DNA of 64,000 nucleotides from Microbacterium sp. 1.5R (lineage in GTDB: Bacteria > Actinomycetota > Actinomycetes > Actinomycetales > Microbacteriaceae): the NCBI RefSeq assembly GCF_001889265.1, contig NZ_CP018151.1:1364001-1428000 (forward strand), given 5' to 3'. The position numbers and the translations under genes were made by a program. The notes under the pieces are model-generated. The model ran no database searches. It saw only the letters and a list, made by a program, of their open reading frames with translations, and was not told where the DNA came from. Shown here piece after piece: positions 1 to 64,000 of this stretch (positions are counted from its first letter, which is position 1; every line of letters begins with the position of its first letter).

Positions 1-422
1 AGGCGGCTCCACACGGCGACCGTGCCGACGGCATACGAGTGCGGGTAGTCGGCGGCGAGCGTGTCGCGTGCCGCCGCGAGGCTGTCGGCGTCGAGCTCGG
101 TGAGGGCGATGACCTCGGCGCCGGAGCCAGCGAGGTCCGTCGCGGATTCCGCCGCGCCACCGGAGTGGGCGCGCACGTTCTGGCTGACGATCCGCACGCC
201 GGGCGACTCGTCGGCGCTGCCCGAGGCGAAGCCCGGAGCAGACGGAGCGATCGCCAGCATCCACGCGAGGATAGGCACGAGCAGCACCAGGAGGACACGT
301 CGGGCGAGGAGGAGGGCGACCACCGCCAGCACTCCGAGCGCGAGACCGCACCAGGGGAGAAGCGCAGCGGCCGCGGTTCCCACCACGCCCGGGACCCAGA
401 CGCACACGATCATGACCAGCAC
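1..422 (-). CDS. Endonuclease/exonuclease/phosphatase-fold membrane protein, truncated by window edge
   Basis: Read on the minus strand, the frame gives a hydrophobic N-terminal part (two to three membrane segments, rich in V, L and A), then a segment reading VRIVSQNVRAHSG, then GAEVIALTEL. These are the beta-strand/Asn and Glu motifs that open an endonuclease/exonuclease/phosphatase domain. Family members with this layout are membrane-anchored and act outside the cytoplasm on unknown phosphoester substrates. The catalytic C-terminal half lies beyond base 1. The start is uncertain. The frame stays open upstream past base 530, but the only canonical in-frame starts near the first hydrophobic stretch are GTG at 422 and ATG at 413, both without a good ribosome site. 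The best ribosome site (GAGGAG, 516-511) precedes ACG and ATC codons instead. The family call rests on short motifs. Confidence 0.6.
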   Translation of the reverse strand, partial: MLVMIVCVWVPGVVGTAAAALLPWCGLALGVLAVVALLLARRVLLVLLVPILAWMLAIAPSAPGFASGSADESPGVRIVSQNVRAHSGGAAESATDLAGSGAEVIALTELDADSLAAARDTLAADYPHSYAVGTVAVWSR

Positions 423-575
423 GACCAGTGCGACGACGGCGATGGCTCGCCCCGCGGGTACGTGCGTGCGTCGGCGGGTCGGCGGATGCGTCGTGGCGGC
501 GATCGTGAGCTCCTCGGGTGGGTTCTCATTGTCGTCCGCGCCGCCTGTGCACGGGCCGAACGAGCCGGGGACGAG

Positions 576-605
576 AAGTGCCCCGAGCCGAAGCCCGGGG
601 CACTT
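576..605 (-). terminator. Hairpin terminator of metY
   Basis: Ten-base perfect inverted repeat (AAGTGCCCCG and CGGGGCACTT) with a ten-base loop, placed 18 bases after the metY stop and before the next gene on the same strand. There is no long T-run, as is common in actinobacteria. Confidence 0.7.
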
Positions 606-622
606 GCTCTGCGTGATGGCGG

Positions 623-1945
623 TCAGGCGCGAGCGGCCTCCGACACGCGGCGAGCCGCGGCGAGTGCCTCGTCGAGGTCTGCCTTGAGGTCGTCGATGTT
701 CTCGATGCCCACCGACAGTCGCACGAGGCCGGGGGTGACGCCGGCCGTGAGCTGCTGCTCGGGCGTGAGCTGCGCGTGGGTGGTCGACGCCGGGTGGATG
801 ACGAGAGAGCGCACGTCGCCGATGTTCGCGAGGTGGCTGAACAGCGACAGGCTGTTGACGAACTCGCGACCGGCTTCGACGCCGCCCTTGAGCTCGAACG
901 ACAGCACCGCACCGACGCCCTTGGGTGCGTACTGGTTCGCCTTGGCGTACCAGGGGGAAGAGGGCAGGCCAGAGTAGTTGACGGATGCCACGTCGTCCCG
1001 GCTGTCGAGCCACTCGGCGATCTCCTGGGCGTTCTGCACGTGACGCTCGATGCGCAGCGACAGCGTCTCGATGCCCTGGATGAGGTTCCAGGCGCTCTGC
1101 GGCGCGATGGCCGAGCCGAGGTCGCGGAGCAGCTGCACCCGGGCCTTGATGATGTAGGCGAGCGGGTCACCGACCGCGGCGGTGTAGCTCGCGCCGTGGT
1201 ACGACGGGTCGGGCTCGGTGAGGCCGGGGAAGCGCTCGACGTTCTTCGACCACTCGAAGGTGCCGCCGTCGATGATCGCGCCGCCGATGGTGGTTCCGTG
1301 GCCGCCGAGGAACTTGGTGACCGAGTGCACGACGATGTCGGCGCCGTGCTCGAACGGGCGGATCAGGTACGGAGTCGCGATCGTGTTGTCGACGATCAGC
1401 GGGACGCCGCCCTCGTGCGCCACGTCTGCGACGGTGCGGATGTCGAGGATGTTGATCTGCGGGTTGCCGATGGTCTCCGCGAAGAAGAGCTTGGTGTTCG
1501 GTCGCAGCGCGCGGCGCCACTCCTCGGGGTCGTCCTGGTTCTCGACGAACGTGACCTCGATGCCGAGCTTGGCGAGCGTGTACTTGAACAGGTTGTACGT
1601 GCCGCCGTAGATCGAGCTGGACGAGACGATGTGGTCACCGGCCTGCGCGATGTTCAGCACAGCGAACGTCGACGCCGCCTGACCGCTGGCGAGGACCAGG
1701 GCTCCGGTGCCCCCCTCGAGTGCCGCGAGGCGCTGCTCCAGGACGTCCTGCGTCGGGTTCTGGATGCGGGTGTAGATGTTGCCGAACTCCGCCAGGGCGA
1801 ACAGGTTCGCGGCGTGATCCGCGCTGTCGAACACGTAGGACGTGGTCTGGTAGATCGGAGTGGCGCGGGCCTTGGTCACGGGGTCGGGAGCCGCGCCGGA
1901 GTGGATCTGCTTGGTCTCGAAACGCCAGGTCTCGGGTGCGGACAT
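623..1945 (-). CDS. metY: O-acetylhomoserine sulfhydrylase (MetY)
   Basis: A 440-residue PLP enzyme of the Cys/Met metabolism family. It replaces the acetyl group of O-acetylhomoserine with sulfide to give homocysteine in the cytoplasm, the direct sulfhydrylation route to methionine. Visible marks are the N-terminal QIHSG segment, IYQTTSYVF, the glycine loop near LASGQAA, the Asp in VDNTIATPY, and the PLP-binding Lys211 in HSVTKFLGGHG. Length is normal for MetY and longer than cystathionine synthases of the same fold. The ATG is preceded by AGGGGG at good spacing. It appears to be a single-gene unit, closed by a hairpin at 576-605. An inverted repeat lies in its promoter region (see 1985-2024). 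Confidence 0.93.
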   Translation of the reverse strand: MSAPETWRFETKQIHSGAAPDPVTKARATPIYQTTSYVFDSADHAANLFALAEFGNIYTRIQNPTQDVLEQRLAALEGGTGALVLASGQAASTFAVLNIAQAGDHIVSSSSIYGGTYNLFKYTLAKLGIEVTFVENQDDPEEWRRALRPNTKLFFAETIGNPQINILDIRTVADVAHEGGVPLIVDNTIATPYLIRPFEHGADIVVHSVTKFLGGHGTTIGGAIIDGGTFEWSKNVERFPGLTEPDPSYHGASYTAAVGDPLAYIIKARVQLLRDLGSAIAPQSAWNLIQGIETLSLRIERHVQNAQEIAEWLDSRDDVASVNYSGLPSSPWYAKANQYAPKGVGAVLSFELKGGVEAGREFVNSLSLFSHLANIGDVRSLVIHPASTTHAQLTPEQQLTAGVTPGLVRLSVGIENIDDLKADLDEALAAARRVSEAARA

Positions 1946-1984
1946 GTGTTCCCCCTGGAACTGTTGGAAGGTCGATTCGACTGA

Positions 1985-2024
1985 TGTCGTTGATGCGACA
2001 GTACGGAATATCGGAAGTTGTCAA
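1985..2024 (-). promoter_or_regulatory. Probable metY promoter with inverted repeat
   Basis: On the minus strand, TTGACA (2024-2019) and TACTGT (2003-1998) are spaced by 15 bases, slightly short for a housekeeping promoter. Directly downstream is a perfect repeat, TGTCG-TTGATG-CGACA (1985-2000), overlapping the likely transcription start. This is where a repressor of sulfur genes would bind, but no known consensus was recognised. Confidence 0.4.
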
Positions 2025-2088
2025 CAGTGGGTGGGAAATGTGACGTAATGAACACCGGCCGGATCCCGGCGCCGGTGCGCGTGCGGGT

Positions 2089-2679
2089 TCAGGGCCGGCC
2101 GAGAAGCCTCGCCGCCCACGTGCGAGCGATCGCGAACGGCTCGGCGAACGTCGTCATCCCGACCGTGACGATCGCGCCCTCGTACAGCAGCATCATCGCC
2201 TGTGCCATCGCCTGCGGATCGGTGATCCCCGCTTCGCTGCAGAGCTCCTCGAACAGATCGAGGAGCCAGGCCTTCTGGCGAGACACCTCGGGGAACACCG
2301 GGTGGTCGTCGTTGCCCTCGCCGATCTCGGCTCGGGCGTTGATCGCGCTGCATCCCTTCGGGCTGTTCTCGTCGGACCAGGAGATCGCGGCGTCGAAGAC
2401 CGCGAGCACACGGTCGGCGCCGGGATCGGGCACCCGGGCGAGCTGGCCGGCGACGTGGTCGCGCCACCGCGCATCCCGGTGCTGGAGGTAGGAGACGACC
2501 AGCGCCTCCTTCGACCCGAAGCGGTCGTAGAGCGTCTTCTTCGTGACTCCGGCCGCCTCGGCGATCGTGTCGACCCCGACCGCGTGGATGCCTCGCTCGT
2601 AGAACAGTCGGGATGCGGCGTCGAGAACGCGCCGCCCTCCGGGCGTGAGCGGGACGAGTTCGGGAACGGACGAGGTCAT
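2089..2679 (-). CDS. TetR-family transcriptional repressor
   Basis: A 196-residue regulator with an N-terminal helix-turn-helix at about residues 15-60 (AASRLFYERGIHAVGVDTIA, then AGVTKKTLYDRFGSKEALV), the classic TetR signature. The C-terminal half is a ligand domain with a Cys in KGCSAIN, resembling AcrR-type effector domains. ATG at 2679 is chosen because it starts just before the DNA-binding domain; the frame runs further upstream but would swallow the operator. It diverges from an EamA transporter 34 bases away, with a palindrome between them, so it most likely represses both itself and the transporter. The ligand is unknown. Confidence 0.88.
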   Translation of the reverse strand: MTSSVPELVPLTPGGRRVLDAASRLFYERGIHAVGVDTIAEAAGVTKKTLYDRFGSKEALVVSYLQHRDARWRDHVAGQLARVPDPGADRVLAVFDAAISWSDENSPKGCSAINARAEIGEGNDDHPVFPEVSRQKAWLLDLFEELCSEAGITDPQAMAQAMMLLYEGAIVTVGMTTFAEPFAIARTWAARLLGRP

Positions 2680-2686
2680 GCGGACG

Positions 2687-2706
2687 ACTATACCAGTCTG
2701 TATAGT
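2687..2706. promoter_or_regulatory. TetR operator over the EamA promoter
   Basis: Perfect inverted repeat ACTATAC-N6-GTATAGT in the divergent gap. Its right arm contains TATAGT, which sits 7 bases before the EamA ATG and works as its -10 box, so binding would block transcription directly. Confidence 0.75.
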
Positions 2707-2713
2707 CGGCATC

Positions 2714-3700
2714 ATGAGTAAACAGATCGGTGTACTTCCGGTCGTGACGACGGCGACCGCCGCGACCGCATTCGTCGTGACCTGGAGCTCGGGGTTCATC
2801 ATCCCGGCGTTCGCCACCGTCGAGGTCTCGCCCCTGACGCTCCTCGTGTGGCGGTTCGCGCCCCTGGCCGTCGCGCTGCTCGTGCTCGTCGTCGTCTCAG
2901 GAGCGGCGACGGGGATGCACCGACGTGAGCTCCGGATCCAGGCTTCGATAGGGATCTTCGCGCAGTTCGGCTACTGCATCGCGGTCTACGGTGCCGTCGC
3001 CGCAGGCATCGCCACCGGCACCGTGGCTCTCATCGACGCGGTGCAGCCCCTGGTGGTGGCTGTGCTCGTCGGGCCCATCCTCGGTCTGCGTGTGCGCGGA
3101 GCTCAATGGGTCGGGCTCGGAGTGGGCGCGATCGGAGTGCTGCTCGTCATCCAGTCGCAGCTCGGCGCCACCGAGGCTCCACCTGCGGCCTATGCGCTGC
3201 CGGCCGTCGCCATGGTGTGCCTCATCGTCGGCACCCTGCTGCAGCGGAAGACCGGGGTGCAGACCGGCGTGCTCGTGACGCTGACCGTCCACGTGACGGT
3301 GACGGCGGCGCTGCTCGTGGTGATCGCGGCGGTGACGGGGACGCTGGTTCCGCCCGCCTCCGGATCGTTCTGGCTCGCCGTGGTGCTGACCGCGGCCGCT
3401 CCGACGCTCGCCGCATACGGCCTGTACTGGTGGCTGCTGAAGCGCATCGGCATCACCGCCCTGCAGGCGCTGCTCTTCCTGATCGCGCCGACGACGTCAC
3501 TGGCCGGAACCATTCTGCTGGGGGAGCCTCTGACGATCCTCACGATCGCCGGATTCGCGCTGTGCGGAGCCGGGGTCGCACTCGTCCTCGTCTCCGAGGT
3601 CCGGTCGGCGCGCGTCGACTCCCGACGCGGCGCGTCGACGCGACCCGACGATGCGCAGCGGCTTTCGCGGCCGGAACATCGTACGGTGGAGGAATGGTGA
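2714..3700 (+). CDS. EamA/DMT-family transporter
   Basis: A 328-residue inner-membrane protein with about ten hydrophobic segments in two homologous halves, typical of drug/metabolite transporters of the EamA type. Each half contains a WRF- or [13 protein letters not shown] junction and a glycine-rich segment ([39 protein letters not shown]). Members export metabolites or drugs by proton exchange; the substrate cannot be told here. The start is taken at the ATG 7 bases after TATAGT, making a leaderless message. The TetR partner and shared operator imply induction by a small molecule. The stop overlaps the start of the following SDR gene. Confidence 0.85.
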
Positions 3701-4476
3701 ACAGGCGTGCAGTGGTGACGGGTGCGAGTTCGGGTATCGGACAGGCGACGGTGCGCGCGCTGCGCGCCCGCGGCTGGGGGGTCGTGGGAGTCGCGCGACG
3801 GGCGTCCCGACTGGAGGCGCTCTCGGCGGAGACCGGGGCGTCGACGATCGCGTGCGACCTGACGAACCCGGAAGCCGTCGCAGCGCTGGTCTCGGAGCTC
3901 GAGGATTCGGGACCCGTGCACGCTCTCGTGCAGGTCGCGGGCGGAGCGCGAGGCACGGATCGCATCGAGAACGCGTCGATCGACGACTGGCAGTGGATGT
4001 ACGACGCGAACGTGCTCTCGAGCCAGCGTCTGGTGGCGGGGCTCCTGCCTCTGCTTCGTCGGGCAGCCGCCGCGGACGGTCACGCGGACACCGTGTTCGT
4101 GACCTCGACGGCCGCCCAGGTGGCCTACCCGGGCGGCGGAGGCTACAACGCCGCCAAGGCCGCGCAGGCCATGCTCGTGCACGCCCTCCGTCTCGAGTTG
4201 AACGGCGAGCCGATCCGCGTGTCCGAGATCGCTCCCGGAATGGTGCACACCGAGGAGTTCACGCTCAACCGTCTGGGCGGAGACGCGGTCGCGGCAGAGG
4301 CCGTGTATTCGGGCGTCGAGGCGCCGCTGCGTGCCGAGGACGTCGCCGACGTGATCGCCTATGCCCTCGACGCGCCCGCTCATGTGAATCTCGACCTCGT
4401 CACGATGCGACCCGTCGCGCAGTCGGCCAACCATCTTCTCGCCCGCGGACCGCTGCGCGTGCGGCCGATCGACTGA
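3694..4476 (+). CDS. Short-chain dehydrogenase/reductase
   Basis: A 260-residue SDR oxidoreductase. The Rossmann motif is TGASSGIG at residues 8-15, followed by an acidic-residue motif (CDLTN), the strand VTSTAAQ carrying the active-site Ser, and YNAAK (Tyr and Lys of the catalytic triad). The C-terminal segment [12 protein letters not shown] resembles YdfG-like serine/3-hydroxy acid dehydrogenases, which use NADP, but the substrate is not certain. TACGGT lies 6 bases before the ATG, giving a leaderless promoter inside the end of the EamA gene; GGAGG is too close to the ATG to be a normal ribosome site. ung follows with 2 bases between. Confidence 0.85.
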
Positions 4477-4478
4477 GG

Positions 4479-5189
4479 ATGACCGCGCGCACTCTCGCCG
4501 AGCTCGCCGGCGACGGTCTCATGGACCCCGAATGGGCGGACGCACTCGCTCCGGCTCAGCAGACGATCACCGCCCTCGGGGAGCGGCTGCGGGAGGAGCA
4601 GGCCGCAGGACGCGGTTATCTTCCCGCGGGCGATCACGTGCTGCGCGCCTTCGAACGCCCGATGTCCGACGTCAAGGTGCTCATCACCGGCCAGGACCCG
4701 TATCCGACTCCCGGGCACCCGATCGGGCTGTCGTTCGCCGTCGACCATGACGTGCGGCCGCTGCCGCGCAGCCTGGGGAACATCTACCGGGAACTCGCGA
4801 GCGATCTCGGCATCCCGCCTGCCCCCCACGGAGATCTGTCCGCGTGGAGCGACCAGGGGGTCCTGCTGCTCAACAGGGTGCTGACCGTGCGGCCCGGCGA
4901 GGCCGGCTCCCATCGCCGCTGGGGATGGGAGCAGGTGACCGAGCTCGCGATCCGCGCACTCGTCGCGCGGGACCAGCCGCTCGTCGCGATCCTGTGGGGC
5001 AAGGACGCCGCGAATCTGCAGCCCCTCCTCGGCGAGACCCCCGTGATCGCCTCGGCGCACCCGTCTCCGCTCTCCGCACGGCGCGGATTCTTCGGCTCTC
5101 GGCCGTTCTCGCGAGCGAACGAGCTGCTCGACGGGCTCGGTGCGAGTCCGATCGACTGGCGCGTCGGCGAAGCGCCCCCTCTAAGCTGA
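4479..5189 (+). CDS. ung: Uracil-DNA glycosylase (family 1)
   Basis: A 236-residue enzyme that cuts uracil from DNA in base-excision repair. The water-activating loop [10 protein letters not shown] holds catalytic Asp73. Other family marks are GLSFAV (uracil pocket), [25 protein letters not shown] and the DNA-intercalating loop [13 protein letters not shown] with His194. Length and motif order match Escherichia coli Ung. It is read directly after the SDR gene (stop at 4476, ATG at 4479), so the two are probably cotranscribed and translationally coupled, although no functional link between them is evident. Confidence 0.96.
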
Positions 5190-5193
5190 TCGC

Positions 5194-5811
5194 ATGCAGT
5201 TCGAGCCCGGTGATCGCCGCCGTGTGCTGCCGCGCCATCTGCGCCCGCAGCCCGAACCCGACGTGTTCTCGTACTCGATCCGCCCCGCACGTTCGGGCGA
5301 CCTCCCGTACGTGCGCGAGATCTACAACCATTTCGTCAGCAATTCGGTGGTCACTCTCGATGAGCGGCGCAGCAGCATCCCCTACTGGCGTGAGAAGTTC
5401 GCGCTGCTGAGCAAGCTCGGCCTGCCCTTCCTGGTGGCGGTCTCGCCGGCGGGGGTCGTGATCGGGTACGCGCTGGCGCAGCCGTGGGCGGGCAAGAACG
5501 CGTACCGGTACACGGTCGAGGACTCGATCTACCTCGGCCCGGGAGCCGGCGGCAAGGGGCTCGGAGCTGCGCTGCTGCAGGCGCTCATCGACGCCTGCGA
5601 ACAGCTCGGCATCCGCGAGATGGTGGCCGTGATCAGCGACACGAAGGCCGACGCCTCGATTCGGCTCCACGCGAAGCTCGGCTTCGTCGAGGCCGGACGG
5701 ATGGGCCGGGTCGGGCACAAGTTCGGCCGGGACCTCGGGACCGTCTACATGCGCCGCGCGCTGCGTCCCAGCCGTCGGCGGAAGTTCTTCAGCACGAGCT
5801 CGGCGCGCTGA
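5194..5811 (+). CDS. GNAT-family N-acetyltransferase, phosphinothricin acetyltransferase-like
   Basis: A 205-residue protein. Residues about 25-190 form a GNAT domain: IRPARSGDLPYVREIYN, the substrate region with RSSIPYWREKF, the acetyl-CoA loop GPGAGGKGLGAALL, and SIRLHAKLGFVEAG near the end. The closest family is the PAT/bar group, which acetylates free amines such as phosphinothricin or methionine sulfoximine. The first 25 residues and an Arg/Ser-rich tail are extra. TAAGCT lies 6 bases before the ATG, so the gene has its own leaderless promoter and need not depend on ung upstream. The real substrate is unknown. Confidence 0.82.
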   Translation: MQFEPGDRRRVLPRHLRPQPEPDVFSYSIRPARSGDLPYVREIYNHFVSNSVVTLDERRSSIPYWREKFALLSKLGLPFLVAVSPAGVVIGYALAQPWAGKNAYRYTVEDSIYLGPGAGGKGLGAALLQALIDACEQLGIREMVAVISDTKADASIRLHAKLGFVEAGRMGRVGHKFGRDLGTVYMRRALRPSRRRKFFSTSSAR

Positions 5812-5820
5812 CGACCCTGC

Positions 5821-6615
5821 TCACGACGGGGGAGCGGGGATCACGGGGATCGCGGCGAGGAGAGCCTTCGTGTAGTCCTGCGTCGGGCGCAGCAGCACGT
5901 CTGCGGTGGGTCCTCGCTCGACGACGGCGCCGTCCTTCATCACGACCACCGTGTCGCACAGGTTCTGTACCACGCCGATGTCGTGCGACACCAGGACGAG
6001 CGTCAGGTCGGCGCTGCGTCGCAGCTCGATCAGGAGCTCGAGGATCTGAGCTCGCACGGTCACGTCGAGCGCCGACAGGGGCTCGTCTCCGACGAGGATG
6101 CGGGGTCGATGCACGATGGCGCGGGCCAACGCGATCCGCTGCCGCTGCCCTCCCGAGAACTCGTGCGGGTAGCGGTCGCCCATCTCGGGTTCGAGGCCGA
6201 CCTGCTCGAGCACGTCGCGCACGCGCGCGCGGTCGTCTCCCTCGATGCCGAGCGCCCAGAGGGGCTCGCGGATGATCTGGGCGGCGGTCATCCGAGGGTC
6301 CAGCGATGCGTACGGGTCCTGGAACACGAGCCCGGTCTGACGGCGCAGCCAGTGCAGCGAGCGGGCGGATGCCGCGGCATCCACGACTCTTCCATCGACG
6401 GTGACGGTGCCGGACGTCGGACGGTCGAGTCCGAGCAGCAGTCTGACGAGCGTCGATTTCCCCGACCCGGATTCGCCGATGATCCCGACGGACGACCCCT
6501 CGACGATGTCGAGGTCGGTCGGCGCCAAGGCTGTCTGCCTGCGCGTCGGCTCGAAGGCGGAGCGCTTGGGGATCACGAAGTCACGCCGCAGAGACCGCGC
6601 CTCGATCAGGCTCAT
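5821..6615 (-). CDS. Peptide/nickel-type ABC importer, second ATPase (DppF/OppF-like)
   Basis: A 264-residue ABC ATPase: Walker [11 protein letters not shown]-loop VFQDPYASLDPR, signature FSGGQRQRIALARAI, Walker B ILVGDEPLSALDV, switch His in VSHDIGVV. DppF-type ATPases pair with a DppD-type partner in the inner membrane. ATG at 6615 overlaps the stop of the upstream gene (ATGA) and has GGGAGG before it; a longer frame is possible but unsupported. The C-terminal Cys-rich oligopeptide-binding tail seen in some OppF proteins is absent. It is the last gene of a five-gene operon running from 10747 to 5821. Confidence 0.93.
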   Translation of the reverse strand: MSLIEARSLRRDFVIPKRSAFEPTRRQTALAPTDLDIVEGSSVGIIGESGSGKSTLVRLLLGLDRPTSGTVTVDGRVVDAAASARSLHWLRRQTGLVFQDPYASLDPRMTAAQIIREPLWALGIEGDDRARVRDVLEQVGLEPEMGDRYPHEFSGGQRQRIALARAIVHRPRILVGDEPLSALDVTVRAQILELLIELRRSADLTLVLVSHDIGVVQNLCDTVVVMKDGAVVERGPTADVLLRPTQDYTKALLAAIPVIPAPPS

Positions 6616-7403
6616 CGCGTGCCTCCCTCGGGCCGCCACAGGGTCGCGGTCGCGTCGCGGAGCAGCCCTTGGGTGATCGGCGATGTCGGGGCGGTGAGGA
6701 GCGTGCTCACGCGAGCCGCCTCGACCACGTGGCCGTCTTCGAGGACCACGCCCTGGGTCGCGACCTGAGCGAGGACGGCGAGATCGTGGGTGATGAACAC
6801 GAGTGACATGCCCTGCTCCTCGACGAGGTTCAACAGCAGAGCGAGGATCTCGGCTTGGATCGTGACGTCGAGAGCGGTCGTCGGCTCATCGGCGATGAGC
6901 AGACGCGGTCGGCACGCGAGCGCCATCGCGATCGCCACCCGCTGCCTCTGACCGCCGGACAGCTGGTGCGGATACCGATCGACGATCGACGCCGGGTCGG
7001 GCAGGCGCACGCGAGCCGCCTCCTGGATCGCTCGCTCTCGGGCCTCTCGTCGACCGATGCCCTCGTGGATGCGGATCGACTCGGCGATCTGCCTGCCGAC
7101 CGTGCGGATCGGGTTCAGAGCGGTGCGCGGCTCCTGGAAGACGATCCCGATCTCGTCACCGCGCAGGCGTGCGAGCTCGCGATCCGGCATTCCGATCAGC
7201 TCAGTGCCGTTCCAGCGGATGCTGCCGCTCGCGGTCGCGCCGTCGGGAAGGAGCCCGAGAACGGCCAGGGCGGTCAAGGACTTGCCGGATCCGGATTCGC
7301 CGATCAGGCCCAGGCGCGATCCGTCCGGCACCTCGAACGAGACGCCGTCGACCACCGGCCGTCCGTCGATGCGGACGACGAGGTCGGTCACTTCGAGACT
7401 CAT
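6612..7403 (-). CDS. Peptide/nickel-type ABC importer, first ATPase (DppD/OppD-like)
   Basis: A 263-residue ATPase with Walker [11 protein letters not shown]-loop [16 protein letters not shown], signature [16 protein letters not shown], Walker [14 protein letters not shown] and the His of FITHDLAVL. The start is at the ATG that overlaps the permease stop by four bases; the longer frame upstream is antisense or overlapping sequence of the permease gene. Together with the DppF-like protein it would form the ATP-hydrolysing heterodimer powering the permease pair. Confidence 0.93.
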
Positions 7404-8266
7404 GCGATCACCGCCGGCGTGTGGATCTCGGCGGCGCGATGGCGCAGCGTGGGATCGGTGGCCTCGCGCAGGCCGTCGCCCAGGAGGTTGAGAGCGAGCA
7501 CCGTGATCGTGATCGCGAGGCCCGGCCAGATGACCGAGAGGGGATGCACGCCGATGTAGCGCTGGAGATCGGCGAGCAGCAGCCCCCAGCTCGGCTCCAC
7601 CACCGACGCGCCGAAGCCCAGGTACGACAGTCCCGCTTCGGCGAGCACGGCGACCGCCATCGACCACGACAGCTGCACGATGAACACGGGCGCGACGTTG
7701 GGCAGCAGGTGGCGCGCGAGGCTCTGACCGGTCGTCAGGCCGGAGGCCCGCGCGGCGAGGACGAAGTCGCTCTGCTGCACGCGGCGCAGCTCTGGTCGGG
7801 TGACGCGAGCGATGTTGACGCCGAAGCCGATGCCCACCGACCAGATCACCACCCAGAGCGAGCCGCCCCAGACCGACGAGATCATCATCGCGATGAGCAG
7901 CACGGGGAAGGCGATCAGGATGTCGACGAGCACGGCCACCGTCTCACGCAGCCACCGTGCCGTGAGCGCGCCGAGCGCGGCCAGGGCGATGCCGACGACC
8001 GTGGCGACGAGCCCGGCGCCGATGCTCACGAACACCGTCGTCCGAGAGCCCGCCATGAGCAGACTGAGGATGTCGCGCCCGGTGTCGTCGGTGCCGAGCA
8101 GATGGGGCCAGCCGGGGACACCCCAGCGAGCCGCCAGATCGGACTCCTGCGGGTCGAACGGCGTCCAGAACAGCGAGACGAGCGCCGTGAGAGCGACGAT
8201 GGCGACGACGATCAGACCGAATCGCCCGGTCGCGGTCCGCCACAGTCTCGACAGCCAACCGGACAT
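7400..8266 (-). CDS. Peptide/nickel-type ABC importer permease (DppC-like)
   Basis: A 288-residue integral membrane protein with about six hydrophobic segments. It has the N-terminal membrane anchor and the HLLGTDDTGRDILSLLMAGSR segment (shown in part) that mark DppC/OppC proteins, and an EAA loop around AARASGLTTGQSLARHLLPN that contacts the ATPases. ATG at 8266 shares a base with the stop of the upstream permease (TGATG), so translation is coupled. Confidence 0.93.
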   Translation of the reverse strand: MSGWLSRLWRTATGRFGLIVVAIVALTALVSLFWTPFDPQESDLAARWGVPGWPHLLGTDDTGRDILSLLMAGSRTTVFVSIGAGLVATVVGIALAALGALTARWLRETVAVLVDILIAFPVLLIAMMISSVWGGSLWVVIWSVGIGFGVNIARVTRPELRRVQQSDFVLAARASGLTTGQSLARHLLPNVAPVFIVQLSWSMAVAVLAEAGLSYLGFGASVVEPSWGLLLADLQRYIGVHPLSVIWPGLAITITVLALNLLGDGLREATDPTLRHRAAEIHTPAVIA

Positions 8267-9213
8267 CAGGCCTCCCTCTGCCGAGGATCGATCGCACGAT
8301 GGACCAGATCGACGAGGAAGCCCACCACGAGCACGAAACCGGTGAGCACGAGCAGCTCGCTCTGCACCTTGACGAGGTCGCGCGTTCCGACGTCGGCCAC
8401 GAGCATCCGCCCGATGCCCGGGAGGGTGAACAGCTGCTCGATGACGACCGAGCCGACGATGATGCCCGCGACCTGCAGTCCGAGGACAGTGATGATCGAG
8501 AGTCCGACTGCCGGTATGCCGTGGGAGATGAGGGCGCGCGTGCGGGTGAGTCCCTTGGCGGCGGCGGTGCGGACGAAGTCCTGTCCCGCAGCCTGCAGGG
8601 TCGCACTGCGCACGAATCTCATGAGCATCGCGCCCTCGACGATGCCGATCGTGAGAGCGGGCAGCAGCAGCGATTCGATCGCTCGCCAGGGCGTGCTCCA
8701 CCCGGTGCGGGGGAAGCCCTGCGGGGGAAGCCAGCCGAGCCAGACCGAGAAGACGACGATGAGCATCATGCCCGCCCAGACGACGGGCACCGCGGCGAGA
8801 GCCTGCGCGCCCACGCTCAGCGCCGTGCCTCCGCGACCGCCACGACGCAGCGCGGCCAGGATTCCGAACGGCACGGCGATGAGGACGGCGATGAGCAGGG
8901 AGAGGATGCCGAGCGGGACCGTGACCTGCGCCTTCTCGAGCAGCTCCTCGCCGACCGAGGCGCCCGAGAGGAGCGACGTGCCGAGATCGCCGCGGAAGAT
9001 CCCGCCGATCCACTCCGCGTACTGCGCGGGGAGAGGACGGTTCAGACCGAGGGATTCGCGAAGGGCCTCCACCTCGTCGGGGGAGGCCTGCGTGCCCGCG
9101 ATCAGCTGTGCGACATCGCCGGGGAAGACCCTGAGTGTCAGGAAGATCACCGCACTCGAGACGAGGAGCCCTGCGATGAGCAGGGCTCCTCGAACGAGCG
9201 CGTAGCGGATCAC
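8266..9213 (-). CDS. Peptide/nickel-type ABC importer permease (DppB-like)
   Basis: A 315-residue inner-membrane permease with the DppB/OppB N-terminus (first membrane segment, then LRVFPGDVAQ and the LGLNRPLPAQYAEW motif), five further membrane segments and the EAA-type loop TAAAKGLTRTRALISHGIP. It starts with GTG, 13 bases after the stop of the binding-protein gene, in the order binding protein, DppB, DppC, DppD, DppF. The substrate may be peptides, nickel or glycosides, as the family is broad. Confidence 0.92.
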   Translation of the reverse strand: MIRYALVRGALLIAGLLVSSAVIFLTLRVFPGDVAQLIAGTQASPDEVEALRESLGLNRPLPAQYAEWIGGIFRGDLGTSLLSGASVGEELLEKAQVTVPLGILSLLIAVLIAVPFGILAALRRGGRGGTALSVGAQALAAVPVVWAGMMLIVVFSVWLGWLPPQGFPRTGWSTPWRAIESLLLPALTIGIVEGAMLMRFVRSATLQAAGQDFVRTAAAKGLTRTRALISHGIPAVGLSIITVLGLQVAGIIVGSVVIEQLFTLPGIGRMLVADVGTRDLVKVQSELLVLTGFVLVVGFLVDLVHRAIDPRQREA

Positions 9214-9226
9214 GACGTGCGCGTCA

Positions 9227-10747
9227 TCACTTCTCGGTGGCCACGGTCACCCCGGCCAGGTTGATGCGGGAGTTGATCGAGTCCTCGGGGAAGCCGGTCA
9301 CGAGCGGGCTCACGGCCGTGATGGTCGCACCGTTGTACAGCCAGTCCGCCGCGTGGTCCTCGGACACGATGCGCGCGGCTTCGGCGAGCAGGTCCGCGGA
9401 CTTGTCGGGATCGACCTCGGCCAGCGCCTCGGTGTACAGGCCCTGCACCTCGGCGTTGTCGTAGCCGAAGTAGTAGTCGGGGTTCGCGAAGTTGCCGAAG
9501 TCACGCGGCTCGACGTGCAGCACGAAGCTGAGGTCGTAGTCGTGGTTGGTGTAGACGTCCTCCAACCAGGTCGGGAACTCGACGGAGTCGACATCGAGGG
9601 TGACGCCGACCTTCTGGAAGTCCGAGATGAGCACCTTGGGGACCGTCGTTCCGTAGAAGCTGGGGATCGTCAGGGTGAGCTCGAGATCCTCCTGGCCGGC
9701 TTCTGCAAGCAACTCCTTCGCCTTCTCCGGATCGTAGGAGACGACATCGGAGAGGTCCTCGTAACCGGGGTCCAGCTCGGGGATCGGTCCGTACAGGGTG
9801 GATCCCGCACCGACGGCCTCGACGAGAGCCTCGTGATCGATCGCGAGGCGGAGTGCCTCGCGTACCCGCACGTCGTCGAGAGGCGCCTTGGCGTTGTTGA
9901 ACGCGAGCGTGGCCTTGTCTGTGGTGCGGCCGGTCGTGAGGGTGAAGTCGCCGGAATCCTCGAGCTGCGGGGCGAGATTCGGGTCGACGGCTGTGAGAAC
10001 CTGAACCCCGCCGTCGAGAGCGGTGTTCACTCCGGCGGTGAAGTCGGGGATGTACTGGAACTCGACCTCGGCGACTCCCGCCGGTTCGCCCCAATAGGCG
10101 TCGTTGCGGGCGAAGGTGATGGCGCTGCCCTTGTTCCACCGAGTCAGGGTGAAGGGGCCGGTTCCGTTCTCGGCGGTCTTGAGGTCGGTCGTGTCGCCCG
10201 TCTGGAAGACGAGACCCGCAGGCCCGGTGAGCGAGAACAGGAAGTTCTGGTTCGGCTCCGTGAGCACGATCTGCACCGTCGCGGGGTCCGGGGCGGTGAT
10301 AGAGGCCACCGAGGCGAACTCGGCGTTGCCCTGCAGCGTCGCGTCCGTGCGGACGGCCTCGTACGAGGCGACCACGTCGGCCGAGGTGAGTGCGGTTCCG
10401 CTGTGGAACGTGATGCCCTCGTTGAGGGTGAACGTGTAAGTGAGTCCGTCGTCGGAGACCTCGTAGTCCGAGGCGAGGCGGGGCACGATCTCGTTCTCCT
10501 GCGTCCGGCTGATCAGACCCTCGTAGATGTTGTCGATGAGGATCTGCTCGAGGGCGGCGCCGCTGGTGTGACGGATGTCGAGATTGGTGGGTTCGAGGAC
10601 GAGCCCCACCTGGAGCGTCGCGTCCGGATCGGGCTCTCCGACGGGCTCAGTGGTCTCGGGCTCTGCGGCACCCGCGCAGGCGGTGAGGACGATGGCGCTC
10701 GCCGCGATGGCGGAGATCAGCGCGAGTCGTCGCGTACGTCGGAACAT
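9227..10747 (-). CDS. Extracellular solute-binding lipoprotein, family 5 (DppA/OppA-like)
   Basis: A 506-residue lipoprotein with a basic N-terminus, a hydrophobic signal core and a lipobox LTAC (lipidated Cys24). The mature part is a family 5 periplasmic-type binding protein, recognised by the NLDIRHTSGAAL opening region, the YEGLI segment, VRTDATLQGN, GTGPFTLTRW and RVREALRLAIDHEALV. It captures the substrate outside the cell for the permeases encoded downstream. Its promoter probably lies just upstream: TAGGCT (minus strand, about 10799-10794), with GAGAGGAA before the ATG. It heads the five-gene importer operon. Confidence 0.92.
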   Translation of the reverse strand: MFRRTRRLALISAIAASAIVLTACAGAAEPETTEPVGEPDPDATLQVGLVLEPTNLDIRHTSGAALEQILIDNIYEGLISRTQENEIVPRLASDYEVSDDGLTYTFTLNEGITFHSGTALTSADVVASYEAVRTDATLQGNAEFASVASITAPDPATVQIVLTEPNQNFLFSLTGPAGLVFQTGDTTDLKTAENGTGPFTLTRWNKGSAITFARNDAYWGEPAGVAEVEFQYIPDFTAGVNTALDGGVQVLTAVDPNLAPQLEDSGDFTLTTGRTTDKATLAFNNAKAPLDDVRVREALRLAIDHEALVEAVGAGSTLYGPIPELDPGYEDLSDVVSYDPEKAKELLAEAGQEDLELTLTIPSFYGTTVPKVLISDFQKVGVTLDVDSVEFPTWLEDVYTNHDYDLSFVLHVEPRDFGNFANPDYYFGYDNAEVQGLYTEALAEVDPDKSADLLAEAARIVSEDHAADWLYNGATITAVSPLVTGFPEDSINSRINLAGVTVATEK

Positions 10748-10841
10748 GGGTTGTTTCCTCTCGGTGCGGCAGTTGCTGTGTGCCGATGGATCGAGCCTAG
10801 GGATGTGTCGGGTGGGTGAGGGCGGAATGTGGAACGGAACG

Positions 10842-11768
10842 TCACATTCCGTGCGGCGGGAGCGAGGACGAGATCACCGCGGCGAGCTGCCCGGGCGCGG
10901 TCTCCTGAACGTTGTGGGTGGCCTGGACGGCGACCACGCGGGCCTGAGGCAGACGATCGGCGAACTCCTGCGCATCCGCTGCGGTCACGAAGCCGTCGAT
11001 GGCGCGGAGGAGCGTGAGGGGTGCCGACGTCTGCGAGAGATCCTGCCAGCCGGTGGTGTGAAGTGCGGACGGCGCCGAGACGTCGCCGCGGTCGTGCGCA
11101 GCGAGCGTCTGGGCCGCGAGGTGCGCGAAGTGGTGCTTCCACTCGACGCGGCCGTCGGCGCGCACGCGGGTGTTCAGGAACACGCCCCGCTCGGTGTCAG
11201 ACCTGGCGCCTCCGAACCCGAACGAGATCGCGCGGTCGACGAGCTCGTCGCGCGTCTCGAAATCCGTGGGGCCGGCGTAGAACTCGCGCAGGGCGGCGGG
11301 CCCGGCGGACGTGTCGATGCCCGGAGTGATGTCGACCACGATCAGCCCCGACACGAGGTCGGGACGGGCAGCGGCAAGAGCTGCGCCGGTGAGGCCGCCG
11401 AGCGAGTGACCCACGACCAGCTGCGGGGCGTCCGTCCAGGCGTCGAGCGCCGCGGCGACGTCGAGGGCGAGAGTGCGAGGGGTGTAATCGAGGTCGTCGC
11501 GCCACGACGAGTCGCCGTGACCGGCGAGGTCGATCGCCAGCACCGGCTGCTGGAGCGCGAGCACCGTCGTGTCCCACGTGTGCGCATTGAGACCGGCGCC
11601 GTGCAGCAGTGTCACTCGAGGTGCCTCGTCGCCGAATCGCAGCGCGCTCACCTGGCGGCCGTCCGGCAGGGGCAGCGTCACGCGTCGAACGGACGGTTCG
11701 GAGACCCCCATCGTCTGCGCCTGTGCGGGAAGATAGCTGAACTCGCTGGTGTCGATCGCCACCTGCAT
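10842..11768 (-). CDS. Alpha/beta-fold hydrolase
   Basis: A 308-residue serine hydrolase. The oxyanion loop is LLHGAGLNAHTW, the nucleophile Ser122 sits in VVGHSLGGLTG, and the His lies near the end in VQATHNVQ. LAGHGDSSWRDDLDYT matches epoxide hydrolase/lactonase relatives with a cap domain. The substrate cannot be deduced. Two further ATG codons (11810, 11834) lie upstream in frame; 11768 is chosen because the hydrolase fold begins after it, but no start has a strong ribosome site. It lies upstream of the peptide importer on the same strand but downstream of nothing obvious, so it may be monocistronic. Confidence 0.8.
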   Translation of the reverse strand: MQVAIDTSEFSYLPAQAQTMGVSEPSVRRVTLPLPDGRQVSALRFGDEAPRVTLLHGAGLNAHTWDTTVLALQQPVLAIDLAGHGDSSWRDDLDYTPRTLALDVAAALDAWTDAPQLVVGHSLGGLTGAALAAARPDLVSGLIVVDITPGIDTSAGPAALREFYAGPTDFETRDELVDRAISFGFGGARSDTERGVFLNTRVRADGRVEWKHHFAHLAAQTLAAHDRGDVSAPSALHTTGWQDLSQTSAPLTLLRAIDGFVTAADAQEFADRLPQARVVAVQATHNVQETAPGQLAAVISSSLPPHGM

Positions 11769-11939
11769 ATTCTGCTCTGCTTCGAGGGTGGTGGGGAAAT
11801 GCGGGAGCATTATGTTTGCCGTAACCCGGCTCACCCTTGGCGAAAAGGTATCAAATCGGCGCTGTCATTTCGCGCTCTGCATTCTCGCTTCCTGTGAGCG
11901 GCTCGCCAGCTTGAGTGCACAACGGAATATCATTGAGCC

Positions 11940-12422
11940 ATGAGCGAGACGCGAGTGCACCTCTCAAAGACCGAGCCGGCGGCCTACCAGGCGCTCGACG
12001 CCTTCGCCCGCACTGTGGGAGACATCTGCGCAGCCAACGGGATCGACGATCGGCTCAAGGAGATCGTGATGATCCACTCGTCGCAGCTCAACGGGTGCAG
12101 CTACTGCACGCGTCTGCATGTGGATCGCGCGCTCAAGGCGGGCATCGACACCGACACGCTCATGCAGATCGCGACGTGGCGCGAGAGCAATGTCTTCAGT
12201 GACCGCGAGGAAGCCGCGCTCGAGCTCGCCGAGGCTTTCACCTTCATCTCCGAGGAGGGCATCTCCGACAACGTGTACGACCGGGTCGGTGGAGTGTTCA
12301 CCGAGAAGGAGTACGCGGCACTGAGCTGGGCCTGCATCTCGATCAACGCCTTCAACCGAGTCGTGATCGCCGGAAGATACCCGGTTCCGCCGCGCTCGCC
12401 GCAGGCTCAGGCGCAGGCATGA
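11940..12422 (+). CDS. Carboxymuconolactone decarboxylase-family / AhpD-like protein
   Basis: A 160-residue protein with the AhpD redox motif NGCSYCTRLHVD (Cys53, Cys56, His60). Family members of this size are thiol peroxidase partners or alkylhydroperoxidases rather than true decarboxylases. The helical segment after the motif (DREEAALELAEAFT and SWACISINAFNRVVIAG) fits the family. TATCAT lies 6 bases before the ATG, consistent with leaderless transcription. The stop overlaps the start of the following phosphatase gene (ATGA), indicating an operon. Confidence 0.88.
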   Translation: MSETRVHLSKTEPAAYQALDAFARTVGDICAANGIDDRLKEIVMIHSSQLNGCSYCTRLHVDRALKAGIDTDTLMQIATWRESNVFSDREEAALELAEAFTFISEEGISDNVYDRVGGVFTEKEYAALSWACISINAFNRVVIAGRYPVPPRSPQAQAQA

Positions 12423-13141
12423 GCGTTCTCGAGGTCGACGGGGTCAACAACTTCCGCGACGTCGGGGGGATGCTCGCAGACGGTGGTCGGATCCGTTCGG
12501 GCGTGCTGTTGCGATCCGGCCAGCTCTCGGCGGCGACCACTGCCGGGGTGAACGAGGTCCGTCGCCGCGTCGCTCACATCGTCGATCTCCGCGACGGCGA
12601 AGAGGTCGCCGCAGAGCCGACTGAGATCGAGGGTCCCGACACCACTCACCTTCCGCTGTTCCTCGGATCCGTGCGGTCGTTCTTCGAGACGGACACGAGC
12701 CTGGAGGATCTCTACCTGCACCTGCTCGAGGAGAGCGGAGATCGGCTCGTCGCCGCGATCCGCATCATCGCCGAGGGGGAGCCGACTCTCGTCCACTGCA
12801 CGGTCGGCAAGGACCGCACCGGGGTGACCGTCGCGCTCGCGCTCGCCGCAGTGGGCGCCGACCGTGAGGCGATCGTCGCGGACTACGCGCTCACGGAGTC
12901 GCTGCTGCCCGCCGAGCGGTCGCAGCGCATCGCCGCGTACCTGAGGTCGCAGCATCCGCAGGCGGTGCACGCCGTCGCTCTGGCGACGCAGTCGCCGGCA
13001 CCGGTGATGCGGGCGCTGCTCGAGCAGGTCGACGAACGTTGGGGTTCGGCCGCCGGCTATCTGCGCGCGAACGGGATGACGGACCAGGAACTCGAGTCTC
13101 TGCGACGCGCACTGGTGGAAGAAGTCCCCGAGCAAGGTTAG
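12419..13141 (+). CDS. Tyrosine-protein phosphatase (PtpB-like)
   Basis: A 240-residue phosphatase of the atypical dual-specificity group found in actinobacteria (Mycobacterium PtpB, LMO1800-like). It opens with NFRDVGG and ends its core with the P-loop HCTVGKDRTG, where Cys127 is the nucleophile and Arg133 binds phosphate. The Asp in IVDLRDGEE and the C-terminal YLRANGMTD segment are typical. Substrates may be phosphotyrosine proteins or phosphoinositides. It is translationally coupled to the AhpD-like gene. Its last codons overlap the iron-box operator of the next gene. Confidence 0.87.
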   Translation: MSVLEVDGVNNFRDVGGMLADGGRIRSGVLLRSGQLSAATTAGVNEVRRRVAHIVDLRDGEEVAAEPTEIEGPDTTHLPLFLGSVRSFFETDTSLEDLYLHLLEESGDRLVAAIRIIAEGEPTLVHCTVGKDRTGVTVALALAAVGADREAIVADYALTESLLPAERSQRIAAYLRSQHPQAVHAVALATQSPAPVMRALLEQVDERWGSAAGYLRANGMTDQELESLRRALVEEVPEQG

Positions 13142-13151
13142 GCAACCCTTC
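13133..13151 (+). promoter_or_regulatory. DtxR/IdeR-type iron box
   Basis: The 19-base stretch CAAGGTTAGGCAACCCTTC matches the actinobacterial iron-box consensus (TTAGGTTAGGCTAACCTAA) at 13 positions, including a run of nine. It overlaps the end of the phosphatase gene and lies 23 bases before the SIP-domain gene start. Confidence 0.65.
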
Positions 13152-13174
13152 ATGTGCTGTATGATGGATGCATC

Positions 13175-13645
13175 ATGGAGACCTTCCTCGAGACCCGCAG
13201 CACGCGTGCCGAGCGCCGCGCCGCACGTCGCCGTGCTCACCACCTGGTGACGGCCGACGAGCACTCGCTCACCGAGCTCGAGGTCTTCCTCGCCACTCTG
13301 CCGCTGTGCGCGTCGGGTCGGATCTTCATCGAGGTCGCCGACGCGTCCGACATCGGCGTGATCGAAGCCCCTGGACGCATGACGGTCACGTGGCTCGCTC
13401 GATCCCAGCGATCGGGCGCACCGGGAAGCGGGCGAGCGTGCGCACCCGGCGAGGCTCTCGCCCGAGCGACCTGCGCATGGGCAGACGAGATGCTCTGCGA
13501 CGACGAACTCGACACCCACGTCACCCTTCTCGGAGGCTTCCTCGGCACGGCTGACATCGTCGAGCACCTGACGGGCGCCCTCGAGATCCAGCCTGCTCAG
13601 ATCCACGCTCCGGAGCGCTTCGGGCTGCTGCCCGTCGACCGCTGA
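13175..13645 (+). CDS. SIP-domain protein (siderophore-interacting C-terminal domain)
   Basis: A 156-residue protein resembling the NAD(P)H-side half of siderophore-interacting flavoproteins: TLPLCASGRIFIEV, MTVTWLARS, GRACAPGEALARA, and ADEMLCDDEL. It lacks the FAD-binding barrel, so it cannot be a full ferric-siderophore reductase. Stand-alone SIP domains of this length are common in actinobacteria and are thought to assist iron release from siderophores. ATG at 13175 is used; a GTG at 13154 would add seven residues. The iron box at 13133-13151 suggests repression when iron is plentiful, which fits the call. Confidence 0.75.
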   Translation: METFLETRSTRAERRAARRRAHHLVTADEHSLTELEVFLATLPLCASGRIFIEVADASDIGVIEAPGRMTVTWLARSQRSGAPGSGRACAPGEALARATCAWADEMLCDDELDTHVTLLGGFLGTADIVEHLTGALEIQPAQIHAPERFGLLPVDR

Positions 13646-13658
13646 GCGCCTCCGCGCT

Positions 13659-14105
13659 CTACGGCCGCGACCTGCTGCGGCGCACGTAGTTGCCGTCTTC
13701 CAGGCCTGCCTCGATCTCGAAGCGGTTACGCAGCGGATCCCTGCCCGCGAACAGGTAGAGCACCGGAAGCAGGATGCCGTAGCGCAGCCACTGCGCCTTG
13801 TGCACCGCCTCGTGGCGCAGCACGGCGTCGCTCGGACGGGCGTCACCCGTCAGGAAGCAGCCGCCGACGCACACTCCGCCGCGGTTGAACGTCCAGTTCG
13901 GCATCCCCTGGAACACCCACAGGCCCGATCGGCGTTCGACGGGACCCGTGCTCCACAGGGACCCCCAGATCCAGCCCACGGACGTGCCCCACCAGTAGCC
14001 GATCCGGCTGATCGGCGAACGCAGGAGGAACGCGGGGATCCGGCGGTCGAGTCTCCGACCGCGAGCCACAGCGCGGTCGGCGGCCGGCCGCCAGTCGGAC
14101 GTCAT
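13659..14105 (-). CDS. Small conserved protein with HExxH motif, function unknown
   Basis: A 148-residue protein I cannot name with confidence. It has an Arg-rich N-terminus, a Trp/Gly-rich aromatic stretch (GYWWGTSVGWIWG), a Cys pair (GGVCVGGCFLTG), then RHEAVHKAQWLRYG, which contains an HExxH zinc-protease-like motif, followed by one hydrophobic segment. The C-terminus is acidic then Arg-rich. Such proteins occur widely in Microbacteriaceae, sometimes labelled Fe-S oxidoreductase without evidence. It overlaps the upstream arginase-family gene by four bases (ATGA), so the two are translated from one message. A short hairpin (13644-13659) separates it from the convergent SIP gene. Confidence 0.7.
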   Translation of the reverse strand: MTSDWRPAADRAVARGRRLDRRIPAFLLRSPISRIGYWWGTSVGWIWGSLWSTGPVERRSGLWVFQGMPNWTFNRGGVCVGGCFLTGDARPSDAVLRHEAVHKAQWLRYGILLPVLYLFAGRDPLRNRFEIEAGLEDGNYVRRSRSRP

Positions 14106-14905
14106 GCGACGGCTCCGACGAGACGGAGCAGCGCGCCGAGGTCCTCGACCGCGTCAACGGGTGAGCGAGGGGCGAACCCCGCGATGGTGGCGCCCGCCAG
14201 CGGCACACGGGACCGCAGTGCGCGGATCGCGGTGCTCAGACTCGCGGGCGAGAGTCCGAACGGTGCGGGGGAGGAGACACCGGCGATCTCCGCAGGGTCG
14301 AGCACATCGACGTCGATGTGCACCCATACGCGGCGCGCGCCGGTCGCTTCGACCGCGTCGGCGAGAGCGTCGGGCGATTCCAGATCGTCGACGGAGAGCT
14401 GGGCGAGGCCGTCGAGGGCGGTGACCTCGTCGTCGTCGAGATTGCGCATGCCCACCGTGACCACCCGATCGCGGGGGATCCCGGGCGAGAGCGCGAGTTG
14501 AGGCTCTCCGTCGCCGAGTACCGCGCGGAGCGCCATGCCGGAGAACGCTCCGGAGGGTGAGGTGTCCGGCGTGTGCAGGTCGGCGTGGGCATCGCACCAC
14601 ACGACGGCCAGGTCGTCGGTTCCGCCGGGAAGAGCCGCCAGGGCGGCGACGGTCACGCTGCAGTCGCCGCCGATGATCACGGTGTCGGCGGTCATGCCGG
14701 TTTCGACGAGCTCTCGGGTGCGAAGGAGAGCGCTGAGTCGGCGGACGCCGGTGCCGAGGGATTCACCGGCTTCGACCGGCACATCGAGCACCGTGGTCGC
14801 GGCACGCGGAAGGTCGCCAGCGATCGCCGAGGCGCCGTCGACGAGCAGCATCGCGCGAGCGGCGGGGGAGCCCTGCCACTGCGGGACGACGAGGAAACGC
14901 ACCAT
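14102..14905 (-). CDS. Arginase/agmatinase-family (ureohydrolase) protein
   Basis: A 267-residue ureohydrolase-fold protein. The metal-binding motifs are IIGGDCSVT, WCDAHADLHTP and VHIDVDVLDP, which supply the His and Asp ligands of the binuclear manganese site. Family members hydrolyse guanidino groups of arginine, agmatine, formiminoglutamate or related compounds. The residues around the third motif do not identify the substrate. ATG at 14905 is chosen for the GGAGG seven bases upstream; the frame extends further but into the terminator of the pspA gene. Confidence 0.85.
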   Translation of the reverse strand: MVRFLVVPQWQGSPAARAMLLVDGASAIAGDLPRAATTVLDVPVEAGESLGTGVRRLSALLRTRELVETGMTADTVIIGGDCSVTVAALAALPGGTDDLAVVWCDAHADLHTPDTSPSGAFSGMALRAVLGDGEPQLALSPGIPRDRVVTVGMRNLDDDEVTALDGLAQLSVDDLESPDALADAVEATGARRVWVHIDVDVLDPAEIAGVSSPAPFGLSPASLSTAIRALRSRVPLAGATIAGFAPRSPVDAVEDLGALLRLVGAVA

Positions 14906-14930
14906 GGGTGCCTCCAGCTGAGAAAGAGGA

Positions 14931-14966
14931 GCGGGTGCCTCGGACGCGAGGATCCGAGGCACCCGC
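14931..14966 (-). terminator. Strong hairpin terminator after pspA
   Basis: A perfect 14-base inverted repeat (arms GCGGGTGCCTCGGA at 14931-14944 and its complement at 14953-14966) with an eight-base loop. It lies 7 bases past the pspA stop and is followed on the minus strand by a pyrimidine-rich tract. Confidence 0.85.
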
Positions 14967-14973
14967 AGGTGTG

Positions 14974-15717
14974 TCAGGAGCCTTCGATGGCCTGGCGAGG
15001 GGCGGAGCCGCCCGCCTTCAGCTCGGCGAGACGAGCCTCGACCTCGGTGAGCTCACCGAGGTCTTCGAGGCTCTCGAACTGAGCGTCGAGGCTGGATGCC
15101 GCGAGCTCGATCTTGCCCTGGGCGAGGGCCTCCTGACGGCGGACCTTGTCTTCGAAACGTCCCAGCTCGCTGGTGGGGTCGAGGACGTTGATCGAGGAGA
15201 CCGCATCCTGCACCTTCGTCTGAGCCTCGGCGACCTTGGCGCGGGCGAGCAGCTCGCTGCGCTTGTTCTTCAGCTCGCCGAGCTTGTCCTTCATGCCGTT
15301 GAGGCCGGACTTCAGCTTGTCGACGATCTCGGTCTGAGCGGCGATCTGCGGCTCGGCCCCGGTCGCCTCGCGCTCGGCGCTGATCTGGCGCTGCAGAGCG
15401 ATCTTCGCGAGGTTGTCGAACTTGTCGGCATCGGCGGCGTCGCCGGTGGAGCGCATCTCGTCGGCCTTGCGGCTGGCGGCGAGAGCCTTGTTGCCCCACT
15501 CGGTGGCGGCCTGGACGTCTTCTTCGTGGTCGCGCTCCAGCAGACGCAGGTTGCCGATGGTCTCGGCGATGGCCGACTCCGCGTCGGCGATGCTGTTCGT
15601 GTAGTCGCGAACGAGCTGGTCGATCATCTTCTGCGGGTCTTCCGCAGAGTCCAGGAGCGAGTTGATGTTCGCGCGGACGAGGGTCGAGATACGTCCGAAG
15701 ATGGACTGCTTGGTCAT
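14974..15717 (-). CDS. pspA: PspA/IM30-family phage-shock protein
   Basis: A 247-residue, almost wholly helical, charged protein. It opens with SIFGRISTLVRANINSLLD, the amphipathic membrane-binding helix of PspA/IM30, and continues with long coiled coils (DPQKMIDQLVRDY, then Ala/Glu/Lys-rich heptads). PspA forms ESCRT-III-like scaffolds that protect a leaking cytoplasmic membrane. The ATG has AAAGGAA upstream. It lies 56 bases downstream of the TPM-domain membrane protein on the same strand, and the two are probably cotranscribed as a membrane-stress pair, ending at the terminator 14931-14966. Confidence 0.92.
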   Translation of the reverse strand: MTKQSIFGRISTLVRANINSLLDSAEDPQKMIDQLVRDYTNSIADAESAIAETIGNLRLLERDHEEDVQAATEWGNKALAASRKADEMRSTGDAADADKFDNLAKIALQRQISAEREATGAEPQIAAQTEIVDKLKSGLNGMKDKLGELKNKRSELLARAKVAEAQTKVQDAVSSINVLDPTSELGRFEDKVRRQEALAQGKIELAASSLDAQFESLEDLGELTEVEARLAELKAGGSAPRQAIEGS

Positions 15718-15772
15718 GCGTGGTTCCTTTCAGAGGGTCGGACTCGATGTCTGGGGTCGATAGGTGTGCGGT

Positions 15773-17824
15773 TCAGAAGCGTCGCCCTCCCGAACGGCCG
15801 CTGCGGCCGCTGGAGCGGCTGCCGCCGCCTCCGCCGAAACCGGAGCTGCGGAACCCGCCGCCACCGCTGGAACGCCAGCTGCTGCTGCGCGAGGAGCCGC
15901 CGCCTCCGCCTCCGCCGCCCGAGAGCAGACCGCCGATGATGCCGCCCAGGATGTCGCCGCCCAGGCCGGAACCGCCGGAGCCTGATCCGCCGCCGAAGAT
16001 GCTGCCGCCGGCGCCGCCCCATCCGCTCTCATAGCGGCTCGGGCTCATGGCCGCGACATCCGCCTGGGCGGACGAGGTGGCCTGCCGGGCGAGTTCGAGC
16101 GCGCGTCCTGCTTCTGCGAGCGCGGTCTCGGGATCCGACGACCGCAGACTCACGGCCTGAGTAAGGGTCGCGTCGGCCTGGGAGAGGCGGGTGCGAGCCG
16201 TGGAGCCGACGGTTCCCCGCCGCGTCTCGATGTACTCGCGCGCTGCTCGGATCTCGGAGCCCGCCTGCGTCAGGGTCTGCTCGAGAAGCTGCTGCACGCG
16301 TCGCGCCCGTTCCACGGCCTGGGTGCCCTCCGCGATCGCGGCGTCGATCTGCGTGTTCGCCGCGCTGAGCGCTTCGAGCACGCGCTGCGGACTGCGCGAT
16401 GCTCCGGAGAGGTCGGCCTGCGCACGCTGCAGCTGCTGCGAGGTTGCGGCCGCGACCGCGGCGAGCGTGCCTCCGGCGTCAGGCAGCTGCTGTGCCGCGG
16501 CGATGTCGGCCTGCAGCTCGGCGACGAGAGCCTGCGCCTGCGATTCGATACGGGAGAGTTCGGTGCCCAGCGCGGTGATGGCCTCGACCAGCTGTGTCGC
16601 CTGCGCCACCGACTGCTCGGCCGTGCGGATGGCGAACGCCGCCTCGCCGGAGCGACCGGCCGCTATCGCCTGCTGCGCGGCCTCGATCGAGCGGTCGGCC
16701 AGGGCTGCCCGCTCCTGAGCCTGTGCCGGGTTGTCGGACACCGTGCTCAGTGCCGATGCGTCGTAGGTGGCGGACAGCGCGGCCAGAGCGGGAGCCGCGG
16801 AAGTCAGAAGCGGGACGAGAGCGGCTCGCTCGCCGCGGACTCTGTCGAGTTCCTGTGGTGCGTTCTGCTCGAGCTTGCGGAGCGCGTCGAACGCGTCGGT
16901 GTTCTCGTCGAGGACGTCGTCGATCTCGTCGCACAGCCGGATGATGCGGATGTGCCAGGCGCGGCGATCGTGGACGGTGTCCTCGATCTCGTCGTCGAGC
17001 TTCTGCTTCAGATCGAAGGCCTCGGACATCTTCGACTTCGCGGTCTCGACTGCTCCGCTGAACTCGGCGGTCGCCGCGTCGCCGAACTGGGCGACGGCGA
17101 AGCCGAGCTCCTCGCGGCTCGAGGTGATCGCATCGTCCGCCTGCACGAGTGCGGCCCCCGCCTGCGTCTCCACCTGCTCGTCGGTCAGCGTGGAGAACGG
17201 ATCGTTCGGATCGGGCGTCTCGGGCATGGCGCCACGCCTGCGGATCGCGGCATTGCGACGCGCGCGGCGAATGAGGGCGATGATCAGCCAGATGATCAGG
17301 CCGACCGCGATGACGGCGACCACGATCAGTGTGGCCCGTAGAGCGCCCGCACCGCCGTCGCCCTCGATCTCGTCGGCGGCGAGGACGATCATGCCCTCCC
17401 AGTCCTCTTGTGCGGCCAGACCCTGGATCTTGTCTTCCACGTCGTCGAGCTCGCTGTCACTGAGCGGGCCGTCGGGTGCTGCCGAGATGTAGTAGCTGCG
17501 TCCCTCTACCGCGATCGCGAGCAGGTACTGCTCGGAGCCGAGGTTGTTGTTCTCTGCGACGGTATCGGCCCAGGCGACGTTGTCGGTCGGCGAGGTGAAG
17601 TCATCGACGAGGACGACGAAGAGATCGGACGAGGAATTGTCGCTGAGCGTCTGGAGTCGAGCCTCGACGGCGTCCTCTTGGCTCGGGCTGAGGACGTCGG
17701 CGTCGTCCGTCACGTATCCCGAGTCGAGCGTCACGGGGTCGGTCGCGGAGGCAGCAGATGCGGAGAACGCGGCTGCTGCAGCCGCCGCGGTCAGTGCGGC
17801 CAGCGCCAGCCACCGTGTCTTCAT
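15773..17824 (-). CDS. Secreted/membrane TPM-domain protein with long coiled coil and Gly-Ser-Arg tail
   Basis: A 683-residue protein. Residues 1-28 are an Ala-rich signal peptide; about 30-155 form a TPM (YgcG/TLP18.3) domain, with YVTDDADVLS and LFVVLVDD; 163-185 is one membrane helix followed by basic residues; about 220-610 are Ala/Gln/Glu-rich helices likely to be coiled coil; the last 65 residues are a Gly/Ser-rich tail ending in repeated Arg-Ser-Gly. The topology puts the TPM domain outside and the coiled coil inside. TPM domains occur in photosystem repair phosphatases and in envelope-stress proteins. Location next to pspA suggests a role in membrane maintenance. The ATG at 17824 has GGAGGG in front. 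Confidence 0.83.
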   Translation of the reverse strand: MKTRWLALAALTAAAAAAAFSASAASATDPVTLDSGYVTDDADVLSPSQEDAVEARLQTLSDNSSSDLFVVLVDDFTSPTDNVAWADTVAENNNLGSEQYLLAIAVEGRSYYISAAPDGPLSDSELDDVEDKIQGLAAQEDWEGMIVLAADEIEGDGGAGALRATLIVVAVIAVGLIIWLIIALIRRARRNAAIRRRGAMPETPDPNDPFSTLTDEQVETQAGAALVQADDAITSSREELGFAVAQFGDAATAEFSGAVETAKSKMSEAFDLKQKLDDEIEDTVHDRRAWHIRIIRLCDEIDDVLDENTDAFDALRKLEQNAPQELDRVRGERAALVPLLTSAAPALAALSATYDASALSTVSDNPAQAQERAALADRSIEAAQQAIAAGRSGEAAFAIRTAEQSVAQATQLVEAITALGTELSRIESQAQALVAELQADIAAAQQLPDAGGTLAAVAAATSQQLQRAQADLSGASRSPQRVLEALSAANTQIDAAIAEGTQAVERARRVQQLLEQTLTQAGSEIRAAREYIETRRGTVGSTARTRLSQADATLTQAVSLRSSDPETALAEAGRALELARQATSSAQADVAAMSPSRYESGWGGAGGSIFGGGSGSGGSGLGGDILGGIIGGLLSGGGGGGGGSSRSSSWRSSGGGGFRSSGFGGGGGSRSSGRSGRSGGRRF

Positions 17825-17946
17825 CGTGTTCCCTCCGACCGGCAGCCGAGCCCCATGGCACGAGTCTATGCACAGAGGCCGACACGCGACACCTTCCGAG
17901 GGGGGATAGCCGTTCGCCCTCAGCGGAGACACATACGCTGGATGGC

Positions 17947-18786
17947 ATGGACGACAGGTACGGATCCGATGTGCTCGCTGCCGGCTGGAGGGAACGAGCA
18001 GCCAAGCCGGTGCCGCAGGTTCCCGCCGAGCTCGATCTCGTCGTCGAGGTGGCGCAGGACGGATTCTGCGGAGCGGTCACACGGGTGCAGGGCGGCAACG
18101 TCGAACTCGAGGACCGGGTGGGGCGCAAGCGCCTCTTCCCGCTCGGAGGCGGGTTCCTGATCGACGGATCACCGGTGCGGCTCACGGTCCCGGCCGCGAA
18201 GGAGCAGGGCCTCCGACGCACGGCATCCGGATCGTTCGTCGCCGCCGATCAACGAGCCAGGGTCGCGCTTCCCAGCCGGATCCTGGTCGAGGGCAAGCAC
18301 GACGCCGAGCTGGTCGAGAAGGTATGGGGAGCGGACCTGCGGGTCGAGGGCGTCGTCGTCGAGTTCCTGCAGGGAGTCGACCTGCTCGACGAGCTGCTCG
18401 CCGCAGAGCCTCCCAGTGCATCGCGCCGCTACGGGGTCCTCGTGGATCACCTCGTGCCCGGGTCGAAGGAATCGCGCATCGCCGACGCCGTCGCCCGGGG
18501 TCCGCACGGCAGGCATGTGAAGATCGTCGGCCACCCGTTCGTGGATGTCTGGCAGTGCGTCACCCCTCGGGCTCTCGGTATCGCGAGATGGCCGGAGATC
18601 CCTCGGGGCACGGACTGGAAGACCGGGATCTGCCGCGCATTCGGGTGGCCGTACGAGACGCAGGCGGACACCGGTCGAGCCTGGCAGCACATCCTGTCGA
18701 AGGTGCACACCTACCGCGACCTCGAGCCGGCGCTCCTCGGTCGGGTGGAGGAGCTGATCGACTTCGTGACGGCACCCGCCTCCTGA
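17947..18786 (+). CDS. DUF3097-family protein
   Basis: A 279-residue protein matching the actinobacterial DUF3097 family, which is usually annotated only as hypothetical. Recognisable segments are DDRYGSDVLAAGWRERAAKP at the N-terminus, the ILVEGKHDAELVEKVWG segment (a Toprim-like acidic patch, EGKHD), VLVDHLVPGSKE (a second acidic/His patch) and VDVWQ. The Toprim-like spacing hints at nucleic-acid or nucleotide chemistry, but this is inference. TACGCT lies 7 bases before the ATG, giving a leaderless message. It is followed by trmB with its own promoter. Confidence 0.85.
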   Translation: MDDRYGSDVLAAGWRERAAKPVPQVPAELDLVVEVAQDGFCGAVTRVQGGNVELEDRVGRKRLFPLGGGFLIDGSPVRLTVPAAKEQGLRRTASGSFVAADQRARVALPSRILVEGKHDAELVEKVWGADLRVEGVVVEFLQGVDLLDELLAAEPPSASRRYGVLVDHLVPGSKESRIADAVARGPHGRHVKIVGHPFVDVWQCVTPRALGIARWPEIPRGTDWKTGICRAFGWPYETQADTGRAWQHILSKVHTYRDLEPALLGRVEELIDFVTAPAS

Positions 18787-18829
18787 CCCGCGGTCGGTGG
18801 CGTTCAGCGCCGCCGACTACCCTGGAAGC

Positions 18830-19555
18830 ATGCCCGAACCCCGCACCTTCCGCGACGAACCGGTCTCCTTCGTGCGCCGCAGCGGCCGGATGTCCGATGC
18901 TCAGGAGCGCGCGTTCGAAGAGCTCGGACCGCACTACCTCCTCGACGTGCCCCGCGATGTCGCCTGGACCTCGGTGCACCCGGAGGCGCGTCTCGATCCC
19001 GCCTCCGAGTACGGGCGGGATGCGGACCTGTACGTCGAGATCGGCTCCGGTCAGGGGCACGCCATCGTCGCCGCCGCATCGTCCCGCCCCGACGACGACT
19101 TCCTCGCGGTCGAGGTCTTCCGCGCGGGTCTCGCCAGGACCATGCTCGACGCCGACCGCGAAGGCGCTCGCAACGTCCGCGTGGTCGAGGCGAATGCGCC
19201 GGAGGTGCTCTCGTCGTACCTCCCCGAAGCGGCAGCGGCAGAGGTCTGGATCTTCTTCCCTGATCCGTGGCACAAGAAGAAGCACACCAAGCGCCGTCTC
19301 GTCCGCGAGGGGTTCGCCGACACCGCCGCTCGCGCACTCCGTGACGGCGGTCTGCTCCGCCTCGCGACCGACTGGGAGGACTACGCGCTGCAGATGCGCG
19401 AGGTGCTCGACGCGGAGCCTCTGTTCGAGCGCGCCTTCGACGGCGACTGGGCCGAGCGATTCGATGGACGCGTCATGACCGCATTCGAACGCAAGGGGAT
19501 CGCCAAGGGGCGAGACATCCGCGATCTCGTGTATCGGCGGAAGTCGCGCGCGTGA
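18830..19555 (+). CDS. trmB: tRNA (guanine-N7-)-methyltransferase
   Basis: A 241-residue SAM-dependent enzyme that methylates guanosine 46 of tRNA. It shows the SAM-binding motif VEIGSGQGHAIV, the acidic LAVEVFRAGL, and the family-specific active-site strand IFFPDPWHKKKHTKRRLV. TACCCT lies 6 bases before the ATG at 18830, so the message is probably leaderless; the frame is open upstream but that part is not family-like. Its stop overlaps the GTG start of the next gene, indicating coupling. Confidence 0.95.
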   Translation: MPEPRTFRDEPVSFVRRSGRMSDAQERAFEELGPHYLLDVPRDVAWTSVHPEARLDPASEYGRDADLYVEIGSGQGHAIVAAASSRPDDDFLAVEVFRAGLARTMLDADREGARNVRVVEANAPEVLSSYLPEAAAAEVWIFFPDPWHKKKHTKRRLVREGFADTAARALRDGGLLRLATDWEDYALQMREVLDAEPLFERAFDGDWAERFDGRVMTAFERKGIAKGRDIRDLVYRRKSRA

Positions 19556-20445
19556 TCACCGCGCAGCGCATCTCGGCGACGTGGCCGGCGGTCGTCTCCG
19601 CGCTCCTCGTGTGCGCTGCGGCGCCGGCGTTCTTCGTGGTGCAGATCCCGTGGCTCGGCTGGGCGCTGCTCGCACTCGGCGTCGGGAGCGCGTGGCTCGT
19701 CGAGCGCCGTCTGCCGGTGACGGCGGATCAGACGGTGCGCGTGGGCACGCGTCGCGAGAGCGCCCGAGTCGTGGGGACCAGCCGTCAGCCCTCACTCACC
19801 AGGGACCTGTCCCTGATCGCCCTCGGCATGCTCATCGTCAGCGTGATCCCGCTCGCGGCAGAGCTCGACAACCTCGCGATGCTGCGGTTCACGCTCGCCC
19901 TCGGCGGCGCGGTGGCGGTTCCGTACGTCGTCTCCCGCTTCGTGTTCCGCGACCGGGCGATCGGCTTCCCCTGGCGGGCGCACCGCCGGTGGGGGCTCCT
20001 GCAGTGGGGCTGGCTCGTCGCCGTCCTGGTGCTCGGCTGGCTGATCCTGCCGTTCTACTTCATCACCAGCGGCGTCTATCAGAACTGGCCGGTCGTGGAC
20101 TCGCCCGACCTCATCGCCCGGCTGTTCGTCGGCGTCGGAGCGGTCGGCATCTGGGACGAGCTGTTCTTCATCTGCACCGTCTTCGCCCTGCTGCGCAGGC
20201 ATTTCCCCGACGCCCTCGCCAACGTGCTGCAGATGATCGTGTTCGTCTCATTCCTGTGGGAGCTGGGCTATCGCGAGTGGGGACCGCTGCTGACCATCCC
20301 GTTCGCGCTGCTGCAGGGGTTCATCTTCATTCGGACGCACTCGCTGGCCTATGTCGTCACGGTGCACCTGCTGTTCGATGCGGTGGTGTTCGGAGTGCTC
20401 GTGCACGCCCACAACCCCGGGCTTCTGCCGATCTTCCTGATCTAG
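19552..20445 (+). CDS. CPBP-like intramembrane protein with altered active-site motif
   Basis: A 297-residue protein with about eight membrane segments. The segment WDELFFICTVFALLRRHFP resembles the first motif of CPBP/Abi intramembrane proteases (EExxxR), but the second Glu and the Arg are not in place, so catalysis is doubtful. Two other conserved-looking segments are LWELGYREWG and HSLAYVVTVHLLFDAVV, where the His residues would fit the remaining CPBP motifs. It starts with GTG overlapping the trmB stop by four bases. Confidence 0.65.
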   Translation: MITAQRISATWPAVVSALLVCAAAPAFFVVQIPWLGWALLALGVGSAWLVERRLPVTADQTVRVGTRRESARVVGTSRQPSLTRDLSLIALGMLIVSVIPLAAELDNLAMLRFTLALGGAVAVPYVVSRFVFRDRAIGFPWRAHRRWGLLQWGWLVAVLVLGWLILPFYFITSGVYQNWPVVDSPDLIARLFVGVGAVGIWDELFFICTVFALLRRHFPDALANVLQMIVFVSFLWELGYREWGPLLTIPFALLQGFIFIRTHSLAYVVTVHLLFDAVVFGVLVHAHNPGLLPIFLI

Positions 20446-20473
20446 CGCGAGCGGACATCGATACGATCGAGTC

Positions 20474-20866
20474 ATGCTCATCGTCGGACTCGTCCTCGCC
20501 GCGGCCGCTGCCGCCTTCCACGTCTTCATCTTCGCGCTCGAGTCGCTGAGATGGACAGAGCCCGAGACGAGGAAGATCTTCGGCGTCGCGAGCGAGGCGG
20601 ACGCCCTCACGACGAAGGCGCTCGCCTTCAACCAGGGCTTCTACAACCTGTTCCTCGCGCTGACCGCGCTGCTCGGCGTCGGCTTCGTGATCATCGGCTT
20701 CACAACGGTGGGACTGACTCTCGTGTTCGCCGGAACGGGGATGATGCTCGCCGCCGCACTGGTGCTGATCCTCTCCGATCGCACGAAGGCGCGTGCCGCG
20801 GTGATGCAGGGCACGCTGCCGCTCCTCGCCCTGATCGCGACCGCGATCGCCGTCTCGATCGGCTGA
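20474..20866 (+). CDS. DUF1304 small membrane protein
   Basis: A 130-residue protein with four membrane helices and the DUF1304 marks AFHVFIFALESLRW, the ETRKIFGV loop and NQGFYNLFLA. The function of this widespread family is unknown. TACGAT lies 6 bases before the ATG, a leaderless promoter. Confidence 0.9.
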   Translation: MLIVGLVLAAAAAAFHVFIFALESLRWTEPETRKIFGVASEADALTTKALAFNQGFYNLFLALTALLGVGFVIIGFTTVGLTLVFAGTGMMLAAALVLILSDRTKARAAVMQGTLPLLALIATAIAVSIG

Positions 20867-20931
20867 TCTCGGTGATGCGCTGATCGTCTCCGAGGGGTGA
20901 CAACTCGCTCGGCACGGGCCACACTCGGTGC

Positions 20932-22008
20932 ATGACCGACTGGGTGCTGCACGTCGACATGGATCAGTTCATCGCTGCGGTCGAGGTGCTGCGCCGACCG
21001 GAGCTCGCAGGGCTCCCCGTGATCGTCGGCGGCCGGGGCGACCCGACGGAGCGCGCCGTCGTGTCGACGGCGTCGTACGAGGCGCGGAAGTTCGGCATCG
21101 GATCCGGCATGCCGCTGAAGATCGCGGCAGGTAAGGCGCCTGAGAACGCGGTCTTCCTGCCGGTGGACCACGACGCGTATGAGTCGGCCTCGACCGAGGT
21201 GATGTCGACACTGCGTGCGCTGCCCGGGGTGGTGCTCGAGGCCATCGGCTGGGACGAGTGCTTTCTCGGCGTGACCACGGACGACCCCGAGCAGACGGCG
21301 CGCAGCGCGCAGAACGCGGTGCTCGAGTCGACGGCACTGCACTGCTCGGTCGGCATCGGCGACAACAAGGTGCGGGCCAAGATCGCCACGGAGTTCGGCA
21401 AGCCCCGGGGTGTCTTCCGGCTCACCGCCGAGAACTGGTTCGACGTGATGGGAGACCGGCCTACTCGGGGCCTGTGGGGAGTCGGCCCGAAGGTTCAGAA
21501 GCGGCTCGCCACCCGCGGCATCACGACGGTCCGGGAACTCGCTGACGCGGACGAGGCAGAGCTCATCGCGGAGTTCGGACCGCGGATGGGCGTCTGGTAC
21601 CACGGGCTGGGCTCGGGTCTCGGTCCGACCGTGGTCGACAGCACCCCATGGGTGGCCCGTAGCCACAGTCGCGAGATGACGTACCAGCAGAACCTCACGA
21701 CGACTGCAGAGGTTCAGGCGGCGCTGACCGAACTGGCGGGGCAGGCCTTCGACGACTGCGCCGCCGAGGGGCGCCCGGTCGTCCGCGTGCATCTGAAGGT
21801 GCGCTATGCGCCGTTCGAGACCAAGACCTTCGGCCGCAAGTTGCCGGAGCCGACCACCCGGCGCGCGACGGTCATCGAGGCGGCACTTGCGCTCGGTGCC
21901 ACGCTCGATCACGACCGGGAGGTCAGACTGCTCGGCGTCCGCGCGGAGATGGCCATGCCCGAGGGCGGTGACTCGGCCGAGCGGACCCCGGTGCGCGGAA
22001 GGATCTGA
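20932..22008 (+). CDS. dinB: Y-family DNA polymerase IV
   Basis: A 358-residue translesion polymerase. The catalytic acids lie in VDMDQF (Asp9 and Asp11) and in WDECF (Asp108 and Glu109), with the SYEARKFGIGSGMP dNTP-binding segment between. GIGDNKVRAKIATEFGKPRG is the palm/thumb DNA contact, and a helix-hairpin-helix follows (WGVGPKVQKRLATRGITTV). The replacement of the usual SIDEAY by GWDEC is typical of one actinobacterial DinB branch. A C-terminal clamp-binding motif was not evident, so processivity may be low. No LexA box was seen upstream. Confidence 0.92.
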   Translation: MTDWVLHVDMDQFIAAVEVLRRPELAGLPVIVGGRGDPTERAVVSTASYEARKFGIGSGMPLKIAAGKAPENAVFLPVDHDAYESASTEVMSTLRALPGVVLEAIGWDECFLGVTTDDPEQTARSAQNAVLESTALHCSVGIGDNKVRAKIATEFGKPRGVFRLTAENWFDVMGDRPTRGLWGVGPKVQKRLATRGITTVRELADADEAELIAEFGPRMGVWYHGLGSGLGPTVVDSTPWVARSHSREMTYQQNLTTTAEVQAALTELAGQAFDDCAAEGRPVVRVHLKVRYAPFETKTFGRKLPEPTTRRATVIEAALALGATLDHDREVRLLGVRAEMAMPEGGDSAERTPVRGRI

Positions 22009-22023
22009 GTCGGCGCGCCGCGG

Positions 22024-22425
22024 TCATTCACGGATGACGGCGGCGATCGCGCTCACCTCGATCACTGCGCCCGGGACGCCGAGCCCGGCCACGAGGGCTG
22101 CGGTCACCAGCGGAGGGGCGCCATCACGGGCGAGCGTCGCTGCGACGGCACCGTAGGCGGCACGAAGATCGGCATCCTGGTGGATGTAGATCGTCCAGCT
22201 GATGACATCTTCGAGGCCTGCGCCCGCCGACTCGAGCGCGATCCGAGCGTTCTCGACCGCGCGGAGCGACTGCTCGGCGGCATCCGTCGAGACGAGCGCG
22301 CCCGTCTCATCGACGCCGTTCTGGCCGCCGACGTGGATCGTCGTGGCCCCGGGCGGGACGACGGCGACATGACTGAAGGCGGGGCTCACGACGAGTCCCG
22401 CCGGCTGTGCGAGTGTGATCTCCAT
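22024..22425 (-). CDS. RidA-family protein
   Basis: A 133-residue protein of the YjgF/YER057c/UK114 family, which includes the enamine/imine deaminase RidA. The core reads VVPPGATTIHVGGQNGVDETG, then LRAVENARIALESAGAG, and the WTIYIHQDADLRAAYG segment. The catalytic Arg of canonical RidA (usually in a TRxxV segment near residue 105) is not obvious, so this may be a Rid subgroup without deaminase activity. ATG at 22425 is used; a GTG at 22440 is possible. Convergent with dinB. Confidence 0.83.
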   Translation of the reverse strand: MEITLAQPAGLVVSPAFSHVAVVPPGATTIHVGGQNGVDETGALVSTDAAEQSLRAVENARIALESAGAGLEDVISWTIYIHQDADLRAAYGAVAATLARDGAPPLVTAALVAGLGVPGAVIEVSAIAAVIRE

Positions 22426-22513
22426 CTGCAGAGTGTGCACCCGGGGGCGGACATCCGCGATAGGGTTCGTCGGCGGTGCATCGGGGCGGGCACGGGGCCC
22501 GCCCCGACGGGGA

Positions 22514-25111
22514 TCAGCCGACCTTCTTGACCGTGTATCGGAACACGTCCGTGCGGAGCACGTCTCCCGACGTCTTCACGACCTTGATCGTGTGCTCGCC
22601 GTCCTTCAGCCCGGTCGCCTCGAACAGTGTCTGATTCGAGACGCGCGACTCGGCGTGGGTGTCGACGCTCTTCACCTTCTTGCCGTCGATGTACACATCG
22701 ACGGCTCCCTGGTCGGGTGCCTTCGGGCCGAGCCACGCGACGCCGGTCCCGCGGAACGTGAACGACACGGAGTCGCCGTCGGCCGTGGTGGCGTGGACAT
22801 CGTCGAGATGGTCTCCGGTGAACGCGAAGTCCAGCGTCGCGTCCCCCACCGGGAGTGCGGCGAGGTACGACGACTTCAGTGTGACCGTCGATCCGGACAG
22901 CGTGTAGTCGGCGTCGCGCTCGAGCGGCTCACCGCCGAGGCTGATCGAGGAGAGCTCGCTCGGGTCGCGCAGCACATCGACCGTCACGTCGGCGGGAGCG
23001 GCCTTGTTGAACGCACCCGAGGTCGTGCTCAGCTGGCTGTCGAGAGTGACGACGAGCTTGTCGAGCAGCATGAAGGATCCGGACTTCTTGACCACCCGCA
23101 GGGTGTGACTTCCGCTCGCGAGATCGGCGACGGCGTAGACCACCTGCTGGGAGAGGCGCCCGTCGGCCGCGGGCAGCGAGGTGTCGACGGTCTCGACCAG
23201 CTGTCCGTCGAGGTAGACCTCGACCTCGCCCTGCGATTCGTGCTTCTCGGTGACGTACTGGATCCCGGTTCCCTGGAACGTGTACTCGAAGGCCGCTCCG
23301 TTCGTCTCGACGTAGTGGACGTCGTCGCCGTGGTCGCCCAGCCCGCGGTTGTTGCTGTCGCCCCAGGACCCGCTGTAGCCGATGCGTGAATCGTCGTCGT
23401 TCAGGGTCACTGTCAGCCCGGTGGCGGGCGGTTCGGGCGTGCCTCCACCCGGGGTGTCGGACACCGCGACGGTGAAGGGCTGCGATGTCGCAGGCACCTC
23501 GTTGCCGTCGTTGCGCACCCACGCCCCGTCGTAGCCGACCCGCAGCGAGTCGTCGTTGACGGTGAGTGCCGCCTGCTTCGCGGGCGTCACCTTCAGAAGG
23601 CGCACGCCGTGGATCGGCACGCTCTCGGCGGTGAAGCCCTCCGCTTCCGATCCCAGGTTCTTGCCGGCCCAGAGATCGCGGACCTTCGCGGAGCCGTCGA
23701 GTCCGATGTCGGACCAGTCGACCGTGATGTCGGCGTCTGCACGGCCCAGGTTGTACAGCGCCACGGTGTAGGTGCCATCCGGGTTCAGTGCGTACCAGAC
23801 CTGCTGCTTCGTGGCCGTCGAGACGGGGCGAGCGGGCACGCCTGCCTGGTTCACGGCGATGACCTCGCGGTTGGTGATCAGCTCGAGCCCGTACTCGTCG
23901 AGGTTCGTCAGATCGTTGCCCAGGTACATCGGCGCCGCGGAGGTCGCCCAGAGCGTCGTCGCGGTGCGGCGTTCGTCGCGCGTGAGGCCGTCCATCTTCC
24001 CGTTGCCCACGTTGAGGGAGTCGAGGTCGTTCCAGCCTGCGGGCCCGGCGTGGCGCCACCAGTCCGAGAGCCTCGGGAACAGGCGAGCGACGTTCTCCCA
24101 GGTGGTCAGGGCCTCATCGCCGCAGTAGCATTCGACGTCCCAGTCGATGCGCCAGCCGTCTGCATACTGCTTCCAGTAGTCCGCGTAGTCGATGTCGACG
24201 GCCCAGGAGAGCTCGAACCAGATGTCGTTGCGGTCGAGCGCCCGAGACCAGGCGGCGACCTCCTCGCGGGCGTCCATCGACAGGTCGCTGATTCCGGAGC
24301 CGGGGGTGACGCTGTCGAACTTGATGAAGTCGACTCCCCATTCGCCGAGCAGATCGGCGATCGAGTCGATGTACTTCTCGGTGCAGGGGTTGTCGAAGTC
24401 GAGTCGGTACCCGAAGCCCCAGTAGTCGCCCTGCTGGAGAGGCTGCTTGAGCAGATTCTCGGTCGTGCAGCCGGGAGCGCCGTAGATCGGGAGCGCCTTC
24501 TGCGCCGTCTCGAGGCTCATCCCGGGAATCAGATACAGACCCACCTTCTGGCCGTTGTCGTGCACGTGGTCGATCACCGCGTCGAGCCCGTCGGGGAACA
24601 GCGTCGTGCTGGGAATGGGGCGTCCGTACTCGTCCTGGCCTCCGTTCCAGCCGGCGTCGATGTTGATGTAGTCGTAGCCGTAATCCTGGAGCTTGTCATG
24701 CATGGCATCCGACTGAGCCATGATCTGATCGGCGGTGATCCACTGGCCTCCTTCGTACACCTGCATGCTGTAGCTGCTCCAGCCCATGTAGGGGGCGGTC
24801 GATCGGTTCGAGATGCCGTCTTCGGTCTCGTCCGCAGGCGTGCGCGTCGCATCCGCCGGTGGCTCCTGCTCCGGGGTGCTCGAGGGAGCAGGTTCCGGTG
24901 CCGGCTCTTCAGTCGGTGCCGGCTCTTCGGTCGGTGCCGGGTCGTCCGTCGGCGCGGGAGCCGTCGTCGGCGTCGTCTCCGGCGCCGGAGTCGGTTCCGG
25001 TGTCGCCTCGGTGGCCCAGCTCGCGCCAGGTGCCAGAGCGAGGACGATCGCTGTCGCGGCGAGTGCCGCGGTCAACGAGGCCGCTCTCCTTCTCTGTCGG
25101 TGTGCGTTCAT
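22514..25111 (-). CDS. Secreted GH27 alpha-galactosidase with CBM-like and X2-like modules
   Basis: An 865-residue exported enzyme. Residues 1-34 are a signal peptide; 35-95 a Pro/Thr/Glu linker with TEEPAP repeats; about 105-510 the GH27 barrel, from YMGWSSYSM to a small beta domain. Probable nucleophile Asp266 sits in DFIKFDS, and probable acid/base Asp325 in WRIDWDV. Two similar beta-sandwich, CBM-like modules lie at about 565-690 and 770-862, with an X2-like module (YTLSGSTVTL) between them. It would remove alpha-galactose from polymers outside the cell. ATG at 25111 has AGAGGAAA upstream; the frame is open far upstream, but that part is antisense to the next gene. It follows the GH36 gene by 53 bases and is probably cotranscribed with it. 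No sortase signal. Confidence 0.9.
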   Translation of the reverse strand: MNAHRQRRRAASLTAALAATAIVLALAPGASWATEATPEPTPAPETTPTTAPAPTDDPAPTEEPAPTEEPAPEPAPSSTPEQEPPADATRTPADETEDGISNRSTAPYMGWSSYSMQVYEGGQWITADQIMAQSDAMHDKLQDYGYDYINIDAGWNGGQDEYGRPIPSTTLFPDGLDAVIDHVHDNGQKVGLYLIPGMSLETAQKALPIYGAPGCTTENLLKQPLQQGDYWGFGYRLDFDNPCTEKYIDSIADLLGEWGVDFIKFDSVTPGSGISDLSMDAREEVAAWSRALDRNDIWFELSWAVDIDYADYWKQYADGWRIDWDVECYCGDEALTTWENVARLFPRLSDWWRHAGPAGWNDLDSLNVGNGKMDGLTRDERRTATTLWATSAAPMYLGNDLTNLDEYGLELITNREVIAVNQAGVPARPVSTATKQQVWYALNPDGTYTVALYNLGRADADITVDWSDIGLDGSAKVRDLWAGKNLGSEAEGFTAESVPIHGVRLLKVTPAKQAALTVNDDSLRVGYDGAWVRNDGNEVPATSQPFTVAVSDTPGGGTPEPPATGLTVTLNDDDSRIGYSGSWGDSNNRGLGDHGDDVHYVETNGAAFEYTFQGTGIQYVTEKHESQGEVEVYLDGQLVETVDTSLPAADGRLSQQVVYAVADLASGSHTLRVVKKSGSFMLLDKLVVTLDSQLSTTSGAFNKAAPADVTVDVLRDPSELSSISLGGEPLERDADYTLSGSTVTLKSSYLAALPVGDATLDFAFTGDHLDDVHATTADGDSVSFTFRGTGVAWLGPKAPDQGAVDVYIDGKKVKSVDTHAESRVSNQTLFEATGLKDGEHTIKVVKTSGDVLRTDVFRYTVKKVG

Positions 25112-25164
25112 TGCTTTCCTCTCGTTCGACTGCTCTGTCGGGGGATGGGAAGGAGGTGTGACCG

Positions 25165-27369
25165 TCAGCCGTCTGCGCGCCTGATCTCGATGAGCATCGC
25201 CTGCTGCGGATTGAGCGTCGGCAGGGGGACGCCGGCGGTGACGAGGACGGACCCCGGCATCTCGACCGGGACGGCGACGGCGGCCGTCACCCACTCGGGG
25301 TCTCCACCGTGTCTGCTCGACGCGCCGAGATCTTCGCGGATCCGGACGGTGTACGGCGCAGCGGCATCCAGTCCGGGAAAACGCACCCGACCGGACTGAC
25401 CCGATGCCGATGTCGTGAACCGGCTCCAGGTGAACAGCGCTTCGGATGCGTCTCGGGCCACGATTCCCGAGAGTGATGTCGCGGGATCCGCGAGGTCCGC
25501 GTTGACGACGCGACCGCTGTGCAGCAGCTCGCGGAATTCGCGGTACATCGCGGTCCAGCGGGCGATCGCCGCCAGCTCGCCGTCGTCGACGACGGTGAGG
25601 TCCTGCTCGATGCCGGCGTGCGCGGTCAGCGACGTCGCCAGACGGAACGACAGATCGGTGGTGCGGGCCGTGGTGTGCGATCGCGCGGAGCCGAGGTGGG
25701 AGCCGATGAGTTCGGGAGGCACGAGGCTGCGCGTCCACCGCTCGATCTGGACGCGTTCGACCGGATCGTTGCAGTCCGAGGCCCAGACACGATCGGTGCG
25801 GTCGAGGATCCCGAGGTCGATGCGTCCGCCGCCGCCCGAGCATGTCTCGATCTCGAGCCCCGGGTGCCGCGAGCGCAGCTCGTCGAGCAGGCGGTAGAGC
25901 GCGGCGGTCTGCCGGTGGACGCTGGGCCTGTCCCCATCGCCGCCGCGACTGACCGCTTCGAGAAGATCGCGGTTGTGATCCCATTTCAGGTAGTCGATCG
26001 AGTGCTCGCGCACGAGAGCGTCGAGACGCGCGAGAAGGTAGTCGTACGCCTCGGGGCGCGCGATGTCGAGAACGTGCTGCGACCGGGATTCCGGGCCGAG
26101 GCCCTCGGCCGGACCCAGTACCCAGTCCGGGTGGGCGCGCGCGAGATCGGAGTCGAGATTGATCATCTCGGGCTCGAACCAGAGACCGAACTGCATCCCC
26201 TGAGCACGCACGACATCGACGAGGGGCCCGAGTCCGTCCGGCCACACCTCATCGTCGACGAACCAGTCGCCCAGGCCGGCATCCGCTTCGCGGCGTCCGC
26301 GGAACCAGCCGTCGTCGAGCACGATGCGCTCGACCCCCACCTCCGCCGCACGCTCGATCAGCGCGGTGAGGCGCTCGAGGTCGTGGTCGAAGTAGACCGC
26401 CTCCCAGGTGTTGAGCACCAGGGGTCGCGGCGAGCGCGGATGCGTCGGACGCGCGCGCAGGCGCCCGTGGAGTCGGTCGCTGATGGCGTCGAGTCCGCTG
26501 TCGGACCAGAGGAACAGCGCGGTCGGTGCGTCGTAGCGGTCGCCGTCTTCGAGGATGATCTCGCCCGGGTGGAGCTCCTCGCCGGCTCCGATGACCGAAC
26601 TGAACACGCCAGCGCCCTCGGGAAGGCGCTCGGCGAGGTACTGCTGTTCACCGCTCCACGCGAGGTGCACGGCCCAGATCTCTCCGTGCCGGAAGCCGAA
26701 TCCGGCGGTTCCGGCCGCGAGCAGGAAGGGCGAGTCGTGTCCCGGCTTGCCGCGGTGCGCGGCGCGACGGTGGGTGCCGAAGCCGAAGGGCGAACGCTGC
26801 GGGGAGCGCTCACGGCACCACTTCCCGGTGAAGTCGAGGATCTCGGTCGCGCGCTCGGGGAGCGGAAGCAGCGACAGCACGGCGCCCACCGTGTAGGGGG
26901 TCCGACCGATGCGCGGACTGAGGGCGGAGTCGCGTGCGAGGGACGTGTCGACCGCGAGAACTCCGTGCGGGTCGAGGTGATATGCGAGTTCGGTGCGGAT
27001 GCCGCTGATCGTGTCGTCGAACCGGAGGACGATGCGCCCGCCGACGCCGTCGGACGGGATCTCGACATCGTGTCCCACGAGTCGAGGTCGGGGGGTCGTG
27101 GCGCGTCCGCTCGCGTGACCGGAGAGAGCTGCGGTTCCCGACCAGCCCTCGTGCTCGGTGGGCAGTGCGGAGAAGGCACGCGGGATGTCGGGGGAGTTGT
27201 TCAGCTGGGCGGGCCCGGCCGTGAGGGCGAGCGCCGAGACGGCTGCGGGATCGAGGTCTCCGAGGTCCGCGCCCCAGTGCAGCACACGGGGGATCGGGTC
27301 GGAGATGTGGACGATGAAGGCGGCACCAGCGGCGCGGAGTGCGACGACGGTGTCTGCACGGGAAGTCAT
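25165..27369 (-). CDS. GH36 alpha-galactosidase (cytoplasmic)
   Basis: A 734-residue enzyme of the full-length GH36 type: N-terminal beta-sandwich (residues 1-300), barrel from about 310, C-terminal beta domain. Marks are LNTWEAVYFDHD, LDDGWFRGRR, LWFEPEMINLDSDL, the nucleophile Asp464 in YLKWDHNRD, and a likely acid/base Asp532 in WASDCNDPVER. There is no signal peptide, so it should act on imported oligosaccharides such as raffinose-family sugars or galactosyl-oligosaccharides. It reads away from an ABC sugar importer across a 164-base gap with two inverted repeats and heads an operon with the secreted GH27 enzyme. The pairing of one outer and one inner alpha-galactosidase fits polymer attack followed by uptake. 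Confidence 0.93.
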   Translation of the reverse strand: MTSRADTVVALRAAGAAFIVHISDPIPRVLHWGADLGDLDPAAVSALALTAGPAQLNNSPDIPRAFSALPTEHEGWSGTAALSGHASGRATTPRPRLVGHDVEIPSDGVGGRIVLRFDDTISGIRTELAYHLDPHGVLAVDTSLARDSALSPRIGRTPYTVGAVLSLLPLPERATEILDFTGKWCRERSPQRSPFGFGTHRRAAHRGKPGHDSPFLLAAGTAGFGFRHGEIWAVHLAWSGEQQYLAERLPEGAGVFSSVIGAGEELHPGEIILEDGDRYDAPTALFLWSDSGLDAISDRLHGRLRARPTHPRSPRPLVLNTWEAVYFDHDLERLTALIERAAEVGVERIVLDDGWFRGRREADAGLGDWFVDDEVWPDGLGPLVDVVRAQGMQFGLWFEPEMINLDSDLARAHPDWVLGPAEGLGPESRSQHVLDIARPEAYDYLLARLDALVREHSIDYLKWDHNRDLLEAVSRGGDGDRPSVHRQTAALYRLLDELRSRHPGLEIETCSGGGGRIDLGILDRTDRVWASDCNDPVERVQIERWTRSLVPPELIGSHLGSARSHTTARTTDLSFRLATSLTAHAGIEQDLTVVDDGELAAIARWTAMYREFRELLHSGRVVNADLADPATSLSGIVARDASEALFTWSRFTTSASGQSGRVRFPGLDAAAPYTVRIREDLGASSRHGGDPEWVTAAVAVPVEMPGSVLVTAGVPLPTLNPQQAMLIEIRRADG

Positions 27370-27393
27370 GGGATGAGACCCTCCGGTAGTTAC

Positions 27394-27406
27394 TTGACAA
27401 CGTCAA
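27394..27406. promoter_or_regulatory. Inverted repeat TTGAC-N3-GTCAA, probable operator
   Basis: A perfect 13-base repeat in the divergent gap, 25 bases before the GH36 start. The plus strand around it reads TTACTTGACA. The same ten bases occur in the -35 region of the GH95 operon promoter (on the minus strand, about 35970-35961), which suggests a shared promoter or regulator for the two ends of the locus. Confidence 0.5.
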
Positions 27407-27496
27407 TAAATCACGTTTGAGATGGACGTGCAAGCGATCCCTCGAAATCGCCGACCGGAAATCGAGCGTTTACTTTTTCGGCTCGGCGTGATTTTA

Positions 27497-27507
27497 TTAC
27501 GACGTAA
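27497..27507. promoter_or_regulatory. Inverted repeat TTACG-A-CGTAA, probable ROK operator
   Basis: A perfect 11-base palindrome in an AT-rich island, 26 bases before the permease start. The arms extend imperfectly on both sides (TTTATTACG and CGTAAAGTAA), as in NagC/XylR-type ROK operators. It sits where a repressor would cover the transcription start of the importer. Confidence 0.5.
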
Positions 27508-27533
27508 AGTAATCCTGCCCTGGGAGGGCGATC

Positions 27534-28508
27534 ATGAAGCTCAGTGCTGAGCACGCACCACCGGTCGAGATCTCGCCGCCGAGTCCTCGACGCACCGACG
27601 CACGTTCGCGATTCGTCCGCAGCCTGCGCCGCTACTGGCAGCTGTACCTGCTGCTGCTCCTGCCCGTCATCTGGTTCATCGTGTTCCGATACGTGCCGAT
27701 GGCCAACGCGGTCATCGCGTTCAAGAACTACAACCCCATCGACGGCGTGTGGGGGAGTCCCTGGGTGGGATTCGACAACTTCACCGCACTCTTCCGCAAC
27801 CCGGTGTTCCCCAAGCTCATCGGCAACACGTTCATCCTCGCGGTCTACACCCTCATCGCGAGCTTCCCGCTGCCGATCATCCTCGCGATCCTGCTCAACG
27901 AGGTCCGACTGCGGTTCTTCACCCGCACGGTCCAGCTCGTCACGTACGCGCCGTACTTCATCTCCACCGTCGTGATCGTGTCGATGACGATCCTGCTGCT
28001 GTCTCCACGCGTGGGCATCCTGGGCCGGACGCTGAGCTTCTTCGGCGCAGGTCAGGTCGATCTGCTGGCGAGCGCCGACTTCTTCCGGCACATCTATGTG
28101 GCGACAGACATCTGGACGACCACCGGGTACTCCGCGGTCATCTACCTCGCCGCCCTCGCGTCCGTGGACACCTCCCTCTACGAGGCCGCCAAGATCGACG
28201 GCGCATCACGGCTGCAGAAGATCTGGTACGTCGACCTGCCGTCCCTGCTGCCGACAGCGACGATCATCCTGATCCTCGGGGTCGGCAACATCATGGCGAT
28301 CGGGTTCGAGAAGGCGTTCCTCCTGCAGAACGCACTGAACCTCTCGACGTCGGAGATCATCCCGACGTACGTCTACAAGACCGGCATCCTGAACGCCAAC
28401 TTCAGCCTCGGAGCCACCATCGGACTCTTCAACGCCGTCATCAGCCTCGTGCTCCTGCTCGTCGTCAACGGCATATCCAAGCGAGTGACAGGAAGTGGGC
28501 TGTGGTGA
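27534..28508 (+). CDS. Oligosaccharide ABC importer permease (LplB-like)
   Basis: A 324-residue inner-membrane permease of the LplB/YtcP-associated family that imports complex plant oligosaccharides. It has six membrane segments, the N-terminal basic stretch SLRRYWQLYLLLLLPV, the FKNYNP segment typical of LplB, and an EAA loop EAAKIDGASRLQKIWYVDLP that docks with the ATPase. No ATPase is encoded here, so a shared MsmX-like ATPase from elsewhere in the genome must energise the transporter. GGGAGG precedes the ATG. The next permease overlaps the stop. Confidence 0.92.
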   Translation: MKLSAEHAPPVEISPPSPRRTDARSRFVRSLRRYWQLYLLLLLPVIWFIVFRYVPMANAVIAFKNYNPIDGVWGSPWVGFDNFTALFRNPVFPKLIGNTFILAVYTLIASFPLPIILAILLNEVRLRFFTRTVQLVTYAPYFISTVVIVSMTILLLSPRVGILGRTLSFFGAGQVDLLASADFFRHIYVATDIWTTTGYSAVIYLAALASVDTSLYEAAKIDGASRLQKIWYVDLPSLLPTATIILILGVGNIMAIGFEKAFLLQNALNLSTSEIIPTYVYKTGILNANFSLGATIGLFNAVISLVLLLVVNGISKRVTGSGLW

Positions 28509-29488
28509 GCACCGTGATCAGAGAGCAGCCCCTGCTCACCGAGGAGATCGTCGTCGGATCGGGCTCAGGGCGCGGCCGCCGCCGACGGGACCCCGTGGCC
28601 TCCGGGGTGAAGGTGAAGGAGACCAGAGCGGATCGCGTCTTCGTGATCGCCGCCTACCTGCTGTTGACGGTCTTCCTGCTCGTCGTGCTCCTGCCGCTGC
28701 TGAACATCGTCGCCAGCTCGTTCTCCAGCCCTCAGGCGGTGTCATCCGGCCGGGTGCTGTTCTGGCCCGTCGACTTCACCCTCCGTGGGTACACCGAAGC
28801 TCTCAACAACCCCGCGATCCTCCGCGGATTCGGCAACTCTGTGTTCTACACCGTGGTCGGCACGATCATCAGCGTCGCCGGCACGGTCGCCATCGCGTAT
28901 CCGCTGTCCCGGGCGAACCTGTTCGGGCGCAAGACCCTCACCGGCGGCGTCGTCTTCACGATGCTGTTCTCCGGCGGAGTGATCCCGATGTACATCGTCG
29001 TCCAGTCGCTCGGCCTGCTCGACACCCGATGGTCGATGCTCCTCCCGAACGCGATCGGCGTCTGGCAGGTGATCATCGCGATGGTCTACTTCCGCTCGTC
29101 GATCCCCGACGAGGTCTACGAGGCGGCACAGCTCGACGGTGCGAGCGAACTCCGCATCCTCTGGACCATCGTGCTGCCGCTCGCCAAGCCGCTGCTCGCG
29201 GTCATCGCGCTGATGTACGCGATCATGCAGTGGAACTCGTACTTCGACGCGCTGCTCTATCTGCGTGACGCCGACCTGCAGCCGCTGCAGCTCGTGCTGC
29301 GAGGCATCCTCATCCTCAACGACGGCGGAGGCGGTGGCGACCTGGCCGCCCAGCTCGAACGTCGAGAGCTCGCCGACCTGCTCAAGTACTCGACCGTCAT
29401 CATCGCCACCGTGCCGATGCTGATCGTGTACCCGTTCGTCGCGAAGCACTTCAGCAAGGGGATCATGGTCGGCGCCGTCAAGGGCTGA
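28505..29488 (+). CDS. Oligosaccharide ABC importer permease (YtcP/LplC-like)
   Basis: A 327-residue partner permease. After a variable basic N-terminus (GRGRRRRDP) come six membrane segments, the FFSPPQ-like stretch NIVASSFSSPQAVSSGRV, the FSGGVIPMYIVVQSLGLLDT motif of LplC/YtcP proteins and the EAA loop EAAQLDGASELRILWTIVLP. It ends with KHFSKGIMVGAVKG, the usual C-terminus of this family. GTG at 28505 overlaps the upstream stop (GTGA); GTG at 28502 is an equal alternative. Confidence 0.92.
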   Translation: MSTVIREQPLLTEEIVVGSGSGRGRRRRDPVASGVKVKETRADRVFVIAAYLLLTVFLLVVLLPLLNIVASSFSSPQAVSSGRVLFWPVDFTLRGYTEALNNPAILRGFGNSVFYTVVGTIISVAGTVAIAYPLSRANLFGRKTLTGGVVFTMLFSGGVIPMYIVVQSLGLLDTRWSMLLPNAIGVWQVIIAMVYFRSSIPDEVYEAAQLDGASELRILWTIVLPLAKPLLAVIALMYAIMQWNSYFDALLYLRDADLQPLQLVLRGILILNDGGGGGDLAAQLERRELADLLKYSTVIIATVPMLIVYPFVAKHFSKGIMVGAVKG

Positions 29489-29553
29489 CCACTCCTCTCA
29501 CAGACCCACCACACACACCCGCACACCTGAACCGGTCAAAGGAGATTCCGGCA

Positions 29554-31182
29554 ATGACACACTGCATCACACGAGGCGCGATCGCGGCGGTCACCGTCGT
29601 CGCGACGGGACTGGCGCTCGCCGCCTGCACCCCGGCGAGCGACGACAACGGCCAGCTCGTCGCATTCGGCCCGCAGGGCGAGAACGGCTCGCTCAAGGAC
29701 AATCTGTTCACCCAGGAGGTCGAGAAGAAGTTCGACATCGACTTCGACTGGCAGACCACGACCTACGACGGCAGCGTCGCGGGGGAGAAGCGACAGATCT
29801 CGCTCGCCAGCGGCGACTACCCCGACGCGTACTTCCTCGTGCCGTGGGTCGACGGATTCTCGCGCAATGAGATCCTCAAGTACGGGCAGCAGGGGGTGCT
29901 CGTGCCCCTCGAAGACCTCATCGACGAATACGCCCCCAACCTCGCCGAGCGATTCGAGGAGAAGCCCGATTGGAAGCAGTCGGTCACCGCGCCTGACGGC
30001 CACATCTACGCGATCACCCAGTGGAGCGAGTGCTTCCACTGCAGCTACCCGTCGAAGCTCTGGATGAACACGACCTGGCTCGACGCCCTGGGACTCGAGC
30101 AGCCGACCACCACCGAGGAGCTGCGCACGGTGCTGCGCGCCTTCAAGGACGGCGACCCGAACGGCAACGGCGCCGCCGACGAGGTGCCGCTGAGCGGCTC
30201 GGCGTCGGAGCCGATCATCAACTATCTGATGAACGCCTTCACCTATGCGCCGGTCGGCGGACCCTCGAGCCCGCCGCCTCTCGTGCTCGACGGCGATGAG
30301 GTCGCGCTGAACGCCACCTCGGACAGCTGGCGGGCGGGGCTGGAGTACATCACGTCGCTGGCGCAGGAAGGGCTGCTCGACACCGGGGCGTTCACGCAGA
30401 ACGGCGACGCCCTCAAGGCGCTCGGAGACAGCGGGGACGCGCAGATCCTCGGCTCCGCCGTCACGCTGCACCCGTACGTGTTCGTCTCGGCGGACTCTCC
30501 TGACGGACGTGACAAGAACTACGACGCGGTCGCGCCGATCGCGGGTCCGGACGGCACTCAGCTCGCCACGTGGCGGTCGCCGGTGAATCCGGTGGGAACG
30601 TTCGCGCTGACCAACAAGTCGACCGAGGACGAGCGCATCGAGGCCATCAAGCTGCTCGACTACCTCGCGACGGACGAGGGCCAGATCCGCGCGTCGATGG
30701 GACCGGAGGGGGAGGCGTGGGTGCCCGCGGTCGACGGCGACCTCGCGCTCGACCCCGAGCTCGAGCCGACATTCCGTCCCATCACGTATGACGAGACCTC
30801 CAACGCCGCGTGGCGTTCGATGTCGCAGTACTGGGACTCGCTGGAGTTCCGCAACGCCCAGGTCGTGCCGGAGGACATCTACACGCCCGACGGATACGAG
30901 CGACGTCTGCTCTACGCGACGCAGGAGTACGAGCCCTTCCAGCCCGACGAGAGCGTGATCTTCCCGATCGAGAAGCTGTGGCCCGACCTCGAGACCTCGG
31001 CCGAGCTCGCGGAGCTGCAGACGAACATCGCCACCTACATCACGCAGGCTCAGGCGGAGTTCGTCACGGGGCAGCGCGACATCACGGACGACGGCGCGTG
31101 GGACGCGTACGTCGCCGACATCGAGGGCCTCGGGCTCGCACGCTACCTGGAGCTGCTGCAGACCGCGTACGACGCACTCTGA
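29554..31182 (+). CDS. Sugar-binding lipoprotein of the LplA type
   Basis: A 542-residue solute-binding lipoprotein, with signal peptide and lipobox ALAAC (Cys25). The length and the DGDPNGNGAADEVPLSG stretch, which resembles a calcium-binding loop, are typical of LplA proteins, which bind long oligosaccharides for LplB/YtcP permeases. KGIMVGAVKG-type permeases upstream complete the importer. AAAGGAG lies before the ATG. The gene ends the operon at a perfect hairpin (31192-31224). Confidence 0.92.
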   Translation: MTHCITRGAIAAVTVVATGLALAACTPASDDNGQLVAFGPQGENGSLKDNLFTQEVEKKFDIDFDWQTTTYDGSVAGEKRQISLASGDYPDAYFLVPWVDGFSRNEILKYGQQGVLVPLEDLIDEYAPNLAERFEEKPDWKQSVTAPDGHIYAITQWSECFHCSYPSKLWMNTTWLDALGLEQPTTTEELRTVLRAFKDGDPNGNGAADEVPLSGSASEPIINYLMNAFTYAPVGGPSSPPPLVLDGDEVALNATSDSWRAGLEYITSLAQEGLLDTGAFTQNGDALKALGDSGDAQILGSAVTLHPYVFVSADSPDGRDKNYDAVAPIAGPDGTQLATWRSPVNPVGTFALTNKSTEDERIEAIKLLDYLATDEGQIRASMGPEGEAWVPAVDGDLALDPELEPTFRPITYDETSNAAWRSMSQYWDSLEFRNAQVVPEDIYTPDGYERRLLYATQEYEPFQPDESVIFPIEKLWPDLETSAELAELQTNIATYITQAQAEFVTGQRDITDDGAWDAYVADIEGLGLARYLELLQTAYDAL

Positions 31183-31191
31183 TCGACACGG

Positions 31192-31224
31192 GATGCGCGG
31201 GACGGATCATCCGTCCCGCGCATC
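31192..31224 (+). terminator. Hairpin terminator of the sugar importer operon
   Basis: A perfect 15-base inverted repeat (GATGCGCGGGACGGA and its complement) with a three-base loop, 9 bases past the lipoprotein stop. Confidence 0.85.
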
Positions 31225-31256
31225 TCTGCGCTGCGGACCGTGGCGGGCTGGGCGCG

Positions 31257-31293
31257 AGAAGGGGACGGATGCCGATGGCATCCGTCCCCTTCT
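31257..31293 (-). terminator. Hairpin terminator of the GH95-esterase-ROK operon
   Basis: A perfect 17-base stem (31257-31273 with 31277-31293, loop GAT), 20 bases after the ROK stop on the minus strand. It stands back to back with the hairpin at 31192-31224, separating convergent operons. Confidence 0.8.
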
Positions 31294-31313
31294 CTTCCGC
31301 TCGTCCCGAACGG

Positions 31314-32480
31314 TCAGCGCACGAGCGACTGGATGGCGGCGGCGGATGCGCCTCGCGCCCAGTCCTCGAAGGTGTGCGGACGGGTCAGGATGCGGCAGCG
31401 CGCCGCAGCGCCGAACGCGTGCGCCTCGAACGCGTCGTGCAGGGTCTTCTCGAACAGGTCGAAGTCCGAGACGCCCTCGCCGCCGATGATGACGACCTCG
31501 GGACCGGTGAGGTTCACGAGGGTGGCGATGGCCGTGCCGATGAGGCGGGCCGCTTCGCGGAACGCGGCGTCGGCGTCGGCGTCTCCGGCGTGGGCGAGAG
31601 CCACGGCTTCATCGATCGCGACCGGCCGGCCGAGGGCACCGGAGACCGCCGCCTCGATCGCTCCGGTCGAGGCGGCGGCCTCGACGCAGCCGCGACGCCC
31701 GCACGGGCACACGAGTGCCGGATCGGCGAGCGGCAGGTGCCCGATCTCGCCCGCGACACCGAACGCGCCGCTCACGACCTCTCCGTTGAGGTGCAGTCCG
31801 CTGCCGATCCCGCGTCCGATGGTGACGATCGCGAACGAGGCGGTGCCGAGCCCGACACCGAACCAGTGCTCTCCGATCGTCAGCGCGTGCACGTCGTTCT
31901 CGAGCGTGACGGGCCAGGGGAGGCGCTCCTGGAGCAGGTCGCCGAGCGGCACGTCCGCCCACCCCATGATGTTCGACTCGCGCACGATCCCGGTGATGCT
32001 GTCGACGTCACCCGACACCGACACTCCGACTCCCGCGATGGCCGACGCGCTCTCGCCGAGCTCGGCCGCGAGCGCGGCGACGACGTCGGAGATGGCGTCG
32101 ATGACGGTGTGCGGATCGTCGGCGGGAAGCGCACGACGAGTGCTGGCGAGCACGGTCGTGGCGAGATCGGTCGCGACGGCGATGATCTCGTCGACGTTGA
32201 CCTTGACGCCGATCATGACCATCGACTCGAGGACGATGGAGACAGGGCTCACCGGGCGTCCGGGGGTGCCGTCGCGATGCGAGGCGGGCGGCGCGTCGAC
32301 GAGGCCGGCCGCGACGAGCGGGGCCACCGCCTTCGTGACGGCGGCCTGGGAGAGCCCCGTCTGGCGGGCGATGTCGATCCGGCTGATGGGACTGCGCGTC
32401 AGGATCGTCTCGAAGACCCGTGATCCCGCGTCGGACGCCGAGCGGATCAGGGTGGTTCGCGCTGCGGTGTCGTGGTCCAT
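31314..32480 (-). CDS. ROK-family transcriptional repressor
   Basis: A 388-residue regulator. Residues about 25-62 are a winged helix (RIDIARQTGLSQAAVTKAV). The rest is a ROK sugar-kinase-like domain with the zinc motif CPCGRRGC (258-265), GIGSGLHLNGE and GEIGHLPL. Intact GxGxG loops leave open whether it still binds sugar. Regulators of this type repress sugar operons until a sugar binds. ATG at 32480 shares one base with the stop of the esterase gene (TGATG), so regulator and enzymes are made from one message, giving feedback control. Its likely targets are the importer, GH36 and its own operon. Confidence 0.9.
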   Translation of the reverse strand: MDHDTAARTTLIRSASDAGSRVFETILTRSPISRIDIARQTGLSQAAVTKAVAPLVAAGLVDAPPASHRDGTPGRPVSPVSIVLESMVMIGVKVNVDEIIAVATDLATTVLASTRRALPADDPHTVIDAISDVVAALAAELGESASAIAGVGVSVSGDVDSITGIVRESNIMGWADVPLGDLLQERLPWPVTLENDVHALTIGEHWFGVGLGTASFAIVTIGRGIGSGLHLNGEVVSGAFGVAGEIGHLPLADPALVCPCGRRGCVEAAASTGAIEAAVSGALGRPVAIDEAVALAHAGDADADAAFREAARLIGTAIATLVNLTGPEVVIIGGEGVSDFDLFEKTLHDAFEAHAFGAAARCRILTRPHTFEDWARGASAAAIQSLVR

Positions 32481-33484
32481 CAGGTCCTTCGTGTCGTGTC
32501 GGCTATCGTAGCGAATCCGCCGTGAGGCGGTCGGCTGTGCAGGCCCAGGTGCTCGGCCGCGAACTCCAGGGCGTTCTCCTCGTCGAGGTCTCCGCCGGCC
32601 TCGTGCCCGTTGTGCGGCCACAGGACCACGGTCTTATGGCCGCCGTACGCGGCGAATGCGGGCAGCACGGTCTCGGGCGGCGCGATGCCGTCGAGGAGTC
32701 CCGAGCTCAGCAGAGCCGGGGCCGTCGCACGCTTCGCGTGGTTGATCCCGTCGAAATATCGGAGCGTCTCGAGAGCCGCTGCGGCGTCGCCGCGCCGATC
32801 CGCGAAGTACTGGGTGAGCAAGGTGTACGGGTGCTCGGTGCTCAGCGTGGCGGCCCGGTCGAGTTCGCAGAGGAAAGGTGCCTGCACGATCGCGACGGCG
32901 AGGTCGGGGACCAGGCCGGCGATCGCGAGCGCGATTCCGCCTCCCTGGCTCGCGCCCACCGCGCCCACGCGATCCGCGTCGACGACGTCGACGGCGCGGA
33001 GCGCGTCGACGGCTCGCACGGCATCCGCATACACCCTGCGGTAGTAGTACTCCTGAGGCGAGCGGATGCCGCGGGTGAGGAAGCCGCCGGCCGACGGACC
33101 GCCGTCGGCATGATCGTCATCGGTGTCGCCGTGTCCCTGTCCCCGCGCGTCCACCACCAGGTGCGCGTAGCCCGCGGCAGCCCACCGCAGATCGCGCAGG
33201 GCATGACCTCGGCCGTTGCCGTAGCCGAAGAACTGCACGAGCCCGGGGAGGGGCTCCGTGGCACCGTGCGGCACGCGCAGCCAGGCATGGACCGGTGTTC
33301 CGCCGTACCCGCGGAACGACACGTCGTACACGTCTATCTGAGTGAGACGCGTGGGCATCGGGGTCACGGAGAGGTCGAGCGGAAAGCTCCGAGTGCGAGC
33401 GATCGTGTCCGCCCAGAAGGCATCGAAGTCATCAGGCTCGGTCTGCGTGGTGGGGGCGACGACATCACGCACCTCACCGCGCAC
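32480..33484 (-). CDS. Acetylxylan esterase-like hydrolase (CE7 type)
   Basis: A 334-residue alpha/beta hydrolase of the acetyl xylan esterase / cephalosporin deacetylase family. Ser179 is the nucleophile in VGASQGGGIAL, HAWLRVP and FGYGNGRGHALRD lie near the oxyanion site, the acid is in SGLLDGIAPPET, and the His in WPHNGHEAGG. CE7 enzymes are cytoplasmic and remove acetyl groups from short sugars. GTG at 33484 has AGGAGGA upstream and overlaps the GH95 stop by 11 bases. Together these genes would strip acetyl and terminal sugars from imported oligosaccharides. Confidence 0.88.
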   Translation of the reverse strand: MRGEVRDVVAPTTQTEPDDFDAFWADTIARTRSFPLDLSVTPMPTRLTQIDVYDVSFRGYGGTPVHAWLRVPHGATEPLPGLVQFFGYGNGRGHALRDLRWAAAGYAHLVVDARGQGHGDTDDDHADGGPSAGGFLTRGIRSPQEYYYRRVYADAVRAVDALRAVDVVDADRVGAVGASQGGGIALAIAGLVPDLAVAIVQAPFLCELDRAATLSTEHPYTLLTQYFADRRGDAAAALETLRYFDGINHAKRATAPALLSSGLLDGIAPPETVLPAFAAYGGHKTVVLWPHNGHEAGGDLDEENALEFAAEHLGLHSRPPHGGFATIADTTRRT

Positions 33485-35897
33485 GGGACTCCTCCTGGTC
33501 GGCCGACGCGGAGAAGAGAAGATCATGATCGGCGAAATCGATCCGAGCGCCCGTCGGCACAGCGATGATCGCCTCCCGCTCGCCGTTCGAGACGGAGACC
33601 TCCCTGTCGCGCTCGCCGGGGTTGCGGAGAGCACCCGAGATCACCCGCCCGTCCGCCCAGGCGAGGTCGAGCACGAGGCCAGGTCGCACGGCGATGCCCT
33701 GGACGTCTCCGTGGGTCCAGGATGCGGGGAGCGCGGGAAGCAGACGCACTGTGCCGCCGTGGCTCTGCACGAGCATCTCGGTGATCGCGGCGGGGAATCC
33801 CAGGTTGCCGTCGATCTGGAAGGGCGGATGCGTGCTGAAGAGGTTGGGGAGCAGGCCTCCCCACTCCGAGCCGTCGACGGGCCCGTGCCGCGTGGCGTCG
33901 CCGTCGAACGGCGTCAGCGCCTCCTCGAGCAGCGACGCGGCGATGTCGCCCTGCCGTGCCCTGGCACGCAGTGCCACCTTCCACGCCCAGGACCAGCCCA
34001 TGGCTCCCGGCCCGCGTGCGTCGATGAGCGCCACAGACGCGTCGAACAGCTCCGGAGTCCGCTCGGGCGTCACCTGGTCGAGCGGGAAGAGTCCGACCAC
34101 GGGGGAGAGGTGCCGGTGCAGCGGTTCATGCTCGTCGACCTCTTCGGACCATTCGAGCAGTCGGCCGTCGGAGCCGATGCGCAACGGAGCGAGGGCTGCC
34201 AGCGCCTCGCGCACCTCGGCTTCCAGTGCGTCGTCGATGCCGAGTCGGCGGATCGCGACGAGCGCGCGCTCGAAGAGCGAGCCGATGAGGCTGAGATCCG
34301 ACGTCGCGGTCAGGCCGAGCGGCGTCGGCAGACCGTCGGCGGCCACATAGGAGTTCTCGGGGGCCGTCGACGGCGAGGTGTGCAGGTGCCCGTCGGGGCC
34401 CGGAGTCAGCCAGTCGAGGCAGAACTCCACCGCGCCCCGCATCAGCGGCCAGATGCGAGCGCGGAGCAGCTCATCGTCTCCACCGAACTCGTACGCGTCC
34501 CAGAGGTTGTGGGTGAGCCAGACTCCGCCCATCATCCAGATCGCCCAGCTCGCCGCCCCGTGCCCGTCGCCGACCGGCAGGCTCCACCCCCAGACGTCGC
34601 TGTTGTGATGGGCGACCCATCCGCGCGTTCCGTACAGCTCCCTGGCGGTGTCGGAGCCGGTGCGGGCGAGGCGCTCGACGAGGGAGATCAACGGCTCGAG
34701 GACATCAGGATCGAGCAGCATCGGCGCCGCCCAGTAGTTCATCTCGGTGTTGATGTTGATCGTGTAGTTCGACGACCAGGCCGGTTGCAGCTGGTCGTTC
34801 CAGATCCCCTGCAGGTTGGCCGCAGGGCTGCCGGCACGAGAGCTCGACGCGAGGAGGTACATCCCGAATTCGGCGGCGATCGTCGCGCGGAGCAGGGGGT
34901 CGGAGCCGCGGAGAACGTCGCGATCGACGCTCCACTCGCCCTCACGCCGACTGCCGATCGCGAATCGCGCCCGAGTCATGCGGCGCCGGTCGGCGACGTG
35001 CTCGGCGAGGAGAGACGAGGCGTCGCGCTGAGCCGCGGCCTCCGCCCTCTCTCGTGCGCGATCCCGGATCGCCTCGCGTGAGGCGGTCCGCCAGTCCCCG
35101 TCGGCGTCGGCCCACCACGACCCGGCGCGCGACGAAGTGGACAGGGCGATCAGCAGGCGGCGGGTATGGCGGACGACGGTGTGATCGTCGCGGCGACCCA
35201 CCTCGCCATCCGTGTCGAGGGAGACGGCGACGGCCGCGTAGGCGTCGAACTCGGCATCGTCGTCGGCATAGCGCAGGGGGTCGACGGAGTCCTCGTGCAG
35301 CGGGGCGCCGTCGATCGGAACCTGCACATCCAGCACGAGCGCGTCGGACGCGTCGACGACGCGACCGCGGAGCGGGGTGGACAGCTCGATGGTGGTCTCG
35401 AACTCGTGGTCCGAGGTGAGCTCGATGATCAGGGCGCGAGCCGGAGCCGAGACCCAGGACCGTCGCGTCACGCGGCCGGCGGGGGTGCGCAGTGACTCGA
35501 CGAGGGTCGCCCTGTCGAGATCGAGGACGCGAGCGGGGACGGTCTCATCCGATCGAGCATCGGCCACGCGCACGAGCAGATCGGCGAGAGGGAGGAACTC
35601 CTGCGAGTAGGGGCCCTCGAACGCCATCAGCAGCTCCTCCGCCCGGCGCACGTCGGCGGCAGCGAGGGCCTCACGGACGGCCGCGAGCCGTTCGGGACCG
35701 GCACCCCCGTCACGCACCTTCTGCAATGCGCGCGCGGGGCCGTCGGGCGTTCCCGACCAGATCGTCGAGTCGTTCAGCTGATAGTGGCCGTCGGAGCCGC
35801 CGAACGCCATCGCCCCGATGCGGCCGTTGCCGAGGGGCGTCGCCTCCTCCCAGCGGGTGGCGGGGGCGTCCCAGGTGAGGCGCAGGGTGTCGGTCAT
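33474..35897 (-). CDS. GH95 alpha-L-fucosidase / alpha-L-galactosidase-like enzyme
   Basis: An 807-residue glycoside hydrolase. It begins with the GH95 hallmark ATRWEEATPLGNGRIGAM, has the (alpha/alpha)6 barrel with NINTEMNYW (Asn381 and Asn383, probable water-activating pair), HHNSDVWGWS, GGVWLTHNLWDAYEF and the segment VVGLFPLDQVTPERTP, then a C-terminal beta domain. GH95 enzymes invert alpha-1,2-L-fucosides or alpha-L-galactosides, for example on xyloglucan. No signal peptide, so it acts inside. ATG at 35897 has GGAG upstream; the longer frame would run through the promoter. It heads a three-gene operon with the esterase and the ROK repressor. Confidence 0.9.
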   Translation of the reverse strand: MTDTLRLTWDAPATRWEEATPLGNGRIGAMAFGGSDGHYQLNDSTIWSGTPDGPARALQKVRDGGAGPERLAAVREALAAADVRRAEELLMAFEGPYSQEFLPLADLLVRVADARSDETVPARVLDLDRATLVESLRTPAGRVTRRSWVSAPARALIIELTSDHEFETTIELSTPLRGRVVDASDALVLDVQVPIDGAPLHEDSVDPLRYADDDAEFDAYAAVAVSLDTDGEVGRRDDHTVVRHTRRLLIALSTSSRAGSWWADADGDWRTASREAIRDRARERAEAAAQRDASSLLAEHVADRRRMTRARFAIGSRREGEWSVDRDVLRGSDPLLRATIAAEFGMYLLASSSRAGSPAANLQGIWNDQLQPAWSSNYTININTEMNYWAAPMLLDPDVLEPLISLVERLARTGSDTARELYGTRGWVAHHNSDVWGWSLPVGDGHGAASWAIWMMGGVWLTHNLWDAYEFGGDDELLRARIWPLMRGAVEFCLDWLTPGPDGHLHTSPSTAPENSYVAADGLPTPLGLTATSDLSLIGSLFERALVAIRRLGIDDALEAEVREALAALAPLRIGSDGRLLEWSEEVDEHEPLHRHLSPVVGLFPLDQVTPERTPELFDASVALIDARGPGAMGWSWAWKVALRARARQGDIAASLLEEALTPFDGDATRHGPVDGSEWGGLLPNLFSTHPPFQIDGNLGFPAAITEMLVQSHGGTVRLLPALPASWTHGDVQGIAVRPGLVLDLAWADGRVISGALRNPGERDREVSVSNGEREAIIAVPTGARIDFADHDLLFSASADQEESRAR

Positions 35898-35936
35898 CGC
35901 ACTCCGGTGTGTTCGATCGATCTCGATGTCACCGTC

Positions 35937-35966
35937 AGCGTAGGCGGCATTAATTGCCGCTGTCAA
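35937..35966 (-). promoter_or_regulatory. GH95 operon promoter with operator between -35 and -10
   Basis: On the minus strand, TTGACA (35966-35961) and TACGCT (35942-35937) are separated by 18 bases, and almost the whole spacer is an inverted repeat, GCGGCA-N5-TGCCGC (35944-35960). A protein bound there would block RNA polymerase. The repeat differs from those near GH36 and the importer, so a second regulator or a LacI-type protein encoded elsewhere is possible. Confidence 0.65.
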
Positions 35967-35995
35967 GTAATCCGACCGCCCTGCGCCTGACCAGG

Positions 35996-36973
35996 TCAGA
36001 ACTGCAGGAGGACCTTGCCCACCCGGCCCGCGGTGTTGCTTGCGCGGACTGCCTCTGCGGCATCCGCCGCATCGAAGACGCCGGCGACGGGCAGGGTCAG
36101 CGTGCCGTCGCTGACGCGCTGGATCAGTTCGCCGAACAGGGCGCCGCGCGTGCCGGCATCCATGGTCTGGATCACCTTGCTGCCCCAGAAGCCCTTGACG
36201 GTCGCCTGCTTGAAGATGACGTCGCCCGAGGCGATCTCCATCGTGGGGGAGTTCATGGCACCGAACGCGACGAGAGTGCCACCCTCGCTGAGGAGCGACA
36301 GGACGTCGCCGGCCGACGAGCCGCCTACCGAGTCGATGCCGAAGGCGACGTGCGCGCCACCGGTGATCGCGGCGACCTGCTCGCGCCAGTCGTCCGCATC
36401 CGTGGAGACCACGTTCTCGATGCCCTGCTCGCGCAGTTCATCGACCCCGGCCGAGCGCCGGACGAGCCCGATGACGTTGACGCCACGAGCGGCGCCGAGC
36501 TGTGCCAGCATGCGACCGACCGCGCCGTTCGCCGCGTTCTGGACGATCCAGTCGCCCTTCTCGGCGCCCAGGAAGTGCAGCAGGCTGATGGTGCTGAACG
36601 GCATCGACACGAGCTGCGCGGCGCTCTCGTCGCTGAGCGACTCCGGCACGGGGATGAGGCCCGCGGCGTTCGCGACGACGTACTCCGCCCAGGCGCCGAA
36701 GGTGCCGCCCGTCGCGACGCGCTGACCGACGGAGAGATCGTCGACACCCTCGCCGAGAGCATCCACGATTCCCAGAGCCTCGGTGCCCGAAGCTGCCGGG
36801 AGCTCCGGCTTGAACCCGTAGGTGCCGCGGATCGTCCACAGGTCGTGGTTGTGGATGGGGGAGAGGACGATCTTCAGTCGGACCTGGCCGGGGCCGGGCT
36901 CCGGCGTCGGACGCTCGGTGACGGTGAGGACCTCTTCGGGTTCGCCGAAGGTCTCGTGGGTGAGGGCGCGCAT
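35996..36973 (-). CDS. Zinc-independent MDR oxidoreductase (quinone/enoyl reductase-like)
   Basis: A 325-residue medium-chain dehydrogenase/reductase. It has the GroES-like N-terminus (IHNHDLWTIRGTYG; ASGTEALGIVDALGEGV) and a Rossmann domain (QNAANGAVGRMLAQLGAARG) for NADPH. The structural-zinc cysteines are missing, as in quinone oxidoreductases and mitochondrial-type enoyl reductases. It is the third gene of the ohrR-ohr operon (44 bases after ohr), so it probably deals with reactive carbonyl or quinone products of peroxide stress. Confidence 0.83.
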   Translation of the reverse strand: MRALTHETFGEPEEVLTVTERPTPEPGPGQVRLKIVLSPIHNHDLWTIRGTYGFKPELPAASGTEALGIVDALGEGVDDLSVGQRVATGGTFGAWAEYVVANAAGLIPVPESLSDESAAQLVSMPFSTISLLHFLGAEKGDWIVQNAANGAVGRMLAQLGAARGVNVIGLVRRSAGVDELREQGIENVVSTDADDWREQVAAITGGAHVAFGIDSVGGSSAGDVLSLLSEGGTLVAFGAMNSPTMEIASGDVIFKQATVKGFWGSKVIQTMDAGTRGALFGELIQRVSDGTLTLPVAGVFDAADAAEAVRASNTAGRVGKVLLQF

Positions 36974-37017
36974 GATGTTCTCCTTGTGGGATCGGTCGTG
37001 GTGGAGGTCGAGCGGGA

Positions 37018-37440
37018 TCAGTCGTCGGAGACGGTGATCGCGACGTCGATGTTGCCGCGCGTCGCGTTGGAGTACGGGCAGACCTGGTGGGCGGCGTCTG
37101 CGAGCGCCTGAGCCTGCTCGTGCGGAAGGTCGGGGATGACGACCTCGAGCTGCACGGCGAGGCCGAATCCGCCCTCGCCGTTCGACCCGATCTGCACGCG
37201 GGCCCCGACCGACGAATCGGTGATCTTCACCTTCTGCGCACGCGCGACGGTCTGCAGCGCGGAGTGGAAGCAGGCGGCGTACCCGGCCGCGAACAGCTGC
37301 TCGGGGTTGGCGCCGTCGCCGCTGCCGCCCATCTCCTTCGGGATGGCGAGGTCGAGGTCGAGTCGGCCCTCGCCTGTGGTGACGCGGCCGTTTCGTCCGG
37401 CTCCGGTGGCGAGTGCTTCGGCGGTGTAGAGAGCGTCCAT
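37018..37440 (-). CDS. ohr: Organic hydroperoxide resistance protein Ohr
   Basis: A 140-residue thiol peroxidase of the OsmC/Ohr family. Both catalytic cysteines are present: Cys57 in GYAACFHSAL and Cys121 in QVCPYSNAT, with Arg and Glu of the Ohr type nearby (AGRNGRV, NPEQLF). It reduces fatty-acid and peroxynitrite-derived hydroperoxides using lipoyl thiols. It lies between ohrR and the oxidoreductase, 32 bases after ohrR. Confidence 0.95.
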   Translation of the reverse strand: MDALYTAEALATGAGRNGRVTTGEGRLDLDLAIPKEMGGSGDGANPEQLFAAGYAACFHSALQTVARAQKVKITDSSVGARVQIGSNGEGGFGLAVQLEVVIPDLPHEQAQALADAAHQVCPYSNATRGNIDVAITVSDD

Positions 37441-37472
37441 CGTGTGGACTCCTTCCGGGTTGCGGGTTGGGG

Positions 37473-37901
37473 TCAGTCGGCGAGCTGCAGGCGTGCGGTG
37501 AGCTCCTGCAGCTCGGTGATCAGGCGGTGACGCTGGTCGTCGTCCTGCATTCCGGCGAGGGCGGCGATCTTGGTATGAACCGGAGCGACTTCAGTGCGCA
37601 GAGCCATGCCGGTGTCGGTCAGGCGCACGGTGACGACGCGCTCATCGGCCGAGCTGCGGGCCCGCGCGACGTAGCCCGCCTGCTCGAGGCGGCGGACCAG
37701 GGGGGAGAGGGTGCCGGAGTCGAGCTGCATGGCGTCGCCCAGCGAGCCGATCGTCTGCTCGCCCTCCATCCAGAGGATCGCGAGCACGAGGTACTGCGGG
37801 TAGGTCAGACCCCACGGGGCCAGGAGGGCACGGTACGCCTGCGTCGTCGCTCGGGCGGCGGAGTACAGCGAGAAGCACACCATCTCATCGGTCACGGCCA
37901 T
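37473..37901 (-). CDS. ohrR: OhrR peroxide-sensing MarR repressor
   Basis: A 142-residue MarR-type regulator. Cys9 in EMVCFSLYSA is the peroxide-sensing cysteine of OhrR; a Tyr that hydrogen-bonds to it is in TYPQYLVL. The winged helix runs QTIGSLGDAMQLDSGTLSPL, with the wing RARSSADERVV. ATG at 37901 places the cysteine as in other one-Cys or two-Cys OhrR proteins. It heads the operon with ohr and the oxidoreductase, and probably represses all three through the repeat at 37913-37933. Confidence 0.93.
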   Translation of the reverse strand: MAVTDEMVCFSLYSAARATTQAYRALLAPWGLTYPQYLVLAILWMEGEQTIGSLGDAMQLDSGTLSPLVRRLEQAGYVARARSSADERVVTVRLTDTGMALRTEVAPVHTKIAALAGMQDDDQRHRLITELQELTARLQLAD

Positions 37902-37912
37902 ACCTCGAGTAT

Positions 37913-37933
37913 TGCACGCGATTAAATTGTGCA
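37913..37933. promoter_or_regulatory. Probable OhrR operator
   Basis: Inverted repeat TGCAC-N11-GTGCA with an AT-rich centre (GATTAAATT), 12 bases before the ohrR start. AT-rich dyads with AATT-like half-sites at this position are typical of OhrR targets. Confidence 0.6.
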
Positions 37934-37992
37934 CAACCTATCCTGCGAGGGGCAACGCACCCGGGATGCCGAGATCCCGGGTGCGCGCTCCG

Positions 37993-40335
37993 TCAGTCCC
38001 TGGCCATCGCCGCGGCCAGATGCGCCTCCAGGTCGAGGTAGGCGTCATCAGCGATGTCGAACACCACCTGCGCGATCTCGCCTCCGGTGAAGTCGAACCC
38101 GTAGCCGTACAGAGACGAGACGGGGTCGGCGCTGTCACGGCCGATCGTCAGTCCCTCGCCGCAGAGCGAGAAGTGTCCCAGCACGGTCCGGATCCTCTTC
38201 TCGCCGACCTGCTGCTCGTCGATGTACAGCTTCACCGGACCGACGCCCTCGCGGTGCTCGCCCATGCCCTCCTTGGTGAACTCCACGCCGATGATGTGTC
38301 TGCCGGAGGTCGGCGCAGGAGCGGAGACGCGATCCTCCGGCGGGATCCCGAGGAAGTTGTAGAGGTAATGCACCTCGCCGTCCTTCACGACGAGCGCATG
38401 GCCGCCGAACCGTGAGCCGTGGGCGAAGATGACGCCCTCGGTCTCGGGCGTGAACTCGATCTCGGCCGCGATCTTGTACGACACGTTGTGCGTGTTCGCC
38501 GCAGAGCGCTCCGGCACCTCGGTCGTGCCCGGGTAGTACACGAAACGTCCGGACGGCGGCGCCGGCTGGTGGAACTCCATCGCGACGAAGGTCTCGAAGT
38601 CCTTCGGGTTGCCGATGATCTGCAGGTCGTTCAGGGGCAGCACATCGTTGGCCTTCGCCTCTTCCATCCAGAGCGCCTTGAGCTCCTCGAGACGATCCGG
38701 GTGCTCGGCCGCCAGGTTCACGGCCTCCGCCCGGTCGACATCCGTGTGATAAAGCTCCCACTCGTCGTTCTCGAACCCGCTCGTGCCGGCCATGGGGCCG
38801 TGCACGGCGACGGCCTTCCACCCGTCGTGCCAGATGCCGCGCTGGCCGAGCATCTCGTAGTACTGCGTGTGCTTCTCGGTCGGCCCGTCGGCGGCCGCAT
38901 CGAATGAATAGGTCATCGAGACCCCCGCGAGCGGCGTCTGCTCGACGCCGTTGTACACGTCGGGGAACTGCACCCCGCACGCCTCCAGAATGGTCGGCAC
39001 GATGTCAGTCGAGTGGTGGTACTGGTGCCGCACCTCGCCACGCGCCCGCATTCCGGCGGGCCAGTGAATCACCAGAGGGTCGCAGACACCGCCCTGATAG
39101 GTGTAACGCTTGAACATCTTGTAGGGCGTCGAGAAGGCGGCCGCCCAGCCGGTGGGGTAGTGGTTGTACGTCTCGGGAGAGCCGAGCTTGTCGACCATCC
39201 GCAGGTTCTCCGCCTCGTCGTCGGGGTAGCCGCCGAAGATCTTGCCCTCGTTGACCGATCCGCTGGGGCTGCCTTCACCGGATGCCCCGTTGTCGGCGCA
39301 GTACAGGATCAGCGTGTTGTCGAGTTGACCGGAATCCTCGAGATAGTCCACGATGCGTCCGATCTGCGAGTCGGTGTACTCACTGAATCCCGCGTAGACC
39401 TCGGCCATCCGCGAGAACATCGCCTTCTCCTCGTCATTCAGCGTGTCCCAGGGCCGCACCTCGTCGGTGGGGTTGAACGTGCCGTCCGGCATCGGATTGA
39501 ACGCGGTGAGCTCGGTGTCCTCCGGCAGGATGCCGCGTTCGATCATCCGGGCGAGCACCCATTCGCGATAGGCGTCGTAGCCGTCGTCGAAGGCGCCCTT
39601 GTACTTGTCGATGTACTCCTGCGGGGCGTGGTGGGGAGCGTGGTTGGCACCCGGGCAGAACCAGAGGTACCACGGCTTGTCGGGCTCGGTCTGCTTGACG
39701 TCTCGGATCATCGTCAGCGCCTGATCGGCGAGGTCCTTCGACAGGTGGTAGCCCTGCTCCGGCAGATAGGGCTGATCGATGTAATGGTTGTCCTCGGCGA
39801 GCGAGGGATACCAGTTGTTCGTCTCGCCGCCGATGAAGCCGTAGAAGCGGTCGTAGCCCTGCGCCAGCGGCCAGTGCTTCTTCGACGCCCCCGCGGTCCA
39901 CTCGTCGATCGGGACGTTGTGGTTCTTGCCCACCCAGAAGGTCGCCCAACCCGCGTCGCGGAGGACATGTGCCATGGTCGCGTTCGACTCGGGGATGTGC
40001 GAGTTGTACCCCGGGAATCCGGTCGACGACTCCGAGATGGTGGCGAAGCCGTTCTGGTGGTGGTTCCGGCCCGTGAGAAAGGTCGAACGCGTGGGGGAGC
40101 AGAGTGCCGTCGTGTGCCACTGCGAGTACGTCAGACCGTGCTTCGCCAGCCGATCCATGGTCGGCATGTTGATCCTGCCTCCGTAGGGGGACCACGCGGC
40201 CATACCGGTGTCGTCGTAGAGCACCACCAACACGTTCGGCGCCCCCTGTGGCGGCGGCGAGGCGAGGAAGGCGTCCCAGTCCGCCTGCGAATCGCGGACG
40301 TCGAGCTCGATCTTCCCTTGGAATTCACGGACCAT
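37993..40335 (-). CDS. Large type I sulfatase (arylsulfatase, paralogue 1)
   Basis: A 780-residue alkaline-phosphatase-fold sulfatase. Metal ligands lie in VLYDDTG; the active-site motif LCSPTRSTFLTGR carries Cys79, to be converted to formylglycine, and so needs a formylglycine-generating enzyme from elsewhere. Further marks are WVGKNHNVP, GANHAPHHAPQEY and YCADNGASGEGSP. The last 170 residues are a beta-rich extension, as in mycobacterial AtsD. No signal peptide is visible, so it seems cytoplasmic, or is exported by a route not evident here. AAGGAGG precedes ATG 40335. It is 63% or so of the layout shared with the paralogue at 53236 by eye (not aligned). It follows the GAP gene by 111 bases. 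Confidence 0.9.
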   Translation of the reverse strand: MVREFQGKIELDVRDSQADWDAFLASPPPQGAPNVLVVLYDDTGMAAWSPYGGRINMPTMDRLAKHGLTYSQWHTTALCSPTRSTFLTGRNHHQNGFATISESSTGFPGYNSHIPESNATMAHVLRDAGWATFWVGKNHNVPIDEWTAGASKKHWPLAQGYDRFYGFIGGETNNWYPSLAEDNHYIDQPYLPEQGYHLSKDLADQALTMIRDVKQTEPDKPWYLWFCPGANHAPHHAPQEYIDKYKGAFDDGYDAYREWVLARMIERGILPEDTELTAFNPMPDGTFNPTDEVRPWDTLNDEEKAMFSRMAEVYAGFSEYTDSQIGRIVDYLEDSGQLDNTLILYCADNGASGEGSPSGSVNEGKIFGGYPDDEAENLRMVDKLGSPETYNHYPTGWAAAFSTPYKMFKRYTYQGGVCDPLVIHWPAGMRARGEVRHQYHHSTDIVPTILEACGVQFPDVYNGVEQTPLAGVSMTYSFDAAADGPTEKHTQYYEMLGQRGIWHDGWKAVAVHGPMAGTSGFENDEWELYHTDVDRAEAVNLAAEHPDRLEELKALWMEEAKANDVLPLNDLQIIGNPKDFETFVAMEFHQPAPPSGRFVYYPGTTEVPERSAANTHNVSYKIAAEIEFTPETEGVIFAHGSRFGGHALVVKDGEVHYLYNFLGIPPEDRVSAPAPTSGRHIIGVEFTKEGMGEHREGVGPVKLYIDEQQVGEKRIRTVLGHFSLCGEGLTIGRDSADPVSSLYGYGFDFTGGEIAQVVFDIADDAYLDLEAHLAAAMARD

Positions 40336-40352
40336 CTCTGCCTCCTTCGTCT

Positions 40353-40375
40353 CTCGGGAACGCGGTGTTCCCGAG
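40353..40375. promoter_or_regulatory. Hairpin just before the sulfatase ribosome site
   Basis: Perfect nine-base arms (CTCGGGAAC and GTTCCCGAG) around a five-base loop, 17 bases before the sulfatase ATG. On the minus-strand message it ends beside AAGGAGG. It could hide or expose the ribosome site, or be a weak terminator of the GAP gene. Confidence 0.45.
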
Positions 40376-40418
40376 CAGTGCAGCCGGCCGACCCGAAGTG
40401 GATCGGGGCGAGTCATGG

Positions 40419-40443
40419 TGCGTCATGACGCAACGAATTCGTT
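40419..40443. promoter_or_regulatory. Two adjoining palindromes between the GAP and sulfatase genes
   Basis: TGCGTCATGACGCA (40419-40432) and AACGAATTCGTT (40432-40443) are perfect palindromes sharing one base, and begin 3 bases after the GAP stop. Such paired dyads in a gap of 111 bases look like a repressor-controlled promoter for the sulfatase alone. No matching consensus is known to me. Confidence 0.45.
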
Positions 40444-40446
40444 CGC

Positions 40447-41172
40447 TCATAGGAGCCCTGAGATGCCCTTCTGCAGCTGGAGGGCGCCGATCACGAGCAG
40501 CAGAGCGGCGTTCATCACGTGGGTGTTTCCGGCGACCCATCGTCGGGCGGAGTCGAGCAGCGGCTGCGAGCGCTCGCCTCGGATCGCGACGTAGAACACG
40601 GGCACCGCGATGGGCAACGTCCCGACGACCACGAACGCCAGGGCGACCCAGACCGCGTCGTCGCCGACCTGCGCGAGCGAGATGTCGAGCGCTGCGATGA
40701 TGGCGCAGGACGCGTCGACGGGGTTCAGCACGAAGAGCGCCAGCCCGAGGAATCCGGTGCGCACGGGCCGGAACGTCTCGACGGCATGCAGCCACCCCGG
40801 CAGCTGCGGAGCGGCCGCGACCACCTGCTGCGGCGAGGATGCGGCGGCCATCTGACGGATGCGCGCAGAGCCCTTGCGGTAGACCCAGACGGCGGCGCCC
40901 GCGAGGAACAGTCCGATCACCAGACGGAGGATCGGCACCCAGAGCGGCGGTTCGCGAAGCCCGTGCACCTCGAAGACGCCGAAGAGCCAGAGAGCCAGCG
41001 CCAGAAGGCCGGCGAGCCCCACGACCCACCCGATCAGGAACGCGATGCCGTTCGCACTCGCTCGTCGGGAGAGCAGCACGGCCACCAGAGCCATGATCGC
41101 CAAGGGGCTCAGGACGACTCCGAGCGCGACGGGGATGAGTGTGACCAGCAGTTCACCCATGGTCGGCCCCAT
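40447..41172 (-). CDS. GAP-family membrane protein (paralogue 1)
   Basis: A 241-residue protein with six membrane segments in the arrangement of GAP/Sap proteins: PVALGVVLSPLAIMALVAVLLS at the start and ALFVLNPVDASCAIIAALDI after the central loop. Mycobacterial Sap and Gap proteins assist export of sulfolipid or glycopeptidolipid; this protein's cargo is unknown. ATG at 41172 has GGAGG upstream at a long spacing; ATG at 41160 is possible. It is preceded by a regulon palindrome (41253-41269) and may be cotranscribed with the sulfatase. It resembles the GAP protein at 48651. Confidence 0.8.
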   Translation of the reverse strand: MGPTMGELLVTLIPVALGVVLSPLAIMALVAVLLSRRASANGIAFLIGWVVGLAGLLALALWLFGVFEVHGLREPPLWVPILRLVIGLFLAGAAVWVYRKGSARIRQMAAASSPQQVVAAAPQLPGWLHAVETFRPVRTGFLGLALFVLNPVDASCAIIAALDISLAQVGDDAVWVALAFVVVGTLPIAVPVFYVAIRGERSQPLLDSARRWVAGNTHVMNAALLLVIGALQLQKGISGLL

Positions 41173-41252
41173 CCGTCATCGCGAACCTCCCCGCGCACGG
41201 TCCGGCGCGCTGATCTCAGAGTGCACCGAGGACGGCGCGGATGGTGTGTCTC

Positions 41253-41269
41253 TCACCCCATGCGGGTGA
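41253..41269 (-). promoter_or_regulatory. Regulon palindrome A (GAP-sulfatase)
   Basis: TCACCC-CATGC-GGGTGA. Reading toward the GAP gene, CACTCT follows 29 bases later (41223-41218), then GAGATC, with an inferred start of transcription at 41211. The LuxR gene on the other side has its own promoter (TAGGTT, 41374-41379) and no hexamer at the fixed distance. Confidence 0.75.
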
Positions 41270-41385
41270 GGGCTCGCGGGACGGCGTCGTCGGTGACGTG
41301 GCGACGTGGAATCGCTCCCACCGACTGGTGATCGTCAGGGAGACACGCTCTTGTCCGATATACCGGCCATCGCTAGGTTGAGGGC

Positions 41386-43926
41386 ATGGCCTCCCCCACG
41401 CGCCTGTCTCGTCCTGTACCCGCTGTGCGCTTCCGCCCTCCGGAACGACAACCGGGAGGCGTGCGGCGAGCGCGAGTGAACGATGCGCTGGTCGAGGCGG
41501 CGAGCGGACGGCATCTCAGCGTCGTCAGCGCTCCGAGCGGATACGGCAAGACGACGGCGGTCGCCGAATGGGCATCCGGCGCCGACGAACTCGCCTGGCT
41601 CGCCCTGACCCCATCGGATGCCGAACCCGGCGTACTCGCGCAGGGAGTGGTCGATGCGCTGATCGTCGGCGGAGAGAGAGCGGGACGTTCTCTCGCCCTC
41701 ACACGCGGTCTCGTCGACCCGATGCGTGCCTACGCCGAGATCTGCGAGGGCCTCGACACGGTCGACGACATCGTGCATCTCGTCATCGACGATGCGCAGC
41801 GCGCCGGTGAGCACTGGCGAGACGGACTTCTCGGACTGCTGGCCGAACAGCCGCCGGACAATCTCCACCTCATGCTCGTGGGAACGACCCTTCTGGACAT
41901 CACGCTGTCGCGGGAGCATCTGATGGACCCCGGCGCCTTCGTCGGATCCGACACCCTGCGCTTCACGCGGTCCGAGATCGAGCGGATCGAGGGCGTCGGC
42001 GCTTCCGGACTGGATGCGGAGACGATCCTGCGTGAGACGCACGGATGGCCGATCGCCGTGAAGCTCGTGGCCATCGGCGGGGCGCGCCCCTCATCCGACG
42101 CCGCCACGGCATCCGCGTTCCTCGGAGACTATGTGCGCGACCACGTGCTCAGCGCGCTGCCTGACGAGACCAGAGAGTTCGTGCTCGATGCCGCCATCTG
42201 TCATGAGCTCACGCCAGACCTCGCGAGCGCTGTGACCGGGCGTGCCGATGCGGCGTCGCTGCTCGACGACTGCGTGAGGCTCGGGCTCTTCCTCGACCGG
42301 TTCGAGGCGCCGCACGGTGTCGTCTACCGCTGGCATGGCTCGTTCGCCCGGCAGTGCATCGAGATCGCTCGCAAGGATCCCGAGCGCAGCGCCGAGCGTC
42401 ATAGACGCGTGGCGCAGTTCTGGGAGGCCACCGATCCGCTGATGTCGGTCGCGCACTCGCTGCGGGCGAACGATCCGACGGGGGCCAGAGCCACCTTCAT
42501 GCGCCACTGGATGCGTCTGGTCATGGGAGTGTGCGCGGCCGAGGTCGAGCGCCTCGCCACCGTCCTGCTGGGCTATCACCCGGACGACGCCGAGATCTTC
42601 GCCGTCCGGGCCTGCGCGACGGATGTGCTGGGCGAGCATCATCTCGCCCGCGAGCTGCTGGATCGCGCCGAGGCCGCACACCAGCGCGCCGGGGGAGGAT
42701 GCTCGACGACCCTCGCGATCGCACAGCTGTTCGTCGCCGATGACCGCGAGCACGCGATGTCGGCGGGTTCCACGTTGCGTTCGCTGCTCGCCAGCTCGAA
42801 AGAGCTCATGGTCGACCGCGCCGCCGTCAACTACCTCATCGGATGGTCGGAGATCCGGCATCCCACCAACCCCACGCTTCCGGCCGAGTACTTCGGCGCC
42901 GCAGCCCGAGAGATCGAGGGCTCGGGCGAGGTGGGGCTGTGGAAGCGGGCGCTCGGCCACCTCGCATTCGGCCAGACCTGGGAGGGCCGGTTCACGGATG
43001 CGGAGAGAACCCTCGCCGAGATCCAGGCACCCGGCACCGCGCTGTCGGCCGCGATCGGCTATGCCGGCGGCAGCACCTCAGCAGCAGCCGGTCTGGTCGC
43101 CTACTGGGCGGGTGAGACCGGCGATGCGGTGCGGCACTTCGAGGCGGTGCTTCTGACCAGCGGGCATGACCCGTCATTCACGGCGGTCGCGCGGATGATG
43201 CTGGCGTACGCGGCCGCAGAGGGAGGCGAGGCCGCAGCATGCCGACGGGCTGCGATCGGCGTCCAGGACATCCCCCTCGAACTGCTCCACGGCGTCTCGT
43301 GGCCCGTGTTCCGCGAGTCGGCCATCGCACTCCTGGAGGAGGCCGTCGGAAACGAGGAGCGAGCCCTGCGGATCGCTCGCCGACACCTGGCGATCCCCGA
43401 CCTCCCCCTCATCGGCGTCGCGCTCGCCGGGGTGCTCCGCCGGGGTGGAGACTACGCCGCGGCGTTGGAGATGCTGCGATCCATGCGCATCTTCGCGGAG
43501 GTCTCGTACGTCAAGTCATCGACGCTGATCACGGCCGCGGTCATGCGCCGTCACGTGGGCGATCACGACAAGGCGCACGACCTGTGCGAGGCGGCGATCG
43601 CGGTCGCGTCGGGCGAGAACGTGCGTCTGCCGTTCGGGCGCCGGGAGACGGCTGTCCGGCGACTCCTCAGCGAGCACGTGCACCATGGCTCCGAATTCGA
43701 GGACTTCATCGGCCGATGCCTGGCATCGGATGCAGCGAGTCCCGTGACCGGCTCGTTGTCCGACCGTGAGAGAGACGTCTTCCGGCAGCTGCAGACCTCT
43801 CGCACCCTCCCGGAGATCGCGAGCGAACTGGGCCTGTCCATCAACACCGTGAAGACCCATCAGCGGTCGATCTATCGCAAGCTGGCGGTGTCGTCGCGGC
43901 GGGAGGCCGTGCGGACCACGCTGTGA
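41386..43926 (+). CDS. MalT-like LuxR-family regulator with STAND ATPase
   Basis: An 846-residue regulator. Residues 46-58 hold a Walker A loop (SAPSGYGKTT), 131-138 a Walker B (HLVIDDAQ), followed by a winged-helix segment and helical repeats (about 330-760, TPR-like, e.g. ALEMLRSMR), then a C-terminal LuxR helix-turn-helix (about 780-846, LSDRERDVFRQLQ and SINTVKTHQRSIYRKLAV). This is the MalT/STAND layout: a ligand and ATP trigger multimerisation, then activation. There is no autoinducer-binding domain. TAGGTT 6 bases before the ATG makes it leaderless and outside the palindrome-driven units. It is the only regulator inside the 38-60 kb block and the best candidate to bind the palindromes. 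Confidence 0.9.
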   Translation: MASPTRLSRPVPAVRFRPPERQPGGVRRARVNDALVEAASGRHLSVVSAPSGYGKTTAVAEWASGADELAWLALTPSDAEPGVLAQGVVDALIVGGERAGRSLALTRGLVDPMRAYAEICEGLDTVDDIVHLVIDDAQRAGEHWRDGLLGLLAEQPPDNLHLMLVGTTLLDITLSREHLMDPGAFVGSDTLRFTRSEIERIEGVGASGLDAETILRETHGWPIAVKLVAIGGARPSSDAATASAFLGDYVRDHVLSALPDETREFVLDAAICHELTPDLASAVTGRADAASLLDDCVRLGLFLDRFEAPHGVVYRWHGSFARQCIEIARKDPERSAERHRRVAQFWEATDPLMSVAHSLRANDPTGARATFMRHWMRLVMGVCAAEVERLATVLLGYHPDDAEIFAVRACATDVLGEHHLARELLDRAEAAHQRAGGGCSTTLAIAQLFVADDREHAMSAGSTLRSLLASSKELMVDRAAVNYLIGWSEIRHPTNPTLPAEYFGAAAREIEGSGEVGLWKRALGHLAFGQTWEGRFTDAERTLAEIQAPGTALSAAIGYAGGSTSAAAGLVAYWAGETGDAVRHFEAVLLTSGHDPSFTAVARMMLAYAAAEGGEAAACRRAAIGVQDIPLELLHGVSWPVFRESAIALLEEAVGNEERALRIARRHLAIPDLPLIGVALAGVLRRGGDYAAALEMLRSMRIFAEVSYVKSSTLITAAVMRRHVGDHDKAHDLCEAAIAVASGENVRLPFGRRETAVRRLLSEHVHHGSEFEDFIGRCLASDAASPVTGSLSDRERDVFRQLQTSRTLPEIASELGLSINTVKTHQRSIYRKLAVSSRREAVRTTL

Positions 43927-43957
43927 GGCGCGGGTCCCGCACGCGAGTGATCACACC

Positions 43958-44380
43958 TCAGGTGCGGCGACGGGCGCGCTCCCAGACGGCGTTGGCCGTC
44001 GCCGCGGACACGGAATAGGTTCCGATGAGCGGGTGGCCGAGACGGGCGAGGTCGGAGGAGAGCTGTGCGAACCACATCGGCTCCACGAGAACCACGGCTG
44101 CCCAGGCGCCGACAGGGAGCTCCATCGCGATGCGCCGGGCGTCGTCGCTGCCGACCAGGCCTGCGATCTGCAGTGACAGGCCGGCGAGCGAGAACTCCGC
44201 TTCGTCGATCTCGGTGAGGTCGTAGCCTCCTTCGCTCCGTCGATGCAGGAGGAAGAAGTCGAGCAGCTGCACCGTGCTGCTCTCGACCTGGCGCAGCAGC
44301 GACTCGAGCAGTGCAGGACTGGGACGGTCGGACCCGATCCTCACGACGAGGATCTGCACATCCCCGAGTTCGCGAGGCAT
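43958..44380 (-). CDS. DUF6325-like protein (paralogue 1)
   Basis: A 140-residue protein like the one at 47830: both have an N-terminal strand with ILVVRIGSDRPSPALLESL-type layout, a hydrophobic LLDFFLLHR strand, the acidic DLTEIDEAEF stretch, and a LPVGAWAAVVLVEPMWFA core. It belongs to the actinobacterial DUF6325 family of unknown function. The start ATG has only a weak G-rich ribosome site. It follows the PLDc_N-SHOCT gene by 26 bases and is likely to be cotranscribed from palindrome B. Confidence 0.75.
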   Translation of the reverse strand: MPRELGDVQILVVRIGSDRPSPALLESLLRQVESSTVQLLDFFLLHRRSEGGYDLTEIDEAEFSLAGLSLQIAGLVGSDDARRIAMELPVGAWAAVVLVEPMWFAQLSSDLARLGHPLIGTYSVSAATANAVWERARRRT

Positions 44381-44406
44381 CTGTCCGCCCGCCCCAGTCT
44401 CGGCTG

Positions 44407-44793
44407 TCAGGCCAGGGCCCGAGCCTTGATGGAGGCGAACTCCGCCTCGGTGATGGTTCCGGAGGCCAGGAGCTTGGCCGCCTTGTCGATCTCGTCGCTC
44501 GGGCTGCTGCCGGCGACGCTGCGGATGTAGCTGTCGGCCGCGTGCTGCTGCGCCTGCATGGACGAGACGTTGCGCTCTGCCATGCCGGGGCCGCGGGCGA
44601 TCAGGTACACCAGTGCGGTGAGGAAGGGCACGAAGACCAGGAAGATGATCCACAGCGCTTTGAGCCATCCGTTCAGCGCATGGTCACGGAACAGGTCGGC
44701 GACGATGTTGAAGAGCACCATCAGGTAGGAGATGAATACGAAAGCCCAGAAGAACCACCAGATGATGGCCCAGAAGCTATCCCATATGGACAT
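44407..44793 (-). CDS. PLDc_N-SHOCT membrane protein
   Basis: A 128-residue protein: two membrane segments form a PLDc_N-type module (WAIIWWFFWAFVFISYLMVL; LWIIFLVFVPFLTALVYLIARG), then a short linker and a C-terminal SHOCT motif (DEIDKAAKLLASGTITEAEF). SHOCT domains are short helical hairpins placed at the end of many bacterial membrane proteins; function is unknown. ATG at 44793 has GAGGAG before it. First gene of the two-gene unit behind palindrome B. Confidence 0.83.
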   Translation of the reverse strand: MSIWDSFWAIIWWFFWAFVFISYLMVLFNIVADLFRDHALNGWLKALWIIFLVFVPFLTALVYLIARGPGMAERNVSSMQAQQHAADSYIRSVAGSSPSDEIDKAAKLLASGTITEAEFASIKARALA

Positions 44794-44864
44794 TGCAGAC
44801 TCCTCTCGTTGAGTTTCTGTCTGTGGTGATAGTGGCACCGAGCATCATCGAAATCGCCGCCCCC

Positions 44865-44881
44865 TCACCCGGAGCGGGCGA
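44865..44881 (-). promoter_or_regulatory. Regulon palindrome B, probably bidirectional
   Basis: Plus strand TCACCC-GGAGC-GGGCGA. Toward the PLDc_N-SHOCT gene the near arm is GGGTGA and, after 30 bases, CACTAT (44834-44829), then CACCAC and A at 44822. Toward the AI-2E-type gene, TACAGT (44913-44918) lies 31 bases away and is followed 6 bases later by the GTG. Confidence 0.75.
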
Positions 44882-44924
44882 GCGGCCGCCCGGACCCGTC
44901 CGGACGCCTCGATACAGTCCTCGT

Positions 44925-46055
44925 GTGGATGTGACCGACCCGCAGGATCCTGTGGCCCCGCCGACGACCTTGTCGCGGTGGGGGCGTCTGCAGCGAGTGC
45001 TCCCGGCGCATCCGCTGCGCTCGGGTTTCGCGGTCGCCCTCGGAGTGCTTCTCGCGATGGCGCTCGCCGCCACCATCGCGGGCATCTCCACCGTGCTGAT
45101 GTCGATCTTCCTCGGCGTCTTCCTCGCCCTCGGGCTCGATCCGGCGGTGCGGGCGCTGGAACGCCGTGGCGTGCGCCGCCCCATCGGCGTCGCGATCGTC
45201 GCGGTCGCCTTCCTGCTGCTCGTCGTCGCGATCCTGCTCGTCGTCGTTCCGGCCATCGTGCGTCAGCTCGCCGCGGTGGTCGTCGGCGCGCCCGAGACGA
45301 TCGAGTCGATGCAGCAGAGCCAGTGGTACCTCGATCTCGAACGCAATCTCGGCGTCGACCTCTCGGCGGTGGTCGCGGAAGGGGTACAGTCGCTCACGAC
45401 CCTGTCATCGTTCCTGACGATCTCGGGAGGGGTCCTGAAAGCGGGATTCGGAGTCATCGGGGCGGTGTCGAGCTTCGTGATGGTCTCGGTGCTGACGCTC
45501 TACTTCGTCGCGTCGCTGGAGAGCATCAAGCAGTCAGCCGCTCGGCTCGTCCCCGCCTATCGGCGAGCGAGCTTCTCACGACTGCTCGACGAGGTGACGT
45601 CGTCGGTGGGCGGGGTGGTCGCCGGGGGAGTCACGCTGTCGTCCATCAATGCGGCCGTGGTGCTCGTCCTCCAGCTGCTCGTGGGGTCGCCCGCGCCGGC
45701 GGTGCTGGCGATCGCCGCGTTCTTCGTCACCCTCGTGCCGATGATCGGGTCACTGGTCTTCCTCGTGATCGGCGGCATCGCCACGCTGTTCGTCAGCCCG
45801 ACGGCTGCGCTGATCTTCGTCATCGCGTACTTCGCCTACATCCAGATCGAGGCCTACGTCGTCACGCCGCGGGTGATGGGTCGCGCTGCCGCCGTGCCGA
45901 GCGTGCTCGTGATCATCGGCGCGATGATCGGCGCCACGCTTCTCGGTCTGCTCGGGGCGCTCGTCGCGATCCCGATCACCGCATCGATCCTGATCGTCAT
46001 CCGCCAGGTGTGGATCCCGCGCCAGGACAGCGAGACGACCCCGCCGATCGAGTGA
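44925..46055 (+). CDS. AI-2E-family transporter (paralogue 1)
   Basis: A 376-residue membrane protein of the AI-2E/UPF0118 family, with about eight membrane segments and the core GVLKAGFGVIGAVSSFVMVSVLTLYF, followed by FVTLVPMIGSLVFLVIGG and the YFAYIQIEAYVVTPRVMG segment. Members move ions, small molecules or, in a few species, AI-2; the family name does not establish AI-2 export here. Start taken at GTG 44925, 6 bases after TACAGT, so leaderless; a GTG at 44931 is close. The frame extends upstream, but that region lies in the promoter area. Confidence 0.85.
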   Translation: MDVTDPQDPVAPPTTLSRWGRLQRVLPAHPLRSGFAVALGVLLAMALAATIAGISTVLMSIFLGVFLALGLDPAVRALERRGVRRPIGVAIVAVAFLLLVVAILLVVVPAIVRQLAAVVVGAPETIESMQQSQWYLDLERNLGVDLSAVVAEGVQSLTTLSSFLTISGGVLKAGFGVIGAVSSFVMVSVLTLYFVASLESIKQSAARLVPAYRRASFSRLLDEVTSSVGGVVAGGVTLSSINAAVVLVLQLLVGSPAPAVLAIAAFFVTLVPMIGSLVFLVIGGIATLFVSPTAALIFVIAYFAYIQIEAYVVTPRVMGRAAAVPSVLVIIGAMIGATLLGLLGALVAIPITASILIVIRQVWIPRQDSETTPPIE

Positions 46056-46065
46056 CCGGCGCCCT

Positions 46066-46082
46066 TCACCCGCTTCGGGTGA
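46066..46082 (+). promoter_or_regulatory. Regulon palindrome C (SulP1 operon)
   Basis: TCACCC-GCTTC-GGGTGA. Thirty bases later comes CAGCAT (46113-46118), then GGGCAC and A at 46125. This site drives the five-gene SulP1-DUF6325-SHOCT-GAP-membrane protein operon. Confidence 0.8.
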
Positions 46083-46163
46083 GCGGCGGCGTCTCCGCTG
46101 ACGCACCGATGTCAGCATGGGCACATCGTCCCGCATCGAGGGCGCGAGCGCGGAGGTGACGAG

Positions 46164-47837
46164 GTGCAGAGACCGCTGGCCGGCGTCACCCGTCACAACC
46201 TCGTGCGCGAGCTGCTCGCCGGCGTCACGCTCCTCGCGATCGCGATCCCCCTGAACATCGGGTATGCGCAGATCGCAGGTCTTCCCCCGACCGCAGGGCT
46301 CTACGCACTCGTCGTGCCGACGATCGTCTACGTGCTGGTCGTCTCGTCGAGACAGCTCGTCGCCTCGCCGGACGCGGCGGCGGCGGCGCTGGTCGCCTCC
46401 TCGATCGGAGGCCTCGCCGCGGCCGGCTCAGACGACTACATCGCCATGGCACTCGCGCAGGCGATCATCTGCGGCGTCATGTTCGTGCTGCTCGCGGTCT
46501 TCAAACTGGGATTCCTCGCGAACTTCCTCTCGAAGCCGATCCTGGTCGGATTCGTCGGGGGCCTGGCCCTCGACATCCTCGTCTCGCAGATCGCCAAGAT
46601 GCTGGGCGTCTCGATCGATTCAGGCGGCGAGTTCGTCGACAAGCTGGCGGGTCTCGTCGGGGGTCTCGGCACCACGAACCCGTGGTCGCTTGCGATCTCC
46701 ATCGCGTCGGTCGCGATCCTCGTGCTGGGTCGGCGGATGCTGAGCGCGGTGCCCTGGGCGCTCGTCGTGATGGTGCTCGCCACCGTGGTGGTGCTCGCCA
46801 CCGGCCTCGCGGATCGTGGCGTGGCCGTGCTCGGCGAGGTGCCTGCGGGCGCACCGACCCTCACCTGGCCCGTGCTCGACTGGCAGACGTGGCTGCTGCT
46901 CGTGCCGTCGGCCATGGCTCTGACCCTCGTGACCACGGCCGAGGGGCTGCTCGTCTCCCGCTCGTACGGCGAGAAGCGGCATTACCGCACGTCTCCGAAC
47001 CGAGACCTGCTCGCGTTCGGCGTCGCGAACATCGCCGCCGGGGCCCAGGGCAGCTTCGCCGTCGGGTCGTCGACCAGCCGCACCGCGGCGATGGACCAGT
47101 CGGGCTCGCGCACTCAGCTGCCCTCGCTCGTGCTCGCCGCCGGGACACTGCTGCTGCTGCTGTTCGGCACCGGACTGCTCGAGGACATCCCCTCGCCCGC
47201 GATCGGCGCGATCGTGGGGGTCGCGATCCTCCCGCTGCTGGGCATCAGGGAATTCGCCGCACTATGGCGGATCGATCGGTTCGAGTTCGCCATCGGCGCC
47301 GTGTGCTTCCTGGTGACGCTGTTCGTCGGTTCTATCCCCGGCATCCTGATCGCCTTCGTGCTCGCTCTCATCAACCTGGCGAGGCGCGCGTCGAGCCCGG
47401 CGATCGACGTGCTCGCCGACGATGATCGGCCGACGGCATCGCTGCTCGACGCCGCGCAACCCGGCGCGATGACCGCACCCGGGATCGTCGTGGTGCGGAT
47501 GGCTGCGCCGCTGTTCTTCGCGAATGCGGATGCGTTCGCGACGGCGGTGCGCTCGGCGGTCGAGGCGCCGGGGCCGGGTGCCGTGCGCCACCTCGTCATC
47601 GACATGGAGGCGGTCACCGATGCGGATGTCACCGCGGCGGAATCGTTCGAGAGCCTCATGGAGTCGATGCGATCCCATGTCGTGACGGTGTCGTTCAGCC
47701 GTCTGCGCGCATCGGCGGAAGACCGACTGAAGAAGCTGGGGATCCTCGACGATCAGAGGGTCTTCGACACCAATCGTGCGGCGATCGAAGAGCTCAGCGC
47801 ACGCGCACCGTCAGAGAGAGGAACACGAGATGAATGA
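46164..47837 (+). CDS. SulP-family anion permease with STAS domain (SulP1)
   Basis: A 557-residue SLC26/SulP transporter: 10-14 membrane segments with the SulP opening LLAGVTLLAIAIPLNIGYAQIAGLPPTAGLYA in part (VIPNAMAY-like), a central FSVGSSTSRTAAM-type segment (AQGSFAVGSSTSRTA), and a C-terminal STAS domain (PAAPLFFANADAF; VRHLVIDMEAVTDADV; ESFESLMES). These carry sulfate, bicarbonate or other anions; the substrate cannot be deduced. GTG at 46164 has a near-perfect GGAGGTGA. The stop overlaps DUF6325 by 8 bases. Confidence 0.9.
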   Translation: MQRPLAGVTRHNLVRELLAGVTLLAIAIPLNIGYAQIAGLPPTAGLYALVVPTIVYVLVVSSRQLVASPDAAAAALVASSIGGLAAAGSDDYIAMALAQAIICGVMFVLLAVFKLGFLANFLSKPILVGFVGGLALDILVSQIAKMLGVSIDSGGEFVDKLAGLVGGLGTTNPWSLAISIASVAILVLGRRMLSAVPWALVVMVLATVVVLATGLADRGVAVLGEVPAGAPTLTWPVLDWQTWLLLVPSAMALTLVTTAEGLLVSRSYGEKRHYRTSPNRDLLAFGVANIAAGAQGSFAVGSSTSRTAAMDQSGSRTQLPSLVLAAGTLLLLLFGTGLLEDIPSPAIGAIVGVAILPLLGIREFAALWRIDRFEFAIGAVCFLVTLFVGSIPGILIAFVLALINLARRASSPAIDVLADDDRPTASLLDAAQPGAMTAPGIVVVRMAAPLFFANADAFATAVRSAVEAPGPGAVRHLVIDMEAVTDADVTAAESFESLMESMRSHVVTVSFSRLRASAEDRLKKLGILDDQRVFDTNRAAIEELSARAPSERGTRDE

Positions 47838-48261
47838 TTTCCGCTACGGACCCGTGGAGTACTACCTCGTCGGGTTCGAGGGGAGGCATCCGGATCCGAG
47901 CATCTTCGGAGCGCTGGACGACCTCATAGGCGCGGGGACGGTGCGACTGCTCGATGTCGTCGTCCTCGCGAAATCGGACGACGGGGAGATCGAGGTCTTC
48001 GACCTCGAAGCGGGCGAGGTGCCAGGCCTCAGCGAGCTCGACCCGCTGGCCGCAGGCCTCGCCGGCGACGAGGACATCGAGATGCTCGCCGAGCTCGTGC
48101 CCGCCGGCAGCTCGGCCGCGATCGTCGTGCTCGAGCTCGCCTTCGCGAGGGCGCTCGCCGAGAACCTCGCACGTGCCGGGGGAGAGGTGCTGCGGACCGA
48201 CCGCATCCCCGCCCCGGTCGTCAACGCCATGATGGACATCCTCGAGCAGGAAGGAGAGTGA
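47830..48261 (+). CDS. DUF6325 protein (paralogue 2)
   Basis: A 143-residue acidic protein starting MNDFRYGPVEYYLVGFEG, the DUF6325 signature, with hydrophobic strand TVRLLDVVVLAKS, the GDEDIEMLAELVPAGSSAAIVVLE helix-strand and the RIPAPVVNAMMD end. The SulP1 end overlaps it by 8 bases. The function is unknown; the family usually sits beside SHOCT proteins, as here. Confidence 0.88.
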   Translation: MNDFRYGPVEYYLVGFEGRHPDPSIFGALDDLIGAGTVRLLDVVVLAKSDDGEIEVFDLEAGEVPGLSELDPLAAGLAGDEDIEMLAELVPAGSSAAIVVLELAFARALAENLARAGGEVLRTDRIPAPVVNAMMDILEQEGE

Positions 48262-48262
48262 C

Positions 48263-48619
48263 ATGCCTCTGAGGAGATTCGGCCGTCCGGGACTGATCGG
48301 ACTCGCCGCGAGAACAGCAGTCGTCGCAGGAACCGCGTCGGCGGTGTCGGGGGCGTCGATGCGTCACCAGCAGCAGCGGGCGGAAGGACAGTACGAGCAG
48401 CAGCAGTACGAGGCCGCCCAGCAGCAGGCGCAGATAGATGCCGCAGCCCAGAACGCGGCGGCGCAGTACGCAGCCGCTCCCGCAGCTCCCCCTGCGCCTC
48501 CGGCTGCGGGCGGCGCAGACGACATGATCGCCAAGCTCCAGCAGCTGGCATCGCTGCGAGACTCCGGCGTGCTCTCGGAGGAGGAGTTCTCCGCGGCGAA
48601 GCAGAAGCTGCTGAGCTGA
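48263..48619 (+). CDS. SHOCT-domain protein
   Basis: A 118-residue protein: an Arg-rich start with a weak hydrophobic segment (GLIGLAARTAVVAGTASAV), a Gln/Ala-rich, probably disordered middle (QQQYEAAQQQAQ and Ala/Pro repeats), and a C-terminal SHOCT motif (LQQLASLRDSGVLSEEEFSAAK). It directly follows DUF6325, the usual pairing. Function unknown. Confidence 0.87.
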   Translation: MPLRRFGRPGLIGLAARTAVVAGTASAVSGASMRHQQQRAEGQYEQQQYEAAQQQAQIDAAAQNAAAQYAAAPAAPPAPPAAGGADDMIAKLQQLASLRDSGVLSEEEFSAAKQKLLS

Positions 48620-48650
48620 GCGGCCGAGCGGGCGAGAAGAGGGAGACGTC

Positions 48651-49325
48651 ATGGGTCCGGTGATCGGTCAGCTGCTGCCGCTCGCGGTGGGCATCGCGAT
48701 CAGCCCGCTGCCGGTGATCGCCGGCATCCTGATGCTGATGTCTCCCCGCGCCCGCTCCACAGGGGTCGGCTTCCTCGTCGGATGGCTCGGGGGGATCGTG
48801 ATCGTGGCCGTGCTGTTCGCCGCCCTCTCGTCGGTCCTCCCGGACCAGTCCGGCGACGGAGCCACTCCGATTCTCGGGGTGGTGCAGCTCGTCCTCGGTG
48901 TGCTGATGCTGCTCATGGCGGTGCGCCAATGGCGGGGTCGGCCGAAGCCGGGCGCACAGCCCGAGATGCCGAAGTGGATGGCGCAGATCGACGGGATGAC
49001 GTTCTTCGCGGCACTCGGGCTCGGACTGCTGCTCGCGGCGCTGAACCCCAAGAACCTGCTGCTCGGAGCCAGTGCCGGCGTGACTCTGGGTGGCGCGGGG
49101 CTCGGTGTCGGAGACATGGTCGTCGTGGTGGTGATCTACACGATCCTCGCGTCGTCGACGGTGTTGATCCCGGTCGTCGGATTCCTGCTCGCGTCGGAGC
49201 GCCTGCGCGCGCCGCTGGGCAGATTGCGCGACTGGCTGCAGGCGGAGAACGCCGTCATCATGACGGTGCTGCTTCTCGTGCTGGGTGTGGTGATCATCGG
49301 CAAGGGCATCGCCGCCTTCGGGTGA
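48651..49325 (+). CDS. GAP-family membrane protein (paralogue 2)
   Basis: A 224-residue protein with six membrane segments and the same layout as the protein at 40447: VGIAISPLPVIAGILMLMSP near the start and LLLAALNPKNLLLGASAGVTL in the middle. A GAP/Sap-type export or membrane-assembly role is possible but unproven. Fourth gene of the palindrome C operon, with GAGGGAGA before the ATG. Confidence 0.83.
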   Translation: MGPVIGQLLPLAVGIAISPLPVIAGILMLMSPRARSTGVGFLVGWLGGIVIVAVLFAALSSVLPDQSGDGATPILGVVQLVLGVLMLLMAVRQWRGRPKPGAQPEMPKWMAQIDGMTFFAALGLGLLLAALNPKNLLLGASAGVTLGGAGLGVGDMVVVVVIYTILASSTVLIPVVGFLLASERLRAPLGRLRDWLQAENAVIMTVLLLVLGVVIIGKGIAAFG

Positions 49326-49350
49326 GCGACGCAGAACGGAGGGGACTCGG

Positions 49351-50715
49351 ATGAGTGAACTGGATGAGCTCCGCGAGCGCGTCGTCGCGCTCGAACGGGA
49401 GAACGACGAACTCCGCACGCCGAAGAAGCGACGATTCCGAGCGAAGAGCGTCGTCGGTGCGATCCTGCTCGTGCTGGCTGTGGTGCTCGCGCCCGTCGCC
49501 GCGATGGGAACCTGGGCCCGTCTGCAGTTGGTCGACACCGAGCGCTTCGTCGCCACATTCGCCCCGCTCGCGTCCGATCCGGATGTGCAGGATTTCGTCG
49601 CCGATCAGGTGACCACCGCGATAGACGAGCAGGTCGACATCTCGGCGGTCGTCGGCGAGGTGTTCGACGGCATCCGGTCGCTCGGGCTTCCACCGCGCGC
49701 CGACACGGCGATCTCACTGCTCGAGGGCCCCGCCGCGAACGGCGCGATCTCGCTGATCGACGGAGTGGTGCGCGATGTGGTGCGGTCAGACCAGTTCGCC
49801 GACATCTGGACGCAGTCGCTGCGCTTCACCCATGAGCGGGCCACGGCGATCATCCAGAACGCACCGGGCACGGCGGTGCAGCTCGGCGACGACGGCGCGG
49901 TCACGATCGAACTCGGAGTGGTGATCGACCGGGTCAAAGAGGCGATGTCGGAGCGCGGGATCGGCCTCGCCGACGTGATCCCCGAGATCGACAGGTCGAT
50001 TCCCATCGCCCAGGCGGATGCCCTCGCACTGGTGCGCACGGTGTACCAGGTCGCGGACATCGGCGGCTTCTGGCTGCCGTGGCTCGTGCTCGGCCTCTTC
50101 GTCGCCGGCGTGCTGCTGATGCGCGATCGACCTCGAGCGCTCTTCTGGTCGAGCGCAGGTTTCGCTCTCGTGTTCCTGCTGCTCACGGCGGGCATGGGCA
50201 TCGGGCGAGGTGTGTTCATCCGCGCGGTGAGCCCGTCGATCATGTCGGCCGCGGCGGCGACGGCGCTGTTCGAACAGCTCACGTCGCTCCTTGCGGGAAC
50301 GATCGCCGCGCTCGCCCTCGTCGGTGTGCTGATCGCGATCTGGGCGTGGCTCGCAGGCTCGGGTCGAACGGCGGTCGCGTTCAGGGGACTCCTCGAGAGC
50401 GGGTTCTCGGCCGTACGCGGTGCGGCCGAGAAGCGAGGCCTCACGACCGGTGCCTTCGGTCGAGGGGTGGACCGCTCCCGAGGTCCGATCTTCCTCGTCG
50501 GTGCGCTCGCGGCGATGACGCTGCTGATCGTCACGCGACCGGTGTCGTTCGGGGTGGTCATCGGAGTCGGAGCGGGCCTGCTGGTCCTCGCGATCCTCAT
50601 CGAGCTGCTGCGTCGGCCGGAGGGGGACGCGGACATCGCGCCAGTGGCACGTGATCCGCGAGACGAACCGGTGTCGGAGCCTCTGGCGGAGCGTGCTCCG
50701 GATGCCGTGAGCTAG
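49351..50715 (+). CDS. Four- to six-segment integral membrane protein, function unknown
   Basis: A 454-residue protein. Residues 1-25 are a charged helix that could form a coiled coil (LRERVVALERENDELR); one membrane helix follows at about 32-55, then a large extracytoplasmic region (about 56-230) with regularly spaced Asp/Val-rich helices; four hydrophobic segments follow (about 235-405) and a Pro/Glu-rich tail. I do not recognise the family. Last gene of the operon from palindrome C; the perfect extended hairpin at 50726-50756 could end it. Confidence 0.75.
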   Translation: MSELDELRERVVALERENDELRTPKKRRFRAKSVVGAILLVLAVVLAPVAAMGTWARLQLVDTERFVATFAPLASDPDVQDFVADQVTTAIDEQVDISAVVGEVFDGIRSLGLPPRADTAISLLEGPAANGAISLIDGVVRDVVRSDQFADIWTQSLRFTHERATAIIQNAPGTAVQLGDDGAVTIELGVVIDRVKEAMSERGIGLADVIPEIDRSIPIAQADALALVRTVYQVADIGGFWLPWLVLGLFVAGVLLMRDRPRALFWSSAGFALVFLLLTAGMGIGRGVFIRAVSPSIMSAAAATALFEQLTSLLAGTIAALALVGVLIAIWAWLAGSGRTAVAFRGLLESGFSAVRGAAEKRGLTTGAFGRGVDRSRGPIFLVGALAAMTLLIVTRPVSFGVVIGVGAGLLVLAILIELLRRPEGDADIAPVARDPRDEPVSEPLAERAPDAVS

Positions 50716-50725
50716 CCCGGCCCCG

Positions 50726-50756
50726 GCGGCGCTCACCCTCGACGGGTGAGCGCCGC
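50726..50756 (+). promoter_or_regulatory. Regulon palindrome F inside a longer hairpin
   Basis: Core TCACCC-TCGAC-GGGTGA (50733-50749), with arms extended to 13 perfect bases on each side, so it may also end the upstream transcript. Thirty bases after the core lies GAAGAT (50780-50785), then GGGCGC and the A of the next ATG. Confidence 0.78.
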
Positions 50757-50791
50757 TGCATTCGACACGGATCAACGCAGAAGATGGGCGC

Positions 50792-51421
50792 ATGACGGAC
50801 GACTCGACACCCGAACGCACGAGAGCCACGCGGATCCTCGACATCGTCACGGTCGTCCTGCTCTCGATCACCGCGGTCGTCACGGCATGGTGCGGATTCG
50901 AGGCGTCGAAGTGGGGCGGCGAGATGTCGATCGCCTTCAGCCAGGCATCCAGTGCCCGGGTGCAGGCGGCGTCGGCCCAGTCGACAGCCCAGGCCGCGCG
51001 TCAGTACGACCTCACCATCTACACCGAGTGGGTGCTGGCGGAGGCGGACGGCAGGCAGGAGCTGGTGCAGTTCATCGAGCAGCGGTTCACCCCCGAGTTC
51101 ACGGTCGCGTTCGACGCCTGGATCGCTGAAGACCGCGAATCGCAGGGGCCGTTCGTGATGGAGGAGTACGTGCCCCCGGGCACGAGGGAGGCCGAGGAGC
51201 TCAACGCGAGAGCCGATGCGAAATTCGACGAGGCCCTCGCCAACAACCAGCGCGGCGACGACTATTCGCTGCTGACGGTGCTGTTCGCCCTGGTGCTGTT
51301 CTTCGCCGCACTGTCGCAGCACCAGAGCGCGGTCTGGCGGCGCAGGACATTCCTCGCACTCAGCGGTGTGATCGCCCTCGTGGGGCTCGTGATCCTGCTG
51401 ACGTTCCCGATCAAGATCTGA
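50792..51421 (+). CDS. Small membrane protein, DUF4337-like
   Basis: A 209-residue protein with an N-terminal membrane helix (TVVLLSITAVVTAWCGFEASKW), a long Gln/Ala-rich soluble helix region with acidic stretches (about 45-155), and two C-terminal membrane helices. The layout, and the WCGFEASKW junction, resemble DUF4337-type proteins, but the match is by impression. ATG is the first base of the inferred message (GAAGAT, GGGCGC, ATG). Followed 10 bases later by a SulP gene, so cotranscribed. Confidence 0.7.
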   Translation: MTDDSTPERTRATRILDIVTVVLLSITAVVTAWCGFEASKWGGEMSIAFSQASSARVQAASAQSTAQAARQYDLTIYTEWVLAEADGRQELVQFIEQRFTPEFTVAFDAWIAEDRESQGPFVMEEYVPPGTREAEELNARADAKFDEALANNQRGDDYSLLTVLFALVLFFAALSQHQSAVWRRRTFLALSGVIALVGLVILLTFPIKI

Positions 51422-51431
51422 CTCCGCTCCG

Positions 51432-53129
51432 ATGCAGATGACCGGGGAGGAGCTGCGACAGCGCTGGTTGCGCTATCGGCGTCGGTTCGGCTCGCGCCGC
51501 ACCATCCTCAGCGATCTGAAGGCCGGAATCGTGCTGGGGGTCGAGAGCGTCCCCGACGGGCTCGCGTCGGGTCTGCTCGCCGGGGTGAACCCCGTGATGG
51601 GGTTGAACGCCTACATCGTCGGGACGTTCGCCGGCGCGCTGGCCACCGGATCGGTCTTCATGTCCGTGCAGGCGACAGGCGCGATGGCGGTGATCATCGC
51701 CGATGTGCCCGAGGTCCACGGAGACGACGGCATGGGCGCGATGGCGATGCTGACCGTGATGGCAGGCATCGTGATGCTGGTGCTCGGCGTCGCACGGCTG
51801 GGCAGCCTCGTGCGCTTCATCCCGACGGCGGTGCTGATCGGATTCGTCAACGCCGTCGCCGTCAACATCGTGCTCAGTCAGCTCGAGAACTTCACGGGGT
51901 TCGACAGCGATGCCGACGCTCGTCTGCTGAGGGTCGTCGACATCGCCGCGAACCTGCTGCAGATCAGCTGGTGGTCCGTGATCGTGGGCACCGTCACGAT
52001 CGGACTGATTCTTCTGCTCGAGCGCACCCCGCTCGGCGCGCTCTCGATGGTCGTCGCGATCATCGTCGGATCCGCGCTCGCCGTGGTGCTGCCCGACGGC
52101 GCGGTCGCGACGATCTCCGACGTGGCAGAGGCGGGTCGGAGTCTTCCCTCGGTCTCCCTGCCCGACCTGTCGATGATCTTCGTGCTCATCGTCCCCGCGC
52201 TGTCGCTCGCACTGGTCGGTCTCGTGCAGGGAGCCGCGATCTCCGGGTCCATCCCGAACCCCGACGGTCGCTACCCCGATGCCTCCGCCGACTTCCGCGG
52301 GCAGGGCATCGCCAACATCGCCACCGGGATGCTGCAGGGCATCCCCGTCGGAGGATCCATGTCGGCGACGGCGCTGTCCCGGGCAGCCGGGGCCCGCAGT
52401 GCGGCCGGCAACCTCATCGCCGCCGTCGTGATGGTGCTCAGCGTGCTCGTGTTCGGGCCGCTCATCGGATACATCGCCATGCCCGCGCTCGCCGGCCTCT
52501 TGATCCTGGTCGGCGTCCGCACGGTCAAGCCGCGGCAGATCGTCATGGTGTTCAAGACGGGCGCCGTGCAGATCGCCGTGTTCCTCGTCACCTTCGCGCT
52601 CACGCTCCTCATCCCGCTGCAGTACGCGGTGCTCGCCGGTGTCGGTCTCGCCGTGGTGCTGCAGATCGCACGCCAGTCGAATCGCGTGCGGGTGCGTCGG
52701 TGGGTGTTCGACGAGCCGAACGGGCGTCCGATCGAGCAGGATCCGCCCCCGACCCTCGAACCGGGGGAGACGGTCGTGCTGACCCCCTACGGCAGTCTGT
52801 TCTTCGCCTCCGCGCCCTCGTTCCGTCAGCAGCTGCCCGACGCCGAGCACAGCAGCCCCGGAGCATTCGTGATCATCCGCCTCCGCGGCACGGACGAGCT
52901 GGGAGTGACCTTCCTCACGATGATCCGCACTTACGCCCAAGAGCTTGCGGCGGTGGGGGCCACTCTGATGGTCGCGGGCGTCGGCCCCCGGGTGCAGGCG
53001 CAGCTGGCGTCGACGGGGGTGCGCGCCGTCGTCGGCGAGGAGAACATCTTCGTCGAGCAGCCCCGACTCGGAGACGCGCTGCAGGACGCGCTCGCCGAGG
53101 TGTCGCGTCGCCGACTCGACGCCGGGTGA
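51432..53129 (+). CDS. SulP-family anion permease (SulP2)
   Basis: A 565-residue SulP protein: GIVLGVESVPDGLASGLLAGVNP (partial, the SulP first-segment motif with Pro/Asp changed from the usual), AIIADVPEV, GGSMSATALSRAAGARSAAGN and a C-terminal STAS-like domain (IIRLRGTDELGVTFLTMI). The substrate motif of the first segment differs from SulP1 and SulP3, so transport of a different anion is plausible. ATG at 51432 has only a weak ribosome site, suggesting coupling with the gene upstream. Ends before palindrome G. Confidence 0.87.
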   Translation: MQMTGEELRQRWLRYRRRFGSRRTILSDLKAGIVLGVESVPDGLASGLLAGVNPVMGLNAYIVGTFAGALATGSVFMSVQATGAMAVIIADVPEVHGDDGMGAMAMLTVMAGIVMLVLGVARLGSLVRFIPTAVLIGFVNAVAVNIVLSQLENFTGFDSDADARLLRVVDIAANLLQISWWSVIVGTVTIGLILLLERTPLGALSMVVAIIVGSALAVVLPDGAVATISDVAEAGRSLPSVSLPDLSMIFVLIVPALSLALVGLVQGAAISGSIPNPDGRYPDASADFRGQGIANIATGMLQGIPVGGSMSATALSRAAGARSAAGNLIAAVVMVLSVLVFGPLIGYIAMPALAGLLILVGVRTVKPRQIVMVFKTGAVQIAVFLVTFALTLLIPLQYAVLAGVGLAVVLQIARQSNRVRVRRWVFDEPNGRPIEQDPPPTLEPGETVVLTPYGSLFFASAPSFRQQLPDAEHSSPGAFVIIRLRGTDELGVTFLTMIRTYAQELAAVGATLMVAGVGPRVQAQLASTGVRAVVGEENIFVEQPRLGDALQDALAEVSRRRLDAG

Positions 53130-53139
53130 TCGATGTCCC

Positions 53140-53156
53140 TCACCCTTCACGGGTGA
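53140..53156 (+). promoter_or_regulatory. Regulon palindrome G (sulfatase 2)
   Basis: TCACCC-TTCAC-GGGTGA. Thirty bases later lies TAGCCT (53187-53192), with an inferred start near 53199. It supports the ATG at 53236 as sulfatase start, since the upstream ATG at 53182 would lie before the start of transcription. Confidence 0.75.
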
Positions 53157-53235
53157 CGCGTGAGGGTGGGGGGATTGCGGCATGACTAGCCTCCTCGGGA
53201 CGGACCATTTCTCATACGGCGACGAAGGAGAGACG

Positions 53236-55569
53236 ATGTCGGAATTCAACGCGGACTTCTCGGGCAGGATCGAGCTGGACGTCCGGGACTCGGTGCCCGA
53301 CTGGTCGCCGTACGAGCTGCCGGTGGCACCCGAGGGCGCGCCGAACGTGCTGGTGGTTCTCTACGACGACACCGGCCTCGCCTCCTGGTCCCCGTACGGC
53401 GGACGCATCAACATGCCGACCATGGATCGCCTCGCTCAAGCGGGTCTCACGTACACGCAGTGGCACACCACGTCGCTGTGCTCGCCGACCCGGTCGACCA
53501 TGCTCACCGGCCGCAACCATCACGTCAACCGTGCGGGCGTGATCATGGAGGGTACGAACGGCTTCCCGGGGTTCGCGGGGCGGCTCCCTGCCGAATGCGC
53601 CACGGTCGGTCAGATCCTGCAGCAGAACGGATACTCGACGTTCTGGGTCGGCAAGAACCACAACGTCCCCGAGGAGGACGTCGCCCCGGGCGGCAACCGC
53701 TCGATGTGGCCCCTTCAGCTCGGCTTCGACCGCTTCTACGGCTTCCTCGGCGGCGAGACGAACAACTGGTATCCCGATCTCGTCGAGGACAACCACTTCA
53801 TCGACGCCCCCGCGACGCCGGAGGAGGGATACCACCTCTCGAAGGACCTCGCGGATCAGGCTCTGCGGATGATCCGCAACCAGCAGTCCTCGAACCCGTC
53901 GAAGCCCTGGTACATGTGGTTCTGCCCGGGTGCCAACCACGCGCCCCACCACGCGCCGCAGGAGTACATCGACAAGTACAAGGGCGCGTTCGACGACGGC
54001 TATGACGCGTATCGCGAGTGGGTGCTCGCCCGAATGGTCGAGAAGGGCATCGTCCCGGAGGGGACTGCCCTGACGCCGATCAACCCGCTGCCGGACGACG
54101 TCGCGAACCCCGCCGACGAGGTGCGCCCCTGGGACGAGCTGAACGACGACGAGAAGCGTCTGTTCGCCAGATTCGCGGAGGTGTTCGCCGGGTTCTCCGA
54201 GTACACCGACGCGCAGGTCGGGCGCATCATCGACTATCTCGAGGAGAGCGGCCAGCTGGACAACACGCTGGTCTTCTACTGCGCCGACAACGGTGCGTCG
54301 GGCGAGGGCAGCCCCAACGGCTCCGTCAATGAGAACAAGTTCTTCAACGGATACCCGGACGACCTCGCCGAGAACCTGGCGATGCTCGATCGCCTGGGGT
54401 CTGCTGACACCTACAACCACTATCCGACGGGTTGGGCGGTGGCGTTCTCGACACCGTTCCAGATGTTCAAGCGCTACTCGCAGTTCGCCGGCGGCACGTG
54501 CGACCCGATGGTCATCCACTGGCCGAAGGGCATCCGCGCGCAGGGAGAGCTGCGTCACCAGTACCATCACTCGGTCGACGTGGTCGCCACGGTGCTCGAC
54601 GTGGTCGGCATCGACATGCCTGAGGTCTTCCGTGGCGTGGAGCAGCATCCGCTCGACGGAGTCTCGATGAAGTACAGCTTCGACGCGGCGCCGGATGCGG
54701 CGACAGAGAAGAAGACTCAGTACTACGCGATGCTCGGCACGAGAGGGATCTGGAAAGACGGCTGGAAGGCGGCTGCCGTGCACGCGCCGCTGACCGGCAA
54801 AGGACACTTCGAGGACGACGTGTGGGAGCTCTACAACGTCGAGGTCGACCGTTCGGAGTCGAACGACCTCGCGGCCAGCGAGCCCGAGAAGCTGAAGGAG
54901 CTCATCGCCGCGTGGTTCGAGGAGGCCGATGCCAACTTCGTCCTTCCTCTGGACGACCGCTCCGCGAGAGAGCAGCTCACCATCGATAGGCCCCAGGCCG
55001 AGAAGCCCCGGGAGCGCTACGTCTACTATCCCGACACCGCAGCGGTGCCCGAGAGCGTCGCGGTCAACGTGCGAGGGCGCTCGTACAAGATCATCGCCGA
55101 CGTCGTGCTCGACGAGGGCGCACAGGGGGTGCTGTTCGCCCACGGATCGAGATTCGGCGGGCACTCGCTGTTCATCAAGGACAACCGCCTCACCTACGTG
55201 TACAACTTCCTCGGCATCCCGCCGGAGCAGACCTTCACCTCCGACGAGCTGACTCCCGGTCCGCACACCCTCGGCGTGGAGTTCGTGCGGGAGGGGGCGG
55301 GGGAGCACGGAGAGTCGCTCGGCACCGCCACGCTCTACGTCGACGACCAGGCGGTCGCCTCCGGACCGATGCGTGCCCAGATCGGCAAGTTCACGCTGTG
55401 CGGAGACGGGCTCTGCATCGGATGGGACAGCGCGGATCCGGTGAGCAGCCAGTACGGGGTGCCGTTCCCGTTCACCGGGGGCAAGCTGCTCGGGGTCGGT
55501 GTCGACGTCAGCGGCGAGCAGTACCTCGATCTCGAACTGGAGGCCGCCGCGATGCTCTCCCGGGAGTAG
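53236..55569 (+). CDS. Large type I sulfatase (arylsulfatase, paralogue 2)
   Basis: A 777-residue sulfatase very like that at 37993. The active-site motif LCSPTRSTMLTGR carries Cys82 (formylglycine precursor); VLYDDTG, WVGKNHNVP, GANHAPHHAPQEY and YCADNGASGEGSP supply metal and sulfate ligands; a beta-rich C-terminal domain ends in LCIGWDSADPVSSQYG. It hydrolyses sulfate esters, with an unknown natural substrate. There is no signal peptide. GAAGGAGAG precedes ATG 53236. Single gene driven by palindrome G. The presence of two paralogues at opposite ends of the block suggests related but different substrates. Confidence 0.92.
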   Translation: MSEFNADFSGRIELDVRDSVPDWSPYELPVAPEGAPNVLVVLYDDTGLASWSPYGGRINMPTMDRLAQAGLTYTQWHTTSLCSPTRSTMLTGRNHHVNRAGVIMEGTNGFPGFAGRLPAECATVGQILQQNGYSTFWVGKNHNVPEEDVAPGGNRSMWPLQLGFDRFYGFLGGETNNWYPDLVEDNHFIDAPATPEEGYHLSKDLADQALRMIRNQQSSNPSKPWYMWFCPGANHAPHHAPQEYIDKYKGAFDDGYDAYREWVLARMVEKGIVPEGTALTPINPLPDDVANPADEVRPWDELNDDEKRLFARFAEVFAGFSEYTDAQVGRIIDYLEESGQLDNTLVFYCADNGASGEGSPNGSVNENKFFNGYPDDLAENLAMLDRLGSADTYNHYPTGWAVAFSTPFQMFKRYSQFAGGTCDPMVIHWPKGIRAQGELRHQYHHSVDVVATVLDVVGIDMPEVFRGVEQHPLDGVSMKYSFDAAPDAATEKKTQYYAMLGTRGIWKDGWKAAAVHAPLTGKGHFEDDVWELYNVEVDRSESNDLAASEPEKLKELIAAWFEEADANFVLPLDDRSAREQLTIDRPQAEKPRERYVYYPDTAAVPESVAVNVRGRSYKIIADVVLDEGAQGVLFAHGSRFGGHSLFIKDNRLTYVYNFLGIPPEQTFTSDELTPGPHTLGVEFVREGAGEHGESLGTATLYVDDQAVASGPMRAQIGKFTLCGDGLCIGWDSADPVSSQYGVPFPFTGGKLLGVGVDVSGEQYLDLELEAAAMLSRE

Positions 55570-55585
55570 ACCGCAGGCCCGGCCT

Positions 55586-57214
55586 CTAGCGGGTCGCGGT
55601 GAACGCCTCGTCGACGTTCGCGTGCACCCGGCCCTCGGCGATCATGCGCTGATACCACTCCGTCTTCACCGCGATCGCCGTGGCACGTTCCGGCAGCGCG
55701 GCGATGTGCAGCGTGCTGTCCATCGCGGTCAGCTCACGGTCGAGGTCCTCCAGCATGTCGAGGACCGTGATCGTGACGATGTCGAGCCGCAGGGCGTCGA
55801 GGATCACGATGCGCACAGGTTCGGGCCGTTCGGCGACGATGTCGATGATCGCCCTCTCGCATGCGAGAGCGTTGGCCGTGTAGAGCCCGCGGACAGTGTG
55901 GATCGCGAGGCGTCCGTCGCGCTCTCCGATGATCTCGAGCCGCGGGATGTTGAGCTCTCGCAGTACCAGGATCAGCGTCAACGCCACTCCGGCGGCCACT
56001 GCGGCCAGCAGCCCGACGGTCAGGCCGAGCACGGCGACGATGAGCGCGATCCAGAAGTCCGTCGGACTGATCCGCGCCCACCGGACCAGCAGGGGGATGT
56101 CGATGAGCCCGGCCACGGCGAGGAAGACCATCGCCGCGAGAGTCGCCTGGGGAAGCAGCGAGACCACCGGGCCGAGGAAGACGGCGACCACGATCGCGAG
56201 CGCGACGGTGACGAGCGTCGCGAGCTGGGTCCTGGCACCGGCGTCCCGATTGACCGCGCTCTGCGAGAACCCGCCGGCCGCGGGGAGCACGGTGAAGAAG
56301 GTGCCGGCGAGGTTGGCGGCTCCCACGGCGACGAGCTCCTGGTCGGCGTCGATGGCGGGCTCGGTCATGCGGCGCATGCTGCGCGCGACTGCCGCGGTCT
56401 CGAGGAAGACCATCACCGCGATCGCGAGGGCGCCGGGAAGCAGCGCTCCGATCTGCGTGAGGTCGGGAATGCCGGGGGTCGGGAGTCCCGAGGGCACGGG
56501 ATCGATGAGCGCCACACCTCTCTCGTCGAGGTTCGCGAGTGCGACGAGGACGATTCCGCCGACCACGACGACGAGGGTTCCGGGGATCCGAGGGGCGAAC
56601 CGCTTCAGCACGAGGAGGACGATCAGGCTCCCGACCGAGAGCGCGACCGTGGGCAGGTTGATGCTCGCAGCGGCCGCGATCGCGGCCTCGATGGTTCGGA
56701 AGAACCCCTCTCCCGAGACTTCCGATGTCTCGCCCAGGAGCTTGGGGAGCTGCCCCACGGCGACCGTGCCGCCGACACCGATCTTGACCCCCAGGATCGT
56801 CGCCGCACTGATGTTCTCGACCAGCGATCCCCACCGCAGCAGGCGCGCACCGATGAGCAGCAGACCGACCAGCATCGCCAGGGTCATCAGGCTTCCGGCC
56901 GGGTCCTCGACGCTCGACGCGACGGATGCCGTCACCAGCGTCGTGGCCGTGAGAGTGGCGATGGTCGACGTCGTCGACACGCTCATCGCGCGGGACCCGC
57001 CGAGCAGCGCATACACCAGCATCGGGATGATGCACGTGTAGAGCCCTACCTGCACGGGCAGGTTCGCGATGGTGGCGTATGCCATCGCCTGCGGCACCAC
57101 GACGGCACCGGCTGCGAGGCCGGCGACGACATCGCGCATCAGCCATTCGCGACGGTACCCCGCCATGCTCGGCAGGAGGACTCGCGGGGCGCGTCGCGTG
57201 GCGTGGTCGCTCAT
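55586..57214 (-). CDS. SulP-family anion permease with STAS domain (SulP3)
   Basis: A 542-residue SulP transporter: DVVAGLAAGAVVVPQAMAYATIANLP opens it in the classic VIPQAMAY manner (quoted in part), then SVSTTSTIATLTATTLVTAS, and GFSQSAVNRDAGARTQLATL, the conserved central segment. A C-terminal STAS domain has VRIVILDALRLDIVTITVLDML. Cargo may be sulfate released by the nearby sulfatases. ATG at 57214 is also the first base of the inferred transcript: CAGCAT, GAGCAC, ATG. Convergent with sulfatase 2, 16 bases apart. Confidence 0.9.
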   Translation of the reverse strand: MSDHATRRAPRVLLPSMAGYRREWLMRDVVAGLAAGAVVVPQAMAYATIANLPVQVGLYTCIIPMLVYALLGGSRAMSVSTTSTIATLTATTLVTASVASSVEDPAGSLMTLAMLVGLLLIGARLLRWGSLVENISAATILGVKIGVGGTVAVGQLPKLLGETSEVSGEGFFRTIEAAIAAAASINLPTVALSVGSLIVLLVLKRFAPRIPGTLVVVVGGIVLVALANLDERGVALIDPVPSGLPTPGIPDLTQIGALLPGALAIAVMVFLETAAVARSMRRMTEPAIDADQELVAVGAANLAGTFFTVLPAAGGFSQSAVNRDAGARTQLATLVTVALAIVVAVFLGPVVSLLPQATLAAMVFLAVAGLIDIPLLVRWARISPTDFWIALIVAVLGLTVGLLAAVAAGVALTLILVLRELNIPRLEIIGERDGRLAIHTVRGLYTANALACERAIIDIVAERPEPVRIVILDALRLDIVTITVLDMLEDLDRELTAMDSTLHIAALPERATAIAVKTEWYQRMIAEGRVHANVDEAFTATR

Positions 57215-57256
57215 GTGCTCATGCTGGCATCGAGACGCAGACCGGTCGCCGGCATG

Positions 57257-57273
57257 TCACCCGTCGAGGGCGA
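57257..57273 (-). promoter_or_regulatory. Regulon palindrome H (SulP3)
   Basis: Toward SulP3 the site reads TCGCCC-TCGAC-GGGTGA, then 30 bases, CAGCAT (57226-57221), GAGCAC, and the A of the ATG at 57214. It lies in the gap between the potassium-channel and SulP3 genes. Confidence 0.8.
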
Positions 57274-57288
57274 GGAGCGTCGTGTCGG

Positions 57289-57996
57289 TCACAGCTGCTC
57301 ACGGGTCTCGTCGCGGTGGGTGATCCGTCGCACCCGGTCTCCGATGTACGAGATGACGAGCGCCGAGGTGGTGCCCACGATCGCGATGCCGCCGATCATC
57401 AGACACACCGCGTACACCCGTCCGAGAGTCGTCACCGGGTAGGTGTCGCCGTAGCCGACTGTCGCGATGGTGACGCACGCCCACCAGATCGCCGTGCCGA
57501 AGTCGATGATCGTCGCCTCAGGGGCGCCGCGCTCCACCTGCAGGGTGGCGAGCGAGATGAAGTAGACGAAGAGCACCGTGTACGCGAGGGCGAAGGTGAT
57601 GATCTGCGCCCGGACCGCGTCGCCGGTGCGGCGATGGAAATAGGGGAGGCCGCGTGCGAGCTCGACGACGCGGAACGCTCGGAACAGGGGGACGACAACG
57701 GACAGGACTTCGACGGGATGGTGCACCAGGAATGCGACGCGGCTCCCGGCCGGGGTGAGCGCCACTCGCACGATGAGGTCGATGACCAATGCGAGCCAGG
57801 TGATCGCGATCTCGACCACGAGCACGAGGCGTACCCAGTCTGGAAGGCCAGGCACGAGCACGATCACCGAGTACGCGACGATGAAGCCGAGGCCGAGCAC
57901 CGTGAGGGGAACGGTCGCAGCGGACTCCCAGCGCTGCAGCGTCTCCCGCGCACCCTGCGGCTCGTCTCGGGCGGTGCCGGTCACGTCGTCGGTCAC
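57289..57996 (-). CDS. Voltage-gated-type potassium channel
   Basis: A 235-residue channel subunit with a six-segment layout. A basic S4-like stretch (VVVPLFRAFRVVELARGL) precedes the pore, whose selectivity filter is TVGYGD (179-184), after the pore helix FGTAIWWACVTI. No C-terminal RCK domain, so regulation must be by voltage or partners. GTG at 57996 overlaps the upstream stop (GTGA); a GTG at 58005 is the alternative. It is the third gene of the operon from palindrome J. Confidence 0.88.
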   Translation of the reverse strand: MTDDVTGTARDEPQGARETLQRWESAATVPLTVLGLGFIVAYSVIVLVPGLPDWVRLVLVVEIAITWLALVIDLIVRVALTPAGSRVAFLVHHPVEVLSVVVPLFRAFRVVELARGLPYFHRRTGDAVRAQIITFALAYTVLFVYFISLATLQVERGAPEATIIDFGTAIWWACVTIATVGYGDTYPVTTLGRVYAVCLMIGGIAIVGTTSALVISYIGDRVRRITHRDETREQL

Positions 57997-59111
57997 CGCG
58001 ACCACCGTCGGACGCGGCGTGAATCCCAGGGGATGCGACGAACGACGCGCCCTTCCCTGGTCGCCGGTGACGGGCGAGCGCCGCGGTCTCCCGATACCCA
58101 GCGCAGCCAGAGGGTGTCGTCACTGCCTTCGAGAAGCAGAGTGCGCGCCAGGAGAGTCAGCGGCACAGCCAGCAGAGCACCGACCGGTCCGATGATCACG
58201 GTCCAGAACACGACGGCGAAGAAGCTCAGCGTGACGCTGAGCCCGACGGCATCACTGACGAAAGCCGGCTGAACGAACACCTGCAGAACGACGTTGACGA
58301 CGCAGTACACGATCACCACGCCGAGAAGCAGCGGCCACCCACCCACCGCGAGAGCCAGGATCGCCGGGGGCACGAGTCCGATGACGAATCCGATGTTGGG
58401 GATGAAGTTCGTCACGAAGGCCAGGACGGCCCAGAGGACGGGGGCCGGCACTCCCAGCCACCAGAGCGCGAGGCCGTCCAGCGTCGCGACGATGGCGCCG
58501 AACACGGTGTTCACCACGTAGTAGCGCCGGATGTTCGTGTTCAGCCGCGATATGCGCGCGATCGTCTCGGCCTTGTGAGCGCCGAACACGGTCGACGCAT
58601 GCTGGTAGCGTCCGGCATCCACCGCCATCACGACCACGTAGGCGCAGACCAGGAAGAGAGCGACGGCGATGCCGAGGACGGCGCTGCTCACGCCCTGGGC
58701 GACGGCGACGAGAGCGGGCACGACGATGCGCGCGGCGTCACCGGAGTCCGAGCTCGGGCCTCCGGTGCCCAGAGCGGCCCAACTGTCGAGCTGCGATGCG
58801 ACATGCGTGAGATCGCCGCCGGGGGAGAGGTCGCCGAGGAGATCGATGAACTGCACTCCGGCGATCCACACCAAGGCGCCCATCGCGAGCAGCACAGAGT
58901 AGGCGAGGAGGATGATCGCCGTCACGCCGAGTCCCCGTGGCCACCCGCGCCGGACGAGAGCGCTGCTCGCCGGGCTGCAGATCACGACGACCACCAGAGC
59001 GACCGCGAGCGGCGCGATCACGTCGCGGAGGAGCCATGCTCCCGCCAGTGCGATCGTCGCGCACGCCAGCACCACGAGGACGTGGGTGCCGGCGGCGCGG
59101 GGGGTGCTCAC
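57993..59111 (-). CDS. AI-2E-family transporter (paralogue 2)
   Basis: A 372-residue membrane protein with about eight segments: ATIALAGAWLLRDVIAPLAVALVVVV opening (in part), FLVCAYVVVMAVDAGRY, FVTNFIPNIGFVIGLVPP, and FFAVVFWTVIIGPVGALLAVPLTLL. The family often works in ion or small-molecule efflux, not necessarily AI-2. GTG at 59111 overlaps the HAD stop by four bases, and the channel gene overlaps its end, so the three make one coupled operon. The near-palindrome inside its 3' end (58061-58077) is a poor match. Confidence 0.87.
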   Translation of the reverse strand: MSTPRAAGTHVLVVLACATIALAGAWLLRDVIAPLAVALVVVVICSPASSALVRRGWPRGLGVTAIILLAYSVLLAMGALVWIAGVQFIDLLGDLSPGGDLTHVASQLDSWAALGTGGPSSDSGDAARIVVPALVAVAQGVSSAVLGIAVALFLVCAYVVVMAVDAGRYQHASTVFGAHKAETIARISRLNTNIRRYYVVNTVFGAIVATLDGLALWWLGVPAPVLWAVLAFVTNFIPNIGFVIGLVPPAILALAVGGWPLLLGVVIVYCVVNVVLQVFVQPAFVSDAVGLSVTLSFFAVVFWTVIIGPVGALLAVPLTLLARTLLLEGSDDTLWLRWVSGDRGARPSPATREGRVVRRIPWDSRRVRRWSR

Positions 59112-60064
59112 GGCACGTCTGCGGGTGATCCGGAAACGCCCGGGAACACCGTCTCCCAGTCGTCTCGCACGCTCACGACGATGTAACCGGCGTCGACGGC
59201 GCTCGCGAGAGCCGTCTCGGCACCGGCATCGTACGGAGTGTCCTCGCGGGAGTCGTCGTCATGGTGGATCAGCAGGGCCAGGCCCGGACGGGAGCCACGG
59301 CGAGCGAAATCGAGCATCGGCATGTCGCCGTTGGAGTTCCCGGCTGCGAAGAGCGGTCGGCGTCCGATCCTGCTCCAGATCCGCACGGGCTTCTCCGGCC
59401 CGTCATCGAAGAACGCCAAGGACGGCGCGTAGCGCACCACCGCCTTCTCCGCGTCGTAGCCGAGCCCGAACGCCGAGCCGATGACGCGTTCCGGCGGTAT
59501 GCCGTAGTTGCTCTGCGTCATGGGTCGCATGAAATCGCGCTCGCCGCCTGACACGATGTAGCAGGTGAAGCCGTGCTGCTCGAGATACCGGAGCAGCTCC
59601 ACCATCGGCTGATAGACCGCGTCGGCGTAGCGTCGCTGCAGCACGGGATGTGTCGCGGTCGCGAAGAACTCCGCCACCGACTCGGCGTACTTCTCCACGC
59701 TGACGCCATCGGTGAGCCCGCCGAGGGCTTGGAGGATGACGCCCAGATCCGAGTCATCACCCGAATAGTGCTTGTCGATGGCCGCGCCCAGCCACGCGAG
59801 ATCTCCGCTCACGGCTGCGCGGTACGGCTGCTTCTGCGCGAGCTCCGGGTCGAGCTCGGCGGCCACACGCCACTGCTCGACGACATAGTGGAGCTGTGTC
59901 GGCATGGGCTTCTCCGACCAGAGGGTGCCGTCGTTGTCGAACACGGCGATGCGCTCTTCGACGGGAACCGCGTCCGCACCTTCCGTGACCGACAGGACGA
60001 AGCGCTCGATCGCGTCGCGCGTCGCACCCTGGTTCCAGGATCGCAGCTGTGCCGGGTCGTCCAT
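59108..60064 (-). CDS. HAD-superfamily hydrolase
   Basis: A 318-residue phosphatase-like protein. Motif I is AVFDNDGTLWS (nucleophile Asp43, Asp45), motif II the YIVSGGERDFM segment, motif III/IV AAGNSNGDMPML, with an Asp-rich HHDDDSRED insert. Proteins with this arrangement often neighbour sulfatases in actinobacteria and are secreted or cytoplasmic phosphatases of unknown substrate. ATG at 60064 gives a 5' leader of 47 bases from the inferred transcript start at 60111. First gene of the three-gene unit. Confidence 0.8.
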   Translation of the reverse strand: MDDPAQLRSWNQGATRDAIERFVLSVTEGADAVPVEERIAVFDNDGTLWSEKPMPTQLHYVVEQWRVAAELDPELAQKQPYRAAVSGDLAWLGAAIDKHYSGDDSDLGVILQALGGLTDGVSVEKYAESVAEFFATATHPVLQRRYADAVYQPMVELLRYLEQHGFTCYIVSGGERDFMRPMTQSNYGIPPERVIGSAFGLGYDAEKAVVRYAPSLAFFDDGPEKPVRIWSRIGRRPLFAAGNSNGDMPMLDFARRGSRPGLALLIHHDDDSREDTPYDAGAETALASAVDAGYIVVSVRDDWETVFPGVSGSPADVP

Positions 60065-60153
60065 CGCGCTCTCGATTCTCTCGATACTGGTGCGTCGTGC
60101 GGGCCGTTCGTCGGCCCATCCTGACACCGGCCGAGCGCGCGGTGGAGACCCCG

Positions 60154-60170
60154 TCACCCGCTTCGGGCGA
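60154..60170 (-). promoter_or_regulatory. Regulon palindrome J (HAD-AI-2E-channel operon)
   Basis: Toward the HAD gene it reads TCGCCC-GAAGC-GGGTGA, then 30 bases, CAGGAT (60123-60118), GGGCCG and A at 60111. Confidence 0.78.
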
Positions 60171-60193
60171 GGGAGCGCAGCCGTCCTGGGGCC

Positions 60194-60664
60194 TCAGTCG
60201 GCTGCTGCCGTGGGGCTCCAGCCGGAGTCCGGCCCGACAGCCGACGAGATCCGTCGACTGATCGTCGCGAGCTGTCGAGCTTGCGCGGCGGTGATCGCGT
60301 CGAAGACGAGCTGCTGCACGAGAGCGTGGTGGCCGGGCGTCGACCGTGTGACCTTCTCGTGTCCCGCCGCCGTCAGCACTCCGAGCGTGAAGCGCCCGTC
60401 ATCGGGGTCCGCGACGCGACGCACCCAGTCTCTCGATTCGAGACGGGTGATCGCCCGCGAGAGGCGCGAGAGGGTGCAGCTCGCGTACCCGGCGAGCACA
60501 CTCAGGCGCAGCGATCGTTCGGGCGCCGAGTCGAGAGCGAACAGTATGCCGTGCTCGAAGTGCGTCAGACCGCTGTCGCGTTGCAGCTGCGCGTCGAGTG
60601 CCGTCGGCAGTCGTTCGATGAGCGTGGCGACGGATGCCCAGATCTCGAGCTGTTCCGTGGTCAG
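60194..60664 (-). CDS. MarR-family regulator lacking a canonical start codon
   Basis: The minus-strand frame encodes a MarR-type protein of about 156 residues: TTEQLEIWASVATLIERL, HFEHGILFALDSAPERSLRL, a winged helix with YASCTLSRLSRAITRLES and the wing DPDDGRFTLGVLT. The first in-frame ATG, GTG or TTG is GTG at 60499, well inside the DNA-binding domain, so that start would lose a third of the protein. A CTG at 60664 fits the family N-terminus but has no clear ribosome site. The gene may be CTG-initiated, or have lost its start when the SDR fragment landed next to it. It reads away from the MFS exporter gene. Confidence 0.6.
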   Translation of the reverse strand: MTTEQLEIWASVATLIERLPTALDAQLQRDSGLTHFEHGILFALDSAPERSLRLSVLAGYASCTLSRLSRAITRLESRDWVRRVADPDDGRFTLGVLTAAGHEKVTRSTPGHHALVQQLVFDAITAAQARQLATISRRISSAVGPDSGWSPTAAAD

Positions 60665-60697
60665 GGGGGAGGCGTCCGGCTGCTCTGGCTTCCGCCC

Positions 60698-60868
60698 GAG
60701 GTGATGAAAGCCTCCATCATCGGTCAGAACCGCACAACGCTGCTCGAGCGGTTCATCGAGCCCGATGAGATCGCGAGTCTGGTGACCTACATCGCCAGTC
60801 CTCGCTCATCGGCTACCAACGGCGCGGCGCTGCGGGCAGAGGGGGGAGTGCTCACCGCGATGCTGTAA
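60698..60868 (+). pseudogene. C-terminal remnant of an SDR oxidoreductase
   Basis: Fifty-six codons with no start that read as the end of a short-chain dehydrogenase: NRTTLLERFIEPDEIASLVT, followed by YIASPRSSATNGAALRAEGG and VLTAML. The Rossmann and catalytic parts are missing. It abuts the MarR gene's missing start, which suggests a recombination scar or deletion. Confidence 0.75.
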
Positions 60869-60913
60869 CCGCGTGCACCTCGAGATCGGAAAAACCGCAC
60901 GCCGCGCTTATTG

Positions 60914-60926
60914 CTAGCTAAGCTAG
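60914..60926. promoter_or_regulatory. Palindrome CTAGCT-A-AGCTAG in the exporter promoter
   Basis: Perfect 13-base repeat ending 5 bases before the MFS ATG and overlapping its likely -10 region (TAGTAG). A TetR- or MarR-type repressor would block transcription; the MarR gene beside it is a candidate. Confidence 0.55.
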
Positions 60927-60931
60927 TAGTA

Positions 60932-62539
60932 ATGGAACGCTACATTCGCCTGCGCTGGGTGGGCCTGGTCTTCATCAGCATCGCCGTCTCGCTGATCATC
61001 GTCGACTCGACGATCGTGAATGTGGCGATTCCGGCGATCGTCGACGATCTCGGCATCACCTCCACCGAAGTGCAGTGGGTGCAGGAGGCGTACACGCTGG
61101 TGTTCGCCGCGCTGCTGCTCGTGTTCGGCAGCCTCGCGGATCGGTTCGGGCGTCGGCGCGTGATGGTCATCGGAGTCCTGGTCTTCGCAGCATCCTCGGT
61201 GCTCGCGGCCTTCGCTCCGGACGGCGGGATGCTGATCCTCGCCCGTCTTGCGCAGGGAGTGGGCGGATCGATGATCCTGCCGACCACGCTGTCGATCATC
61301 AACGCCACCTTCCGCGGGCGCGAGCGGGGGATCGCCTTCGCGGTGTGGGGGTCGACGATCGGCGGAATGGCCGCTGTGGGACCGCTGCTCGGCGGATGGC
61401 TGACGACTGCCTTCTCCTGGCGGTGGGCGTTCGGGATCAACATCCCGCTGGGCATCATCATCGTCATCGGCGTGCTGCTCACGGTGGCGGAGTCGCGCAG
61501 CGACCGGACGTCGAAGATCGATGTGGTCGGGGCGATCCTCTCGGTCATCACCATGGCCAGCCTCGTGTTCGGCCTCATCGAGGGGCGCACGTACGGCTGG
61601 TGGCTCGTCGACCAACGTCCGCAGATCGGCGACTGGGCCTGGCCGCTCGATGTGTCTCCGATCCCCTTCGCCTTCGCGCTGGCGATCGTGGCACTCGTCG
61701 CGTTCATCGCATGGGGTGTGCATCGCGAGCGGCAGGGCAGGTCCACGCTGCTTGCTCTGCGTCTGTTCTCCATCCCCTCGTTCCGCAACGGCAACATCGC
61801 GGCGACAGTCGTGTCGCTGGGAGAGTTCGGCATCATCCTCGCTCTGCCGCTGTGGCTGCAGTTCGTCCTCGGCTTCGATGCGCTGCAGACCGGACTCCTG
61901 CTGCTCGCGCTCGCCCTCGGATCCTTCGTCGCGAGCGGTGCCGCGGGGGTGGCCAGCGGAAAGATCGCTCCGGTGTGGGTCGTCCGTGCGGGCCTCATCG
62001 CCGAGATCATCGGCGTCGCCGGAGTCGGCTTCGTCATCGCCCCCGATGCGTCGTGGGTGCCGCTGATCCCGTTCCTCTTCGTCTACGGCCTCGGTGTCGG
62101 CCTCGCCACCGCTCAGCTGACCGGCGTCGTGCTCGCCGATGTGCCGGTCGACGACAGCGGCGCGGCTTCGGGCACGCAGTCGACGTCACGACAGCTCGGT
62201 GCAGCGCTCGGGGTCGCAGTGCTCGGCACCGTGCTGTTCACGAGCACAGCCGGGATCCTCGCGTCATCACTCGACGCTCGGGGACTCCCGGCCGAGCAGC
62301 GCGATCAGATCGTGTCGGCGGTCGTCGACAGTGCGGGCGGAGCGATCAGCGGACTGGAGGCGCAGCCCGAGACGGCTGACATCGCCGACGACGCCAAGGC
62401 CGCGTTCTCCGACGGCACGCGTTTCGCGGCGTGGACGGCGGCAGGGTTCCTGTCCCTCGGCCTCCTGTCGACGATCTCCCTCGGAGCGACCGCCAAGACC
62501 CGACGTGAGGACCAGCCCGACGCGACGTCGGCCGCCTGA
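60932..62539 (+). CDS. DHA2-type major facilitator exporter (14 segments)
   Basis: A 535-residue drug:H+ antiporter. The 14-segment type is shown by VDSTIVNVAIPAIVDDLG (motif D), LADRFGRRRVMVIG (motif A) and FSWRWAFGINIPLG, with GGWLTTAF (motif C region), and a C-terminal Ala/Arg-rich tail. The product probably exports drugs or quaternary amines. ATG at 60932; seven extra residues would come from a start at 60911. Controlled by a palindrome at its promoter. Confidence 0.9.
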   Translation: MERYIRLRWVGLVFISIAVSLIIVDSTIVNVAIPAIVDDLGITSTEVQWVQEAYTLVFAALLLVFGSLADRFGRRRVMVIGVLVFAASSVLAAFAPDGGMLILARLAQGVGGSMILPTTLSIINATFRGRERGIAFAVWGSTIGGMAAVGPLLGGWLTTAFSWRWAFGINIPLGIIIVIGVLLTVAESRSDRTSKIDVVGAILSVITMASLVFGLIEGRTYGWWLVDQRPQIGDWAWPLDVSPIPFAFALAIVALVAFIAWGVHRERQGRSTLLALRLFSIPSFRNGNIAATVVSLGEFGIILALPLWLQFVLGFDALQTGLLLLALALGSFVASGAAGVASGKIAPVWVVRAGLIAEIIGVAGVGFVIAPDASWVPLIPFLFVYGLGVGLATAQLTGVVLADVPVDDSGAASGTQSTSRQLGAALGVAVLGTVLFTSTAGILASSLDARGLPAEQRDQIVSAVVDSAGGAISGLEAQPETADIADDAKAAFSDGTRFAAWTAAGFLSLGLLSTISLGATAKTRREDQPDATSAA

Positions 62540-62559
62540 TTCCTTCATGTACCCCGTGG

Positions 62560-62832
62560 CTACTCGATGTCCCACATCGTGTAGCCGACGACGCCGGCCG
62601 GGATGAACTCCATCGGCTTCGTCAGCTCGTTCTCGATGCCTGTGATCCGGCCGGTGTCCTCGGAGATGAGGAGGGTGTTCTGGTAGGACGTCCCCTCATC
62701 GCTGACCCGGAGCCCGACCATGTCTCGGCCGAGCCGGTCCTGCGACTCACCCAGCACCGTGACCCCGCCCGCATCGACGAGCATGTCGATCAGAGTGGCG
62801 TGCTGCTCGTCCGTCAGAGTCCAGTAGCTCAA
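62560..62832 (-). CDS. Short C-terminal-like fragment resembling CU044_5270 proteins
   Basis: Ninety codons starting from a TTG at 62832. The sequence LTDEQHATLIDMLVDAGGVTVLGESQDRLGR, quoted in part (VTVLGESQDRLGRDMVGL), and TGRITGIENELT read like the end of large actinobacterial membrane proteins of the CU044_5270 type, whose N-terminal half is absent. The frame continues upstream without a start. It may be a decayed gene or a short protein; the family call is by impression. Confidence 0.45.
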   Translation of the reverse strand: MSYWTLTDEQHATLIDMLVDAGGVTVLGESQDRLGRDMVGLRVSDEGTSYQNTLLISEDTGRITGIENELTKPMEFIPAGVVGYTMWDIE

Positions 62833-62913
62833 TGGCTGGCCGATGGCGACCAGGAGGTCTCCCGACGAACTTCTGTTCCGGCGTCGAGAGCCTCTGCTCC
62901 GAAGTCGGTCTCG

Positions 62914-63228
62914 CTAGCCCTCATCGACGGTCACCGCATTGCCCCACACCCAGCACCGGAACGTCCGGTCGCCTGCCCGGAACTCGATGCCTGCGGCCAA
63001 CGGTGTCGACCGCGCGAGCTTCGCATCGACCCGCACCGCTTCGGGCCCGAAGCGCACCCACGCGCGGACCGCACGATACGGCTGCGGATAGATCGTGACG
63101 GGCTGTTCCCGGAGCGCCAGCTCGCGCTCCGTCAGGGATTGAAGCGCGCCGGCGCGCGCTGCGGTGAGGATGGTCTGATGCTGAGAGCGCATGTCGTAGT
63201 GGGCTGCCAGGCGCTTGCTCGTGCCCAT
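62914..63228 (-). CDS. Small conserved protein, probable SOS-linked, function unknown
   Basis: A 104-residue basic protein beginning MGTSKRLAAHYDMRSQH, with WVRFGPEAVRVDAK and FRAGDRTFRCWVWGNAVTV in the C-terminal half. Similar small proteins occur beside SOS mutagenesis genes in Microbacteriaceae, but I know no function. GAGAAGGGAG precedes the ATG. It diverges from the gene at 63296, with a LexA-like box in the 67-base gap. Confidence 0.65.
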   Translation of the reverse strand: MGTSKRLAAHYDMRSQHQTILTAARAGALQSLTERELALREQPVTIYPQPYRAVRAWVRFGPEAVRVDAKLARSTPLAAGIEFRAGDRTFRCWVWGNAVTVDEG

Positions 63229-63269
63229 GCCGGCTCCCTTCTCCGGCCCAGTGACAACGGTAGCAAGAT

Positions 63270-63285
63270 TCGAAGATTTGTTCTA
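63270..63285. promoter_or_regulatory. LexA-like (SOS) box
   Basis: TCGAAG-ATTT-GTTCTA matches the gram-positive SOS consensus TCGAAC-N4-GTTCGA at 10 of 12 fixed positions. It overlaps the -10 box of the right-hand gene (TATTCT, 63284-63289). Confidence 0.5.
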
Positions 63286-63295
63286 TTCTCGACTC

Positions 63296-63556
63296 ATGCG
63301 ACCAGCTCCTGCTCATCTGCCTGCGACTATATGGATGGTCGACGACATCCCGTCGCGAATGGTCTTCGCCGGGCGTCGGTGGAAGGTCTCCGACACGCCC
63401 ACGCGACTCAGGGACTCGATCTGGTCAGCGGCGCCGGAGTCGGACCGAGGGTTGTACGGATGGCGGTTCCAGGGCACGGATGACGAGGGTCACTCCCTGG
63501 TGTTCGACGTCTTCCGGGGTGAGGACGGCTGGCATGTGCACCACAGCTACGACTAG
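63296..63556 (+). CDS. DUF6504-like small protein
   Basis: An 86-residue protein with PAPAHLPATIWMVDDIPSRM, VFAGRRWKVSDTPTRL and a C-terminal YGWRFQGTDDEGHSLVFDVF then WHVHHSYD, the layout of actinobacterial DUF6504 proteins, which often lie next to the imuB/dnaE2 mutagenesis cassette. TATTCT lies 6 bases before ATG 63296, so the message is leaderless and would be directly blocked by LexA at the overlapping box. Confidence 0.6.
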   Translation: MRPAPAHLPATIWMVDDIPSRMVFAGRRWKVSDTPTRLRDSIWSAAPESDRGLYGWRFQGTDDEGHSLVFDVFRGEDGWHVHHSYD

Positions 63557-63613
63557 GGGTCAGGCGGACGGAATCCTTGTCCCGGCTCGGCCGGTGCGCG
63601 CTATCGTGTGGGC

Positions 63614-64000
63614 ATGACGGACTCCGGCGCGACACTCCTCGCCGCGATCATCGCGGCCGGCGTGGCAGGAGTCGGACTGATCTGGTCTGTCGTCAGCTTC
63701 ATGCTGACGAGGCGGACCCAGCGAGCCACGGATGCTCGTCAGGAGTGGTCGCGCCGATTCGAGCACGCACACGCGCTCGCGTTCAGCTCCGATCTCAAGG
63801 AGGCAGCGAGCGGCCTCACGCTCATCGAGGCGCTCGCGCGCGAGCGGTGGGTCACGGACGAAGATCGGGCGACCGCGGTGAGCATCCTCTCGTCTCTCAC
63901 GAGGGTGGCTGAGGCGCCGGCGGCGCAGCTGCGCGCGACGATCCTCGCGGAGGTCAGGAACCCGGCGGTGGCCGCTGCGCTCGGCAGAGTGGAGCCAGGG
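63614..64000 (+). CDS. Membrane-anchored protein, truncated by window edge
   Basis: At least 129 codons, running off the window. Residues about 8-32 form one membrane helix (LLAAIIAAGVAGVGLIWSVV), followed by a cytoplasmic Arg-rich stretch and Ala-rich helices. I do not recognise the family. TATCGT lies 6 bases before the ATG (leaderless). Confidence 0.7.
   Translation, partial: MTDSGATLLAAIIAAGVAGVGLIWSVVSFMLTRRTQRATDARQEWSRRFEHAHALAFSSDLKEAASGLTLIEALARERWVTDEDRATAVSILSSLTRVAEAPAAQLRATILAEVRNPAVAAALGRVEPG

Follow-up and report, generated by a model that had tools for sequence, protein, structure and literature searches.

Actinobacteria commonly encode large LuxR regulators that bind ATP, and to our knowledge few of these have a defined operator; the analysis described here provides one of them with a predicted operator, a rule for its promoters and a list of targets. 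According to the excerpted text of PMC7567727, MalT of Actinoplanes sp. SE50/110 (ACSP50_3915) activates a large maltose-regulated genomic region through the inverted repeat TCATCC-N5-GGATGA, as derived from malT deletion and overexpression, while the MalT boxes of Escherichia coli are quoted there as GGGGA(T/G)GAGG. In Streptomyces, the Group I sites of BldM are given, in the excerpted text of PMC4125116, as TCACcCgnncGgGTGA, i.e. TCACcC-N4-GgGTGA. Full-text literature searches by half-site and gene content returned Actinoplanes MalT and BldM as the only relevant systems among the hits listed.

The window, which is the whole stretch of 64,000 nucleotides from Microbacterium sp. 1.5R that was analysed, harbors seven dyads, all of them exact matches to TCACCC-N5-GGG(T/C)GA and none inside a listed gene (0/7). 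Their positions and intergenic placement had been reported by an earlier sequence-only reading and are recovered here, but the variation TC(A/G)CCC which it assigned to the left arm is the right arm read from the opposite strand. The dyads (for which no strand is given), the genes behind them and the proposed regulator are:

37993 to 40416, minus strand: sulfatase 1 (PF00884), which follows the SfLAP gene behind dyad A
40447 to 41172, minus strand: SfLAP/Sap family membrane protein (PF11139), behind dyad A
41253 to 41269: dyad A, TCACCCCATGCGGGTGA, between the SfLAP gene and the LuxR gene
41386 to 43926, plus strand: proposed regulator, an 846-aa STAND/MalT-type LuxR with a MalT NOD match and a C-terminal GerE helix-turn-helix
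44407 to 44793, minus strand: 128-aa protein with a C-terminal SHOCT domain, behind dyad B
44865 to 44881: dyad B, between the SHOCT gene (minus) and the AI-2E gene (plus)
44925 to 46055, plus strand: AI-2E family transporter (PF01594), on the other side of dyad B; start codon predicted
46066 to 46082: dyad C, upstream of SulP1
46164 to 47837, plus strand: SulP1 anion transporter with STAS domain, behind dyad C
50733 to 50749: dyad F, upstream of the 209-aa protein gene
50792 to 51421, plus strand: 209-aa protein, with a DUF4337 match below the cut-off only, behind dyad F
51432 to 53129, plus strand: SulP2 with STAS domain, probably sharing an operon with the 209-aa gene
53140 to 53156: dyad G, upstream of sulfatase 2
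53239 to 55569, plus strand: sulfatase 2 (PF00884), behind dyad G; start codon predicted
55586 to 57214, minus strand: SulP3, behind dyad H
57257 to 57273: dyad H, upstream of SulP3
57289 to 58005, minus strand: ion channel (PF07885), last in the dyad J run; putative operon
57993 to 59111, minus strand: second AI-2E family transporter, behind dyad J; putative operon
59108 to 60067, minus strand: HAD-family hydrolase, heading the run behind dyad J; start codon predicted
60154 to 60170: dyad J, upstream of the HAD, AI-2E and channel genes

Allowing up to two mismatches to TCRCCC-N5-GGGYGA, the window contains 34 matches, with 31.4 expected by chance, and the 27 that remain besides the dyads each carry one or two mismatches. 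The whole genome (3,620,317 bases) holds nine dyad sites, so that the genome-wide scan which had been proposed adds only two outside the block; at the density found outside the window, 0.036 dyads are expected per 64 kb and seven are observed (P about 1.5e-14). Concerning the spacer, 639 kb of clusters contain 25 exact N5 sites and 73 with at most one mismatch to TCACCC/GGGTGA, whereas no N4 site at that threshold is present in either the window or the clusters, and the sister loci described below (116 kb) show one, with a mismatch. Direct and everted half-site layouts display no spacing comparable to N5.

A hexamer resembling a -10 element lies at a nearly fixed distance from each dyad on the gene-facing side. 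Spacing in the window was counted by eye on the flanking sequence, and this recount agrees with the earlier one, and with its hexamers, at every site:

41218 to 41223, minus strand: -10-like CACTCT, 29 nt from dyad A, toward SfLAP/sulfatase 1
44829 to 44834, minus strand: extended -10 TGC-CACTAT, 30 nt from dyad B, toward the SHOCT gene
44913 to 44918, plus strand: -10-like TACAGT, 31 nt from dyad B, toward the AI-2E gene
46113 to 46118, plus strand: extended -10 TGT-CAGCAT, 30 nt from dyad C
50780 to 50785, plus strand: -10-like GAAGAT, 30 nt from dyad F
53187 to 53192, plus strand: -10-like TAGCCT, 30 nt from dyad G
57221 to 57226, minus strand: extended -10 TGC-CAGCAT, 30 nt from dyad H
60118 to 60123, minus strand: extended -10 TGT-CAGGAT, 30 nt from dyad J

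In eight of the nine genome sites, a gene-facing strand carries [CT]ANNNT at 29-31 nt, the exception being F with GAAGAT; both outlying dyads show TACGCT, at 30 and 31 nt. The outlier at an S51-peptidase has a counterpart in a single other genome, a weak one with two mismatches. The earlier reading had overlooked the TG of the extended -10, which is present in the window at B minus, C, H and J. Pooled sites follow the order dyad, 30±1 nt, extended -10, with no clear -35, and TG-N-YANN(A/C)T occurs at 29-31 nt in 35 of 268 non-redundant oriented dyads, 25 of them at 30, for a shuffle mean of 0.23 and maximum of 3 (hexamer first base limited to C or T in this count). In the extended -10 of the window clade, this first base is mostly C or G and rarely T. 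The usual -10 numbering puts the operator at about -59 to -43, which corresponds to a predicted distance of about 42 nt from dyad to transcription start (from a -10 at 29-31 nt); behind dyads F and H the predicted start coincides with the ATG, at 50792 and 57214, respectively. Autoregulation is not evident, because on the LuxR side of site A no -10 lies at 30 nt.

The product of that gene combines large size, an N-terminal MalT-like NOD ATPase and a C-terminal GerE helix-turn-helix, hence its assignment to the STAND/MalT-type LuxR (LAL) proteins. Residues 23-376 match MalT chain 8bob_C (E 1.8e-26) and residues 15-374 match PRK04841 (E 4.3e-47), Pfam AAA_22 scores just under its cut-off, and PF00196 matches residues 790-843 of 846 with 51.3 bits. 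It is not MalT proper, as it reaches 160.7 bits with the equivalog model NF003420 against a cut-off of 537, and the Pfam-annotated genes of the block include no maltose genes.

Orthologs of this LuxR, at 56-63% identity, are found in 15 of 197 other Microbacterium genomes, and these were examined for dyads with at most one mismatch within 250 nt of the orthologous targets. The earlier expectation that dyads are kept there holds throughout for the SHOCT gene (13/13 genomes where detected, with an element similar to TGC-CACTAT also preceding the orthologs) and the 209-aa gene (6/6 testable), and holds partly or poorly for the HAD gene (9/11), SulP1 (4/13), sulfatase 2 (2/5) and SfLAP at site A (1/11); the second AI-2E gene keeps its dyad in 2/12, AI-2E matches in other genomes being to this second protein, with the first AI-2E and the DUF6325 genes left out. 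Poorly kept targets may sit inside operons, because gene order differs in the 15 genomes. Genomes with a LuxR ortholog show a median of eight pattern hits (n=16, own included) versus two in 175 others; ten of these 175, which have no 40% LuxR homolog, reach at least eight hits, and several of the ten carry sister-clade LuxR genes. A collection of many taxa was also scanned with the SHOCT protein, and among the best 80 of 482 relatives a dyad lies upstream in 23 of 28 loci with a GerE gene and 6 of 52 without one (Fisher 4e-10), although such P-values are overstated because many loci are related. One of the six dyad loci lacking a GerE gene, L144, is on a contig equal in length to one that carries a LuxR homolog elsewhere. 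Taken with the census and the spacing, the ortholog dyads support the earlier proposal of one regulon with one operator and one promoter distance, and the linkage of dyads to MalT-type LuxR genes favors the LuxR protein as its putative regulator.

The same genus contains a sister clade of MalT-type LuxR genes (loci L109-L114, L197, L231-L236, L238-L241, L245, L247 and L248) with the same dyad and overlapping neighbours (SHOCT, channel, AI-2E and sulfatase, with SulP and HAD in some). Its -10 element, often TANNNT, lies mostly at 22-23 nt, as opposed to 29-31 nt in the window clade (Fisher about 1e-21, on related sequences), which places the operator centre near -43 instead of -51, 7-8 bp apart. 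Thirteen of the 18 further LuxR loci L231-L248 have dyads and five do not; in the tree, L237, L244 and L246 of these five fall outside the sister clade, and L242 and L243 form its outer branches. At the loci of more distant LuxR homologs (L104-L106, at 32-34%), no dyad matches TCACCC-N5-GGGTGA with one mismatch or fewer, and another MalT-type clade, found next to several clusters (L070, L074, L086, L174, L199 and fragments), has none within the about 7 kb examined. L106 alone shows two TCATCC-N5-GGATGA sites, without a clear -10. The operator and some targets are common to both clades, and the predicted promoter geometry tracks the regulator clade. We tentatively suggest, at slightly less than an even call, that the regulator was replaced together with a coordinated shift in promoter geometry, and that regulators of the window clade either make a contact with RNA polymerase that is undescribed for MalT-type activators or use another sigma factor.

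These features make it likely, as judged from sequence, that the dyad is the operator of the block-encoded STAND/MalT-type LuxR, which would activate the units of the block together. MalT multimerises on inducer and ATP (excerpted text of PMC4381067), and by analogy LuxR would do the same, its helix-turn-helix domains then binding both GGGTGA half-sites. Bound LuxR would recruit RNA polymerase to promoters that lack a clear -35 and whose -10 is weak and often extended, from an operator more distant from the start than that of the sister clade and presumably that of Actinoplanes, and the SHOCT, SulP, sulfatase, AI-2E, SfLAP, HAD and channel units would be switched on jointly. Physiologically, the regulon would perhaps serve anion or sulfate-ester handling at the envelope.

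An unlikely alternative is that a different GerE-domain protein, for instance a response regulator of the NarL/BldM kind, binds what is a genuine operator, the LuxR gene being a mere neighbour. BldM Group I sites have identical half-sites (excerpted text of PMC4125116), the genome itself has 18 GerE-domain matches among which other helix-turn-helix proteins could bind, and six of the SHOCT loci noted above, from the best 80 of 482 relatives, combine a dyad with the absence of any GerE gene from the locus. Nevertheless, the spacer is N5 and not the N4 of BldM, dyads track MalT-type LuxR genes across loci, and promoter spacing tracks the MalT-type clade, which an unlinked regulator would not explain. 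That the bound protein represses instead of activating is quite improbable: a palindrome near a promoter would also fit repression, but this one lies upstream of the -10, at promoters whose lack of a clear -35 and mostly C or G first base suggest weakness and a need for help, and the Actinoplanes relative is an activator (excerpted text of PMC7567727).

Readings in which the dyad is no operator at all are hardly credible. For dyads C, F, G and H (4/7), a neighbouring gene does end 10-17 nt away, as expected of 3'-end hairpins (terminators or mRNA-end structures); however, the genes on both sides of A and of B start divergently, 740 nt separate J from the gene on its far side, no T-run is visible beside the dyads, the distance to the -10 is fixed, and N5 is favored although the loop sequence varies, so that terminator hairpins were rejected on position, T-run and spacing. 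That the dyads arose by chance, or form a dispersed repeat of this GC-rich DNA, is just as implausible: it would account for the loose matches, which occur at chance frequency, but not for seven exact copies, and the dyads stand before orthologs despite diverged flanks. Genome-wide rarity, the shuffle test of the extended -10 and the ortholog sites led us to reject it, in line with the earlier judgement that chance is a poor explanation.

If the LuxR reading holds, the paired clades, with one operator at two promoter distances, would amount to a natural experiment on the engagement of RNA polymerase by STAND activators, and also on the way in which one regulator of a regulon gives way to another. 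An extended -10 that has no clear -35 and mostly lacks its first-base T poses a specific question on activator-dependent promoters in high-GC bacteria.

Concerning the known systems, the BldM likeness extends beyond the half-sites to a proposed action as a homodimer (excerpted text of PMC4125116), but BldM is an atypical response regulator and not a STAND ATPase, and its 16-bp N4 palindrome led us to reject Group I membership for the N5 dyads. With E. coli MalT, the window LuxR shares the NOD match, a similar hexamer half-site and, as predicted, the placement of an activator beside the -35 region; it differs in its score under the equivalog cut-off, in its strict inverted repeat and in the lack of maltose genes seen in the block. 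The resemblance to Actinoplanes includes, as far as the excerpted text of PMC7567727 goes, a MalT-type LuxR encoded within a large block, co-regulated there and probably so here, an N5 inverted repeat before many units, no single pathway in either block, and dyads that fit the form TCAYCC-N5-GGRTGA. The genes differ, the Actinoplanes region having arginine deiminase, permeases, peptidases and glutamine amidotransferase in that text, with 'sulfatase' and 'SHOCT' absent from the main text on it (PMC7567727). The half-site is GGGTGA here and GGATGA there, and the distance from motif to transcription start is 34.4±1.0 nt in Actinoplanes (excerpted text of PMC7567727) versus the value predicted for the window clade, which lies outside that range, whereas the sister clade would fall within it. 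Our literature searches found no description of this regulon, so the earlier label 'undescribed' suits the regulon itself but not its kind: the half-site and the promoter distance are new, and the kind of regulon is already known from Actinoplanes MalT.

The seven palindromes TCACCC-N5-GGG(T/C)GA (dyads A, B, C, F, G, H and J) are exact matches at the positions claimed for them by the sequence-only reading, starting at 41253, 44865, 46066, 50733, 53140, 57257 and 60154. As it also held, none lies inside any gene listed for the window, and the distances from the near arm to the start of the -10-like hexamer, counted by eye on the flanks, are 30 nt at B on the minus strand, C, F, G, H and J, 29 nt at A, and 31 nt at B on the plus strand. 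The genome-wide scan that it had proposed (3,620,317 bases, one contig) gave nine TCACCC-N5-GGGYGA sites, two of them beyond the seven, at 151562 and 2966017. Both outlying sites carry TACGCT on the gene-facing strand (at 30 and 31 nt), and [CT]ANNNT is found at 29-31 nt at 8/9 sites, the ninth being F, with GAAGAT. Behind the outlying dyads lie the gene for an S51-family peptidase and that for a giant repeat protein, in which DUF5979 stretches occur nine times. The features added here are:

Genome 151562-151578 (L108:9063-9079): outlying dyad, TACGCT 30 nt away, precedes the family S51 peptidase gene
Genome 2966017-2966033 (L107:9518-9534): outlying dyad, TACGCT 31 nt away, precedes the ~2990-aa DUF5979 repeat protein gene
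Window 43958-44422: DUF6325 family gene adjoining the end of the SHOCT gene, gene start provisional

The S51 peptidase site is a possible eighth unit of the regulon, and the DUF6325 and SHOCT genes are perhaps on one transcript. Elsewhere, an 88% ortholog of the peptidase in locus L246 has a two-mismatch dyad upstream, and a protein in L020 that is 28% identical to the repeat protein has identical dyad letters upstream, without a -10 at 30 nt.

The promoter element was analyzed in the window plus 138 loci (L067-L106, L109-L206), where dropping near-identical sites at 80% identity left 268 oriented dyads, every dyad being counted in both directions. TG-N-YANN(A/C)T with its hexamer at 29-31 nt is present in 35/268 (2, 25 and 8 at 29, 30 and 31 nt, respectively; shuffle mean 0.23, maximum 3), and at the remaining positions 3 to 63 it occurs twice altogether. 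Sites aligned on the -10 show no clear -35, the top information from -42 to -18 being 0.39 bit; together with the weakness of the -10, this suggests that the target promoters are activator-dependent. With the first base unrestricted, TG-N-?A...T at 29-31 nt in the window clade (that of the window LuxR) begins with C in 34, G in 16, A in 1 and T in 0 cases (n=51), while ?A..(A/C)T, with TG not required, gives C 54, G 25, T 3 and A 3 (n=85). The window hexamers at G and B plus do start with T, so the rarity of this base is not a strict rule. The start codon of the 209-aa gene lies 42, 42, 42, 42, 43, 43 and 35 nt past the dyad in the seven genomes compared, among them that of the window (the 35 is extrapolated from a tblastn match, with an ATG at 41 on the flank sequence), and coincides with the predicted transcription start; that of SulP3 in the window is likewise at 42 nt. 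Leaderless transcripts are therefore likely for both genes, some start codons in the analysis being inferred, and the start-codon position at ~42 nt supports the -10 assignment independently of the -10 sequence.

Conservation was followed in 198 same-genus genomes, own included, with up to four LuxR candidates scored per genome. Homologs of the window LuxR were found in 15 other genomes at 56-63% identity and in 7 at 40-45%, and 40 stretches from 24 genomes were compared (15 close, 6 of the 7 intermediate and 3 weaker). Genes were detected by tblastn or blastp alone, and a dyad was counted with at most one mismatch within 250 nt before the gene in the 15 close genomes. The idea that the dyads are kept before orthologous genes holds for the SHOCT gene (13/13 with the gene detected), the 209-aa gene (6/6 testable, a seventh copy being at a contig end), SulP3 (2/2 with the gene start inside the stretch) and the HAD gene (9/11), and less well or poorly for SulP1 (4/13), sulfatase 2 (2/5, one of these genes being truncated by a contig end), the second AI-2E gene (2/12) and the SfLAP gene behind dyad A (1/11). 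Gene order differs in the close genomes at these latter targets, so the low figures may reflect genes that are operon-internal there; the poorer conservation affects how far the regulon extends more than whether it exists.

The window LuxR has a MalT-like NOD matching 8bob_C (E 1.8e-26), scores 160.7 bits against PRK04841, below the cut-off of 537, and ends in a C-terminal GerE domain. Three lines of evidence tie it to the dyad. Counting TCRCCC-N5-GGGTGA on both strands, the median per genome is 8 with a LuxR ortholog (n=16, own included), 6 with a 40-45% homolog (n=7) and 2 in the other 175, 10 of which have at least 8. Among 80 loci found via the SHOCT protein alone (the best 80 of 482 relatives), a dyad with at most one mismatch within 260 nt upstream of the SHOCT gene is present in 23/28 loci with a GerE gene within 6 kb either side (less at contig ends) vs 6/52 without (Fisher 4e-10, close relatives being included), GerE genes being detected with a small custom profile built from LuxR loci. 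Finally, in five genomes without a window LuxR ortholog (L109-L113) the dyad is flanked on one side by the SHOCT gene and on the other by a distinct MalT-type LuxR (25-29% identity to the window LuxR over the N-terminal portion that aligns). In a sixth genome (L114) dyads occur with a LuxR of this kind, but the stretch has no SHOCT gene. No such LuxR occurs within the stretches of L115-L126, 12 of the 18 loci fetched around exact dyads: a SHOCT gene is beside the dyad in three, other GerE genes are present in three and neither in six, which leaves a number of exact dyads of the genus without an explanation. Those at L115, L118, L119, L122, L124 and L125 have no MalT-type LuxR or SHOCT gene in the stretch. 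A further MalT-type LuxR clade stands beside some clusters (L070, L074, L086, L174, L199), without dyads nearby.

The operator favours an N5 spacer. In 639 kb of clusters (L067-L103), N5 gives 73 sites with at most one mismatch, 25 of them exact, N4 none and N6 two; N0, where TCACCC abuts GGGTGA in a shorter palindrome, is second among spacers 0 to 12, with 17 sites (1 exact).

The MalT-type LuxR genes of the kind at L109-L114 form a separate, sister clade on the tree (20 members, support 1.0). Of 18 further loci picked from the LuxR matches of the 198-genome search (3 already known to have nearby dyads), 13 have dyads; the genes near them are homologs of SHOCT, channel, AI-2E or sulfatase genes and, at one locus, of SulP3 and HAD. 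The hexamer [CT]A...T stands at 29-31 nt in 64 and at 22-23 nt in 5 of 177 oriented window-clade dyads, vs 4 and 16 of 43 in the first sister loci and 3 and 36 of 80 in the new ones. With both sister sets de-duplicated together, the pooled table is 64 and 5 vs 6 and 48 (Fisher P ~1e-21, overstated because the loci are related; in none of the comparisons are loci phylogenetically independent). Outside the genus, a family sample of 299 genomes (E up to 1e-60) gave two LuxR homologs at 36-37% identity: at one locus (L229) there is one dyad, from which hexamers start 29 and 30 nt away, and no dyad was found in the other (L230).

The sequence itself shows the operator, its spacing, the extended -10, retention of the dyad at several targets and the linkage to LuxR. 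The window LuxR would bind the dyads and activate the target units, with transcription predicted to start downstream of the -10. The three SulP transporters and the two sulfatases, whose translations show a CxPxR motif, together with two matches to the FGE-sulfatase family at other places in the genome, make a role in anion or sulfate-ester handling plausible, but the SHOCT, AI-2E, SfLAP, HAD and channel genes suggest a broader response concerning the envelope or ions.

Among known systems, PMC7567727 describes an Actinoplanes MalT with an activating effect on 40/51 genes of a large region, an operator TCATCC-N5-GGATGA and 34.4±1.0 nt from motif to transcription start; it also quotes the E. 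coli MalT box core GGA(T/G)GA, which resembles the window half-site. The Actinoplanes motif itself occurs at L106:5614 and L106:9475, in the locus of a ~32%-identity LuxR homolog, so the half-site may differ between LuxR clades. BldM Group I sites (PMC4125116) have half-sites in common with the window dyad but an N4 spacer instead of N5. Once the hexamer and the usual distance from it to the start are added to the -10 distance, the 22-23 nt of the sister clade would imply ~35 nt to the start, the Actinoplanes arrangement, whereas the 30 nt of the window clade would imply ~42 nt, and the half-site is changed from GGATGA to GGGTGA. Judged by this shared large-region layout with its two changes, the regulon is of the MalT type known in Actinoplanes, with a new half-site and a new promoter distance.
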